NCBI RefSeq assembly: GCF_014898055.3
Contig: NW_023605083.1
Location: forward strand, 89,993,721 to 90,057,720
Direction: 5' to 3'
DNA length: 64,000 bases
Source: Talpa occidentalis
Taxonomy: Eukaryota; Chordata; Mammalia; Eulipotyphla; Talpidae
Part shown: positions 1 to 64,000 of the stretch, piece by piece
Numbering within the stretch: the stretch's first letter is position 1
How the letters are laid out: each line of letters opens with the position of its first letter
Position numbers and translations under genes: made by a program
The notes under the pieces: generated by a model
Databases searched by the model: none
The model's input: the letters and a program-made list of their open reading frames with translations, nothing else
Told to the model about the DNA's origin: nothing

Positions 1-1360
1 ATGACAAGCTACCAAATTTTACTTCAATTTAGATTTTTGGGAAGCTTTGCCAAAAATATAGAAAACAGCAACAACATGTGACTCAGTAGGAAAGACAAAA
101 GTACCTTTTATACTAGTAGTTTTTTTTAAATAAACACATTTAAACAGAGTAAATTATTAATACTTAGCATTATAAATTTAAGGCTTATATGTTTTGAATT
201 ATAAGATTTGAACTAGTTTATCAAGAATTTTGGACTGCGATCTCAAAATTTGTTTCTATGAGAATTTATATAGGCACCATTTATAATTTGTCCTCCGGAG
301 GTAAAAAACAAAACAAAACAAAGAGTTACAAACAGACACAAACAGACACAGAGATCTCTTAATATTCATTTAAAACTTTGGCCATGTGCATAAATTTTAA
401 GAGATAATTATTTTATCAATATTTGTGAAGACACTGAGAAATCTTTATTGATTTAATTTCAATTCTATAACAACTCTTTTAGATCAACCATACTCTAAAT
501 TTGTATTTTTAAGAGTGACTCTGGCTTTGAAGAAGCCATGCACAGAGAATTTACATTAGTATTTTAAGACCAAAAAAAAAGAAAAAAATCCCTTTAAAAT
601 TGTAAAAGAACCTTCATAAAACGTCTCAAACAACCTAGTTTTTGAGATGCCTTAGCTTATCATTTATGTTTAATATTCTCATTTACCAAGTTTTTTATAC
701 ACTTTTATATTAAGAAGGTTTTTAATGAGTTAAAAGCTAAAATCTTTACATAAAATTAGTGTCTAATCTTAATTATTATTAAAGACCACAACATTTAAGG
801 CAGTTTTTATTAACATTTTTAGATAAGAAAATATTTTGGAGTTTATATTTTTAAGAAATGATCCTTAGGCTTTAAGTTGTTACTGTTTTATCTCACTTAG
901 AACAAGCATATTTGTAAGACAAAAAATGAACACTATTATCTGAGGTCAGGAGAAGAGGTAAATTTTTACAGTCTGCCCGTTTTTAGGCTTTAATCAAAAT
1001 CAGAGGTTTAGAACTTAGCTCAAAAAAGTTTGTATTTTCACTTTATATTTTTACCAGGTTAATTTGTTTTAACAAGAAACTCAACATTTTACAGGCCCAA
1101 TAAGTAAATTTAAAAGCTTTTACTCAACCAATAAGCATTTTGTAGGAGATACAGGGAAATACAATTTTTTACCTATAGAACAGGCCAGAATGGTATTTTA
1201 AGGTGGACAAAAGGAGAGTTCAGTCCTCCACAACAGGAAGGCAGTAGAGACCTGCCAGTGATCTCAACACTGGAGAAAAGTCCAGGCAGCTGCTTGCTGA
1301 GACCAGGGGCAGCCCCCACCTTTCCACTGCAGTGGGTTTATACTATTTTAATAAAAACAT
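1..1360 (-). mobile_element. AT-rich interior of a class II-like ERV, minus orientation
   Basis: This stretch is very A+T-rich and has no usable reading frame. Read on the minus strand it follows the same order of short blocks as 45.35-46.23 kb, and its left end matches 3.60-3.80 kb in inverted orientation. In both the 45 kb copy and this one the AT-rich block directly follows a short gag matrix remnant, so I read it as the interior of a non-autonomous ERV family rather than ordinary intergenic DNA. The window edge cuts it. Assignment rests on internal repetition within the window and on the adjacent gag remnant. Confidence 0.55.
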
Positions 1361-1489
1361 TTTAGTCTCATATAGTCATATTATAACCATTTTCTATGAC
1401 TTCAACAATTGTGAATGAACTTTGAATAACATTTTTTAGAAATACTTTTTTTATTTTTCTTAAAAAGAACAAATGGCAAAACTCTAGTG

Positions 1490-1813
1490 TCAGCAACCCT
1501 GGCCTCCTCCCCAATAAATTAACAGGAAAAGCTTGAAGCATTTCTCCCTCCATTTATAAGACCATGTCACATTGTCTCGTACCCATTCCCAAGTTTTTAT
1601 ATCCAGCAACCCACCCTCTGAGAACCACGGGTTATATTTTTCTACTACTGTTAAACATTCTAGAATCTGGCTATGGGGTATTTTTGCCCTGTGGTGAGAA
1701 AGCAGATGCTGCAGAAGCAAAGCAAAAGCAGAAAGCCTTGAAGAAGATCGCCCCATCTGGAATTCCCCACCTCTACTCACATCCTTCTGTGGAGTCGCGA
1801 CCGCTCCCATCAC
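1490..1813 (-). pseudogene. gag matrix remnant, class II (betaretrovirus-like) ERV
   Basis: A minus-strand frame of about 107 codons contains a stretch resembling the matrix domain of betaretroviral Gag, with the motif YNPWFSEGGLLDIKTWEWVR. The HERV-K/MMTV group has an equivalent 'CPWFPE.GTLD.K.W' pattern. Only the N-terminal matrix part is present. The frame then runs into AT-rich non-coding sequence, so no capsid, protease or polymerase follows. A second copy of the same remnant lies at 45.11-45.34 kb on the plus strand. Family assignment is from motif recognition only. Confidence 0.6.
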
Positions 1814-2312
1814 CTCATCACTTCAGTGGGAGGTTTCTCCTTCAGGTCCCTGTAAGGGTGCCACTTGTGAGCCTCAAGTGGGCTCTGAAACCTGGGATGC
1901 TGGTCGTGAAGGACCCACCAGACAGGAGACTACTGTCAGCTGCAAGCAGTGATTCTCTATTTTTCTCAGCATGGTTTCATGGGAATTGTGAACAAGGACA
2001 TCTGCGTTTATCGTAAGTCAGAGAAAGCAAAACAACCTTGCCTTGCACGCAATGTGCGTGAGCTCATACACACCATGTATGGGCGCCCTTGGTATTATCG
2101 GACATGCCTGTCCTTGTGAGCCTCTGTTGCTAAGTTACAACCGAGGAGACTTCCAAGGACGAAGCAAGTTGGGGGCGTCCCTCCCAGGCGGTTTTCCACC
2201 CTGGCACACACAAGTTTTCTCAGCGTTTCAGTCAGCCCTTTCCCTTGCCGTCCTCAGGTCACCTCTCGATCATCCTCATGCAACAATAACCTTCAGGGTG
2301 TGCGTGTGTGTA

Positions 2313-2350
<38 letters not shown>

Positions 2351-2639
2351 GTGGGGTGGGGTATGTGTATGAAATCACCACAGCTGTGGAGATAGATTGG
2401 GCTTTACCTGTGGTTCCGTTGACAAGTCGTATGGCTGAACGGTGACTGGACTTGTCAAAATCTCTGAGAAGGGACAGCCAGGAAAGCATCTCTGTGTCTC
2501 CCCTTCCCTTGCTGCAACATCAAATATAATTGGAGGGATTTGGAGCAAACAGATGGCCATGGAGACCATTCTTAAAAAAAAAAGTCAGGGGTGGGGGGAA
2601 CTGATAGGAAATTTTCTGTTCCACTTTCTTTAGAACCTG
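1814..2639. other. Unassigned stretch between two inverted ERV-derived blocks
   Basis: No gene recognised. The stretch is of mixed composition, with a TG/GA microsatellite in its second half. It separates the minus-oriented AT-rich ERV block on its left from the plus-oriented copy on its right, so it may contain eroded LTR or leader sequence. A plus-strand frame at 1564-2016 crosses its start but resembles nothing I know. Confidence 0.3.
2298..2348 (+). repeat. (TG)n/(GA)n microsatellite
   Basis: A run of TG dinucleotides with one interruption passes into a short GA run and then a G-rich stretch. It is simple sequence and probably polymorphic. Confidence 0.95.
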
Positions 2640-2872
2640 AGGGGCATTTTTACAAATATAATTTGAAAAATGTTTTCTTATCTGAAGGAGTTAGTTAAAA
2701 ATGTATATATTTAAAAGTAAATTAATAATTGATGCTCATGTTGTCAGAAATATTGGTAAAATAACTCTCTCTAAAAATTAGTGCAAATGGCCACAATTCT
2801 AAATGAAAGAGATCTCTGTGTCTGTATCTTTGCCTTTGTGTCTTTTGTCTCTGGAGGGTTGTTGTGCTAATA
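2640..2872 (+). mobile_element. AT-rich class II-like ERV interior, part 1 (plus)
   Basis: Short blocks here match 45.8-46.1 kb in the same orientation, including the 'gagatctctgtgtctgt' block followed by a short T/G-rich run and 'ctaata'. The block is interrupted at its right end by the L1 fragment at 2873-3602 and resumes at 3603 with the expected next block ('gcacctatataaattct'). Confidence 0.5.
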
Positions 2873-3602
2873 TTTTTTTAAATAAATTTTATTTTTATAT
2901 TCCCCATACAATTGCAACCCCCTTATTTTGACCCCAATCCCTCCCCTCCCCGCCCCCCACCCCCCATAAAGTGTCTCTGGTTCATAGTTGTTTGTTGATT
3001 TTGATTTTCACTTTCTTATAGTTATTCATTTTCCTGGTCCCTTATTTAAGTTTTCTAGATTCTTGCTATGAGTGAGACCATCCAGTATTTTTCTTTTTCT
3101 TTCTGGCTTATTTCGCTGAGCATGATCCCTTCCAGCGCCATCCATATTGCTGCAAATTGCATGTGTTTATCTTTTTTGAATGCTGAGTAATATTCCATGG
3201 TATATATGTACCACATCTTCTTGATCCAGTCATCTATTTTTGGGCATTTGGGTTGTTTCCAAAACTTAGCTATTGTAAACAGTGCTGCTATAAACATAGG
3301 GGTGCAGGTGCTCTTTGGAATTGATGTTTCTGTGTCCTTTGGGTAAATACCTAGGAGTGAAATTGCTGCATCATATGGAAGCTCTATGTTTAGTAGGTCC
3401 AGAAATCTCCACACAGCTCTCCATAGTGGTTGGAGCAGTTTGCACTCCCACCAACAGTGCAGGAGAGTTCCTTTTTCTCCACATCCTCGCCAACATTTGT
3501 TGTTGCTAGTTTTTTTAATATGTACCATTCTCACTGGTGTAAGATGGTATCTCATGGTAGTTTTGATTTGCATTTCCCTGATTACAAGTGATGTTGATAA
3601 AT
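2873..3602 (-). mobile_element. 5'-truncated L1, antisense (ORF2 C-terminus and 3'UTR)
   Basis: The left end is the L1 3' untranslated region, starting with a T-rich stretch. Minus-strand frame 3055-3573 encodes the ORF2p C-terminal region, including the cysteine-containing segment '[20 protein letters not shown]' and '[15 protein letters not shown]'. The element stops inside ORF2, which is ordinary 5' truncation. A near-identical stretch occurs in the L1 at 35.96-36.66 kb. It inserted into the AT-rich ERV interior, whose two halves flank it. Confidence 0.93.
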
Positions 3603-4546
3603 AGCACCTATATAAATTCTAATAGAAGAGAACCCAAATTTTGAGATCACAATCTAAAATTTTTGGTAAACATAAATTAGTTCAAAATGTAATGGTTTAA
3701 TTAAAGCATGCATGTCTTAAATTTTTAATGTTGGGCATTAATAATTCTGTTATATGTTTAAATGTGTTTATTTAATAAAAAAAACCTCTGGTATATAAAA
3801 TTGTTTAATTCGTAACTGAACTTCTTATCCTAAGAAAAACTAAAGCTACACTTGGTATCTCTGTCTTAAATCTGTTCTTTTTATCATTATTTATATGGTG
3901 GTATATATCTCCTATAAAACTATGGATCTACTAAGTTTAATAATGAAAATTTGTTGACTACTTAATGAGCTTTTAGTATATTTTTGCTTCTTATTGTAGG
4001 AAAACTAAACTTTATTGTCATCACCTAAAAAAATATAAAACATATGTTTACGTATGAGTTATCCATTACAAAGGAATAATAGCAGAACAGCTTTTACAAT
4101 GTCTTATAGTAGAAAATGTGAGGTTGACCTGTTAATTAGCTGAAGTTATGTTGGGACAAGGCCTCAGTGTTGACTAAAAGTTTCAGGGAGTGACTGATGA
4201 ACTTTCTCTGGCCAAGAGCCTGACTTGTGTCCCCCAGGTGACCAGATGACCTCTTGGGAGTCTGCTTCTATACTCCCTGCTTGCTTTACTGTGCGAATGT
4301 GCTCCTGTTGGGGCAATGGATGCTCTATTGCCTTATTGCTTGGGGGGAGGGAGGGGGTGACTCAGACTTTGGAAAAAGATCTCCTCTGGGCCTGTGGGCA
4401 TAAATAAAGATAAAATTCTGCCATAACAGTCTTATAATCTAAAAATTAAAAATTAGAATGTTGTAATTCTAAATGCAAATAAAGTGTGGTGTATTAAGAA
4501 ATATATTTAAAACAGATATAAAGGTCTTGGAAAATCTAGTGTCAAA
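3603..4546 (+). mobile_element. AT-rich class II-like ERV interior, part 2 (plus)
   Basis: Continues the ERV block interrupted by the L1. The first 200 nt match 46.11-46.23 kb and, inverted, positions 1-300. A less AT-rich part (4.16-4.42 kb) contains AATAAA near 4.40 kb and could be LTR-derived, but I did not find both LTR ends. No coding capacity is seen. Confidence 0.4.
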
Positions 4547-4562
4547 ACAAAATGGCTATCTT

Positions 4563-4600
4563 TTTTTTTTAAAGAAGGATATATATATATATATATACAT

Positions 4601-4653
<53 letters not shown>

Positions 4654-4904
4654 CAGATAGATTATACAATAGCTGGGGTAAAGGCCAGAGGCGCGGGAGG
4701 GTGAGAGGATTCACCTGAGACAGAGAAGGGAGCAGAACAGTCAGAAAGACTGAAGTACACTGCTGAGGGGAGCAGCGGGCACAACAGGAGAAGTCTGCTG
4801 TGCCATGTGAGATTCTCCCTGGCCGGCTGGAACTGAACCAGCACTGCAGAGCCTGCGGACAGCTTCACAGCTCTGCTCTCAACCTGCTGTGCCACCAGGA
4901 AGGC
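4563..4904 (-). mobile_element. tRNA-derived SINE (Rhin-1-like), antisense, expanded tail
   Basis: This is an antisense SINE whose head carries the tRNA-like A and B boxes. It is flanked by a near-perfect 16-bp target-site duplication, acaaaatggctatctt, at 4547-4562 and 4905-4920. Its A-tail has turned into an (AT)n and (GATA)n tract. Confidence 0.92.
4604..4664 (+). repeat. (GATA)n microsatellite in a SINE tail
   Basis: About thirteen GATA units with one GACA interruption grow out of the SINE tail at 4563-4904. Preceding AT repeats suggest stepwise slippage from the original A-rich tail. Confidence 0.95.
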
Positions 4905-4920
4905 ACAAAATGGCTATCTT

Positions 4921-5173
4921 GAAAAAAAAAAGGTACAAAATAGAATGAAAAAAAGTGTTAAAGGTCTGAGAGAGGTATCTTAAGAAAATGCTATGTGCTA
5001 GAATGACTTGCTTTAAAAATATTTAAGTTTATTATCAGTAGTGTACTTATGAAAAACCAAATGTTAATTTCTTTTTTCATTTGCAGTAAAGGCTCAAGTA
5101 TTCTTAAACTGCATTCACTGGTTCTTGATGACAAATTAAAAATTGTTTAGGCTATCTACAATCTTGGTTCTCT
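4921..5173. other. AT-rich ERV-like sequence between SINEs
   Basis: AT-rich sequence like the preceding ERV interior, with no open frame of note and no recognised gene. Confidence 0.35.
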
Positions 5174-5174
5174 C

Positions 5175-5449
5175 TCTTTTTTTTTTTTAAGATTTATTTA
5201 TTTATGCATACAAAAACTGGGATACAGACCAGAGGTGTGGGGGGGTGAGAAGATTCACCAGAGACAGAGTGGGGAACAGAATAGGTGGATTGACTGAAGT
5301 ACACTGCTGAGGGGAGCAGCGGGTGAGTCAGCAGAGGTCTGCTGCGCCATGTGGGTATCTCCCTGGCTGGGGATCAAACTTGTGCTGCGGTGGCTGTGGA
5401 CAGCTTCATAGGTTGTGTCTTAACCCTTTGTGCCACTAGGGAGGTACCC
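5175..5449 (-). mobile_element. tRNA-derived SINE, antisense
   Basis: Full SINE in antisense, with its (AAAT)n tail read as T-rich at the left. Flanking duplications of about 15 bp (caatcttggttctct and caatctttgttctct) differ by one base. Confidence 0.92.
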
Positions 5450-5465
5450 CAATCTTTGTTCTCTT

Positions 5466-5998
5466 TTATACTCATATTTGGTTAACTGAAAAATATAGTC
5501 CTGTCAATATTGTTGAACATTGTAAAAATATAACTACTTAAAAAAAAAAAAAAACCTCTGGTTATCACTCTGGGTAATTTGTGTTGTTTATAGAAATCTG
5601 TATCTATTTATTAAGCCTGTCAAAAAAGTTTTCTTAAAGTCAAATTTCAAAAATAGTAAAGTTTTTGATCAGTAAAATGACTTGATGTGTCTTAGGACTC
5701 TTAAATTATATTCCCTTGTAGGAAAATGCTTAAACACATTGGACCAATCTAGAGATTTTAAAACTTCATAGAAAAAAAAATTGTCATTGAGGGGGAAAGT
5801 TATGCCTTTTCAGCATATATAAAAATTGATTAAAGTGTTCTAAAATATATGAGATTTTTAAAACATAGTATGTTCTGGTATAATATTATTGTATGATTCT
5901 GATTATTCTGAAATATATATGTGTGTGTGCGTGTCTCAAAACTGAGCAAACATCCTTGTCTTTTGCCTTAAACCATACTTTTAGATATGGTCATTTTC
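5466..5998. other. AT-rich ERV-like sequence, no gene
   Basis: Continues the AT-rich ERV interior style of 3.6-4.5 kb. Many A and T homopolymers are present, with no coding potential and no recognised motif. Confidence 0.35.
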
Positions 5999-6014
5999 AA
6001 GTTTTTGTTATTTC

Positions 6015-6278
6015 CATGTTTTTTAAGATTTATTTATTTATGCGTACAAGAACTGGGGTACAGGCCAGAGGGCGGGAGTGAGAGGATTCAGCAGAGACAG
6101 AGTGGGAAACAGAACAGGCAGATCTACTGAAGTACACTGCTGTGGGGAGCCATGGGTGAGTCAGGAGAGTTCTCCTATGCCATGTGGGTAGCTCCCTGGC
6201 TGGGATCAAACTCGTGTTGCAGTGGCTGCTGATAGCTTCATAAGTTGTGTCTTAACCCCTTGCACCATCAGGGAGGCC
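6015..6278 (-). mobile_element. tRNA-derived SINE, antisense
   Basis: Antisense SINE with target duplications of about 16 bp (aagtttttgttatttc and gagttcttgttatttc). It is the last inserted repeat before tandem unit U1 begins at about 6352. Confidence 0.92.
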
Positions 6279-6351
6279 GAGTTCTTGTTATTTCTAAAGA
6301 TCACTTACTGAGCTTTGTCTTCAGAAAACTCACAAAAAGAGGGCTTCCCTG

Positions 6352-8191
6352 GTGGCAGGGCACCCCTCTGAAGAAGCCTGCACCTGGTGCTCCCAGGCGC
6401 CATGCCCAGCCGGTGATGCCCCGATATCACGCACCTGGCCAGCCTGTGGAGGTGGCTTATGTGGGTGCTCTGTTCTGAATCTTTGCCTTTAGCAGGCCTG
6501 CCCTGAACCCTCCCATCCCCTGGCCACACCCCAGTGTGCTTTCCTCTGGGTGACTTCCTGCTCTGGCTGTTTGAGGCCTGTTCTCAGTTGGTGTCCCAGG
6601 GCCAGCTGAGATCTGAGGATGCTCTAAGCTCAACTCCCTGAAACCCCCATCTCCTGTCAGCATCAAAGCTCAAGGCTGGGACCCCAGACTCCAGGTCCAG
6701 GAGAGGGATGACTTAGAGGACACAGAACAGTGAGTATCCCCCACAACCCCTGGGTCCTCCCATCCCATCATGCATCCTGAATGAGCCCCCCAACCTAGAC
6801 TCCTGGTCTCCTGACCTTGTCCAGTGTCTCCCACTGCCCTGGGATCCTACTTACTAGGGCTTTTCTTACCACTCCCCTTCACCTTCTTCTCCCAACACCA
6901 CCTACTAGCAGGTTCCCAGGGGTGTGAAAAGCTGGGCTCTGAGTGAGTGCTGGGTGGGAGCTTACCAGGAGGGGAATGATCCCAATGGAAACTTGTGTTT
7001 GGGAGATGGTGGGGCCAAGGGTGAGCACTTTCCTGCCTGCCTGATGTTCCTCACCTCCCAATCCCCAGCCCTCCCAGTGAACAACAACACTGAACTGCAA
7101 CCAAAAACGAAGGATGAGCCACAGAACTCCAATTCTTCTAGCAGCACTGCCCAGGATGCACCCCTGATTGATCCCAGAGGACACAGGTTTTCTCCATCAA
7201 GTGAGTAGACAAAGTGTCTCCTCCGCCTTTTGTCAATCTTCTGCTCCCCCCCACCACCTCTGGCCCCTTGAGACCCACCCCTGAACCCTCCTAGACCTTC
7301 TTCTAGTCAGTGACTGGGGCACACACTATTCAAGGGGGGATCCAGGACCAGCAGAGGCAGCGCTTACAGGACCCTTCACCAGCCAAGTGCATTCCTAGCA
7401 CCCCATGTGCCCTCACCTGCCTGGGAGGGGTGCTCAGAGCCCAGAGAGGAGGAGGCTGACATTCACAAGGGCCCTGAGAGGCAGCAGGTAGGTGTCCTGT
7501 CAGCTCTCACAGAGACAATGGCCTGGCCTCCTGGCTCCACCCACTCCCTGCTCTACCTCAGTGTCCCCATCTATGAAATGGGAGAGCAAGAGCCTGTGCT
7601 GTGGACTGTGTGAGGGTGAAGAGACCCCACGGTAAACACTCGGCACAGATCTAACACCCAGCAGGTGCTCAGTACACACGTGCCCGGCTTCTGCTGCTGC
7701 TGCTGCTGTTGCTCCAGCAATCCAGGGGGGTGGAGGCTCTTCATGCCACAGAGAGACCTGAGGCTCAGAGAGGGGTCGGGATTCACACAGAGAGGCAGAG
7801 ATAGAACCAGAACAGGATGTACATTTCCTGGGTCCGAGATCATACGTTTGTCCAGCAGTGTCTGTCTGGGGATTGTTTTCCCATGAACACTAGGAGAGGT
7901 TGGGGAGGGGCCTACAATGGCTTCGGGGGTGTCTCCTGCACTCTCTTGGAGACACAAGCACTGGGGGACAGAGCCATGGAACCCAGAACCACATTCCTGG
8001 GCAGGGATGTCTCCTGCACCCGCTGCTGCTTTGAGAAATCGCCACCCTGTTCCCTCCTCCTCGAGGCTCACCATTGCTTACCTCTTGACTTTTGTTCAAA
8101 TCTTGCAGATGACATGGTCTCTCATTTTGCCTTTGATTTGCATTTATCTGATGATTACTGATACTGAGCACCTTTTTGTGAACTCAGTCAT
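6352..8191 (+). repeat. Tandem unit U1 (truncated right by an ERV)
   Basis: First recognisable copy of the ~4.15 kb unit. It begins with the segment conserved in every unit (compare 16.0, 21.9, 44.2, 49.9 and 54.05 kb), then candidate exon E1, the MIR-derived block with the CTG tract (about 7.69-7.71 kb), the conserved 'ggatgtctcctgcacc' block and the start of the old antisense L1 scrap. An ERV LTR begins at 8192 and replaces the rest of the unit. Sequence left of 6352 does not belong to the array. Confidence 0.85.
7078..7200 (+). CDS. Candidate exon E1 of hypervariable exon array
   Basis: A candidate internal exon of 123 nt (41 codons) with a pyrimidine-rich acceptor ending ...ctcccag and a donor gtgagtag. 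It is open only in phase 1 (two bases complete the first codon), and phase 0 begins with a stop. The product is polar and Ser/Asn/Thr-rich, with potential N-glycosylation sites (NNT, NSS) and the run SNSSSSTAQD. Its flanks match the other units closely, but the exon resembles none of E3 to E7. I do not recognise a family. A Ser/Thr-rich extracellular stalk would fit, and a non-coding repeat cannot be excluded without transcript data. Confidence 0.45.
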
Positions 8192-8550
8192 TGAAAAGGT
8201 TCGGAGTCGAAAGGAAACAATGAGAAGTGGTTATGCAGTAAAAGAGGTTTTATTAGAGTAGAAAAGCAGGGCTGCTGCAGTCGCCAGGTGAAACTCTGTG
8301 GGGACAAGGTGTCACACCAGAGAGAGTCACGCCAGAGTTAGAGTGAACTGTCTCTTTTATCAGCCCTTTACTAGGTGGTGGGGGAATGGAAACCTTTCTG
8401 GTGGTTTCTAGCCCCACCACAAGTTTGGTAGTCAAACATCCTGTGACCTGCATGATGAAACTGACTCTGTGAAACTTCTTGCAGAAAAACAACTCCTGAC
8501 CTCTACCATTAAGGTCGCTGATGGAGGTGGGTTAACCAGGAGACCTTTCA
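8192..8550 (-). mobile_element. 3' LTR of ERV with Phe-type primer site
   Basis: On the minus strand this LTR begins TGAAAGGTCTCC and ends near CCTTTTCA, with an AATAAA-type signal close to 8250. A polypurine tract (aaaaggcaggaa on the minus strand) abuts it at 8551-8563, which marks it as the 3' LTR. The matching LTR start lies at 9686. It inserted into the old L1 scrap of unit U1. Confidence 0.75.
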
Positions 8551-8563
8551 TTCCTGCCTTTTG

Positions 8564-8861
8564 TATTATAGGATAGGGTGACAATCTCGTTCTCACTATG
8601 TCCTGCTGAGCAGGGTACCATTGCACCAAAACAGTTGTCCAGGAGTTGCTAGAGTCTGGGATGACACAGAGCAGTTGGAGTGGCACCTGTTGGCCCAGGA
8701 CAAAAGACCCATTGTGTTGTTGGTGTGCCAGCAGAAACAGGTTAACATCTAGTGATTCTGTGACCCTGGTACTCAGAGTGGGACCTGGAGGCCTTGGGAG
8801 AGATTAGAGCATGGAGTGTGAGATGAGGTGGGGGTCGGTGAGGGAGAAGGGAAAGTGGGGT
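8564..8861 (-). other. ERV interior, unassigned
   Basis: Lies between the polypurine tract and the envelope remnant of the ERV that starts at 8192. No transmembrane-subunit motif could be read, so the envelope C-terminal half appears lost or badly decayed here. Confidence 0.4.
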
Positions 8862-9350
8862 TTAAGGAACAGCAGCCAGTAAAGGCCTTTCCAGTGAGGT
8901 GCAGAGAAAGCCCTGTGTGGCTTTGAGGTCAGTGTGGGATTGGTTGAGTAGGGTTAGAGCGTCTGTAAGGATGTCTGTCCTTGAGAGGGCCTTGGGCCTG
9001 ACAGTAGTCAGTGAGTGGATTTGGGCTTGTAGCTGTGTCTCGGACTGTAGGATGGATCCATTATGATGGTCAAAGTAGTGCGAGGCAACCGGGTGTAAAG
9101 TCAAAAAAAATTATACCTTACCAGCTGTGTGGGTGCGGGGATAAAGGAAGACTTGTGCCCCAATCCCCATTTGCCACCTGGAATGCCAAGGATCAGAAAT
9201 TTTTAATGTGATGTTGTTTGAAGTGGATGTAGGCCCTCGGATGACCATAGACCCCTTGTCATTGGGATAATGGGATCGACACTGCCAGTGTGGGCATCCT
9301 CCCCAATATCCATCCCAGTTTTTGCAATAGTCTTTCTTTTGGCCATACAT
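8862..9350 (-). pseudogene. Broken ERV env surface-subunit fragment
   Basis: Two adjoining minus-strand frames (9111-9350, then 8862-9104) look like part of a gammaretrovirus-type surface glycoprotein. The first has a Cys/Trp-rich stretch (WDGYWGGCPHWQC) and an N-glycosylation site, and the second continues with 'LNQSHTDLKATQ'. The usual polymerase and most of gag are absent between this and the primer site at 9664, so the provirus is an internal-deletion derivative. Confidence 0.6.
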
Positions 9351-9663
9351 GAAGCAGAGGTATGGGGTGTATGTTTTGCTAAATGGAAGTCATCTGCGTT
9401 AGATGTTTTGGCTAGCCGGGTCTCTACAATGCGGCGGCAGCAGTTTCAAGTTCCCCTTTCCTGCCCCAAAATTGCTCTGGCCCTGACCTTACAGAGAATC
9501 CGGGTGGGGGGGTTACCGGAGGCCACTTACCCAATTGGCGTTGGATGTAGATGTTGGCACCGGCAAGGATCTTAGGCGACTGGAGCCCCAAAGTATAGAG
9601 AAAGAAGGAGAGAAGAGGAGATAGAGTCTCCGCACCCGAGGATGGGGTCCTTGGCCCAGCTCC

Positions 9664-9682
9664 TCTCCCAGGTTTCGGCACA
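9664..9682 (-). other. Retroviral primer-binding site, tRNA-Phe type
   Basis: On the minus strand the sequence directly after the LTR end matches the complement of the tRNA-Phe 3' end (GTGCCGAAACC.GGGA) with a few changes. This places the ERV in a class I group using Phe primers, as HERV-F does. Confidence 0.65.
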
Positions 9683-9685
9683 GAA

Positions 9686-9811
9686 TGAAAGGGTTTGGAG
9701 TCCAAGGGAAACAATGAGAAATAGATAAGCAGTAAAAGAGGTTTTATTAGAGCAGAAAAGCAGAGGCTGCTACAGTCACCAGGCGAAACTCTGTTGGGTC
9801 AAGGTGTTGAT
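9686..9811 (-). mobile_element. 5' LTR fragment of the Phe-type ERV
   Basis: Matches 8192-8320 closely (same 3' end of the LTR on the minus strand, with its AATAAA signal) and then stops at about 9811, where unrelated LTR sequence begins. The 5' LTR is therefore truncated. Confidence 0.75.
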
Positions 9812-10070
9812 GTCGTTTTTTGTAGTTAAGAGTGCAGAGTTGATACCGAACGCCGGCCTCAGTTTCCCTCAGCCAATAAAAGGAAACAGAGTTTGAGGAA
9901 AAGGAAAGCAGTTTAATTTGTCGACAAATGAGGAGGGCAGGCAGACTCCTGAAAGACCACTGTCCTGCTCTCTGGCAGAGTGCAGGGGTATTTATACAAG
10001 GGGGAGATGGGCAGGAGTCTCCGAAGGGGAGGGGGAAGGGGTCAGCACTGAGACGGGTGGGGTTCAGCTC
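9812..10070 (-). mobile_element. LTR fragment of another ERV family, left part
   Basis: Contains an LTR-like stretch with 'ccaataaaagg' and 'gcagtttaattt' and is interrupted by a SINE at 10,083. No partner LTR recognised in the window. Confidence 0.35.
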
Positions 10071-10082
10071 GTTGTTTCTTCT

Positions 10083-10353
10083 TTTTTTTTAAAGATTTAT
10101 TTTATTTATAAAAGAACTGGGGTACAGGCCAGATGCGTGGGAGGATGAGAGGATTCACCAGAGACAGAGTGGGGAACAGAACAGGCAGACTGACTGAAAC
10201 ACACTGCTGAGGGGAGCAGCGGGCAAGACAGGAGAGGTCTGCCACACCATATGGGTTGCTTGGAGGCAGGCAGGAATCGAACCGGCACAGCAGAGGCTGC
10301 TGACAACTTCACAGCGCTGAGCTCAACTGCCTGTACCACCACCGGGGAGGCCC
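10083..10353 (-). mobile_element. tRNA-derived SINE, antisense
   Basis: Complete antisense SINE inside LTR-like DNA. Target duplication gttgtttcttctt / tttgtttcttctt at 10,071-10,083 and 10,356-10,368. Confidence 0.92.
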
Positions 10354-11050
10354 TCTTTGTTTCTTCTTAAGGGAAAGGGGAAGGGGTCAGCAGGAGGGCG
10401 CCAGCTTGCTTCAAAGCCCTCTTCCTTGAGATGCAGGAGGACTTGTTATCTAAAGACAAACCTGTCAAACAAGTGGAAAATTGCAAGAAATGGGGAAAGA
10501 CAAACCTCTTAATGCCTAGCTAAGAGACCAGTCCTTTGTAACTGTATCATGTTCATGGCAGTATTGCAAACTGACCCAATAGGGCACCATGGCTTTTGGG
10601 GGACCTTAAGTGCTCCCCGCTTTGGAGTCACACAAACACACCTGATTGGAGGGCCAGATCAGGGTGCCCATTCACTCACACCTCCACACCACAGGTTACA
10701 ACAGCTCCCTCCTTCCTTAGGGAGTTCCCTGCCTGGAAGACCCTAAGGTCTCTTGAGAGGCAATCAGTCTCTCCTCTTACCCCTATGGGGAAGGCCTGAC
10801 TGGGGTCAGGGTACTGGGAACATACCTTGTGGGACAACGGGGCCGGGTCCTGCTCTCACTCAGCTCTGTTAAATCTGGCCTGGACAAGGTTGAGGGTCTG
10901 GGTAAAAGCAACCAAGTCTGAAACCCCTGGAGTTCCCAGTAGATGACGCTTTCCCCTTCCTTAGTTCCTCTCACCACCTCCACAAGTCCTCCTCCTAGGC
11001 CAGTGGCATCAAAGGGCCAACACATTTGGTTTTCCCAGCCAACCCACCAA
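10354..11050 (-). mobile_element. LTR/ERV-derived stretch, right part, unassigned
   Basis: Continues the LTR-like sequence interrupted by the SINE ('aaggggaaggggtcag' appears on both sides) and then becomes unrecognised GC-moderate sequence. No coding frame resembling a retroviral protein was seen. Confidence 0.35.
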
Positions 11051-11054
11051 TTTG

Positions 11055-12195
11055 TTGTGGAAGCCAACAGGAAAAAACAAGCGGTGCTCTAGGGCAGGTG
11101 AGTCAGGAAATTTGTATTTTCTCACATGTGGACCCCGACACAGGAAAACACTCCTAAGTAAAGGTCTGGGCCTCGAGCTAACACAGAGATTCCTTTTTAT
11201 ACACAATTGTCTCAACATCTGTTACACAGGAAGATTGACAGATTGGCTTACAATAGACAAAACGATTTGGTGGGAGGCAAGGCCATTTCACCCTAAAAAG
11301 GGGAGTGTATGTTTACAGGGCAGGGAGACTGGCAGCCCAGACCCCGCAAACCTGCCTGCTCTAAATTGGTTCTGCCATCTGCTGCATCAACACAAAATAT
11401 ATGAGACTTTAATAGGAAGGAATTTTAATACAATCAGGAAACAATACAGGAAAGGAAAAGAATCTAGTTTCTAAATCAAGTACCCAAAGTTACCTGTCCC
11501 CTCATGGGTAAAACTCCACCCAAGCAGGATTGGCCTAGAGCAAGGCCCCAAAGCCTGCCACAAGTCCAAAGCACCTTTCAGTGGGGACCCACAGGAAATG
11601 ATCAGAAACAACCAGACAAGTCTGGAGGGAAAAGGGCAAAATCAAAATCAAGATAAAAACTGCCATTGTCCCCACGGGTCTCTCACCCACATCTGTGTCA
11701 CCCAGTCCACCACCAAAAGGCAAGCATAGTTTCTTCAAGTGTCTCTCGGCTCTATGTGCCTCCTTCAGGTCTCCTTCTGTCTCTCCATCCTGCCTCCTTT
11801 TTTTCCTCAGTCTCCTCTGCACATTCTCTCTCTGCTTAGCTCCATCCTCCTTTGGGTGGGACAGGAAACCTGGAACCTCCCCCTTTCCTGTGGACCACCC
11901 TGTTACATAGGAAGTAGATGAGAGGGATGCCACAACCCAGAGATTATTCAAAGAAATCCAGCCTGTCTTGCTCTCTGACTCTTTTCCTTATGGAATGCAG
12001 CTTTGTTTGGAGAGAGGTATAGAGACCTGGCCATGGATCCGTCACAGGGAAGATAGGCAAGTAAGCAAACTTGCTCATTGCACCTACACTGGAATGCTAA
12101 TAGCACCTGGATTGAAATGATTATCTGATGGGGCCTGTTACTACAACCATTTGCTTAGTGTTTTTGTTTGTTTTTTTGTTTTTTCTCCATCAAAA
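11055..12195 (-). mobile_element. LTR family B, minus, carrying an inserted LTR C
   Basis: The outer parts (11,055-11,309 and 11,908-12,195) match other copies at 23.34-24.59, 20.24-20.73 and 42.04-42.26 kb. The right terminus '...ttctccatca' is the LTR 5' end on the minus strand. An unrelated LTR (family C, 11,310-11,907) sits inside. The right terminus directly abuts the candidate exon E2 and supplies its pyrimidine tract. Confidence 0.65.
11310..11907 (-). mobile_element. Solo LTR, family C (first copy)
   Basis: About 600 bp, starting tgtttacagggcaggg and ending near 'ccctgttaca'. It is close to the copy at 13,257-13,851 over its whole length. No internal retroviral sequence accompanies it. 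Confidence 0.7.
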
Positions 12196-12196
12196 G

Positions 12197-12265
12197 AAAA
12201 CCAGAATTCAGCTACAAAGATGTTACCTGTCCTACGGCGAATAATTATGTCTACAACCCTAGGGG
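12197..12265 (+). CDS. Candidate exon E2 (LTR-supplied acceptor, weak)
   Basis: With the acceptor ...ctccatcaaaag, provided by the end of an LTR, and the internal donor ggtaagtt at 12,266, this gives a 69-nt exon that is open in phase 1. Using the donor shared by other units (gtgagtag at 12,282) would introduce a TAG in the same phase. The exon is therefore either rescued by a shifted donor or is a dead remnant. I favour a remnant. No similarity to the other exons beyond phase. Confidence 0.25.
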
Positions 12266-13256
12266 GTAAGTTCCCATTTAAGTGAGTAGACAAAGCGCAC
12301 TCTGCCTGATGTCAATCTTCTGCTCCCCCTACCACCTAGCACCTTTGGGCCCCACACCAGAATCCTCCTAAGCATTCTTCAGGTCAGTGACTTAGGCCCA
12401 GTCTAGACAAAGGGGAATCCCGGAACACAAGAGGCAGTTCTCACAGAACTCTACATCTGCCAGGTGCATTCCCAGCACCCCATGTGCCCTCACCTGCCTG
12501 GGAGGGGTGCTCAGAGCCCAGAGAGGAGGAGGCTGACATTCACAAGGGCCCTGGGAGGGAGGGGTTAGGTTTCGAGTCCAGCTCCCAGGGAGACTCTACC
12601 CCTTCCCTGCTCTGTCTCAGGGTCCCTGTCTGTGAAATGGGAGAGCAAGAGCCTGTGCTGTGGACTGTATGAGGGTGAAGAGAACCCACAGTAAACACTC
12701 GGCACAGATCTAACACCCAGCAGGTGCTCAGTACACAGGAGCCTGCATGCTGCTGCTGCGTTGCTGCTATTGCTCCATCAGCCCTGGGAGGTGGAGGCTC
12801 TTCATGCCACAGGGAGACCTGAGGCTCAGAGAGGGGTTGGGACTCACATGGGAAGGCAGAGACAGAACCAGAACAGGATGTACATTTCCTGGGTCCAAGA
12901 TCATATGTTTGTCCAGCAGTGTCTGCCTGGGGGTTGTTTTCCCATGAGCACCAGGAGAGGTGGGGAGGGGCCTGCAATGGCTTCGGGGTGTCTCCTGTGC
13001 TCTCTTGGAGACAAAAGCACAGGGAGACAGAGCCATGGAACCCAGAACCACGTTCCTGGGCATGGATGTCTCCTCCACCGGCTGCTGCTTTGATAGACCC
13101 CACCCTGTTCCCTCCTCCCTGCCGCTCGCCATTGCTTACCTCTTCACTTTTGGTCATAATCTTCCAGACAAGTGTGACAGGGTCTCTCATTTTGCCTTTC
13201 AATTTGCATTTACCTGATGATTAGAGATACTGAGCACCTTTTCCTGAACTTGGTTA

Positions 13257-13851
13257 TGTTACAGGGCAGGGAGGGGGCAGCCCAGACCCCGCAAACCTGC
13301 CTGCTCAAAATAGGTTCTGCCATCCACCGATCAACACAAAACACATGAGACTTTAATGGGAAGGAACTTTAATACAATTAGGAAACAATACAGGAAAGGA
13401 AAAGAATCTAGTTTCTAAATCAAGCACCCAAAGTTATCCATCTCCTTATGGGTAAAAGTCCACCCAAGCAGGATTGGCCGAGAGCAAGGCCCCAAAGCCT
13501 GCCACAAGTCTAAAGCATCTTCCAGTGGGGACCCACAGAAAAGGACCAGAAACAACCAGACAAGTCTGGAAGGAAAAGAGCAAAATCAAAATCAAGATAA
13601 AAACTGCCATTGTCCCCACGGGTCTCTCACCCGCATCTGTGTCACCCAGTCGATGACCAAAAGGCAAGCGTAGTTTCTTCACATGTCTCTTGGCTCCATG
13701 TGCCTCCTCCAGGTCTCCTTCTGGCTCTGCATCCAGCTTCCTTCCTTCCTCAGTCTCCTCTGCACTTTCTCTCCCTGCTCAGCTTCACCCTCCTTTTGGG
13801 TGGGGCAGGAAACCTGGAAACTCCCCCTTTCCTGGGGACAACTCTGTTATA
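13257..13851 (-). mobile_element. Solo LTR, family C (second copy)
   Basis: About 595 bp beginning tgttacagggcaggg and ending near 'ctctgttata', splitting the old L1 scrap of unit U2. Closely similar to 11,310-11,907. No flanking retroviral genes. Confidence 0.75.
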
Positions 13852-16345
13852 ATTATTTGCATATCTGCTTTTCAAAAATGTGCATTCAAGTCTATTACTG
13901 ATATTTAATTGGATTATTGAGTTATATTTTATATACATTTTGGACATGAACTCCTTATCTTGTATATAATTTGAAAATGTTTTCGCCCACTACATGGGTG
14001 GTCTTCTCATTTTGTTGACCCAAAATCCCAGGAGCCCCCTGATGATGTGATACACAAAACATCATGCTTAGAGGGTCCTTTTAAGCTAATGGGTGACTTG
14101 GCTGGGCCCTAGGAAATTACAGGGCAAGCCTGGTGACCAGAGAGACATAGCTTGGCTTCCAGGGAGAGGGGCTAAGAGTTTGAGGATGGGTCCTTTCCAC
14201 ATGTAAGGCAGAAAGCAGTCTTGTTCTGGAAGAACTGGTATACAAATAAGGAAGTGAGGTTAACATTCAAATTCAATTAGGACTAATATCATTGAACATT
14301 AAAATGAGAGTCCAATGCAGCCAAAAGCCAAAAAAGACTCCTCATTGAGAGGGTGTGTCCTATTGTCAATGATATAGTAGTCTGTGTCCCTGGGGACAAC
14401 TAGGCCTGTAGGCTGCCTTAAGACAAGAGGGCTGGGGTATAGTTTTCTGCTGTTTGTTTGTTTGCTAAATCCATATTGAGATGACTGTACTTTGTACTAG
14501 ACTATTGCTGGACCCCTGAAGATAAGAGCATGGTTGTGTTTATTCTCTTCAAAGTTCATAGGGGTTGTGGGGGGAGAAAGTGGGGTGAGGAAGGGTGAGG
14601 GTTACAAGCTTTTCTTGGTAGAAAGGACATCAAGTCCTGATAACTTCTTCACTTGACACCTAGGGGAGGTTAGAAAAAGAAGAGCAGAGGGAATTGGACA
14701 GACTAGAGGTTATTTAACAAAAGGTTGTAGCTACTGCTGTTCAGTGCATGGTTTTATCTAAGGTTTCCAGGGAGAGAGGCTGAGATTAGCCTCGCCACAA
14801 AAGCCGAGGATTTCATCAGTTCTGTCTACACAATGTAATCTAAATATAGAAAGGGTTTTTTGGGCTGGAGTCTCCTTGTTGGTGAAATACAGAGGTGCTG
14901 GGAGGACTGCACATGGACAGGACTCAGTAGCCCCTGCACTTCCCACCTGTACTGCATCCCTTTGTAGATCTGTGCTGCATCCCTTTGCAGGTCCTGAGCC
15001 AAACACCTGTATCCTAAGCCAGTAAGGAGACTGCTCCTGAGGCCTGAGAGTCAGTCTAGCAAACTATCAAGCCTGAAAGCATTTGTGGAATTGTGAGGAA
15101 TTCGGAATTTGAATATAGGATGAACAAACAGGGTGGATAATCAGGGCACCTCATTGGCAACTGCCATCTGAAGTGGGGAGCAGTCTTTCAGTACAGCATG
15201 AAGCCCTGTTGAAACCCTTGGTCTTGTACTAAGTCTGGGGAGTTCATGTCAGTGTTGAATTGAGTTGTAGTACACCCAGCTACTGTTCCAGAGAGCTGCT
15301 GTCAGGAGATAAAAAGCCAAACCCCTCTTCCAGAATAAATTCTCTACATGTGGAGAGGTAGGGTCCCCTATGGAGGCTCAAATTCCTGACATCATCCCTC
15401 CTTTAGGGCAACCCTTTCAGCTCCTGGTTAATCTGACTGCCAGAATGTTCCCCAGTGTGTATTATCCATTAAAAATAGAAGTAATCATTATGCAAAATGT
15501 TAAAAGGTTTCTATGAGCTTTTGCTGAATTTTTACCTCTTGGCTTACCTAAGATGGCCCATTTGACAGGTGAGCAAAGTAAGGCTCAGAGCAATGAAACA
15601 GCCAGCCACAGAGTCAATGTCAAATCGAGTCTGAGCTGCAGCTCCTCAGGCCTGTCTTCCTCCAGCCCAGGTCAAGCCAAGCACCTCCAGAAACAATTCC
15701 CCAACAGGCAAGGGTCAGCAGGTGTCACTCTTGCACCCAGTGTCCCCAGCTCTGCTTCACAGGGGAATGTTGATTCACTGAGTGTTGAGCAGCCTGTAAA
15801 GCAGACCTGGCCTGGAATACACACAGATCAGTGCCCCTCATACATGGCAGGATTTGCACTGGAGATCAGGAAACCCTGAAATCCAGGAGTAGCTGAAACA
15901 ATGTTTCCTGGGCCTGCTGTAGTTTCCTTCTGAGAGCTGCATTGCACACCACACCCACCTCCCTAGAAAGCCCACATCTCAGTTCTACCTGAAGGTTAGG
16001 GGCAGGACTCCCCTCTGAAGTCACCTGCACCTGTATGCTCAATGGCTCCCACCCAGCACGGTGAGTGCCCCGATTCCACACACCTGGCTGCATGTGGAGG
16101 TGGCTTATGTGGGTGTCCTGCTCTGCATCTTTGTCCTTAGCATGACTGCCCTGACCACTCCCCTCCCCTGGCCACACCCCAGTGTGATTTCCTCTCAGTG
16201 CCTTCCAGTTCTGGCTGCTTGAGGCCTGTTCTTCTCAGTTGGTGTCCCAGGGCCAGGCAAGGTCTGTGGAGGCCTGGGATGAAACTCTGAGCTTGACCTT
16301 GGCATGAAACCCCCACCTCCTATGAGCATCAAAACTCAAGGCTGG

Positions 16346-16677
16346 GGGCCTCCCCGGTGGCGCAGCAGTTGAGCACTGGGTTGCGAAGCTGCCCGCGGCC
16401 TCTGCGGCGCCAGTTTGATCCCCGGCTGCTCCCCGGCCACCGGAGGAGGGTCCCACATGGCGCGCAGACCTCTCCTACCGCCCGCTGCTCCCCTCAGCAG
16501 TGTACTTCGGTCCTTCTGCCTGCTCTGCTCCCCGCTCTGGCTCTGGTGAATTCTCTCAACCTCCCGCGCTTCTAACTGTACCCAGTGCTTGTATAAAAAA
16601 ACAAACAAACAAATAAATAAAACATGCCTTAATAAAAAAAATTAAAAAAAAAAAGCTTTAAAAAAAAAAAAAAAAAA
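16346..16677 (+). mobile_element. tRNA-derived SINE, sense
   Basis: Sense SINE starting gggcctccccggtggcgcag with an A-rich tail. Duplicated target aaaactcaaggctggg / aaaacctcaaggctggg on either side. The tail is unusually long and A-rich, suggesting a fairly recent insertion. Confidence 0.93.
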
Positions 16678-17084
16678 ACCTCAAGGCTGGGACCCCACAG
16701 TAAAGGTCCAGGAGAGGGAAGACTCAGAGGACACAGAACAGTGGGTCTCACCCCACCCCACTCACCCTCCCATCTCATCAGGGATCCTCAATGAGGCCCC
16801 TTCTCTCCCCCGGACCCCAGGTCTCCTGAACTTGTCCAGTGTCTCCCACTCCCCTGTGCTCCTCCTTACTATGGCTTTTCTACCACTCCCTTTTCCTTCT
16901 TCCCCCAATACCACCTACTAGCAGGTTCCCTGGGGTATGAAAAGCTGGCCTCTGAGTGAGTGCTGGGCAGGCGCTTACCAGGAGGGGAATGAGCCCAATG
17001 GACTTGCCTTGGGGGATGCTGGGGCCAAGGGGAACCACTGTTGCCTGTCTGATGTTTCTCACCTCCCACCACCCCACCTCCCAG

Positions 17085-17225
17085 AGATGACCCAACTTCA
17101 ACCTGACAAAATAAAGAAGTATAAGGAAGGCCAGAATAAGCCACTGGACTGTGATTCTGGTCACATTCTGGACAAAACCTTGAAAAATCTGGAACCTGCC
17201 CCAAAACAGATGCCTTCTTCATCAA
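17085..17225 (+). CDS. Candidate exon E3 of hypervariable exon array
   Basis: A 141-nt candidate exon (47 codons) between acceptor ...cacctcccag and donor gtgagtag, open in phase 1 and blocked in phase 0 by an early stop. The product is Lys/Gln/Pro-rich and hydrophilic with a single cysteine (PLDCDSGHILDKTLKNLEPA) and no membrane segment or sequon. Intron sequence on both sides is nearly the same as in U1 and U5 to U7, while the exon itself matches none of them. Function unknown. Confidence 0.45.
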
Positions 17226-17947
17226 GTGAGTAGACAAAGTGCCCTCTGCCTGTTGTCAATCTTCTGCTCCCCCACCACCTCTGCCCCCTCGGGTCCCACC
17301 CCTGAACCCTCCTAAACCTTCTTCTAGTCAGTGACTGGGGCCCAGTCTACCCAAGGGGGGATCCCGGACCAGAGGAGGCAGTGCTTACAGGACCCTTCAC
17401 CTGCCAAGTGCATTCCCAGCACCCCATGTGCCTTCACCTGCCCAGGACAGGTGTTCAGAGCCCAGAGAGGAGGAGGCTGACATTCAGAAGGGGCCTGGGA
17501 GGGAGGGGGTAGGTGTCCTGTCAGCTCCCAGGGAGACTCTGGCCTGGCCTCCTTGCTCTCCCCCTTCCCTGCTCCGCCTCAGGGTCCCCATCTGTGACTT
17601 GGGAGAGCATGAGCCTGCGCTGTGGACTGTGTGAAGGTTGAAGAGAGCACCCACGGTAAACACTGGGCACAGATCTCACACTCAGCAGGTGCTCAGTACA
17701 CAGGAGCCCAGATGCTGCTGCTGCTGCTGCTGCTCCAGCTGCCCAGGGGGGCCAAAGGCTCTTCATGCCATAGAGAGACCTGAGGCTCAGAGGGGTGTCA
17801 AGACTCACGGGAGGCGGAGACAGACCCAGAACAGGGTGTGCATTTCCTGGGTCCCAGATCAGGACGTTTGTTCAGCAGTGTCTGTCGGGGGGTCATTTTC
17901 CCGTGAGCACCACGAGAGGTTGGGGAGGTCCTGAAATGGCTTCAGGG

Positions 17948-18401
17948 TGTCACAGGGCAACCCCAATATAAAACGGGTTGCCTGACTGTGGGTCCTCACC
18001 CATGCACTTAAAAAGGGACTAACACTGCAGGCACACACAAAAGGTTAATACAAGTTTTATTTATAAAAGAAAGGGAAAATGAAGACATGAATAACTCAGG
18101 GAGAAAAAGAGGCAAATAAACTCACAAATGCATCCTACCCATTCTGCTGAACTGGAATCCCAATGGCGTGCTGAGAGCTGGCCAAGAGCCAAGACCCTTG
18201 AAGCCAAGAGAGCCCCAAGGCCCACATGTCTGGTTTTATACCAACCCTGGCCACTTAACTCCACCCTCAGGTCCCAGCAACCCTCCCTTTGGGTGATGAT
18301 GGGATTTGGCATTTCCAGTGTCTTGATGGCTTTGGTCTGGAGAGGAGGTGGAGTCCACAAAACCTATTGGAATTAGCTCAGGACATCCTTTCCCCCTAAC
18401 A
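17948..18401 (-). mobile_element. Solo LTR, family D (in U3)
   Basis: A ~450-bp LTR with TG...CA ends and an AATAAAA signal on the minus strand. It is flanked by a short G-run duplication. A copy sits at exactly the equivalent site of unit U7 (55,732-56,479) and a third at 23,882-24,349. Confidence 0.85.
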
Positions 18402-18724
18402 GGGGTGTCTCCTGTGCTCTCTCGGAGACACAAGCCCTGGGAGACAGAGCCATGGAACCCAGAACCACTTTCCTGGGCAGGGATGTCTCCTGCACCCGCT
18501 GCTGCTTGGGGAGATCTCCACCCCGTTCCCTTCTCCCCTGGGCTCACCATGGCTTACCTCTTGACTTTTGGTCCATAACCTTGCCGACCAGTGTGACAGT
18601 CTCCCATTTTGCCTTTCTATTTGTATTTATCTGATGATTAGAGATACTGAGCTTGTTTTCGTGAACTTGGTCATTTGCATATCCGCTTTTCGAAAATGTA
18701 TATTCAGTCTGTTAATGATTTTTT

Positions 18725-18988
18725 TTTTAGATTTATTTTATTTATACAAGAACCAGGGTACAGGCCAGATGTACAGGAGGATGAGAGGATTCACGAGAGA
18801 CAGAGTGGGGAACAGAAAGGGCAGACTGACCGAAGTACACTGCTGAGGGGAGGGGAGCAGCGGGCGAGACAGGAGAGGTCTGTCCGCCATGTGGGTTGCT
18901 CTGCAGCTGATGGGGATCAAATTGGCACTGCAGAAGCTGTAACCGCTTAACAGCACTGCGCTCAACTGCCTGCGCCACCAGGGAGGCC
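18725..18988 (-). mobile_element. tRNA-derived SINE, antisense
   Basis: Antisense SINE within the old L1 scrap of U3. Target duplication ctgttaatgattttt / ctgttactgattttt. Confidence 0.93.
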
Positions 18989-20236
18989 CCTGTTACTGAT
19001 TTTTAATTAGATTATTGAGTTATATTTTATATACATTTTGGACATGAACTCCTAATCTTGTATCTAATTTGAAAATATCTGTGCCCACTCCATGGGTGGC
19101 CTTCTCATTTTGTTGACCCAAAATCCCAGGAGCCCCCTGATGATGTGATACACAAAACATTGGATTTTTGTTCTCAGCCACTAAAATCCTGGGAACCGCT
19201 GGCATGCTTAGAGGGCCCTTTGAAGCTAATGGGTGACTGGGCTGGGCCCTAGAAAACTACAGGGCAAGCCTGGTGACCAGAAAGAAAAAGGTTGGCTTCC
19301 AGGGAGAGGGGTTTAAGAGTCTGAGGATGGGTCCTTTCCATATGTAAGGCAGAAACCATTGTTGTTCTGGAAGAACTGGGTATACAAATAAGGAAGTGAG
19401 GGTAACATTCAAATTCAAATTAGGACTAACATCACCCGACATTAAAATGAGAGTCCAATGCAGCCAAAAGCCAAAAGAGACTCCTCAGTGAGAGGGTGTG
19501 TCCTATTGTCAAGGGCATAGTAGATTGTGTCCTTGGGGAGGACTAGGCCTGCAGGCTGCCTTAAGACAGGTGGGTTGGGGTGCTGTTCTTCTGTTTGTTT
19601 GTTTTCTAAATCTATATTGAGATGACTGTACTTTGTGCTTGACTATTCTTGGACCCCTGAAGATAGGAGCATGGTTGTGTTTATTCTCTTCAAAGTTCAC
19701 AGGGGTGGGGGGGAATAAGGTGGGGGGAAGGGTGAGGGTTACAAGCTTTTCTTGGTAGAAAGGACATCAAGTCCTCATATTTTCTTCACTTGACACCTAG
19801 GGGAGGTTAGAAAAAGAAGAGAGGAGGGAATTGGATAGACTCGAGGCTATTTAACAAAAGGTTGTAGCTATTGCTGCTCAGTGCACGGTTTGATCTAAGG
19901 CTTCCAGGGAGAGGGGCTGAGATTAGCCTCGTCACTGAAGCCAAGGATTTCATCAGTTCTGCCTACGCAATGTAACCTAAATATAGACAGGGTTTTCAGG
20001 CTGGAGTCTCCCTGTTGGTGAAACACGGATGTGCTGGGAGGACCGCACATGGGCAGGGTTCAGGAGCCCCTGCACCTCCCACCCCTCCTGTGCTGCATCC
20101 CTTTGCAGGTACTGAGCCAAACACCTGTATCCTAAATCAGTAAGGAGACTGTTCCTGAGGCCTGAGAGTCAGTCTAGGAAACTTTCAAACCTGAAAGCAT
20201 GCATGGGGTTGTGAGGACTTTGGAATTTGAATGTAG

Positions 20237-20732
20237 TGTTGTAGAAATAAATTCTACTTTTTACCCAGGCAGAGGAAGAACAAGCAGTACTTCAGGAATG
20301 GTGAAGTCAGGAGAAGCTTTATTACTCATGCATGAGGTCCCAGACCTGGGTATAGTCCCGTAAGGTCTGAGTACCTGTTTAAAGACCAAGAGTTCCTTTT
20401 ATACACAACTGTCTCCATATCTGTTACATGGATAACATCGTTTTTCAACAGGCACAACCATTTCAGGCAAAGTCCCCAGACAAGAGGGGCAAGGCAAGGG
20501 GGGAAAGATGCAGGCATTCAGGGATGGCCTTGGAGAGACAGGCCAACTTGGCCGGCTGCCTGACCTCGTAGATTAGAGTGCTGAGTCCCTGCCATGAATC
20601 TTGAAAGGGAAGGAGCTCTTAGGAAGCAAATTTGTTGATTATGCCTGCTTTGGAGAATTCATTACAAATGGGCTGGAAGTCCTGCTGGAATCTTTATTAT
20701 ATTCATTTGCTGAATAATATATTTTCACTTCG
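20237..20732 (-). mobile_element. LTR family B, truncated copy in U3
   Basis: Begins tgttgtagaaataaattc and shares with 23.45-23.88 kb the block around 'aggagaagctttattact'. It lacks the terminal part seen in the copies ending ...ctccatca. The host sequence 'gaatttgaatgtag/gtaggat' is split around it, with a 4-bp gtag duplication. Confidence 0.7.
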
Positions 20733-21106
20733 GTAGGATAAACCAACAGGGTAGACGATCAGGGCACCTCATCGGCAACTGTCATCTGAAGTGGGGAGCA
20801 ATCCTTCAGTACAGCATGAAGCCCTGTTGAAACCCTGGGTCTTGTGCTGAGTCTGGGAACTTCATGTCAGTATTGAACTGAGTTGTAGGACACCCAGCTG
20901 CTGTCCCAGAGAGCTGGTATCAGGAGATTAATAACCCAGACCCCTATTCCAGAATAAATTCTCTACACGTGGAGAGGCAGGGTCCCCCATGGAGGCTCAA
21001 ATTCCTGACATCATCCCTCCTTTAGGGCAGCCCTTTCAGTTCCTGGTGAATCTGACTGTCAGAATGTCCTCCAGTGCATATTGTCCATTAAACATAGAAG
21101 TAATCA

Positions 21107-21370
21107 GGGCCTCCCTGGTGGCACAGTGGTTGAGTGCTGGGTTGCGAAGCTGCCTGTAGCCTCTGCAGCACTGGTTCGATTCCTGGACGCTGGACGAGGG
21201 TCCCACATGGCGCACAGACCTCTCTTGCTACCCGCTCGCTGCTCCCCTCAGCAGTGTACTTCATCAGTCTGGCTATTCTGCTCCCTGCTCTGGCTCTGGT
21301 GGATTCTCTCACCCTCCCCCACTTCTGACTGTACCCAGTGCTTGTATAAATAAATAAATAAATCTTTTTT
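21107..21370 (+). mobile_element. tRNA-derived SINE, sense
   Basis: Sense SINE with target duplication taaacatagaagtaatc / taaaaatagaagtaatc. The uninterrupted target can be read at the same place in U5 and U6. Confidence 0.94.
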
Positions 21371-21879
21371 TAAAAATAGAAGTAATCATTATGCAAAATG
21401 TTTAAAGGTTTCTATGAGCTTTTGCTGAATTTTTACCTCTTGGCTTACCTAAGATGGCCCATTTGACAGGTGAGAAAAGGGAGGCTCAGGGCAAGGAAAC
21501 AGCCACCCAAGGAATCCATGTCCAAGAGAGTCTGAGCTACAGCTCCTCAGGCCTGGCTTCCTCCAGCCCAGGTCAAGCTAGGCACCTCCAGCAAAGATTC
21601 CCCAACAAGCAAGGGTCAGCAGGTTTCACTCTTGCACCCGGTGTCCCCAGCTCTGTTTCAAGAGGGAATGTTGAGATTCCCTGAGAGCTGATCTGCCTGC
21701 AAAGCCCAACCCGGCCTGGAACACACACAGCTCAGTGCCCCTCATACATGGCAGGATTTGCTGTGGGGCTCAGGAAACCCTGAAATCCAGGAGTGGCTGA
21801 AACAACAATCCCTGGGACTTCTGTCATTTCTTTCTGAGAGTTGCATTGCACCCCAAACCTACCTCCCTAGAAAGCCCAC

Positions 21880-23342
21880 AGTCTACATGCAGGTTAGGGG
21901 TGGGGTACTCCTCTGAAGGTGCCTGCATCTGTGTCGTCCCTGCCCAGCATGGTGAGCGCCCTGATTCCACTACTTGGCTTGTCTGTGGAGGTGGCTGATG
22001 GAGGTGCCCTGCTCTGAATCTTTGCCCTTAGCAGGCCTGCCCTGACCCCTCTGCTCCCCTGGCCACCCCCCAGTGTGCTTTCCTCTGGGTGACTTCCTGC
22101 TCTGGCTGCTTGAGGCCTGCATGTTCTTCTTACTTGGTGTCCCAGGACCAGGTGAGGTCTGAGGAGACCTGGGGGTGGAAGCTCTGAGCTCGATCCCTGA
22201 AACCCCCACCTCCTGTCAGCATCAAGCTCAAGGTTGGGACCCCAGAGTCCAGATCCAGGAGAGGGAAGACTCAGAGGACACAGATCAGTAGGTGTCACCC
22301 CACCCCCCTCACTCTCCTGATGTATTTTTGTAGGGTGCAGGGTCCTGGTATTCACTCTGGGAATGGTTTCACACCAGAGCTTACCGTTGAGTGGCACATG
22401 GCGAGTTTCCTGCTGAATTTCTCCGTGAGACAGAGATGTTAGTTATATTTAAAGAACAGGTTTATTTGGGAAAGGGATAGGTTTGCTGAGAGAGGCCTGC
22501 ATGGTTGCAGGCAGGTGACCTTGAGGAGAGTGGCCTTTGCTAAGGGAGGTCAATGAAGAGAAGTCCCGGCAGGTACAGGTCAAGGCCAGGAAGGGAGGCT
22601 GCTGCTCTGCAGAGGAGAGAGGTGGTAAGAAGAGGCACCTATATGGTCACAGGTGGGCAGTGGGAGTGCTGCCTTGAGCCTGTGCAGAGCCTGAACTGAT
22701 ATAGTCCTTTTCCCTTTGGGAGGGGTCACTCCTCCTTGGAGTGGCCTGCTAGTTGCTGATGTTGGGTAATAGGCAAAACCAGGAGCAGATCAGAGATTCC
22801 AGGATGGGGCCTAATCGCCATATCTTTACCCTCAGGTCTGTGCTCCACTCCCTATAGCATCTGATTCTGCTTGGGTCTCATGCCTGTGATAAGGTGCTGA
22901 CACCTAAGGGTCCGACCTCTACAGCTGGGTTAATGGTCGACCCCCACCTCCTTGTGTGAGTCAGGTGTGAGGCCTCCTTTCCAGTTTTTCTATCACTAGA
23001 TCACTCCCATCCCATCAAGGATCCTGAATGATGCCACCCAATTCCCTGAACTTCAGGTCTCCTGACCTTTTCCAGTGTGTCCCACTCACCTGGGCTCCTC
23101 CTTACGATGGCTTTTCTACCACTCCCCTTTGCCTACCTTCCCCAAAACCACCTACTAGCAGGTTCCCTGTGGTGTGAAAATCTGGGCTCTGAGTGAGTGC
23201 AGGTAGGAGCTTACCAGGAGAGGAATGACCCCAATGGAGTCTTGCATTGGGAGGTGGTGGGCCCATGGGGTGCACTGTTCCCTGCCTGCCTGATGTTCCT
23301 CACCTCCACTGCCCACCCTTCCCAGTGAAGGTGCCCTGTCTC
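21880..23342 (+). repeat. Tandem unit U4, left part
   Basis: Unit start through the exon acceptor at 23,324-23,325. The first 17 nt of the exon (from 23,326) remain open in phase 1, and then ERV-derived sequence begins. An LTR E (about 22,317-22,999) interrupts the conserved segment. The rest of the unit resumes 18.9 kb downstream at 42,261, after a nested insertion complex. Confidence 0.8.
22317..22999 (-). mobile_element. Solo LTR, family E
   Basis: About 680 bp, similar to 25.86-26.53 kb (shared 'gagacagagatgttagttata' and 'caggtttatt' blocks). The surrounding unit sequence is split, with a likely tcactc-type duplication on both sides. Confidence 0.65.
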
Positions 23343-24590
23343 AACAATTGTTAGACAAGCAGGTGGACAAATTGTTTCATAATAGACAAACTGTTTGGTG
23401 GGCTACAAGGCCATTTCACATGGAAAAGGGGAGTTCAAGAAGTGGGGCAAGGGGATGCAGTACCTGGAGATTATTGAAAAGAAACAAGCCTGTCTTGTAG
23501 GAACGGTGAGGTCAGGAGAAGCTTTATTACTCATGTATGAGGTCCCAGACCTGGGTAGCCCCGTAAGGTCTGAGCACCGGTTTAAAGACCAAGGGTTCCT
23601 TTTATACACAACTGTCTCCATATCTGTTACATTGATAGCATCGTTTTTCCGCAGGCACAACCATTTGTGGCAAAGTCCCCAGACAAGGGGGGCAAGGCAA
23701 GGGGCGAAAGATGCAGGCATTCAGGGATGGCCTTGGAGAGACAGGCCAGCTGGCTGGCTGCCCGACCCTGTAGATAAGAGTGCTGAGGCCCTGCCATGAA
23801 TCTTGAAAGGGAAGGAGCTGTAAGTGAACAAACTTGTTAATTATGCCTGAATTGGGATGTTCATGGCACCTGGGCTGGAAGTGTTACAGGGCAGCCCTGA
23901 TATAAAACGGGTGGCCTGACGGTGGGTCCTCACCCGCGCACTTAAAAGGGACTTATTAATACTCCACTGCAGGCACACACAAAACGTTAATAAAAGGTTT
24001 ATTTACAAGGGAAAGGGAAATGAGGAAATGTACAACTCAGGGAGAAAATAGGGAAATAAAGTCTTTAATGCGTCCTACCCAATCCGCCAACCTGGAAACC
24101 CAGTGGCACTCTCAGAGCTGGCCGCGAGCCATGAGCTGTGAAGCCAAGAGGTAAGAGAGCCCCCAAGGCCCACGTGTCTGGTTTTATACCAAACCTGGCT
24201 GCTTAACGCCACCCTCAGGTTCCAGCAACCCTCCCTTTGGTGGTGATGGGATTTGTCTTTCCCAAAGTCTTGATGGCTTTGGTCTGGAGTGGGGGTGCAG
24301 TCCACAAAGCCTGTATGGGATTAGCTCAGGACATCCTTTCCCCCTAACAGAAGTTCTGCTGGAATCTTTATTATATTCATTTGCTAATAATGTGTTTTTG
24401 CTTCATTGCCATCTGACCCCCTTCCTTTGGAATGCAGCTGTGTTTGAATATGGGTATAGAGACCAGGCCTTGAATCCTTCAAAGAGAATTTGCAAGTAAG
24501 CAAATTTGCTAGTTGTGTCTGGATTAGAATGCTTTTCTGAGGGGAACTTTTACTTTATCTATTTGCTTAGTGTTTTTTTTTTCTCCATCA
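23343..24590 (-). mobile_element. 3' LTR (family B) of a minus-strand ERV
   Basis: LTR B sequence ending ...tttctccatca at 24,590, followed at once by a polypurine tract (AAAGGGTGGAAA on the minus strand, 24,591-24,603). This marks the right end as the LTR start of a minus-oriented provirus. A family D LTR splits it at 23,882-24,349. The outermost left ~100 bp look rearranged relative to other copies. Confidence 0.7.
23882..24349 (-). mobile_element. Solo LTR, family D, inside LTR B
   Basis: TGTTACAGGG...CTAACA with 4-bp duplication gaag on both sides (23,878-23,881 and 24,350-24,353). A 4-bp duplication is typical of class I ERVs. Confidence 0.88.
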
Positions 24591-24603
24591 TTTCCACCCT
24601 TTG

Positions 24604-25650
24604 ATGCCTTTGTGAGTTATTTTCTCATAAGCCATCATCTTCAGAGGTGACAGGATTAATGCCCAGTGGCAGGTATGGGGTGAGTACATACTGGAGTTGT
24701 CTTTGATATTTGAGTAAATATGAAGTTGGTAGGCATATCAAGTAAACAGGGGCCAACGATAAGAACCAAGAAGAATAATATCAAGGGTCCTTTAAAGGGT
24801 GCCAGCCGCAGGAACCATGGGGTGGGCGAAGGCATCCCACCAGGTTGACTGATGCAGGGTGCCCCATCTATGATTAATTCGATCTTGGAGATGGGTGTTT
24901 CCTGAACTACCCCAGATTCATTTGCATAGAAACCACATTCTTCTTGTAAATACAGGCAGATACCTCTGTGGGCAGCAGTGAAGAGAGCACGTCCTCACCA
25001 GTTTTGGAGTACCAGAGCTGCCAAGGAATCAAGTTGTTGATGGTGGGTTAGGGCTGATTTTAGGAAAGCATCAAAATCTGACTTGAGTTGGCCTCCCAGT
25101 GCATTATAATGGATCCGAGACACTCTTACTCCAGCGGCTCCCACGGCTGCCCCAGCTGCAGCTAGCAGACCCCCCTACAACAGGGATGGCAAAAGGGGCT
25201 CTTTTTTCACCGTGAGGAGGCTTCCATATCGAAAGCGCATCCCTCCCAGTCCAAACAGACAGGTTAGGCACCAGATTAACAATGAAGCATTATCGCTTGT
25301 ATGGTGTAATACACTGATACACTCCCTGAGCACAGGCCAGGTAGGTGCCCTTTGAGGCTAAGGTCCTGGAGGTGTGAGCCAGAGGATTTGTGGCATTTCC
25401 CCATAGAGTCACAACACCTAGGACAGGATTCAAGGAGGAGTTGAGTGAGATCTCCGGAGAGAACGAGCCCAGGTCGAGTATGACTCTGTATTACTGGACA
25501 GGACCTGGTTTCATGCAGATCCAGCGATCTGAAGTGAGGGCCATGTGGGAGAGGTTGAGAGCCAAGTGCGAAGCACTGATCATGCCTGTTAACTGGGACA
25601 CAGACATTGTTGGGAGAAATCAGAGGAATCCCAGGATGGTGGGAGACCAG
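24604..25650 (-). pseudogene. Broken ERV env (surface end and transmembrane subunit)
   Basis: Minus-strand frames, with stops, read through a surface-subunit C-terminal stretch (VTLWGNATNPLAHTS), a hydrophobic Ala/Gly-rich fusion-peptide-like segment, the heptad segment and a CX6C motif (CLYLQEEC) where the gammaretroviral group has CX6CC. A hydrophobic membrane segment follows. Adjacent to the LTR B polypurine tract, it is the envelope of that provirus. Stops and frameshifts make it inactive. At its right end it meets a second, plus-oriented copy head to head. Confidence 0.75.
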
Positions 25651-25860
25651 AGATCTCCTTTCACTCTTGTGGGCCTCCTGTTAAGCTGGGTACAAATGGC
25701 CCCCTTTGCCATCCTGCTTGTAGGGGTTCTGCTAGCCCCATCTGGGGCAGCCATGGGAGCGGGGTGAGTGTCTCGGATCCATTATAATGCACTGGATGGC
25801 CAACTGAAGTCAGAGTTTGATGCTTTCATAAAATCAGCCCTAATTGTTGTCGTTTTTGGA
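25651..25860 (+). pseudogene. Inverted second copy of ERV env fusion-peptide region
   Basis: Plus-strand sequence reads the same env region as the neighbouring minus copy (SRIHYNAL followed by the heptad segment), with a stop immediately before it. The copy is short and passes directly into an LTR of family E. It may therefore be the 3' end of a separate plus-oriented env piece or one arm of an inversion. Confidence 0.7.
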
Positions 25861-26530
25861 GTCTGTGGGTTTGGAGTGTGGGGTCCTTGGGTTCCCTCTG
25901 GGAAAGGTTTCACCACAGATCCCCTTTCAGCAATACGTGGCAAGTTTCCCAGGCGAGTTTCTCCTTGAGACAGAGATATTAGTTATACTTAAAGGACAGG
26001 TTTATTAGGAAAAGGGACAGAGGAATAAAGGATGCTTGCATAGAAAAAAGCATGCAGGAAGAGCTGCCCCAGAAGGGACAGGTTTGCTAAGAGAGGCCTA
26101 CATGGCTGCAGACCTTGATAGGTCACGGGCAGGCAGGAAGCTGCTGCCCTGTGGAGGGAGAGAGTTGGTGAAAAGAGGCACCTGCAGTCACAGGTGGGCA
26201 GAGGGATTGCTGCCGGAGCCAATGCAGAGAATGCACGGATATAGTCTTCTGTTTGGGAGGGGTCACTCCTTGTGAGTTGGTTGCTAAGTTTGGATAACTG
26301 TGCAGGTTTTGAAAGGGACAGGAGATTCTACACGGGGGTTCAATCTCCATATCTTTACCTTTGGGGTCCATGTTGGGCTCAATCTCCATATCTATAGGCT
26401 GTGCCTGGAGATACCAGTGTGGACCAGAACTGGGGATGCTAGTGTAGACTGCCAGAATGGCTATGCTAATGTCTTTTGCTCCCACCTCCTTGTGTGAGCC
26501 AGATTTCTGGTCTTGTGGCACTTCCTTTTT
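25861..26530 (-). mobile_element. LTR family E, second copy
   Basis: Shares blocks with 22.32-23.0 kb in the same orientation ('gagacagagatattagttata', 'acaggtttattagga'), with the AATAAA signal on the minus strand. Ends in a T-rich run near 26.53 kb. It directly joins the plus env fragment, so the junction is recombinant. Confidence 0.6.
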
Positions 26531-26964
26531 TTAGTTTTTTCTTTTTCTATTCTTGTCCTCCATCAGTCAGTAAGACAACTTCTGGTATAAGAGGGGCTGA
26601 GTGGGTTCCCCCACCCCCACCCCAGCATCTAGGGGGGAGGCGAAGGGGTAGGGGGAGAGGGAGAGGAAAAGGAAGAAGTGGACTAATCTGGAGGGGATGG
26701 GGGCTGATGGGGAGGGAGCCGAGAGAGATGCTGTTAGGGTGGAGGGGCCCAGCTAAGAGGATGGCAGGAGATTTTTGTTTGACACTACGCTTGAACAAGT
26801 GAGGTTGCTCAGTGAGGATCTCAATCCAGACCTGAATATAAATACTTTGATCAGGATGTCCCAGTTTTCTGAATATTACTCCCTATAGGCTGTAGGGAGG
26901 TCAAGTGAACTCTAAGAGGGCCATCCAACATTGAAACTAGGCCAGTCTACCTCACGGGATTATT
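26531..26964. other. Purine-rich tract and unassigned ERV-like sequence
   Basis: A G/A-rich low-complexity run (about 26.62-26.72 kb) is followed by sequence I cannot assign. No protein-like frame. Confidence 0.4.
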
Positions 26965-27229
26965 TTTCAATTTTTTTTTTTAAGATTTATTTATTTATGC
27001 ATATAGAACTGTGGTACAGGTCAGAGGTGTGGGCAGTGAGAGGATTCACCAGAGACAGAGTGAGGAACAAAACAGGCAGATCTACTGAAATAACACTGCT
27101 GAGGGGAGCAGTCAGGAGAGGTCTGCTGTGCCATGTGGGTTGCTCCCTGGCCAGGGATTGAACTTGTGCTGCAGTGGCTGTGGATAACTTCATAGGTTGC
27201 ATCCCTACACTTTGTGCCACCAGGGAGAC
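26965..27229 (-). mobile_element. tRNA-derived SINE, antisense
   Basis: Antisense SINE with target duplication ctacctcacgggatt / ctacctcacagaatt. Confidence 0.92.
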
Positions 27230-27249
27230 CCTACCTCACAGAATTTTTA

Positions 27250-27525
27250 TTTTTTTTTAATTTTTTTTAAAGATTTATTTATTTATTTATGCAAGCACTG
27301 GGTACAGTCAGAAGCACAGGAGGGTGAAAGAATCCACCAGAGTCAGGGCAGGGAGCAGAACAGGCAGACCGATGAAATATACTGCTGAAGGGAGCAGGGG
27401 GCGTAGCAGGTGAGGTCTGCGTGCCATGTGGGACCCTCACTGGCAGCCGGGGATCAAACGGACACGGCAGAGGCTGCAGGCAGCTTCGCAGCCCAGCACT
27501 CAACCGCTGCGCCACCGGGAAGGCA
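27250..27525 (-). mobile_element. tRNA-derived SINE, antisense, adjacent copy
   Basis: A second antisense SINE whose target (ctcacagaattttta, 27,235-27,249 and 27,526-27,540) overlaps the duplication made by the first SINE. It therefore landed at the edge of that insertion later. Confidence 0.94.
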
Positions 27526-27540
27526 CTCACAGAATTTTTA

Positions 27541-28059
27541 AAGATTATCTCCATTAACAGAAGTTCTGTAGTCACTGGCCTTGTCCTGAAAGAACTTAAA
27601 ACGAGACAGTAAACAATCGAGGGGAGTAATGGGAGTGGAGGATGACTGTCCCGTCCCACGATTTCCAACCTATAAAGAACAGGAAGTTAAACAACTAAGA
27701 ATGACAAAGACAAATTGAAGGGTAGGAGACAAAAAAGGGAGACAAGTGGCCACACAGACAATAGCCAACTGGTCAGCCGACGGATCGGTTGAACCACAGA
27801 AGGCCCAGGAGGGTCTTCTAACACAGGAGGCGATGACATCTCATCACCATGCCTGGACTCTGAAAGTAATGCTGCATCCAGCCTTCCCTTGAGTCCCCAG
27901 TACAAGAGAGCTCTTGAACACAAACTCACCTCCGGAGGACACCAAGACACAAGAGAGTCAGATCTGCAGAACAAAGGTGCAGTTTTGGTCTCAAGTTCCC
28001 TCAGAGGGGTGCCTAAAACCCCTCAGGGGGAAGGCTGACTCTGCATGTGCTAGGAAGCA
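27541..28059 (-). mobile_element. ERV leader-like sequence next to a primer site
   Basis: No protein recognised. Its position immediately 3' (minus strand) of the primer site at 28,060-28,077 and the LTR starting at 28,082 suggests a retroviral leader or decayed gag region. Confidence 0.35.
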
Positions 28060-28077
28060 ATCTCAATGGGGCCTCCA
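28060..28077 (-). other. Primer-binding site, probably tRNA-Gln type
   Basis: On the minus strand this reads TGGAGGCCCCATTGAGAT, adjoining the LTR terminus. It resembles the glutamine-tRNA primer sites of some gammaretroviruses. The assignment is from memory of the Gln pattern. Confidence 0.45.
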
Positions 28078-28142
28078 AAAATGTTGTAGAGTCTCCCCCT
28101 AGACTCGGACCAGAGTCTGAATCAAATTAAAGAAGTCTTTAT

Positions 28143-28784
28143 TATAAATAGTGCTGCATAGGTGCACGGGTGCTCTTTTGAATCAATGTTTTTGTGTCCT
28201 TTGGGTATAGCCCTAGGAGTGAAATTGCTGGGTCATATGGTAGCTCTGTTTTTAGTAGACTGAGGAACCTCCAGACAGCTTTCCACAGTGGTTGGAACAG
28301 TTTGCACTCCCACCAGCAATGTAGGAAACAACCCAAATGCCCAAAATAGATGACTGGATCAAGAAGATGTGGTACATATACACAATGGAATACTATTCAG
28401 CAGTCAAAAAAGATAAACTCATGCCATTCACAGTAACCTGGATGGAGCAGGAAGGAATTAAGCGAGAAGTGAAATAAGCGAGAAGGAAAAAGAAAAATAT
28501 TGGGTGGTTTCACTTATAACAGGAACATAGGGGAACCAAATAAGACATCAGTGTAAAAAGAAATAATAATAACAGTACAAAACACAACAGAGCAAAAACA
28601 GACAATTATAAATCAGAGACATACTGCAGGGGAGGAGGAGGGAGAGGGAAGGAGGGAGGGAGGAGCACAGGGGACTAAGATGATGGTGCACAGGTGCACT
28701 GGTGAAGGAAACTCTATGGGGACTACACCTGAAGGGGTGGGGGGAAGCAAATATTGTTTAAAAAAATGAAAAAGAAAAAAAAAA
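28143..28784 (+). mobile_element. L1 with 5' inversion (twin priming)
   Basis: The left part (28,145-28,330) is antisense L1 ORF2 end and the right part (28,331-28,784) is sense L1 ORF2 end plus 3'UTR finishing in an A-rich tail. The two meet head to head with no other sequence between. Host sequence ctttatta is repeated on both sides. This is the classic product of L1 twin priming. Confidence 0.88.
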
Positions 28785-28995
28785 GCCTTTATTAGCCGAC
28801 CGGCAACTGTGCCTCTTGTAGGGAGCAGCCCTGAACAGGGGGTGATAAAGGTTTTTAAAGCCAAAAACTGCACCTGTGAGTTTGCAGTTGCCACAGCAAG
28901 CAAAGTACAGAAGCCAAACTGTGCTGTTTACAAGCAGCAGAGTGTTTCAGTACATTCCATGTTTCAGGTACAAAGGGTACATACATCTTATTTTT

Positions 28996-29260
28996 TTTAA
29001 AGATTTATTTATTTATGCATACAAGAGCTGGGGTACAGGCCAGAGATGCGGGGGTGAGAGGATCCACCAGAGACAGAGTGGGGAACAGAACAGGCAGACT
29101 GACCGAAATACACTGCCCAGGGGAGCAGTGGGTGAGACAGGAGAGGTCTGCCCTGCCATGTGGGTTTCTCCCAGGCCAGCCGGGGATCAAACTCGTGCTG
29201 CAGAGGCTGCGGATTGCTTCATAGTGCAGTGCTTAACCCCTTGTGCCACCAGGGAGGCCC
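28996..29260 (-). mobile_element. tRNA-derived SINE, antisense
   Basis: Antisense SINE with target duplication catcttattttt at 28,984-28,995 and 29,261-29,272, inserted in LTR sequence. Confidence 0.94.
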
Positions 29261-29416
29261 CATCTTATTTTTGACAGGAACCCAGCCTCTATTGTTTTGG
29301 TCTGGAATTTTCCCACAGCCCTAACTTGTCCTCCTGAGCTAACTCAAGCTTAGGCCCTGTGTGGTCTGCATTTCATATTGCCCTATGTCACAGCTGGTCA
29401 CCAGATAATGTGAAAA

Positions 29417-29434
29417 GCCCCGCGTTGGGCGCCA
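29417..29434 (-). other. Primer-binding site, tRNA-Lys1,2 type
   Basis: Minus strand reads TGGCGCCCAACGCGGGGC, one base from the standard Lys1,2 site used by many betaretroviruses. In a provirus an LTR should lie on the high-coordinate side. Here env sequence of another type lies there instead, so the site is a recombination remnant. Confidence 0.6.
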
Positions 29435-29773
29435 CTAATCCTGAAATTGGTCAACCATAAGGTGCCTCTGCAAATTGACCAGACCCAATTGAAGAATGAT
29501 ACCACTTGTCCACATACTAGAGTTTGGATTTTTGATAGTAATGTACAGGGGGACACACTGATTGTCAGGACAGGTATTATCAGGGTATCCCCGTGCTAGG
29601 CTAATAGGAATGTCTGGTCGAGGTTGAATGTCCAGAGGTAAGCAGAGTTTTTTTTCTCTCTCAATAGACTGGGTGACCCAGGATTCACATCCCCATCCCA
29701 AGGAACAGAATTGTTTCCATCTGTCAGGCTTCCCTGGGGTGGGTCCCCCACAAATGCATATATCTCTGTTCAT
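29435..29773 (-). pseudogene. ERV env surface-subunit fragment
   Basis: Minus-strand frame of about 112 codons resembling the gammaretrovirus-type surface glycoprotein, with a Cys-rich stretch and the segment ITIKNPNSSMWTSG that carries an N-glycosylation site. No signal peptide or complete subunit. Confidence 0.65.
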
Positions 29774-30853
29774 GAGATCTGAATATTTTCCATAATAGGA
29801 ATACCTCCTAGCCCAGTCTTGCTGCTTATCAAGGCTCTGGCACCCGTTTACTTTTAGCCAGATCTGAGACTTTCCTTTTTCCCCAGGCAGTGGAGGTGAT
29901 AGGGATGTCAGTAGGGGGTTTCTGTGGAAGGATCTGGAATTCTCATCTTCAGGTCACAGTCATTCAGAGTTCAGAAGATAAGCCCCTGCATGGGCAGGGT
30001 TGGGGGGGTGGTCAGGAGCAGGTATAGGAGAACATTGACAAGCAAGCTCATCTTACAAGACATTTGGAAAATTATGCTGCCACACCACATCAGGTAGCCT
30101 AAGGCAAGAAGGAGTCTAGCCTTCCAGCCCCAGCTATCAGGGGCCACTGTGGCCAGTCCAACTGCCAGGAGGGCTACCAGGAGACCAGTTGGAATAACAA
30201 ACCAGAAGTCACACATGTGGAGGGTCCTCAAGCTTCTGTCCTCAAGCGTAGACTGACAAGCTTCCCGGTTGTAGTAGGAGCAGGGCTGCTGTCTGGAGCC
30301 GGCAGGGTGGGCTGACCCTTTCATAGTCTCAGGGGGAGAGGATAGTCCTCTCCCCACACTGGCTGAAGCACCTTCCTCTTCTGGATTGCAGGCTCATTTA
30401 ACCCTGCCATGTGTAACCAGGGATGAAACCTGAGACCCTTAAAGCAGGAGGGGTAGTTAAAATAACAGTGGAGGGGCCAACCATAGGGGATTGAGAAGTT
30501 CCATTTTCCAATCTTTTACCCACACAGCGCATCTCCTGGCTGGTAGGGATGTACCCGGGACCGAGGGGGATGGGTGGTCTCTCTAAGGAGTAACCTTGAA
30601 GCTCATAAGTGTAGTGCCTATAGCCTGGAGCTATTCTGTCAGGTTTTTAGCCCCTAAGTGATGCCGGTCCCCGGGGACACTCCCCAAACAAGGTGGAGGT
30701 CCTGCATATAATAACTGAAAAGGAGAAAAATCTGGCTTCCAGGGGCACAATGTGTTCTGAGGAGGGCCTGAGGAAGCAAGTCCAGCCATGGCACACGTAT
30801 CTCCTGCACAAATTTGCTGAAGGACTTTTAATAGTACCGCTCATTTGCTCAGC
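29774..30853 (-). pseudogene. ERV env N-terminal region and adjoining remnant
   Basis: Minus frame 29,971-30,357 carries a strongly hydrophobic segment (LLVALLAVGLATVA) that could be an env signal or membrane stretch. It lies between an integrase remnant (upstream on the minus strand) and surface-glycoprotein sequence, as expected for the start of env. The rest shows only short broken frames. Confidence in the exact role is low. Confidence 0.4.
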
Positions 30854-31063
30854 TTACCCTGGACTCTGAGGCCGGTGTGCTGTCTGTAACTTCCAGGATA
30901 TATTAAGAGCTTTAGCTACTGACTGGATGACGTCTGCCACAAAAGCCAGGCCATGGTCACTGTGTATTGTCAGGGGAAGCCCAGATCTCGGGGTGATTTC
31001 TCTTAAAAGTGCATTAGCCTCCTGCCGGCCCTTTCCCTTCAGGTGGGATGAGCTTCTGCCCAT
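30854..31063 (-). pseudogene. ERV integrase fragment
   Basis: Minus frame with the integrase core pattern SGLPLTIHSDHGLAFVADVI followed by 'HRPQSPG', which corresponds to the D and downstream residues of the catalytic core in gammaretrovirus integrases. It is only about 70 residues, with upstream parts missing or frameshifted. Confidence 0.75.
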
Positions 31064-31211
31064 CCAGAGTAAGTACTCGCTGATACCAGGAGAGGCTTGC
31101 TCCCCTGCTCAGAGGGACGCCAGTAAAGTCCACTTCTAAGTCTTGGAAGGGAGCTGTTCCCTTCTTTTGTATTCCAGGTGGGGGCCTGGGAGCCTGCTTA
31201 ACATTATTCTT

Positions 31212-31470
31212 TTTTTTTAATTTATTTATACAAGTGTTGGGGTACAGGCCAGATGCGCGGGAGGGTGTGAGGATTCACCAGAGACAGAGCGGGGAACAGA
31301 ACAGGCAGACTGGTTAAATACACTGCTGAGGGGAGCAGCAGGCGAGACAGGAGAGGTCTGCCGCACCATACGGGACCCTTGCCGGCCGACCAGAATCGAA
31401 CCAGCGCTGCAGAGGCTGTGAAGAGCTTCATGGTGCGGCGCTCAACCGCCTGGGCCACCAGGGGAGGCCC
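31212..31470 (-). mobile_element. tRNA-derived SINE, antisense
   Basis: Antisense SINE immediately left of the outer L1. T-rich stretches on both sides make the target duplication ambiguous. Confidence 0.88.
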
Positions 31471-31484
31471 TCTTTTTTTTTTAT

Positions 31485-34400
31485 GGTAGCCCCATTTTTA
31501 GTAAACTGATGAACCTCTAGACAGCTTTCCATAGTGGTTAGACCAGTTTGCACTCCCACCAGCAATGCAGGAGAGCTCCTTTTTCACCGCATCCTCACCA
31601 ACATTTGTTGTTGCTAGTTTTTTTTGATATGTGCCATTCTCACTGGTGTAAGGTGGTATCAGTGTGGTTTTGATTTGCATTTCCCTGATTATAAGGGATG
31701 TTGAACACTTTTTCATATGCCTGTTGGAAAAATGTCTTTTAAGTTCTTCTGCCCATTTCTTGACTGGATTTAGTTTGTTTTTGTTGAGTTGTGTGAGTTC
31801 TTTGTATATCTTTCTGATCAGTCCCTTATCAGTTTTATGGAGTGCAAAAATTTTTTCCCAATCAGTGGGATGTCTGTTTTGGTTAATGTCTCTTTTGCTG
31901 TACAGAAGCTTTTCAGTTTGATGTAATCCCAAGTGTTTATCTTTTCCTTGACTTTCTTTGCTTTGGGTGATGAGTCTTTAAAGATGTTTCTGAGATGTAT
32001 GTCTTGTAGTGTTTTACCTATATTTTCTTCTATATATTTTATGGTTTCAGGTCTTATGTCCAGGTCTTTGATCCATTTTGAGTTGGCTTTTGTGCATGGT
32101 GAGAGGTAGTGGTCTAGCTTCATTCTTTTGCATGTGGTGGTCCATTTTTCCCTGCACCATTTATTGAACAAACTGCATGTTTCAATGCATATTCTTTGCT
32201 CCTTTGTCAAAGATCAGTTGTCCATATAAGTGGCTTTATTTCTGGACTCTCTATTCAGTTCCATTGGTCTGTGTGTCTGTTTTTGTTCTAATACCAAATT
32301 GTTTTCATTATTATGACTTTACAATATAGCTTCAAGTTTAGAATTGTGATGCCTCCTTTCTCTTTTGTTTTCATCAGTAGGGCTTTGACTATTTGTGGTT
32401 TTTTATGGTTCCATATGAATTTCATCAGTATTTGTTCTATTTCTTTGAAGAATGCCATTGATATTTTTACTGGAATACAGTTGAATCTGTATATTGCTTT
32501 TGGTAGGATGGCCATTTTAATAAGGTTAATTCTTCTGATCCATGAGCGAGGGATGTCTTTCCATTTCTTTGTGTCTTCTTCTATTTCTTTTAACAGTGTT
32601 TTATAATTTTCTTTGTATGGGTCCTTCACGTCTTTTGTTAGGTTTTTTCCCATGTATTTGATTTTTTTTGTTTCAATTATAAAATGGATGGTTTTCTTGA
32701 TTTCTTCTTCAGATTGATTGTTTATGTATAGGAAGGCTACTGATTTTTGTGTTGATTTTGTATCCTGCTACTTTACTAAAGTGGTTGATTATTTTGAGGT
32801 TTTCTGTGGAGCTTTTTGGGTTCTCTATGTATATTATCACATTGTCTGCAAATAGTGATAGTTTTATTTCTTTCCCTATTTGGATTTCTTGTATGTCTTT
32901 CTCTTGTCTTATTGCTCTGGCTAGGACTTCCAGTATTATATTGAAGAGCAGTGGTGAGAGAGGACGTCCTTGTCTTGTTCCTGATCTTAAAGGAAAGGCC
33001 TTCAGCTTTTTGCTATTGAGAATAATATTGGCTGTGGGTTTGTCATATATGACTTTTATCATGTTAAGTTATATTCCTTCTATCCTGAGAATGTCAAGGG
33101 CCCTCATCATAAATGGATGTTGGGCTGTTGAATGCTTTCTCAGCATCTACTGATATGATCATATGGTTTTTATTTTTCTTTTTATTGATGTGTTGGATTA
33201 CACTTATTGATTTTTGTATGTTGAACCTCCTTGTGCCCCTGGGATGAATCCCGCTTGATTGTGGTGTATTATCCCTTTGATGCATTGTTGAATTCTGTTG
33301 GCAAGGATTTTGTTGAGGATTTTTGCATCAGTGTTCATTATGGAGATTGGCATATAATTTTCTTTTTTGTGTATTGTCTTTGGTTTTGGTATTAGTGTAA
33401 TATTGGCTTCGTAGAACATATTTGGAAGTATTCCTTCTTTTTCAATTTTTTGAAGGAGTTTATGCAGTCAATAATTCACTGCTGAACGTTTGGTAGAATT
33501 CATTTGTGAAGACAGTCTGGGCCTGGGCTTTTGTTTTTGGGGAGCACTTTGATTACTGCTTCAGTTTCGCTGCTTATAATTGGTCTGTTTAGTTGTTCTA
33601 TTTCTTCTTTATCCAGCTTTGGATGTTTATATCATTTTAGGAATTTGTCCATCTCTTCTGGATTGTTTCATTTATTTGCATGTAAGTGTTCATAGTAAGC
33701 TCTGATTATTCTTTTGATTTCTACTGAGTCTGTTGTGATTTCTCCTCTTTCATTTGTAATCCTGTTTATATGTGTTTTCTCCATTTTTTTTCTTTGTAAG
33801 CCTGGCTAGATGTTTGTCTATTTTGTTTATTTTTTCAAAGAACCAACTTTTAGTTTTGTTGATCTTTTGGATTGTTTTTTTAATTTCTATTTCATTTATT
33901 TCTGCTTTGATTTTTGTATTTCCTTGCTTCTACTGGCCTTAGGGTTTGCTTGTTGTTCTTTTTCTAGCTCTTTGAGATGTGAGATTAGGTTGTTTCTTTG
34001 AGTTCTCTCTTGTTTCTTGATGTGCACCTGTATTGTATTTTCCTCTTATTACTGCTTTTGCTGCATCCCATACAATCTAGAAAGTGGTGTCCTCCTTGTC
34101 ATTCAACTCAAAGTATTTTTTTAATTTCTTCTTTGATCTCCTCATTAGTCCAGCGGTCTTCCAGTACTCTGGATTTCAATCTCCATGAAGTGGGAAGGTT
34201 CCTTGTTTTCTTTTCATGATTTATTTCTAGTTTGATGCCTTTATGATCAGTGAAGATAGTTGGAATGATTTTGATCTTCATGTATCTGTTGATGTTTGTC
34301 TTGTGGCCCAATATGTGATCAATTCTGAAGAATAATCTATGTGTGCTTGAGAAAAATGTGTACTCTGTGTACTTGGATATTTTTTGGGTGCAGTGTCCTA

Positions 34401-34613
34401 ACAGATGTCTGTTAACTCCATGAGTTCTATGTCTTTACTTAGGGCTCAAGTGTCTTTATTTACTTTTGTCTCGTTCATCTGTCCATTGGTGAGACTGGAG
34501 TGTTGAAGTCTCACACTATATATGTATTTTCTTCAATGTCTGTTTTCAGAGATGATAATAATGGTGTAATACATTTTGGTGCTCCTTCATTTGGTGAGTA
34601 TATGTTGATGAGT
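31485..34613 (-). mobile_element. Outer L1, ORF2 part (antisense)
   Basis: Minus-strand frames spread over three kilobases carry broken L1 ORF2p, including the polymerase segment '[15 protein letters not shown]' where active elements have FADD. Stops and frameshifts are numerous. Unusually the element lacks its 3' end next to the SINE. It continues beyond an inserted class II ERV at 40,585, and the host L1 base pairs atgagt are duplicated at the ERV borders. Confidence 0.88.
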
Positions 34614-35390
34614 TGCCACAAGCCAGCCGCAGCAGCCTGGGTATCAGGGGTTCCTGAAGGATGGGAGAGCGTCGGTGCAATCAGAGAAAGAGCATAAGGA
34701 AGACACAGACACAAGTGTTTCGTGCTAGTATCTCCTGCTGAGGGTCTCAGCGGGTCTTTATTTATACATTAAAGCAAGCATAAGATAACATCAGTATATG
34801 CATTAAAGTAAAGCAGAAACAATTAATACATTCCTTTCCCATGGACATCTGGCATCTACATGCACTCTAAAGAAAAGTGCCCTTTAGGGTTAATAGATAA
34901 AGGAATTATACTGAACTTCATTACTAGGTTAGTCAATCATTTAAAACAGGGGATAATCATCAGTGCACATCCTTTCACTAAAGTTGTGTCATCAAAGACT
35001 ATCTATATCTTTATGGCCTCCAGTTGGAAGTCAGCAGCATGGAGTCAATCAGTAGTGTCTCCTGTTTGCTAGACTCTCATTCTCTTAAATCATCAAGTTT
35101 CAACTAAACTTCTAAGAGGTACAAGGGTCAGGAGCTTAAAACAAATTCTCAGTGTGTTTTGTTGAGTATGCTCACCCACCTAGTGTCCTCCAGTGTGCCT
35201 TAGCCCAATTCAATGTTTAATCAGAACTTTAACTACGCAAATAGGTTATTTGCTCCTGTGGCCAAGAACAAAAGGTAGAGAACATATGCAGGTTATGACA
35301 AGATCTTCAGCCCCATGGTGTGAGGCACGGGGGTTCTTCAGCCCCATAGTGTGGGGCAGTCAACCTGCTGCGGTAATAGCAGCCCCCGCA
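34614..35390 (-). mobile_element. 3' LTR of class II ERV inserted in the outer L1
   Basis: An LTR of about 777 bp with TG...CA ends, minus orientation, preceded on its right by a purine-rich tract. Its left flank atgagt (34,608-34,613) reappears after the partner LTR at 40,585-40,590. A 6-bp duplication is what class II ERVs make. Confidence 0.88.
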
Positions 35391-35707
35391 GTTCGCCCTT
35401 TTTTGTTTTTGGCCAGCATTTGCAAAGTTTTTACCTCAATATGAGTTTGTTTAATGGCTCTAAAAAGGAGCTTAACAATAAGTGGGAGGAGAAAAAGGAG
35501 AAGCATGAAAACAAACACCACGAGACCTATGGAAATGAAGGAGGGGAGCCAGGCAGACTTGATCGTAAAATGCTGTAAAGTAGCCAGAAAGGAGTCAGCC
35601 ACTACTGCAGGAGTAGAAGTGGGTGTATAGGCAAGGCTAATAGCCTGAATGTCATCCTGAAGAGACAAAAGGTCTAAGGAGACATTAGTGTTATCCCAGA
35701 TGCCCAA
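35391..35707 (-). pseudogene. Betaretrovirus-like env transmembrane C-terminus
   Basis: Minus frame (ORF 35,360-35,707) shows an extracellular heptad stretch (VSLDLLSLQDDIQ), a 20-plus-residue membrane segment and a basic cytoplasmic tail with Lys/Arg near the end. It stops in the LTR. No surface subunit remains because the interior of the provirus is mostly deleted. The membrane segment includes 'VFVFMLLLFLLPLIVKLLF'. Confidence 0.8.
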
Positions 35708-37225
35708 AAGGTGATTTTTAACATTATTCCACGAAACAGAGATGAATTATGAACATGTGGAGTAACGCAAATCCATTTATAATCAGAGTGACATCTAGTG
35801 GTAAGATGTGTTTTATTTTTTTTTTATGTTACACTTTTATTTATTTATTTATTTATTTATTTTTAATGTTCTAAATTATTTAGTTATTCAATGTTTAAGA
35901 ATTCCCATGAAAAGCATCTTTTCAAAGATGATCTTTAAAGTTACTTGGGGTAATTTTTTTTAAATAAATTTTATTTTTATATTCCCCATACAATTGCAAT
36001 CCCCTTATTTTGACCCCAATCCCTCCCCCCCCACCCCCCACCCCCCATAGAGTGTCTCTGGTTCATAGTTTTTTGTTGATTTTGATTTTCACTTTCTTAT
36101 AGTTATTCATTTTCCTGGTCCCTTATTTAAGTTTTCTAGATTCCTGCTATGAGTGAGACCATCCGGTATTTTTCTTTTTCTTTCTGGCTTATTTCGCTGA
36201 GCATGATCTCTTCCAGCTCCATCCATGTTGCTGCAAATTGCATGTGTTTATCTTTTTTGAATGCTGAGTAATATTCCATGGTGTATATGTACCACATTTT
36301 CTTGATCTAGTCATCTATTTTTGGGTATTTGGGTTGTTTCCAAAGCTTAGCTATTGTAAATAGTGCTGCTATAAACATAGGGATGCAGGTGTTCTTTGGA
36401 ATTGATGTTTCTGTGTCCTTTGGGTAAATACCTAGGAGTGGAATTGCTGGATCATATGGAAGCTCTATGTTTAGTAGGTCCAGAAATCTCCATACAGCTC
36501 TCCATAGTGGTTGGAGCAGTTTGCACTCCCACCAACAGTGCAGAAGAGTTCCTTTTTCTCCACACCCTCGCCAACATTTGTTGTTGCTAGTTTTTTTAAT
36601 ATGTGCCATTCTCACTGGTGTGAGATGGTATCTCATGGTAGTTTTGATTTGCATTTCCCTGATGACAAGTGATGTTGAACATTTCTTCATATGCCTGTTG
36701 GCCATTTGCATTTCCTCTTCAGAGATGTTTCTTTTTAGCTCTTCTGCCCATTTGTTGACTGGATTATTTTCTTTGTTGTTGAGTCTCATCAGCTCTTTGC
36801 AGATTTTTGTGATCAGTCCTTTATCATTAGTGTTGTGTGCAAAAATGTTCTCCCAGCTGGTGGGGTTTCTCTTTGTTTTTGTTATTGTCTCTTTTGCTGT
36901 GCAGAAGCTCTTTAATTTGATGTAGTCCCAGCTGTTGATCTTTGTCTTCACTATCACTGCTTTGGGTGATGTGTCTGTAAAGATGTCTTTGATGTGCATA
37001 TCACGTAGTGTTTCACCTGTATTTCCTTCTATGTATTTTATGGTTTCAGGTCTTATGTCTAGTTCTTTAATCCATTTTGAGTTGATTTTTGTGTATGGTG
37101 TGAGGTAGTGGTCAAGCTTCATTCTTTTGCATGTAGCGACCCAGTTTTCCCAGCACCATTTATTGAACAAACTTTCTTTGCTCCAATACATAGTCTTTGT
37201 TCCTTTGTCAAAGATTAGTTGACCA

Positions 37226-37515
37226 GGGCCTCCCCGGTGGTGCAGCGGTTGAGTGCTGGGTTGCAAAGCTGCCCGCAGCCTATGCGGCGCAGGTTCAATC
37301 CCCTGGCTGCTCCCTGGCCACAAGAGGAGGGTCCCGCGTGGTGCGCAGACCTCTCTTGCCGTCCACTGCTCCCCTCAGCAGTGTACTTCGGTCCTTCTGC
37401 CTGCTCTGCTCCCCGCTCTGGTGAATTCTCTTACCCGCCCGTGCTTCTGACTGTACCCAGTGCTTGTATGTATAAACAAACAAACAAATAAATAAATAAA
37501 TCTTTAAAAAAAAAA
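37226..37515 (+). mobile_element. tRNA-derived SINE, sense, in inner L1
   Basis: Sense SINE with perfect target duplication aaagattagttgacca at 37,210-37,225 and 37,516-37,531. It is the youngest layer of this nest. Confidence 0.96.
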
Positions 37516-38522
37516 AAAGATTAGTTGACCATAAATCTGTGGGTTTATTTCTGGATTTTCTATTCAATTCCATTGGTCTGTGTGTCTGTTCTTGTTCCAA
37601 TACCATGCATTTTTGATGATTATGGCTTTGTAGTATAGTCTGAAGTCTGGGAGTGTGATGCCTCCATTCCCTTCTGTTTTTTTCAGGAGAGCTTTGGCTA
37701 TTCATGGTTTTTGGTGATTCCATATGAACTTCATCAATAATTGTTCTATTTCTTTGAAGAATGACATTGAAATTTTTATTGAAATAGCATTGAATCTGTA
37801 TATTGCTTTTGGTAGGATGGCCATTTTCATAATGTTTATTCTTCCAAGCCAAGAGCAGGGGATGTCTTTCCATTTCTTTGTGTCTTCTTCTATTTCTTTT
37901 AACAGTGTTTTGTAGTTTTCTTTGTATAGATCCTTTACCTCTTTTGTTAGATTTATTCCCAAGTATTTGATTTTTTTTTGTTTTGATAATAAAAGGGATG
38001 GTTTTTTTTGTTTTCTTCTTCTTCAGATTTATTGTTTGTGTATAGGAAGGCTACTGACTTTTGCGTGTTGATTTTGTATCCTGCCACTTTACTGAACTGA
38101 TTGATGAATTGAATTAGTTTTTCTGTGGAGTTTTTGGGGTTCTCTATGTATATTATCATATCATCTGCAAATAGTGATAGTTTGACTTCTTTTCCTATTT
38201 GGATTCCTTGTATGTCTTTCTCTTGTCTTATTGCTCTGGCTAGGACTTCCAGTATTATATTGAAAAGCAGTGGTGAGAGTGGACATCCTTATATTGTTCT
38301 AGATCTTAATGGAAATGCTTTCAACTTTTCACCATTGAGAATGATACTGGCTGTTGGCTTGTCATATATGGCCTTTATGATGTTGAGGTATGTTCCTTGT
38401 ATCCCAAGAATTTCAAGGGCTTTTATCATGAATGGATGTTGCACTTTGTCAAAACCTTTCTCAGCATCGATTGATATTATCATATGGTTTTTATATTTCT
38501 TTTTGTTGATGTGTTGGATAAC

Positions 38523-38690
38523 GTTGAAACCAAGAGCTGGTTCTTCAAAAAAATCAATAAAATAGACAAACCCCTAGCCAGGCTCACAAAGAAAAAAGGG
38601 AGAAAGCACAAATAAACAGGATCATAAATGATTCCTTTTTTTTAGTCTATTTGCTTGTAGGATTATTTTCTGCCAAGCTGATTGATTTTC
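38523..38690. repeat. Scrambled inverted patch inside inner L1
   Basis: Positions 38,523-38,630 are the reverse complement of the L1 segment at about 39.23-39.35 kb, placed in the middle of otherwise collinear antisense ORF2. Then 38,634-38,680 repeats a block found at 40.71-40.75 kb (tctatttgcttgtaggatt). The normal ORF2 sequence resumes right after. Confidence 0.75.
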
Positions 38691-40322
38691 AGATGTTGAA
38701 CCATCCTTGTGTCCCTGGCATGAGTCTTACTTGGTCGTGGTGAATTATCTTATGGATATATTGTTGGATTCTGATAGCTGAAATTTTATTGAGGATTTTT
38801 GCATCAGTGTTCATTAGGGAGATTGGCCTGTAGTTTTCCTTTTTTGTGTTGTCCTTGTTCGGTTTTGGTATTAGTGTAATGTTGGCTTCATAGAACGTGT
38901 TTGGTATTATCCCTTCCTTCTCAAATTTTGGAAGAGTTTGTGAAGGATAGGCACTAATTCGTCTCTGAATGTTTGGTAGAATTCATTTGTAAATCCATCA
39001 GGTCCTGGGCTTTTGTTTTTGGGGAGGTTTTTGATTACCATTTCAAATTCGCTGCTTGTAATTGGTCTGTTTAGGTGTTCTATTTCTTCTTTGTCTAGCT
39101 TTGGGTGATTGTAGAGTTGTAGGAATTTGTCCATCTCCTCTAGATTGTTGAACTTGTTTCCATATAACTGTTCATAGTAGGTACTGATTATTTTTTTGAT
39201 TTCTGCTGTGTCCATTGTGATTTCTCCTCTTTCATTTATGATCCTGTTTATTTGTGCTTTCTCCCTTTTTTCCTTTGTGAGCCTGGCTAGGGGTTTGTCT
39301 ATTTTAATGATTTTTTCGAAGAACCAGCTCTTGGTTTCATTGATCTTTTGGATTGTTTTTTTAGTTTCAATTTCATTTATTTCTGCTTTGGTTTTTATTA
39401 TTTCTTTTCTTCTACTGGTTTTGGGGGGTTTTTTTGTTGTTCTTTTTCTAGATCTTTGAGCTTCGAGATTAGGTTGTTTCTTTGAGTTCTTTCTTGTTTC
39501 TTGATGTGAGCTTCTATTGCTATATATTTTCCTCTTATTACTGCTTTTGCTGCATCCCATACATTTAGGAAATTGATGTCCTCGTTGTCATTCAATTCAA
39601 CGAATTTTTTAATTTCTTCTTTGATCTCCTCATTGGTCCAATGGTCTTTCAGTAGTGTGGTTTCAATCTCCATGAGATAGGAGAGTTCCTTGCCTTCTTT
39701 TAATGGTTTATTTCTAGTTTGATGCCTTCATGGTCAGAAAAGATGGTTGGTATCATTTCAATCTTGGTGTATATCTGTTGATGTTTGTCTTGTGTCCCAG
39801 TATGTGATCGATCCTGGAGAATGATCTGAGTGCGCTTGAGAAAAATGTGTACTCAGATTTTTTTGGGTTTAGTGTTCTATAGATGTCTGTTAAGCCCAAG
39901 TGCTCTAGGTCCTTATTCAGAGCTTTAGTGTCTTTATTTATTTTTTGTCTTGTTGATCTATCCATTGTTGATAGCGGTGTGTTGAAGTCTCCCACTACGT
40001 ATGTGTTTTCTCTGATGTCTGTTTTCAGAGATGACAATAGTTGTCTGATATATTTTGGTGCTCCTTCATTTGGTGAATATATGTTAATGAGTGTTATTTC
40101 TTCTTGAAGTATTGTCCCCTTGATCATAATGTAGTGACTGTTGGGGTCTCTTTTTATCTTTTTGAGTTTGAAATCTGTTTTATCTGATGTAAGTATAGCT
40201 GTTCCTGCTTTCTTTTTTTGTTCCATTTGCTTGTAGGATTGTTTTCCATCCTTTAACTTTGAGTCTATTTTTGTAAGATGTGTTTTAATATGCTGAATTT
40301 GATTACCAATATATAAAAGTGT

Positions 40323-40584
40323 GGTCAGGAGCTGAAAACAAATTCTCAGCATGTTTTATTGAGCATGCTCACCCACCTAGTCTCCTCCAGTGTGCCTTAG
40401 CCCAATTCAATGTTATTTGCTCCTGTGGCCAAGAACAAAAGGTAGAGAACGTATGCAGGTTATGACAGGATTTCAGCCCCATGGTATGAGGCACAGGGGG
40501 TTCTTTGGCCCCTCAGTATGAGGCAGTTTCTTTGGCCCCACGGTATGAGGCAGTCAACCTGCTGCAGTAATAGGAGCCCCCACA
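40323..40584 (-). mobile_element. 5' LTR remnant of the class II ERV
   Basis: Matches parts of 34,614-35,390 in the same orientation, ends ...cccccaca, and is followed by the second atgagt duplication at 40,585. It is truncated at its left, so the provirus has lost most of its interior and one end of this LTR. Confidence 0.8.
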
Positions 40585-40752
40585 ATGAGTATTATATCTT
40601 CCTAATGCATTGTCCCCTTGATCATAATGTAGTGTCCATCTTTGTCTCTTTTTACCTTTTTTTAATTTGAAGTCTATTTCATTTGATATAAGTATAGCTG
40701 TTCCTGCCTTCTTTTTTTTTAGTCTATTTGCTTGTAGGATTGTTTTCTGCCA
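40585..40752 (-). mobile_element. Outer L1, endonuclease remnant
   Basis: Continues the outer L1 after the ERV, reading the endonuclease-region sequence also present at about 40.09-40.25 kb in the inner L1. At 40,752 it is cut and joined to the L1-5'UTR-like stretch; the ORF1 region is absent. Confidence 0.75.
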
Positions 40753-42037
40753 GAGACCTGTACTTACTGTCCTCTGCTTTTCCCCTGAAGTTCTCTGAGA
40801 AACAGAGATGGGGAGGGGAACATGTCAACTCAGGGACTATTGCTCACACTGGGTTCTGTGTCTGCCCAGTGTTCACCCGGTGCTGTGCCTTCCATTATAT
40901 ATGCATTTTCTTTAATATCCGAGTTGATTCTGTGCCCTGATTTCTGAGCTCTAGGTCTCAGTCCCAGGGCACTGAGATCCAAAACACCAGTTGTCACCCT
41001 GTGCAGTGCCCAATGTTATGGCACATCCCACGCCCCAAATCCTGTGCCTGGCTCTTAGTTCAGAACGGGGCTTGCTCCAGGCCTTGTTTCCCTTCTTACT
41101 CCCATTTATGTGGCCCACCCCATCTCAGAGCCCAATGTAGTTTTGGAATCCCTGGCTTCCACTACTAGGAGGTTGGTAATTTTGTTCCCATCGCTAGGTG
41201 GCACCAAGTTCTTTCCTAGTATCCTTCCAGAGTTGTGCTTTTTCCTCCCAGGTCTCTGGGGAACTGAGTGGGGATGGAATGGAATGGCTCAAAGGCGTGG
41301 GGTGCTGTGTCTGTCCTGTGCTGCACGTCGTGGGGATCCCACACTCCAAATTTCATGCCCCAGTTCTCAGTTCCGAAGTCTTTAGATCTGGGACACGGGA
41401 GGTAACCTAGTTCAGCGTCTGCAGAAATGGCACCTTTTCACCCTGCTCCCCTGTCCTGGAGCTTGGTTTTTGATTACTCAGTGAGGGTCATTCACCTCAG
41501 TGCTTGGTCCCGCGTATCTCCCCACAAACCTAGGTCGTGGGGACCTGGGCAGCTGCAATCTGCGTGTTTTTCGAGCGCCCACGCGCTTTCTGCACAAACT
41601 TACCAGCTGGCCTTGGGCTATTTGCAGGTCTGTCTCTCCACAGAGTCCTTATCTTCTAATGGCGCCCAGAGCCCTTCGCTCACTTCCATGGCATTTCCCT
41701 CAAGGTTCTCCACAGTTCCTGTTCGCAGGGTGCGGTGCCTACAGTAGTTCCTTTCCACGCACTGTCCTGCTTGATCACTAGTTTGCTTTTTTTTTTCCCC
41801 CCCCCTGCTTTCTGTTGGCTGGACAGTATTGGTGGGTGGGGGAGGGTGGCAGGGTTCTGATATTTTCCTCTCTTCTCCTCCACTTTTATTGCAACTTTCC
41901 TCTTCAGGCAGTTTGCCAGAGTTGGCCTTGTATCTCCATGTCCCGGTTCTTGGACCTGCCACTTTTCCTCCCTATTAATCCTTTTTATGGGAGAACTTAC
42001 TCCCAGTGTTTCTCTGCAACATGTTGATCCTCACTCT
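40753..42037 (-). mobile_element. L1 5'UTR-like region (antisense)
   Basis: About 1.3 kb of GC-richer sequence with several long but meaningless frames on both strands. Read on the minus strand it has the look of a mammalian L1 5'UTR/promoter (near its 5' end 'gaggatcaacatgttgcag', later 'gggcgccattagaagataag'), and it adjoins endonuclease sequence of an L1. ORF1, which should lie between, is absent. Identification is by resemblance and context; I could not confirm it. Confidence 0.5.
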
Positions 42038-42260
42038 TTGCAGCCTGTCTTCTTCTATGGATCCTTTCCTTCTGGAATGCAACTTTGTTTGGAGAAGGGT
42101 ATAGAGAGCTGGCCATGAATCCTTCACAGGGAAGATTTGGAAGTAAGCAAAATTGCTCATTTCACCTAGACTGGAAAGTTACTTGCACCTGGATTGAAAT
42201 GCTTATCTGATGGGACCTATTACTACAACCATTTGCTTAATTTTTTTTTTCCTCCATCAA
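42038..42260 (-). mobile_element. LTR family B terminus (right border of complex)
   Basis: Matches 11.96-12.195 kb closely by eye and ends ...cctccatca. It is the right-hand border of the inserted complex in U4 and again provides the pyrimidine tract before the exon remnant. Confidence 0.7.
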
Positions 42261-44205
42261 AAGGTTCCGAGAACCCAGGTGGATGGCAGAACAGGGATAG
42301 AAGGTCTCAGCGTCAACAGAATATGATCTTGATTTTGGTTTCACTTCTCATCCCAAGTGAGTAGACAAAGTTCCCTCTCCAGGATGTCTATCTTCTGATA
42401 TCCCCACCACCTCTGAGCCCTTGCCCCCCTCCCTGGACCCTCCTAGACCTTCTTCTAGTCAGTGACTGGGGCCCACTCTATAAAGGGGAGATCCCGGACC
42501 AGAGGAGGCAGCGCTTACAGGACCCTTCACCTGACAAGTGCATGCCCAGCACCCCATGTGCCCTCACCTGCCCAGGAGAGGTGCTCAGAGCCCAGAGAGG
42601 AGGAGGCTGACTGAGAGGATGTGTCCTGTTGCCAATGATATAGTAGATTGTGTCCCTTGGGAGGACTAGGCCTGCAGGCTGCCTTAAGAGAGGTGGGTTG
42701 GGGTTTTTTTTGTTGTTGTTGTTCATTCCTTGGTTTGTTTGTTCTTTTGCTAAATCTCTATTGAGATGAATCTACTCTGCACTACAGGCTCTTCTGGGTC
42801 TCTGAAGATGATATTGGTGTGTTTATTCTTGTCAAAGTTCAGGGGAGGTTAAAAGTATATATTCGTAGAAAGAACAGCAAGGCCTGATATTGTCTTCATG
42901 GCACACCGAGGGAAGGGTAGAAAAAGAAGAGAGAGGACGAAACTGCATAGACTGGAGTATATTTAACAAAAGATTTCAGATATTACTGTTCGGTGCACAG
43001 ATTTATCTCAGGCTTCCAGGGAGAGGGGCTGAGATTAAGTTCCTCACTAAAGCCAGGATTTCATCAATCCTGCCTACGCAATGAAACCAAAAAATAGAAA
43101 GCCTTTTCAGGCTAGAGTTTCCTTGTTGGTGGAACATAGAAGGGCTGGAAGGGGCACACCTGGACAGGTCTCAGGAGCCCCTGTTCCCCCCACCCCTCAC
43201 CCTGTGCTGAGTCCCTTTGTGGGTACTAAGCCAGAAACCTGCACCCTAAACCAGTAAGGAGACTGCTCCTGAGTCCTGCGATTCAGCCTAGGAAACTATC
43301 AAACTGGAGTGGATTTGTGGGTTTGTAAGGTCTACGGAGTTTGTCAACAGGATGAACAAACAGAGTGGATGATAAGGCACTTCATTGGCAACTGCCTTCT
43401 GAAGCGGACAGCAGTGTGTGGTATAGGATTAAGCCCTTGAACCCCTGGATCCTGTGCTGAGTAAGGGCAGTTCATGTCAGTATTTCATTGAGTTGTAGGA
43501 CACCAGCTGGGTATCCTAGAGAAAACAACACAAACCCTCTTCCAGAATAAACTTCTCTACACACGGAGTCTTAGGGTCCTCAGTGGAGGCTCAAATTCCT
43601 GGCATCACCCTTTCTTTAGGGCAGCACATCCAGCTCCTGCTGGACCTGACTGTCAGAATGTCCTCCAGTGGGTATTGTCCATTAAAAATAGAAGTAATCA
43701 TTATATAAAATGTTTAAAGTTTTCGACGAGCTGTTGCTGAAATTTTGCCACTTGGCTTACCTAAGATGGCCCATTTGACAGGTGAGCAAAGTGAGACTAA
43801 GGGCAATGAATCAGTCACCCAAGGAGTCAGTGTCTAAGCAAGTCTGAGCTGAAAGCTCCTCAGGCCTGGCTCCTCCAGCCCAGGTCAAGCCAGGAACCTC
43901 CAGAAACAATTCCCCAACAGGAAAGCATCCGCGGATGTCACTCTTGCACCCGCTGTCCCCAGCTGTGCTTCATGTGGGAATGTTGATTCACTGAGTGCTG
44001 AGCTGCCGTAGAGCACCCCTGGCCTGGAACACACACAGCTCAGTGCCCCTCATACATGGCAGGATTTGCAACGGGGCCCAGGAAACCCTGAAATCCAGGA
44101 GGGGCTGGAACAATGTTCCCTGGGACTGCTGTAGTTTCCTTCTGACAGCTGCACTGCACCCCACACCTACATCCCTAGAAAGCACACACCCAGCTCTACA
44201 TGTAG
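42261..44205 (+). repeat. Tandem unit U4, right part (internal deletion)
   Basis: Starts in the exon, runs to 42,611 in the MIR block and then jumps straight to the 'aggcctgcaggctgcctt' region, so about 1.5 kb (CTG tract, conserved block and old L1 scrap) are missing. It then continues normally to the MIR landmark at 43.77 kb and the next unit. Confidence 0.85.
42264..42356 (+). CDS. Candidate exon E4 remnant (LTR-supplied acceptor)
   Basis: A 93-nt stretch from an acceptor ...catcaaaag to the donor gtgagtag, open in phase 1. Its product begins with Arg/Gln-rich residues and ends with a hydrophobic run (MILILVSLLI). Its original 5' end (17 nt at 23,326-23,342) is 18.9 kb upstream, so the exon is split, and what remains could function only if spliced from the LTR-derived acceptor. 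I rate it as a broken exon. Confidence 0.25.
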
Positions 44206-44699
44206 GTTGGGGGCAGGGGCGCACCTGAAAGCACCTGCACCTGTATGCTCCAGGGCTCCCTGCCCAGGATGGTGAGCACTATGATTCTACTACCTGTTCT
44301 GCCTGTGGAGGTGCCTGATGTGGGTGTCCTGCTCTGAATCTTGCCCTTGGCAGGCCTGCCCTGACCCTTCCGCTCCCCCAGTGTGGTTTCCACTGGGTGA
44401 CTTCCTGCTCTGGCTGCTTGAGGCCTGTTCTTCTCATTTGGTGTCCCAGGGCCAGGAGAGGTTTGAGGAGACCTGGGGGTGCATGCTCTGAGCTCGAAAC
44501 CTGAAACCTACACCTCTTATTTGCAACAAAACTCAAGCTTACAACCCCAGAGTCCAGGCCCAGAGCAGGAAGACTCAGAGGATACAGAATGGTGACTGTC
44601 ACCCCACCCCACTCACCCTCCCACCCTATCAGGGATACTGAATGATGCCTCCCCTCCCCCGATCCCAGGTCTCCTGACCTTTTCCAGTGTCTCCCACTC

Positions 44700-44940
44700 T
44701 GCCGATGACCAGCCTTGGCAAAATGTCATGTCAGGAGTTCCTGAAAGGATGAGACGGTGTCGGCGAAAACTTAAGGGCTAAGGGGAAGGGGATGAGGTAA
44801 TGAGAAAATACTTTCACCTCATTGAGTGTCAGTGTCTCCTCACTACCTCATCCCCTTCCCCTTAACCCTTAAGTTTTCACCGATGCCATCTCATCCTTTC
44901 AGGGACTCCTGACACAACATTTTGCTGAGGCTGGTCGTCG
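44700..44940. repeat. Near-perfect inverted repeat (hairpin) in the LTR
   Basis: The arms 44,700-44,804 and about 44,839-44,940 are reverse complements with roughly 90% identity by eye, separated by some 34 bp. It looks like two LTR pieces joined head to head. Confidence 0.85.
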
Positions 44941-44944
44941 ACAA

Positions 44945-44962
44945 GTGAGCCCGAACAGGGAC
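44945..44962 (+). other. Primer-binding site, tRNA-Lys3 type
   Basis: Reads gtgagcccgaacagggac, matching the Lys3 primer site (TGGCGCCCGAACAGGGAC) apart from a few 5' positions. It lies directly after the LTR-like sequence and before the gag remnant. Confidence 0.75.
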
Positions 44963-45106
44963 CTGAAAGGTAAGCTTTCTTTCCTTTACGGGGACAGCTA
45001 GGATCTGCTCATAGGGTAGGGCGCATACCTCCCTGTGGAGGAAAAACAGGGGAGAGAGGAGCAGTAATCAAGAACTGGACAAGTGGGTGTCATATTTTGA
45101 GAAGTT

Positions 45107-45340
45107 ATGAGCCATATCCAGTCTAGGGAAAGAGGACTCTTTGTTGATATAATTAAGTATACACTTGCTAAGAGAGGCCTTACGACCTCTCATGCACAAT
45201 TGGCTAGTTTCCTAAATTTTGTTGAAATGTGTTGTCCCTGGTTCCCCAGGGATGGGAGTTTGAATAAAAAAACATGGAGCAAGTTGGGGACTGCCTCTGG
45301 TCTCAGCAAGCAGCTGCCTGGACTTTTTCTCTGGTGTTGA
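45107..45340 (+). pseudogene. gag matrix remnant, class II ERV
   Basis: A plus-strand frame of 77 codons contains the betaretroviral matrix pattern CCPWFPRDGSLNKKTW and ends shortly after. It begins about 145 nt after the primer site, a normal leader spacing. The copy at 1,490-1,813 ends at a similar place, so the truncation is a family property. Confidence 0.65.
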
Positions 45341-45349
45341 GATCACTGG

Positions 45350-46240
45350 CAGGTCTCTACTGCCTTTCTGCTGTGGGGACTGGACTCTCCTTTTATCCAC
45401 GTTAAAAAAATTATTTTGGTTCATTCTAGGAAAAAAGTTCTATTTCCCTGTGTTTTTCTGATTATAAAGTCTAGATTGTATAAGGTAAAAACTGCTGAGT
45501 TACTTTGGACTTGCTGACAAGCTATACAAAATTCTTATTGGTTGAATAAAAGCTTTTAAATTTACTTATTGGACCTGTAAAAGGTTAAGTTTTTTGTTAA
45601 AACTAATTAACCTGGTAAAATATGAAGTGGTAACACAGACATTTTTGAGCTAAATTCTAAACCTCAGATTTTAATAAAAGCCTAAAAATAGGCAAACTGT
45701 AAAAATTTACTTCTTCTATTCTCAAGATAAGAGTGTTCTTTTATGTTTTAAAAAATGCTCATTCTCAGTGAGATAAAGTGTTGACAACCTAAAGCCAAAA
45801 AATCATTTCTTAAAAATATAAATTCAAAAAATATTTTCTTACCTAAAAAAGGTTAGTAAAAACTGCCATGACTGCTATGGTCTTGAGCCCAAGGTCTTTG
45901 GTAGTAATTAAGATTAGACACTTATTCTATGTGCAGATTTTAGCTTTTAACTCATTAAAAACCTCAGTATCTTCACACATAGTGGTAAAACTATCTTTTA
46001 AAAAATATACACATGGCCAAAACTTTAAATGTATATCAAGAGATCTCTATGTCTGTTTGTGTCTGTTTTTGTGTTTTTGTTTTGTTTTGTTTTTTACCTC
46101 TGGAGTACTAATATAAACGGTGCCTATATAAGTTCTCATAAAAACAAATTTTAAGATCATGATCCAAAATTTTTGATATACAGAATCTAGTTCAAATTTT
46201 ATGATATAATTCAAAGCATATATGCATTACAATTTCGCCT
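45350..46240 (+). mobile_element. AT-rich ERV interior replacing gag-pol-env
   Basis: About 0.9 kb of highly A+T-rich sequence with no coding potential. The same blocks occur inverted at 1-1,360 and directly at 2,640-2,872/3,603-3,800, so it is a shared family interior rather than random decay. Confidence 0.65.
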
Positions 46241-46544
46241 AGGCCGTCTCATCCTCTCAGGGACTCCTGACACAACATTTTGCTGAGGCTGGTCTTTGGC
46301 ACCACTCCCTAGGGCTCCTCCTTATGGCTTTTCTAGCACTCCCTTCTCCCTCCTCCCCCAGCACCACCTACTAGCAGGTTCCCTGGGGTGTGAAAAGCTG
46401 GGCTGTGAGTGAGTGCTGGGTAGGAGCTTACCAGGAAAGGAATGATCCCAATGGAGTCTTGTGTTTGGGAGGTGGTGGGGCCAAGGGGGACCACTGTTTC
46501 CTGCCTGCCTGATGATCCTCACCTCCACTGCCCACCATTTCCAG

Positions 46545-46760
46545 TTGTGATCCCAAGTGTCCGCCGCATATTTGCTAAGGAACGTGAAGACCAGCAGAAG
46601 CAGAAATCAAACAAAGAAAGTGAGAACCACAATGATTCTGATCTCCAGCAACATAGACAGTCTTCTCCTTTGAGTGGGGCTGACAAGGTGAAGTCAGGTG
46701 ACCCACTGGCAACCTTGAGAAGGCTGGTTGATGACCTAAAACTTATGGATACTAAATCAT
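46545..46760 (+). CDS. Candidate exon E5 of hypervariable exon array
   Basis: The longest cassette: 216 nt (72 codons) between acceptor ...catttccag and donor gtgagtac, open in phase 1 only. The product is hydrophilic and rich in Lys, Glu, Gln, Asp and Ser, with a Gln/Lys stretch (EREDQQKQKSNKESEN) and a C-terminal helix-like segment (DPLATLRRLVDDLKLMD). The latter broadly recalls the helical end of E6 and E7. One base differs from the donor consensus shared by the other units. No cysteine or membrane segment. Family unknown. Confidence 0.5.
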
Positions 46761-49700
46761 GTGAGTACAAATTGCCCTCTGCCTGTTTTCAATCTTCATT
46801 CCCCCACCACCTCTGCCCACCTTGGGCCCCACCCCTATCTTCCTAAACCTTCTTCTTGTCAGTGATTGAGGCCCACTCTATCCAAGGGTAGATCTGGGAC
46901 CAGAGGAGGCAGCTCTTACAGGACACTTCATCTGCCAAGTACATTCCCAGTACCCCATGGTCCCTCACCTGCTCAGAGCCCAGAGAGGAGGAGGCTGACA
47001 TTCGCAAGGGCCCTGGGAGGAAGGGGGTAGGTGTCCTGTCAGCTCCCAGGAGAATCTGGCCTGGCCTCCTGGCTCTCGCCCTTCCCTGCTCCGCCTCAGG
47101 GTCCCTATCTGTACATGGGAGAGCAAGAGCCTGCGCTGTGGACTGTGTGAGGGTGAAGAGACCCCACGGTAAACACTCGGCACAGATCTCACACCCAGCA
47201 GCTGCTCAGTACACAGGAGCCCAGATGCTACTGCTGCTGCTGTGCTGCTATTGCTCCAGCAGAACCGGGGGGCGGAGTTTCTTCCTGCCACAGGGAGACC
47301 TGAGGCTAAGAGAGGGGTCGGGACTCACAAGGGGAGGTGGAGACAGACCCAGGAAAGTATGTACATTTCCTGGGTCCCAGATCAGGACATTTGTCCAGCA
47401 GTGTCTGTCTGGGTGTTTTTCCCCTGAGAATTAGGAGAGATTTGGGAAGGGGCCTGCAATGGCTGTGTGTGTATGGGGTGGGGGGAGTTGGGGGGTGTCT
47501 CCTGGGCTCTCTTGGAGACACAAGCACTGGGAGACAGGGCCATGGAACCCAGAACCACATTCCTGGGCAGGGATGTCTCCTGCACTGGGTGCTGCTTTGA
47601 GAGATCCCCACCCAGTTCCTTCATTCCCGCCCCTCACCATTGCTTTCCTCTTGAATTTTGGTCATAATCTTGCAGATGAGGGTGACATGGCCTTCCATTT
47701 CCCCTTTTGATCTGCATTTATCTGATGATTAGAGCCACTGAGCACCTTTTGTGAACTTGGTCATGGGCATATCTCGTTTTAGAAAATGTCTCTTCAAGTC
47801 TGTTATCAATATTTAATTGTAGCACAAATTTATATTCTTTATATATTTTGGGTGAACTCCTTATATGATATATTATTTGTACATATTTTTGTCCACTCCA
47901 TGGGTTGCATTTTCATTTTGTTGACCCAAAATCCCAGGAATGACCTTTTGATACAATACACAAAATTATTTGGTTTTTGACGTCAGCTGCTAAAGCACCT
48001 GGAATCTCAGGAGTGCTAAGAGGGCCCCGTTACGCTAAAGGATGACCAAGCTGGGCCTAGGAAATTTCAGGTCAGGCCTGGTGACCAGAAAGACAAAGGT
48101 TGGCTTCCAGAGAGAGGGGCTAAGTGTTTGAGGATGGGTCCTTTCCTCATGTAAGGCAGAACCCACTCTTGTTCTGGAAGAACTGGGTATACAATTAAGG
48201 AAGTAAGGTTAACAAATCCAAATTCAAATTAGGACTAATATCACCCAACATTAAAATGAGAGTAGAATGCTGCTCAAAGCCAAAAGAGACTCCTCAGTGA
48301 GAGGGTGTGTCCTGTTGTCAATGATATAGTAGATTGTGTCCCTGGGGAGAACTAGGCCTGCAGGCTGCCTTAAGACAGGTGGGTTGGGGTTTTTTCTTTT
48401 GTTTGTTCATTCCTTGGTTTGTTTGTTCTTTAGCTAAATCCTTACTGAGATGACTGTACTCTGCACTACAGGCTATTGCTGGGTCTCTGAAGATGATGAT
48501 GTGGGTGTGTTTATTCTTATCAAAGTTTAGGGGAGGTTAAAAGCATATATTCGTAGAAAGAACAGCAAGTCCTGATATTGTCTTCATGGCACACCGAGGG
48601 AAGGGTAGAAAAAGAAGAGAGAGGACGAAATTGCATAGACTGGAGTACATTTAACAAAAGATTTCAGATATTACTGTTCAGTGCACAGTTTTATCTCAGA
48701 CTTCCAGGGAGAGGGGCTGAGATTAGGTTCCTCACTAAATCAACCCTGCCCATGCAATGAAACCTAAAAATAGAAAGCCTTTTTCAGGCTGGAGTTTCCT
48801 TGATGGTGGAACACAGAGTGGCTGGAAGAGGCGCTCCTAGACAGATCTCAGGAGCCCCTGTACCCTCCACCCCTCACCCTGTGCTGAGTCCCTTTGCTGG
48901 TCCTGAGCCAGAAACCTCCACCCTAAACCAGTAAGGAGACTGCTCCTGAGTCCTGCGAGTCAGTCTAGGAAACTATCAAACCAAAATGGATTATTTGTGG
49001 GTTTATGAGGTCTTTGGAATTTGTCTGCAGGATGAACAAACAGGGTAGATAATCAGGGCACCTCACTGGCGACTGCCATCTGAAGTGGGGAGTGGTCTTC
49101 TGTACTGGATAAACCCCTTGAAACCCTGGGTCTTGTGCTGAGTCTGGGGAGTTCATGTCAATATTGAATTGAGTTGTAGGACACCAGCTGGTGTTCCAGA
49201 GAGCTGGAGTCAGGAGATAAAAACCCAAACCCCTCTTCCAGAATAAATTCTCTACACGTGGAGAGGTAGGGTCCCCCATGGAGGCTCAAATACCTGACAT
49301 CATCACTTCTACAGGGCAGCACTACCAGCGCCTGGTGAATCAGACTGTCAGAATGTCCTCCAGTGTGTATTGCCCATGAAAAATAGAAGTAATGATTATA
49401 TAAAATGTTCAAAGGTTTCTATGAGCTTTTGCTGAAATTTTACCTCCTGGCTTACTTAAGATGGCCCATTTGACAGGTGAGCAAAGTGAGACTCAGGGCA
49501 ATGAATCAGCCACCCAAGGAGTCAATATCCAAGTGAGTCTGAGCTGCAGCTCCTCAGGCCTGGCTATTCAGCCCATGTCAAGCCAGGCAATTCCAGAAAT
49601 GATTCCCCAACAGGCAGCAGTCAACAGGTGTCACTCTTGCACCAGTATCCCCAGATCGGCTTCATGAGGAAAAGTTGAGATTCCCGAGTCCTGAGCTGCC

Positions 49701-50651
49701 TGAAAAGCGCACCCGGCCTGGAACACACACAGCTCAGTGCCCCTCATACATGGCAGGATTTGCAATGGGGCTCAGGAAACCCTGAAATCCAGGAGTAGCT
49801 GAAACAATGATACCTGGGCCTGCTGTATTTTCCTTCCGAGAGCTGCATTGCACCCCAAACCTACTTCCCTAGAAATCCCACACTCTCCATGCAGGTTAGA
49901 GGCAGGGCATCCCTCTGAAGGTGCCTGCACCTGTGTGATTCCTGCCCAAAATTGTGAGCACCCTGATTCTACTCCCTGGCCCATCTGTAGAGGTGGCTGA
50001 TGTGGGTACCCTGCTCTGAATCTTTGCCCTTAGCAGCCCTGCCCTGACCCTCCACTCTCCTGGCCAAACCCCAGTGTGCTTTCCTCTGGGTGACTTCCTA
50101 CTCTGGCTGCTTGAGGCCTGTTCTTCTCAGTTGGTGTCCCAGGGCCAGGCAAGGTCTGAGGAGACCTAGGGTGGATACTCTGAGATCAACCCCCTAAACT
50201 CCTACCTCCTGTCAGTATCCAGGCCAAGGCTGGGGCCCCAGAGTCCAGGTCCAGGAGAGGGAAGACTCAGAGGACACATATCAGTGGGTGTCACCCCACC
50301 CCACTCACCCTCCCACCCCATCTAAATGAGGCCCACATTGCCCCCCTGGGACCCCAGGTCTCCTGACCTTGTCCAGTGTCTCCCACTTCCCTGGGCCCCT
50401 CCTTACTATGGCTTTTCTACCCCTCCCCTTTGCCTTCCTCCCCCAACACCACCTACTAGCAGGTTCCCTGGGGTGTGAAAAGCTGGGCTCTGAGTGAGTG
50501 CTGGGCAGGTGCTTACCAGGAGAGGAATGATCCAATGGAGTCTTGCTTTGGGGGATGGTGGGATGGGGCCAAAGGTGACCACTTCCCTGCCTGCCTGATG
50601 TTCTTCCCATCCCACCACCGCCTTCCCATCCCACTGATTTCCTGGGTCCAG

Positions 50652-50840
50652 CTGAAGCAATTGCACACCCTGAGGACCATCCACAGCTGTCATCGCACTC
50701 GACCCAAACGGATGAGAAACTCAAACAGTCCAAGTTCCTGCAGCTTGATATGGAAGCACTCAGTCTTGTGTTGGACCTCTCACGTGACCCGGATAAGAAA
50801 AAAATGGCTCATGTCCTAGAAGTTGTAATTTCTATAGCAA
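50652..50840 (+). CDS. Candidate exon E6 of hypervariable exon array
   Basis: 189 nt (63 codons) between acceptor ...cctgggtccag and donor gtgagtag, open in phase 1. The product starts EAIAHPEDHPQ and ends with an amphipathic helix (LDMEALSLVLDL...VLEVVIS). It is clearly related to E7 (same length, same termini, many substitutions) but not to E1, E3 or E5. The leucine pattern loosely recalls the helical part of adhesion-GPCR GAIN domains; this is only a suggestion and I do not rely on it. Confidence 0.5.
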
Positions 50841-51323
50841 GTGAGTAGACAAAGTGCCCGCTGCCTGGTGTCACTCTTCTCTCCCCCCACCACCTCAGCC
50901 CCCTCGGCCCCACCCCTGAACTCTCCTAGACCTTCTTCTAGTCAGTGACTGGGGCCCACTCTATCCAAGGGGGGATCCTGGACCAGAGGAGGCAGCACTT
51001 ACAGGACCCTTCACCTGCCAAGTGCATTCCCAGCATCCCATGTGCCCTCACTTGCCCAGGAGGGGTGCTAGCAGCCCAGAGAGGAGGAGGCTGACATTCA
51101 GAGGGGCCCTGGGAGGCAGCCAATAGTGGTCTTGTCTGGCTTCCAAGCAGACACTGGCCTGGCCTCCTGGCTCTCCCCTTTCCCTGCTCCACCTCAGGGA
51201 CCCCATCTGTGACATGGGAGAGCAGCAGCCTGCGCTGTGGACTGTGTGAGGGTGAAGAGACCCCACGGGAAACACTCGGCACAGATCTCACACCCAGCAG
51301 GTGCTCGGTACACAGGAACCCGG

Positions 51324-51326
<3 letters not shown>

Positions 51327-51361
<35 letters not shown>
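51327..51361 (+). repeat. Expanded (CTG)n tract in U6
   Basis: About twelve CTG units here against roughly five to seven at the equivalent place in U1, U3, U5 and U7. It lies in the intronic MIR block, outside the candidate exon. Confidence 0.95.
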
Positions 51362-52022
51362 ATTGCTCCAGCAGCTCCAGGGGGCAGAGGCTCTTCACAC
51401 CACAGGGAGACCTGAGGCTCAGAGAGGGATCTGACTCACACAGGGAGGTGGAGACAGACCCAGGACAGGGTGTACATTTCCTGGGTCCCAGATCAGCACG
51501 TTTGTCCAGTGTCTGTCTGGGTGTCGTTTTCCCGTGAGCGCCAGGAGAGGTTGAGGAGTGGCCTGCAATAGCTTCCGGGGTGTCTCCTGCCCTCTCTTGG
51601 AGACACAGGCACTGGGAGACAGAGCCATGGAAACCAGATCCACGTTCCTGGGCAGGGATGTCTCCTGCACCCGCTGCTGCTTTGAGAGATCCCCACCCCA
51701 ATCCCTCCTCCCCGCAGCTCACCATTGCTTACCTCTTGACTTTTGTTCATAATCTTCCAGACAGTGTTGACAGGGTCTCCCATTTTGCCTTTTGATTTGC
51801 ATTTACCTGATGATTAGAGATACTGAGCACATTTTCCTGAACTTGGTCATTTGCATATCTGCTTTTAGACAATGTCTCTTCAATTTATTGATTTTTAATT
51901 GGATTATTGATTTGTCTTCTTTGTATATTTTAAAAATGAACTCTTTATCTGGTATATAGTATGCAAATATTTTTGCCCTCTCCTTGTGCTGTCTTCTCCT
52001 TTGTTGACCCAAAATCCCAGGA

Positions 52023-52095
52023 AGCTTTGCACAATGGCAGTATTGTAGCCAATGAGGTTTATCCGAGGTGTGATTACTGCTAATTGAAAACTTTT
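52023..52095 (+). pseudogene. RNU4: 3'-truncated U4 snRNA retropseudogene
   Basis: The first ~73 nt of U4 snRNA are recognisable from AGCTTTGC onwards, including the conserved GCAGTATtGTAGCCAATGAG segment, with few changes. It stops after 'aaaactttt'. A perfect 15-bp target duplication, cccaaaatcccagga, lies at 52,008-52,022 and 52,096-52,110. There is no A-tail, as is usual for snRNA fragments retroposed by L1. It is absent at the same place in the other units, so it inserted after the array formed. Not expected to be functional, since the Sm site and 3' stem are missing. Confidence 0.95.
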
Positions 52096-54821
52096 CCCAA
52101 AATCCCAGGAGCCCCCTTATGATGTAATACACAAAAATATTTGGTTTGCGACCTCAGGTGCTAAAACCCTGGGAATTTCAGGAGCACTCAGAGGGTCCTT
52201 TTATGCTAAAGGATGACTGAGCTGGGCCCTAGGAAACTACAGGGCAATCCTGGTGACCAGAAAGACAAAGGTTGGCTTCTGGGGAGGGGCTCAGATTTTG
52301 AGGATGGATCCTTTCCACATGAAAGGCAGAAACCAGTCTCCTTCTGGAAGAACTTGGTATACAAATAGGGAAGTATGGTTAACATTCAAATTCAAATTAG
52401 GACTAATATCACCAAATACTAAATTGAGAGTAGAATGCAGCCAAAAGCCAAAAAAGAATCCTCAGTGAGAGGGTGTGTCCTGTTGTCAATGATAAAAGTA
52501 CATTGTGTCCCTGGGGAGGACTAGGCCTCCAGGCTGCCTTAAGACAAGTGGGTTTTGTGTTTGTGTTTTTGTTTTTGTTTTTGTTTTGCTAAATCTTTAT
52601 TGAGATAACTATACTTTGCACTGTAGTCTGTTGCTGAATCTTGGAAGATGATATTGTGGGTGTGTTTGTTGTTGTCAAAGTTCACAGCAGGTTAAAAGCA
52701 TATCTTGGTAGAAAGGACACCAAGTCCTGATATTGTCTTCACTTCACACCTAGGGAAGGATAGAAAAAGAAGAGAGAGGAGGAATTGCATAGAATCGAGT
52801 ATATTTAACAAAGATTTCAGATGTTACTGTTCAGTGCACAGTTTTATCTCAGGCTTCCAGGGAGAGGGACTGAGATGAGGCTCCTACTAAAGCCAAGGAT
52901 TTCATCAATCCTGCCCATGCAATGAAATCTAAAAAGAGAAAGCCTTTTCAGGCTGGAGTTTCCTTGTTGGTGAAACAGGGAAGTGCTGGAAGGGACATAC
53001 CTGGACAGGGCTTAGGAGCCCCTGTACCCCCAACCCCTCACCCTGTGCTGCGTCCCTTTGTGGGTCCTGGGCCAGAAACCTGCATCTTAAACCAGTAAGG
53101 AGACTGCTCCTGAGTCCTGTGAGTCAGTCTAGGAAACTATCAAACTTGAAAGCATTTGTGGGGTTGTGAGAAATTTGGAATTTGTAGGATGAACAAACAG
53201 GGTGGATAATCAGGGCACCTCATTGGCAACTGCCATCTGCAGTGAGGAGTGGTCCTGTGTACAGGATGAACCCCTTGAAACCCTGGGTCTTGTGCTGAGT
53301 CTGGGAAGTTCATGTCAATATTGAATTGAGTTGTAGGACACCCAGCTGGTGTTCCAGAGAGCTGGAGTCAGGAGATAAAAACCCAAACCTCTGTTCCAGA
53401 ATAAACTTCTGTATACATAGAGACTTAGGGTCCCTGGTAGAGGCTCAAATTCCTGACATCATCCCTTCTACAGGGCAGCACTACCAGCTCCGGTGAATCT
53501 GACTGTCAGAATGTCCTCCAGTGTGTATTGTCCATGAAAAATAGAAATAATCATTATATGAAATGTTTAAAGGTTTCTATCAGCTTTTGCTGATTTTTAC
53601 GTTTTGGCTTACCTAAGATGGCAGTTTGACAGGTGAGCAAAGGGAGGCTCAGGGCAGTGAATCACCCACCCAGAGAGTCAGTGTCCAAGCAAGTCTGAGC
53701 TGCAACTCCTCAGGCCTGGTTTCCTCAATCCCATGTGAAGCCAGGCACCTCCAGAAACGATTCCCCCCAACAGGCAAGAGTCAATAGGTATCACTCTCAC
53801 ACCCAGTGTCCCCAGCTCTGCTTCGGGAGGGAAGGTTGAGAGATACTGAGTGCTGAGCTGCCTGCAAAGCCCACTCAGCCTGGAACACACAAAGCTCAGC
53901 GCCCCTCATACATGGCAGGATTTGCAATGGGACTCAGGAAACTCTGAAATCCAGAGTGGCTGAAACAATGATCCCTGGGCCTACTGTCGTTTCCTTCTGA
54001 GAGCTGCACTGCACCCCAAACCTACCTCCCTAGAAAGCCCACACTCTACATTAGGTTAGGGGTGGGGGCTCCCCTCTGAAAGTGCCTGCACCTGTGTGAT
54101 CCCTGCCCAACCTGGTGAGCGCCCTGATTCCACTCCCTGGCCTGTCTGTGGAGGTGGCTGATGTGGGTGCCCTGCTCTGAATCTTTGCCCTTAGCAGGCC
54201 TGCCCTGACCCCTCCACTCCCCTGGCCACACCCCAGTGTGCTTTCCTCTGGGTGACGTCCTGCTCTGGCTGCTTGAGGCCTGTTCTTCTCAGTTGGTGTC
54301 CCAGGGCCAGGCAAGGTCTGAGGAGACCTGGGGGTGGATGCTCTGAGATCGACCCCCTGAAACCCCCACCTCCTGTCAGTATCAATGCCAAGGCTGGGAC
54401 CCCAGAGTCCAGGTCCAGGAGAGGGAAGACTCAGAGGACACAGATCAGTGGTGTCACCCCAACCCCTTACCCTCCCACCCCATCAGGGATCCTGAATGAG
54501 GCCCCCATCACTCCCCTGCGACCCCAGGTCTCCTGACCTTGTCCAGTGTTTCCCATCCCCTGGGCTCCTCCTTACTATGGCTTTTCTAGCACTCCGTTCT
54601 CCTTCCTCCCCCAACACCACCTACTAGCAGGTTCCCTGGGGTGTGAAAAGCTGGGCTCTGAGTGAGTGCTGGGTAGGAGCTTACCAGGAGGGGAATGATC
54701 CCAGTGGAGTCTTCCCTTCTGGCATGGTGGGATGGGGCCAAGGGTGAGCACTTTCCTGCCTGCCTGATGTTCCTCCTGTCCCACCACCCCCTTCCCCTCC
54801 CACTGAACTCTCTGGGTCCAG

Positions 54822-55010
54822 CTGAAGCAATTGCGCACCATGAAGACCACCCACAGCAGTCATTGCACTTGACCCAAACGGGTGAGAAACTCAAAAAGTC
54901 CGAGGTCCTGCGGCTTGATATGGAAGCAATCATCTCTAAATTGGACCGTGTAGATGACCTGGATACGGAACAATTGCTTGAAACCCTAGAAGTTAATATT
55001 TCTACATCAA
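54822..55010 (+). CDS. Candidate exon E7 of hypervariable exon array
   Basis: 189 nt (63 codons), acceptor ...tctgggtccag, donor gtgagtag, open in phase 1. The product has a polar N-terminal half (HHEDHPQQSLHLTQTGEK) and an amphipathic helical C-terminal half (DMEAIISKLDRVDDLDTEQL) ending LETLEVNISTSS, which contains an NIS N-glycosylation sequon. It is closest to E6. A secreted or membrane-anchored protein would be consistent with the sequon. No homologue recognised. Confidence 0.5.
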
Positions 55011-55731
55011 GTGAGTAGACAAAGTGCCCTCTGCTTGGTGTCAATCTTCTCTCCCCTCAACACTTCTGCTGCTTTGGCCACACCCCTGAACCCTACTAAG
55101 CCTTCTTCTAGTCAGTGACTGGGGCCCAGTCTATCCAAGGAGGGATCGGGGACCAGAGGAGGCAGCGCTTACAGGACCCCTCACATGACAAGTGCATTCC
55201 CAGCACCCCATGTGCCCTCACCTGCCCAGGAGGGGTGCTCAGAGCCCAGAGAGGAGGAGGCTGACATTCAGAAGGGCCCTGGGAGGGTGGGGATAGGTGT
55301 CCTGTCAGCTGCCAGGGAGACTCTGGCCTGGCCTCCTGGCTCTCCCCCTTCCCTGCTCCGCCTCAGGGTCCCCATCTGTGACATGGGAGAGCAGGAGGCT
55401 GCTGCGCTGTGGACTGTGTGAGGGTGAAGAGACCCCACGGGAAACACTCGGCACAGATCTCACACCCAGTAGATGCTCAGGACACAGGAGCCCAGATGCT
55501 GTTGCTGCTGCTGCTGCTGTTGCTCCAGCAGCCCCTGGGGGTGGAGGCTCTTCACGCCACAAGGAGACCTGAGGCTCAGAGGGTGTCGGGACTCAGGCAG
55601 AGACAGACCCAGGACAGGGTGTGCATTTCCTGGGTCCCAGATCAGGACGTTTGTCCAGCAGTGTCTGTCTGACTGTCCTTTTGCCATTAGTGCCAGGAGA
55701 GGTTGGGGAGGGGCCTGCAATGGCTTTGGGG

Positions 55732-56479
55732 TGTTACAGGGCAACCCCGATATAAAATGGGCTGCCTGACTGGGTCCTCAGCCGTGTGCTTAAAAAGGGA
55801 CTTACACTGCAGGCACACACAAAAGGTTAATAAAAGGTTTATTTACAAAAAAAAAAAAAAAGGGAAAATGGGGCCTCCCCTGGTGGCTCAGCGGTTGAGC
55901 GCCTGGTTGTGAAGCTGCCCACAGCCTCTGCAGCACAGGTTCCATCCCCGGCGGCAGGGCAAGGGTCCCACATGGCTCGCAGACCTCTCCTGGCGCCCGC
56001 TGCTCCCCTCAGCAGTGTATTTCGTCAGTCTGCCTGTTCTGTTCCCCGCTCTGGCTCTGGTGAATTCTCTCACCCTCCCGTGCTTCCGACTGTACCCGGT
56101 GTTTGTATAAAATTAAAAAAAAATTTTTTTCATTAAAAAAACAAGAAAGGGAAAATGAAGAAATGAATAACTCAGGGAGAAAAAGAGGCAGATAAACTCA
56201 TGAATGTGTCCTACCCATTCTGCTGACCTGGAATCCCAATGGCATGCTGAGAGCTGGCCAAGAGCCAAGAGCCTTGAAGCCAAGAGAGAGCCCCAAGGTC
56301 CACATGTCTGGTTTTATACCAAACCTGGCAGCTTAACTCCACCCTCAAGTCCCAGCAGCCCTCCCATTGGTGATGATGGGATTTGTCATTTCCAGTGTCT
56401 TGATGGCTTTGGTCTGGATTGGGGGTGGAGTCCACAAAGCCTGTATGGAATTAGCTCAGGACATCCTTTCCCCCTAACA
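55732..56479 (-). mobile_element. Solo LTR, family D (in U7) with SINE
   Basis: TG...CA ends, flanked by gggg on both sides (55,728-55,731 and 56,480-56,483), at the site equivalent to the U3 copy. A sense SINE (55,871-56,145) splits it. Its length without the SINE matches the U3 copy. Confidence 0.9.
55871..56145 (+). mobile_element. tRNA-derived SINE, sense, in LTR D
   Basis: Sense SINE with duplication aaagggaaaatg at 55,859-55,870 and 56,146-56,157. Absent from the U3 LTR D, so it inserted after that LTR was duplicated or after the units separated. Confidence 0.94.
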
Positions 56480-57818
56480 GGGGGTGTCTACTGCGCTCTC
56501 TTGGATACACAAGCCCTGGGAGACAGAGCCATGGAATCCAGAACCACGTTCCTGGGCAGGGATGTCCTGTGCACTGGCTGCTGCTTTGAGAGATCCCCAC
56601 CCCGTTCCTCCTCACCACAGCTCACCATTGCTTACCTCTTGACTTTTGTTCATAATCTTGCAGACGAGTGTGACAGGGTCTCCCATTTTGCCTTTTGATT
56701 TGCATTTATCTTATGATTAGAGATGCTGAGCACATTTTCATGAACTTAGTCATCTGCATATCTGCATATTTTAGAAAATGTCTCTTCAATTTATTGATTT
56801 TTAATTGTATTATTTATTTATCTTCCTATACATTTTTAAAATACACTCCCTATCTGGTATATAATTTGCAAATATTTTTGCCCACACCTTGGGTGGTCTT
56901 CTCCTTTTGTTGACCCAAAATCCCAGGAGCCCCCTTATGTTGTAATACACAAAAATACTTGGTTTGCGACCTCAGCTACTAAAACCCAGGGAATCTCAGG
57001 AGCACTCAGAGGGTCCTTTTATGCTATTGGATGACTGAGCTGGGCCCTAGGAAATTTCAGGTCAGGCCTGGTGACCAGAAAGACAAAGGTTCGCTTCCAG
57101 TGACATAGAGGCTGAGAGTTCCAGGATGGGTCCTTTCCTCATGTAAGGCAGAAACCACTCTTGTTCTGGAAGAACTGGGTATACAGTTAAGGAAGTAAGG
57201 TTAACAAATCCAAATTCAAATTAGGACTAACATCACCCAACATTAAAATGAGAGTAGAATGCTGCTCAAAGCCAAATGAGACTCCTCAGTGAGAGGGTGT
57301 GTCCTGTTGTCAATGATATAGTAGATTGTGTCCCTGGGGAGATCTAGGCCTGCAGTCTGCCTTAAGACAGGTGGGTTGGGGTGTTTGTTTTTTTTTTTTT
57401 CATTTGTTCATTCCTTGGTTTGTTTGTTCTTTAGCTAAATCTTTACTGAGATGACTGTACTCTGCACTATAGGCTATTGCTGGGTCTCTGAAGATGATGA
57501 CGTGGGTGTGTTTATTCTTATCAAAGTTCAGGGGAGGTTGAAAGCATATATTCGTAGAAAGAACAGCAAGGCCTGATATTGTCTTCATGGCACACCTAGG
57601 GAAGGGTAGAAAAAGAAGAGAGAGGACGAAACTGCATAGACTGGAGGATATTTAACAAAAGATTTTGGATATTACTGTTCAGTGCACAGTTTCATCTAAG
57701 GCTTCCAGGGAGAGGAGCTGAGATTAGTTTCCTCACTAAAGCCAGGATTACATCAATCCTACCCTCGCAATGAAAAGTAACAATAAAAAGAGTTTTCAGG
57801 CTGGAGTTTCCTTGTTGG

Positions 57819-58134
57819 TGAAAGGTTCGGCACAGTAAAGAAATGAAAAGCCAGGCTAAGTTTCTCAAAGATGGTGAAAATCTATTGCACCCCCGGGAGA
57901 GATTCACAGACCCAAGGTGGGGGTCGGTGAAGTCGCACACGTTGCCAGTGGGAAGCAGGCTTTTATAGGGCGAGGAGAGGTATGAAACTGGGTTTCCATG
58001 GCGGAAAAGATTGGTAAGGAGGAAAAGATTGGTAAGGTGGGAAGAGGTTCATTGTCTGAATTTTCTAGGCAGGCTTCACAATTCCTGCCCCCAGGTGGGC
58101 TTCCTGGTGGGCTTTTGCATTCCAGCCTCCTACA
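57819..58134 (-). mobile_element. 3' LTR of a long minus-strand ERV
   Basis: Minus-strand LTR running TGTAGGAGGCTGG...CTTTCA. A purine-rich tract (ataaaaggtaaa on the minus strand) adjoins it at 58,135-58,146. Its U5 end matches the LTR beginning at 63,808. Confidence 0.75.
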
Positions 58135-58321
58135 TTTACCTTTTATACCAGTCTTTTGTTGATGGGAAAAGGGGTGACAGCTCTTGTTTTGGTTACTTCC
58201 TGCTGGAAGGGGGCAAATGGAGGGGGGGGTGAGGGGATGGGGGACTGAGGGGGTAGGGTGGGGGGTGGCTCAGACCTGGTCTTCTGCAGGGATGCAAGAA
58301 TATGGATGGAGAAGAAGTTGG
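58135..58321 (-). other. ERV polypurine tract and G-rich stretch
   Basis: Lies between the 3' LTR and the env remnant. Contains the polypurine tract and a long G-run (58,220-58,270). No coding sequence. Confidence 0.5.
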
Positions 58322-58960
58322 TTAAAGGTGGTACAGAACATTTCCTGAACGCGAGCCTGTATGAATTTTAGGAGGCCCGGAGCAAAAAGAAAAAATAAGT
58401 TTATCATGAATATTGGCCCCAAGAGTGGGAGGAGCCATGGGACTAGAATTTTGAAACCAGGTTAATGGAGAGTTGGAGTCCCCTCTTTCCCTTTGCAAGT
58501 CCCTGTGTAATTTGTTCAAGGCTTCCACATTTTGTTCTACAATGCCTGATTCATTAATGTAGTAGCATTCTTCCCTTAGGAGCAGGCAAGTGCCTCCTTT
58601 ACCAGCCGTTAACAAGTCCAAGGGGAGAGTAGCCACCCTAGCTCAGACCGTCCATACAGAGTTAACTGTGGGGCCACCAGAACTTGGACACGTGGGCCTG
58701 GAGTGGAAGAATTAACACACTGAGAGAGAGCCATTGCACCAGAAAAAGGTTCCCCTTGTTGTTTGCAGCGCAGAAGTAACCGAAATGCTAGAAGCGCAGG
58801 AATGAAAGCCGACAGGGCGTTAGTTTGATAGCAGGGATAGCTGTGACTGGGGTCCCATAGTGGGACTGAGAGTTGGGGAGTCTCGCAAGCAGTATCTGTT
58901 ATCTTGGTGGTAGTGGTATTGAGATTAACTGGAACTGCCACCAGAAGAGGCCTCTGAAGG
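58322..58960 (-). pseudogene. ERV env, transmembrane part only
   Basis: Minus frames carry a CX6C motif (CLLLREEC, next residue Tyr) in the place of CX6CC and the following YYINESG segment, typical of gammaretrovirus-type transmembrane subunits. A hydrophobic fusion-like stretch lies upstream. Only about 640 bp separate the LTR from the integrase, so nearly the whole surface subunit is missing. Frames are interrupted. Confidence 0.75.
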
Positions 58961-59097
58961 GAAGCTCAGAGGAAACAAGAGGAGGTATTAGTCCCAAAAG
59001 AGTCATTTCCATACACAGGACACTGGGCTAGGGGAGATTTTGACAAGAAATGCGCATCCTAGAGGGACCCAGGTTATGACACACATACTGTTTGTCT

Positions 59098-59700
59098 TCA
59101 GGGGCACATATGACCCATGATAGATGGTGCCAGGAGGGGTCTCCCAGAAGTTTTACTGCTGTAGGTGTGGGGAGAACAACTGTGTGCGGACCAGTCCACC
59201 GAGGCTGCAGTGGCTTTGGTTGAAGTGATTTGAGCAGGACTTGGTCTCCCAGATGCAGTGGTGGGGAAGGTCCGTTGAGAAGGTCGAGATTCGAGACAGG
59301 ACTGGGTAAATGATACCCAAAGCCGTGGAGACCTGCTGAGTAATCTTTGAGATAAAAGCTGGACCATTATCAGATTGGACAGAGATGGGGAGGCCAAAGC
59401 GCAGATAATGTGTTTAAGAAGGGTCTCAGTTACCACCTGAGCCATTTCTCTAGCTGCAGGGAAGGCCTCGACCCAACCTGTCATTGTATCAACCATGGTT
59501 AGCAGATATTTAACCTTTTTTTGAGTAGGGAGGTGAGTAAATTCAACCTGCCAGTCCTGTCCGGACTAAGTGTCCACGCAGTTGGTGAGCTGCAAAAGAA
59601 GAACTCCCCCTTGAGGTGACACGCGAGCACAGGTTTGACGACGGGAACATATCTGCCAGACTTTTGCACTCAAGGAGGGGTGGAAGAAGAGCAGACTCAG
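59098..59700 (-). pseudogene. ERV integrase
   Basis: The minus frame at 59,098-59,496 starts with the integrase core motif VDTMTGWVEAFP, which includes the first catalytic Asp. The part around 59.57-59.7 kb corresponds to the N-terminal zinc-binding region. Frameshifts break the C-terminal side. Confidence 0.82.
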
Positions 59701-59975
59701 GAATTGAGTAAGTGGGCATGGCCTGATGTGGAGGGTATCGTGGATTTGTTCAAAGACCAAGTCCCCCAGTTTGGCAGGTAGGATCAGAGTGTCGTTTACC
59801 ATAATCCACCCCTGGGATATCTCAGTTCCTCCTTTTGACATGAGGAATTGGCGTTCATTAGGCTCAGAAGTCGGAGTGATGAAGTGGACCAATAGAAAGA
59901 GGATAGGGGCAGGGCCTGCGGCAGAGTCACTTGTGCGAGCCTGTGCCGCTGCATCAGCCTTGTTGTTACCTGTGG

Positions 59976-60400
59976 TCACATAAGAATCGTCAGTTGGTGT
60001 CCTTTCCAGTGGATAATGGCGACTTCAGTTGGAAGCTGCATGGCCACTAAAAGCTTAAGGATAAGTTTAACGTTAATGATGGGGGACCCCTTGGTGGAGA
60101 GGAACCCCCTTTCCTGCCAAATCGCAGCCTGACTGTGAGCCATAAGAAAGGCGTATTTTGAATCCATATAGATGTTGATTTTCTTATGTTTGGTGAGGGT
60201 CAGGGCCCCGGTAAGTGCTATGAGTTCTGCCTTTTGGGAGGTGGTTCCTCCGGGCAGCTTTCCTGCCTCTATTACCTGGTCGACGGTAACAACGGCCTAG
60301 GCAGCCCTCCACTGACTGCGCGCATCTACGCAAGAGCTGCCGTCTACAAACAGAGTCCAGTAGGCATGTGACAAAGGGGAGTCAGCCAAACCCAATTTGG
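59976..60400 (-). pseudogene. ERV RNase H domain
   Basis: Minus frames show an RNase H start (LFVDGSS) at about 60.33 kb and the downstream motif MDSKYAFLMAHSQAAIWQERG with the conserved Asp. The two parts are in different frames or separated by stops. Confidence 0.78.
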
Positions 60401-60672
60401 AAGTTTGCATTTTGTCCAGGATTTCAGGACACAAATGAGCGGCAGAAGCGGGGCCAGAGACAGGCAGGAGAGTGGCTGGGTTGGGAGAATTAGACTGAGT
60501 GAGACTCACCAGAGGGTTTTTGATAAAGAGCACATGGAAGTCCTGTGAGTGGGAAGGAGTGAGAGTGGAGAGTGAGCTGAAGGCGGGGCAAGGAATGTAC
60601 TTGGCTGGGTCTTCCCAGAGTAAGTTTGAGTGAGGGATTCCCGGGTGAGCAGAGCTGCTGCCGCCAGGGCTC

Positions 60673-61620
60673 TTAGGCAAGGTTGCCAGAGCCCCTAATG
60701 GTGGGATCCATCTGCTTGGAGAGATAAGCGATAGGACGCAGGGCTGGGCCCAGAGGTTGGGAAAGGCCGCCTGCTGGAGTACCCCGACATTCGTCTGTGA
60801 ACAGGAGGAAAGGCTTTTCTGGTTCAGGAAGGGCAAGGGCAGGTGCCTTAAGAAGGATATGTCTGAGTAAAAGGAAGGCCCTGCGGACCTCCCCCGGGGA
60901 TTGGCAATGTCCTTCGGGGGAGGCTTTTGCTGGATCATACAGTGGCTTGGCTAGGAAAGCAAAATTAGGGATCCAGTGACGGAAGAATCCCACCAAACCC
61001 AGGAAGGAAAGGATTTGTTCTGCAGATGCAGGGGGGGAAGGTCCCGGATGGCCTGTTTGCGGTCCACTGTAGGCTGTTTGGAGGAAGGAGTTAGTCGAAG
61101 ACGCAGATAGACGACTGTGGGAATTGCAAGTTGGGCTTTGGATGGGGAGACACGGGTATCCTTTTGAGCATAGGAAGTTGAGGAGTCGTGCAGTGTGTTG
61201 CTGAGATTGTGGCAGAGAGGAACTGCAGAGGATGTGGTCAGCAACATATTGGAGGAGAGTGCTGGGTGGAGTATTACCTGACAAGAGATCACTAGCTAAT
61301 GCCTGACCAACAAATGAGGGCTGTCCCGGAAATCCTGAGGTAGGATGGTCCAGGCCAGTTGCTGGGAGGTGTGTGTCCGGATCGTCCCAAGTATAAGCAA
61401 ATAGGAAGTAACATTGACGATCCAGAGGGATGGTAAAAAAAAAAAAGCATCTTTGAGGTCAAGTACAGAGAAGTGTGTGGTAGAAGACGGTATATGAGAC
61501 AGAAGGGCGTAGGGGTTTGGCACTACGGCATGGATAGGCACCACCACCTCATTGATGAGGCAAAGTTCTTGAACTAGGCGATAAGAACTGTCAGGCTTTT
61601 TAACAGGGAGAATGGGAGTA
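60673..61620 (-). pseudogene. ERV reverse transcriptase (mutated active site)
   Basis: Minus frames in two phases cover the polymerase. One contains 'FSVLDLKDAFF' with a catalytic Asp, the other the active-site motif YVAD in place of YVDD, which should abolish polymerisation. Frameshifts separate the pieces. The connection subdomain lies near 60.7-60.95 kb. Confidence 0.82.
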
Positions 61621-61869
61621 TTACAGAGAGAGTTGATAGGAGTAAGGAGTCCCTTTCCCAGGAGTTGTTGGATGATGAATTTGAGACCCTGATGGTATGT
61701 GAAAGAAATTGGAAACTGGGGGCAAGAGAGAAAGGAAGAGGGATCCTGAAGGCAAATGAGGACTGGGGTATAATGGGTGGCAACAACTGGGGTAGAGACA
61801 TCCCATACTTGGGGGTTAACTAGGTCTGGCAGTAGAGGGGTGTCCTGGGTTTGGGGATCTTAGTCAGGT

Positions 61870-62100
61870 AGCAAGGGGAGGATGAAAGCTTCTGCCTGGT
61901 CAGGAGACCATGAGATCATAGCTCCCAATTTGGCCAGCATCCTGTCCTAATAAAGGGTGGGGCACGTGGGCAGGACTAGGAAGGAGTGGACCAGGAGCGA
62001 GAAGGATAAGTTTGACTGGAATAGGAGGGAAAGACAGAGAAGGTAGCCCCTGTGTCAACCAGAAAGGAGATGGGCTTACCTGCTGCCTTGACCAATTACC
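61870..62100 (-). pseudogene. ERV protease fragment
   Basis: The minus strand reads the aspartic-protease active-site motif VDTGATFS near 62,045-62,080. It lies just before the reverse transcriptase, in the expected gag-pro-pol order. Confidence 0.72.
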
Positions 62101-62151
62101 CTGGGCTTCTCGAAGATCACTGGGGTCAACAAGTCCGGGCCTCTTCAGTCC

Positions 62152-62760
62152 TCAGCCGCCAAACCCAAGACCACGGGTGGCGAGAGTGGCAGGGGCTGGA
62201 AGGACTGGCCCACCACAGCCAGGCATGGAGGGACAGTCACTTTTCCAGTGACCCTGGACACTGCAGATGGGGCACGGTCCTGGCGGAGGGCGGGGTTGGG
62301 GCATTGACTGGACCACATTTGAAGCAGGATCCTGGGGGCAGCCTACCATATGGAGCGTCAGGTGTCCACCTTGATCCAGTCTTTGGAGGAGCATGGCCTG
62401 GCGGTCTCAAGGCAGCCACCAGGACTTGTGCCTGGAGTTCAACCTTCTGGCAACTACAGAGTTCCATCTCTGCCCTGTCCTGTTCCTCCTGGTTGTTAAA
62501 TACTTTGAAGGCCATATTCAGCAGATCCCAGATAGCGGTTTGAGGACCATCCTCAGCCTTCTTAAGCTTTTTTCTAAAGTCAGGGGCTGACTGGGATATA
62601 AAATGGGTAGCCAGATCTGTGGTGCCTCCAGGTGAGTCAGGGTCAAGCCTGGTGTGGTGCAGGAGCACTGGGGGCTAAGGAAGGCAGCAGGGTTTTCTGA
62701 GGCAGACTGCGTAATCTCCCTGAGCTTATCAAAGTTTATAACTTTATGTGCTAACACTTG
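62152..62760 (-). pseudogene. ERV gag: capsid end and nucleocapsid
   Basis: One minus frame contains a perfect CCHC zinc knuckle ([14 protein letters not shown]); another contains the capsid C-terminal region (SAPDFRKKLKKAEDG). The two belong to the same gag but are in different frames, so the gene is broken. Confidence 0.8.
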
Positions 62761-63463
62761 GAGACCAGGTAGGAGACAGGTAATAAAATGTTCTCAGTGA
62801 GCCCTGCCCCAGGGGTCCATGTCTGTGTTAGTCTGGTAGTCCCACCCCAGCTCCTGGTTGGGGAACTGCTTCAGAGCCTGGGGGCATGACTGCATCAGTC
62901 AAATGGACTTGAATCTGCATGGTCTTGGGCAGACCTAAAAACACTTCTTTTGTCAGAGGTCAGGGTGGAAGAAAAGGTAACACGGAAATCATGACATGTA
63001 AGGTCATAGGCTTGGATAAGACAACGAAATTCTTTGGTGTAGATAGTGGTATCCTTAGTGAAAGAGTCTAGACGCTTTTCAGTCTGGGAGAGATTAGAAG
63101 ATCCCCAGAGCGGGTGTGGCAGCTAGGAGTTGAAAAAGAAAGAGGGGGGTAGATTGGGTAGCTGAAGGAGGTGAAGACAGAGAATCCAGAGGATCAGAAA
63201 ATGTTGAAGAGGGTCCAGAGAGGGCGAAGAGTGAGGGAGTCTCGAGACTTGGAAAGTGTGGCAGCCTTTCGGGAAGCCTCACTCCTGAAAGGGAGCGCAA
63301 GAGAAAGAAGGCCTGGACATAAGGGATCGATCTCTGGCCATTTTCCATTGTGGTGACAGAAATTGTTTAGGTCTGTAAGGACCGAGAATTCGAAAGTGCC
63401 CTGTTCCGGCCAGTGGGTGCCATTATCCAGTTGCTATTGGGGCCAAACAGTGTTGCAATAAAA
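62761..63463 (-). pseudogene. ERV gag, matrix/p12/capsid N-terminal remnant
   Basis: Only short minus frames; the one at 63,094-63,348 is Pro/Ser/Leu-rich like the linker between matrix and capsid. No clear motif, so the call rests on position. Confidence 0.5.
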
Positions 63464-63562
63464 GGGCCTCCCCGGTGGCGCAGCGGTTGAGCGCTGGGCT
63501 GCAAAGCTGCCCACAGCCTCTGTAGCGCCAGTTCGATCCCTGGCTGCCGGGCGAGGGTCCCC
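63464..63562 (+). mobile_element. Truncated tRNA-derived SINE, sense
   Basis: Only the tRNA-like head with the A and B boxes remains (about 100 bp); it lacks the tail. It lies in the gag/leader region of the ERV. Confidence 0.85.
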
Positions 63563-63785
63563 ATGTAAGGGGAGTCCGCTGACATGGGTCCATGGTTTAT
63601 GAAACAGCCCACCGAGAAATGGGCTAGGAGAGGAGCCGAATAGCCAGAGGCGAGGGCCTCCTAGGAAGAGGGTCAGGCAGTTGATTTACCCCAAGAATCA
63701 AGGCTGGTGGTGGATGTGAGGCATCTGCAATGGAGAGGAGAGGTCCCAGGAATGGGAAGGCGGCCACAGCGCCAGGAGACAGCCT

Positions 63786-63804
63786 TCCTGGGTTTTTGGC
63801 ACCA
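63786..63804 (-). other. Primer-binding site, tRNA-Phe type
   Basis: Minus strand reads TGGTGCCAAAAACCCAGGA, close to the Phe site TGGTGCCGAAACCCGGGA, directly next to the LTR end at 63,808. Confidence 0.7.
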
Positions 63805-63807
63805 AGA

Positions 63808-64000
63808 TGAAAGGTTTGGCGCAGTAAAGAAAAGAAGAGCCAGGCTAAGTTTCTCAACGATGGGGAAAATTTATTGCACCCCCGGGAAAGCTTCACAGAC
63901 CCAAGGTGGGGGTTGGTGAAGCCCCGTATGTTGCCGGGGGAGGCAGGCTTTTATAGAGTGAGGAGAGGTCAGGTGTGAAAATGAGTTTGCACAGCGGGAA
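63808..64000 (-). mobile_element. 5' LTR of the long ERV (cut by window edge)
   Basis: Matches the 3' LTR at 57,819 onwards, with small differences; the remainder is beyond the window. Having both LTRs fixes the provirus at 57,819 to beyond 64,000, minus orientation. Confidence 0.8.

What the first reader, a model, noticed from the sequence alone, without database searches (positions are those of the whole stretch)
17085..55010. Exons differ completely while the introns around them are nearly identical
Splice-site neighbourhoods (about 80 nt upstream and beyond 100 nt downstream) are close to identical between units, but E1, E3 and E5 share almost nothing with each other or with E6/E7 beyond the last few bases. 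Exon sequence therefore changes faster than intron, as in snake-venom gene families under diversifying selection, or exons are being exchanged between units. This is the most likely 'undescribed system' here.
Basis: partly seen in the sequence, partly recalled or inferred. Interest (0 to 1): 0.88.

Follow-up and report, generated by a model that had tools for sequence, protein, structure and literature searches.

The report
Fast-changing exons between slow-changing introns
A mammal-like stretch of DNA carries a row of copied gene pieces whose protein-coding parts have changed several times faster than the non-coding DNA around them, a sign that natural selection keeps rewriting this protein, as it does in some known pregnancy, defence and venom proteins.

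Summary
Units of about 4 kb are repeated head to tail (6.35-57.8 kb). Seven carry one small + strand exon each, all multiples of three and open in phase 1-1. Between type I exons (A, C, F, G, H) 22-66% of aligned sites differ; flanking intron mostly differs by 10-20%, so "nearly identical" is too strong.

In the one gap-free pair, G-H, the exon differs at 42/189 sites, the flanks at 170/1661 (p = 9e-6). dN is 0.30, dS 0.17 (dN>dS alone: bootstrap 0.085). Non-synonymous change exceeds intron change (p = 1.6e-6); synonymous change does not (p = 0.44).

Eight of 10 type I pairs keep detectable homology, so wholesale swapping is unlikely. Units are mosaic about 2 kb from the exon, but no tract was shown to stop at a splice site.

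Best reading: serially duplicated, frame-neutral exons of a probably secreted protein under diversifying selection, working like ruminant TKDP N-domain exons or trappin exon 2. Membership is unproven: no Kunitz domain was found in the window, and protein-database and own-genome searches could not be made. The pattern is known in kind; the gene is unidentified.

The parts
6354..57823 (+). Tandem array of about 4-kb units, interrupted by SINE, LTR and L1-like/ERV-like insertions
   Evidence: self-comparison
7078..7200 (+). Exon A (type I), 123 nt, phase 1-1, open
12197..12265 (+). Exon B (type II, upstream flank Y), 69 nt, phase 1-1 with its own GTAAGT donor; the shared donor 16 nt further on would break the phase
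17085..17225 (+). Exon C (type I), 141 nt, phase 1-1, open
23326..23354 (+). Relic D: upstream flank and acceptor kept, in-frame TAG, no downstream flank
   Evidence: read; flank search
42264..42356 (+). Exon E (type II), 93 nt, phase 1-1, open; in-frame ATG at 42323 followed by a hydrophobic run
46545..46760 (+). Exon F (type I), 216 nt, phase 1-1, open
50652..50840 (+). Exon G (type I), 189 nt, phase 1-1, open; acceptor moved about 24 nt downstream of the position used in A, C, F
54822..55010 (+). Exon H (type I), 189 nt, phase 1-1, open; same moved acceptor as G
54066..54821 (+). Upstream flank L of exon H, shared with A, C, D, F and G
55011..55734 (+). Downstream flank R of exon H, shared with A, B, C, E, F and G
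11959..12196 (+). Upstream flank Y of exon B; 86% identical over 210 nt to the flank of E at 42041-42250; a 70% copy without an R flank at 24406-24581
56914..57823 (+). Far downstream intron block of unit H, which groups with units E and F and not with G
   Evidence: tree and AU test

Best explanation
The array is a run of serially duplicated symmetric (phase 1-1) coding exons, each in about 4 kb of its own intron, of one gene or two neighbouring genes for a probably secreted protein. SHOWN by sequence: all seven exons are open and frame-neutral; intron differs at one broad level along the unit; type I exons differ much more, with lengths that vary by whole codons and, in G and H, a shifted acceptor; in G-H the excess is amino-acid-changing. 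INFERRED: diversifying selection on the protein drives this, and because every exon begins and ends in phase 1, exons can be gained, resized, lost or skipped without breaking the frame. On this reading the introns are not specially conserved; they show the neutral background. INFERRED, weak: E is a first coding exon, whose ATG opens a hydrophobic stretch that runs on into F and could be a signal peptide.
For: 7 of 7 exons open and multiples of three. Exon versus flank in G-H p = 9e-6. Non-synonymous versus flank p = 1.6e-6, synonymous versus flank p = 0.44; codons 36-62 dN 0.64, dS 0.20. Codon positions 1, 2, 3 changed 16, 18, 8 times of 62. Exon difference 0.44-0.66 in the other 9 type I pairs. 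The exon is the only phase-1 candidate found in at least 4 units. In 8 of 10 type I pairs residual homology. Only 1 of 8 ATG-to-phase-1-donor candidates on the + strand is hydrophobic, and it is in exon E.
Against: Only one pair (G-H) can be aligned without gaps; dN>dS by itself is not significant (0.085), and the split at codon 35 was seen after looking. No expression or cross-species data. Acceptor scores are low in G and H (0.4 and -1.7). B and E show no significant homology to the other exons. Neither a shared start exon nor a terminal exon was found. B does not read like a signal peptide.
Confidence: 0.6

Rival explanations
1. Exons change at an ordinary rate, but introns are kept alike by gene conversion or unequal crossing-over among units, which the exons escape because they are too different to pair.
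For: Units are mosaic: far downstream block of H groups with E/F and G+H is rejected (AU p = 0.0005), while the upstream flank places H with G; C and H share an LTR at one site that A, B, F and G lack. Flank trees are weakly resolved.
Against: dS in G-H is not significantly above flank divergence (p = 0.44), dN is (p = 1.6e-6). But dS rests on 41.7 sites with 95% range 0.06-0.34, and in the other pairs it cannot be measured.
Confidence: 0.15
2. Segment switching: pieces of exon are replaced by unrelated sequence or exchanged between units with borders at splice sites, as proposed for viperid three-finger toxins.
For: Most exon pairs are at 0.44-0.66 difference; B and E join another upstream flank (Y) to the common downstream flank at the exon; no significant homology of B or E to other exons.
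Against: 8 of 10 type I pairs keep homology; G-H changes are scattered substitutions without gaps; no splice-site breakpoint is supported; no donor for any exon piece was found in the window.
Confidence: 0.11
3. It is a TKDP gene or a direct relative: these are N-domain exons, and the signal and Kunitz exons lie partly or wholly outside the window. This is compatible with the best explanation and is a question of membership.
For: [quoted passage not shown] phase-1 acceptors are typical of the Kunitz/WFDC locus genes (PMC3209443 passages).
Against: No Kunitz domain in the window (regex; tblastn best E = 1). TKDPs are described as restricted to ruminants (PMC1817651 abstract), and recalled ruminant SINEs match the window only in stretches of up to 51 nt. 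TKDP1 packs 12 exons into 16.8 kb (from coordinates); here exons lie 4 kb or more apart. No TKDP sequence could be compared.
Confidence: 0.15
4. The stretches are not exons; they are non-functional, freely varying spacers or relics.
For: No expression data; low acceptor scores in some; D is a relic.
Against: Unconstrained sequence should differ like the intron, about 10-20%, not 22-66%, and should not be open in the same phase in 7 of 7.
Confidence: 0.06

Closest known systems
Ruminant trophoblast Kunitz domain proteins (TKDP1-5), N-domain exons
   Same: Serially duplicated small exons inside a gene, in variable number, coding for sequence without known relatives (passages of PMC3426482)
   Different: No Kunitz exon in this window; exons 4 kb or more apart; species apparently not a ruminant; sequence similarity to TKDP exons untested
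Semenogelin/WFDC-type genes with a rapidly evolving exon 2 ('REST' genes)
   Same: One hypervariable exon entered in phase 1, between conserved neighbouring sequence; acceptor shifts proposed as a source of change (passages of PMC3209443)
   Different: There exon 2 holds the rest of the protein and its stop; here all seven exons run into a donor without a stop and are repeated in series
Trappin (elafin-type) multigenes
   Same: Coding exon diverges 3.1 times (cow) to 4.4 times (armadillo) more than non-coding regions among paralogs (abstract and passages of PMC2831891)
   Different: Trappin exon 2 codes for TGS and WAP domains; no Pfam family reaches its cut-off in the seven exons
Viperid three-finger toxin genes (ASSET)
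   Same: Intron segments over 85% identical while exon segments differ (passages of PMC2474615)
   Different: There cysteines are conserved and segments are proposed to be switched; here G-H shows scattered substitutions and type I exons hold 1 Cys in 281 residues

Membership tests
TKDP | C-terminal Kunitz domain exon | tested here: inconclusive
   None in the 64-kb window (regex; tblastn with a recalled BPTI, best E = 1), but the gene may extend beyond it
TKDP | One or more N-domain exons between signal and Kunitz exons | tested here: inconclusive
   Serial small exons are present; a possible signal start lies in exon E; comparison with TKDP exons was not possible
TKDP | Location between PIGT and WFDC2 | not testable with these tools
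   Sequence outside the window was not reached (genome search did not complete)
TKDP | Expression in trophoblast | not testable with these tools
   No RNA data
Semenogelin/WFDC-type 'REST' genes | Hypervariable exon 2 entered in phase 1 | tested here: met
   Phase 1 entry in 7 of 7 exons
[quoted passage not shown]
   7 of 7 exons have no stop in phase 1 and end at a GT donor
Trappin genes | WAP domain in the fast exon | tested here: not met
   No Pfam family above its cut-off in the seven exon peptides; the rest of the window was not scanned for WAP
Class: coding region evolving faster than its introns | Exon divergence significantly above intron divergence, with non-synonymous excess | tested here: met
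   G-H: p = 9e-6 and 1.6e-6; the other type I pairs agree in divergence, without a codon test

The most novel reading that the evidence does not exclude
A single mammalian gene, outside the described ruminant TKDPs, with an array of seven or more frame-neutral hypervariable exons that can be skipped or combined freely, so that exon choice and rapid amino-acid change together diversify one secreted protein in a lineage where no such gene is described.
Probability: 0.15. Interest if true: 0.65.

Novelty: new member of a known kind. Interest (0 to 1): 0.42.

Why it matters
Exons that outrun their introns mark proteins in a conflict, such as mother and conceptus, sperm and egg, or host and parasite. 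A tandem array within one genome carries a neutral yardstick (intron) around every exon, so selection can be measured inside a single sequence. It could also show whether TKDP-like exon arrays arose outside ruminants.

Tried and rejected
Kunitz domain in the window: none by six-frame regex or tblastn (best E = 1). Other exons shared by units: the scan took symmetric pieces of 41-330 nt that map to unit G, in at least 4 units; besides the known exon it gave one phase-0 candidate in 4 units with scattered ends and modest site scores, which I rejected. Asymmetric internal and terminal exons were not scanned. Earlier forms of that scan printed nothing; one search showed that mapping limits were the reason. 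No hydrophobic start candidate is shared by more than two units. The leucine run near 55500 comes from a CTG repeat in R and was rejected as a signal peptide by eye. Relatives: viral-contig scan with exon H, none; PDB with the joined exons, best E = 0.2; Pfam none above cut-off. Structure of exon H on a five-row alignment: mean pLDDT 64.7, pTM 0.28, helices only; too weak, so no fold search was made. Conversion tracts bounded by splice sites: not supported. Naming the species from its SINE: six recalled consensus stretches match the window only over up to 51 nt; my early guess of a camelid (notebook) is not supported by PMC8605555, whose passages give camelid SINEs as about 2% of the genome and nearly all MIR. 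Promoter scan of the Y flank with a bacterial pattern: no use.

Literature: the searches listed no paper that by title or abstract start describes this array; apart from the papers cited with passages or abstract, I saw listings only, and the library is PubMed Central open-licence papers.
Full report
What is there. A self-comparison shows blocks of about 4 kb repeated head to tail on the + strand from about 6.35 to 57.8 kb, interrupted by SINEs, an LTR and L1-like or ERV-like pieces (the L1 and ERV labels are my reading of the ORFs). A full unit holds an upstream flank (L, about 0.7 kb), a short divergent stretch, a downstream flank (R, about 1 kb) and about 2.5 kb of further shared non-coding sequence. 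The divergent stretch begins after an AG and ends before GTGAGT (GTAAGT in B).

Exons. Seven stretches fit: A 7078-7200, B 12197-12265, C 17085-17225, E 42264-42356, F 46545-46760, G 50652-50840, H 54822-55010. All seven are multiples of three and open in phase 1 on both sides. In six this is the only open frame; in B a second frame is open too. The joint chance of openness in dinucleotide shuffles is 6e-9. B needs its own GTAAGT donor; the common donor 16 nt further on would break the phase. D, from about 23326, keeps L and an acceptor but has an in-frame TAG (read) and no R. Splice-site scores, from recalled tables, are modest: with strict limits only E passes at both ends, and acceptors of G and H score 0.4 and -1.7. 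A scan for symmetric exon-like pieces present in at least 4 units found only this position in phase 1 (in A, C, F, G, H), none in phase 2, and one phase-0 candidate with scattered ends. The unit thus appears to carry one symmetric exon, as expected of exon duplication inside a gene more than of whole small genes. B and E have another upstream flank, Y (86% alike over 210 nt), with a weaker copy at 24406-24581 that lacks R, and form a second class.

Rates. R differs by 0.10-0.19 between units over about 500 nt (up to 0.21 in the shorter comparisons with E). L differs by 0.10-0.20 over 320 nt without F, whose L is interrupted and gave 0.25-0.31. By distance from the exon, pooled differences are 0.154, 0.078 and 0.179 going 300 nt upstream and 0.142, 0.187, 0.141, 0.122 and 0.104 going 500 nt downstream. 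More distant blocks differ by 0.065-0.21. There is no specially conserved collar at the splice sites, and 'nearly identical' overstates the flanks. Type I exons differ by 0.22 (G-H), 0.44 (A-C), 0.46-0.47 (F-H, F-G) and 0.52-0.66 in the other six pairs.

Kind of change. Only G-H aligns without gaps. Exon 42/189, flanks 170/1661 (Fisher 9e-6); codon positions 1, 2, 3 changed 16, 18, 8 times of 62. dN is 0.30 (0.19-0.43), dS 0.17 (0.06-0.34), ratio 1.76; bootstrap P(dN<=dS) = 0.085, so dN>dS alone is not significant. Against the flanks non-synonymous change is in excess (p = 1.6e-6) and synonymous change is not (p = 0.44). The excess sits in codons 36-62 (dN 0.64, dS 0.20); codons 1-35 look neutral (0.12, 0.15). 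That split was noticed after looking and is not a pre-planned test. Lengths of type I exons are 123, 141, 216, 189 and 189 nt, always whole codons. In G and H the position of the acceptor used in A, C and F reads CAC instead of CAG, and an acceptor about 24 nt further on takes over.

Swapped or rewritten? In global alignments against 200 codon shuffles, 8 of 10 type I pairs had 0 or 1 shuffles reaching the score; C-G had 19 and C-H 7. None of the 11 pairs with B or E was significant (12-167 of 200). The shuffles keep only the outermost bases, so shared bases at the exon ends help the true pairs a little. Type I exons are thus mostly recognisable relatives, rewritten and resized. Exon peptides found nothing else in the window beyond the G-H match and two weak matches (E = 0.019 on the other strand inside a SINE, and 0.19).

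Exchange between units exists, but away from the exon. The upstream flank places H with G (UFBoot 95; H+F rejected, AU p = 0.0008); without F the support is 86 and C+H is not rejected (p = 0.13). About 1.9 kb downstream of the exon, H belongs with E and F (UFBoot 100) and G+H is rejected (AU p = 0.0005). C and H share an LTR at one site that A, B, F and G lack. In the first 300 columns of R G+H is not rejected (p = 0.29). Conversion tracts ending at splice sites are neither shown nor excluded.

How it works (inferred). The protein is probably secreted and in conflict with a moving partner, so that amino-acid changes are favoured, while phase 1-1 borders let exons be copied, resized or dropped without loss of frame. 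Exon E has an ATG at 42323 with A at -3 and reads MILILVSLLIP, continuing into F as IVIPS; it is the only hydrophobic one of 8 ATG-to-phase-1-donor candidates on the + strand. That would make E the first coding exon of a gene E-F-G-H, with B opening another (B-C), although B reads less like a signal peptide. This step is weak. Type I peptides are rich in L, S, K, D, E and Q, with 1 Cys in 281 residues.

What is known. TKDP genes of ruminants have added N-domain exons between signal and Kunitz exons (passages of PMC3426482; abstract of PMC1817651). Semenogelin-type genes have a fast exon 2 entered in phase 1 (passages of PMC3209443). Trappin coding exons outrun non-coding regions 3.1-fold in cow and 4.4-fold in armadillo (abstract and passages of PMC2831891). 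[quoted passage not shown] The array behaves like these. It does not meet a defining feature of two of them (stop in exon 2; WAP domain, tested on the exons only). For TKDP the test is open, because the Kunitz exon, the locus and TKDP sequences lie outside what could be searched. The main SINE (14 places) is not one I can name, so the species, and with it the TKDP question, stays open.

Verdict. The phenomenon is known; the array is a probable new example whose gene is unidentified.

Noticed in passing
52023-52194 (+): Rfam match to U4 spliceosomal RNA (71.7 bits) inside unit G; 52023-52095 is missing from the unit alignments, so it is probably an inserted U4 pseudogene.
   Followed up: partly
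14 places, e.g. 28986-29265 (-), 5175-5451 (-), 55868-56075 (+): An abundant tRNA-type SINE, 270-nt consensus from 13 copies, with a head like several laurasiatherian SINEs and a tail like the recalled carnivore one; family and species not named.
   Followed up: partly
17951-18402 and 55735-56480; also 23881-24350: LTR-like element (TG...CA, about 450 nt) at the same site in units C and H, split by a SINE in H, plus a further copy in another setting.
   Followed up: partly
about 29.4-29.95, 35.4-35.7 and 59.1-62.7 kb (-): Broken retroviral env-like and pol-like reading frames on the minus strand (my reading).
   Followed up: no
31482-34613 and 36455-40092: Two L1-like stretches about 80-85% identical to each other (label from reading the ORFs).
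   Followed up: no
11308-11905 and 13255-13849: A 600-nt pair at 90% identity on both sides of exon B, not matched in other units at that length.
   Followed up: no
20294-20680 and 23499-23882: A 387-nt pair at 89% identity, in units C and D only; origin not determined.
   Followed up: no
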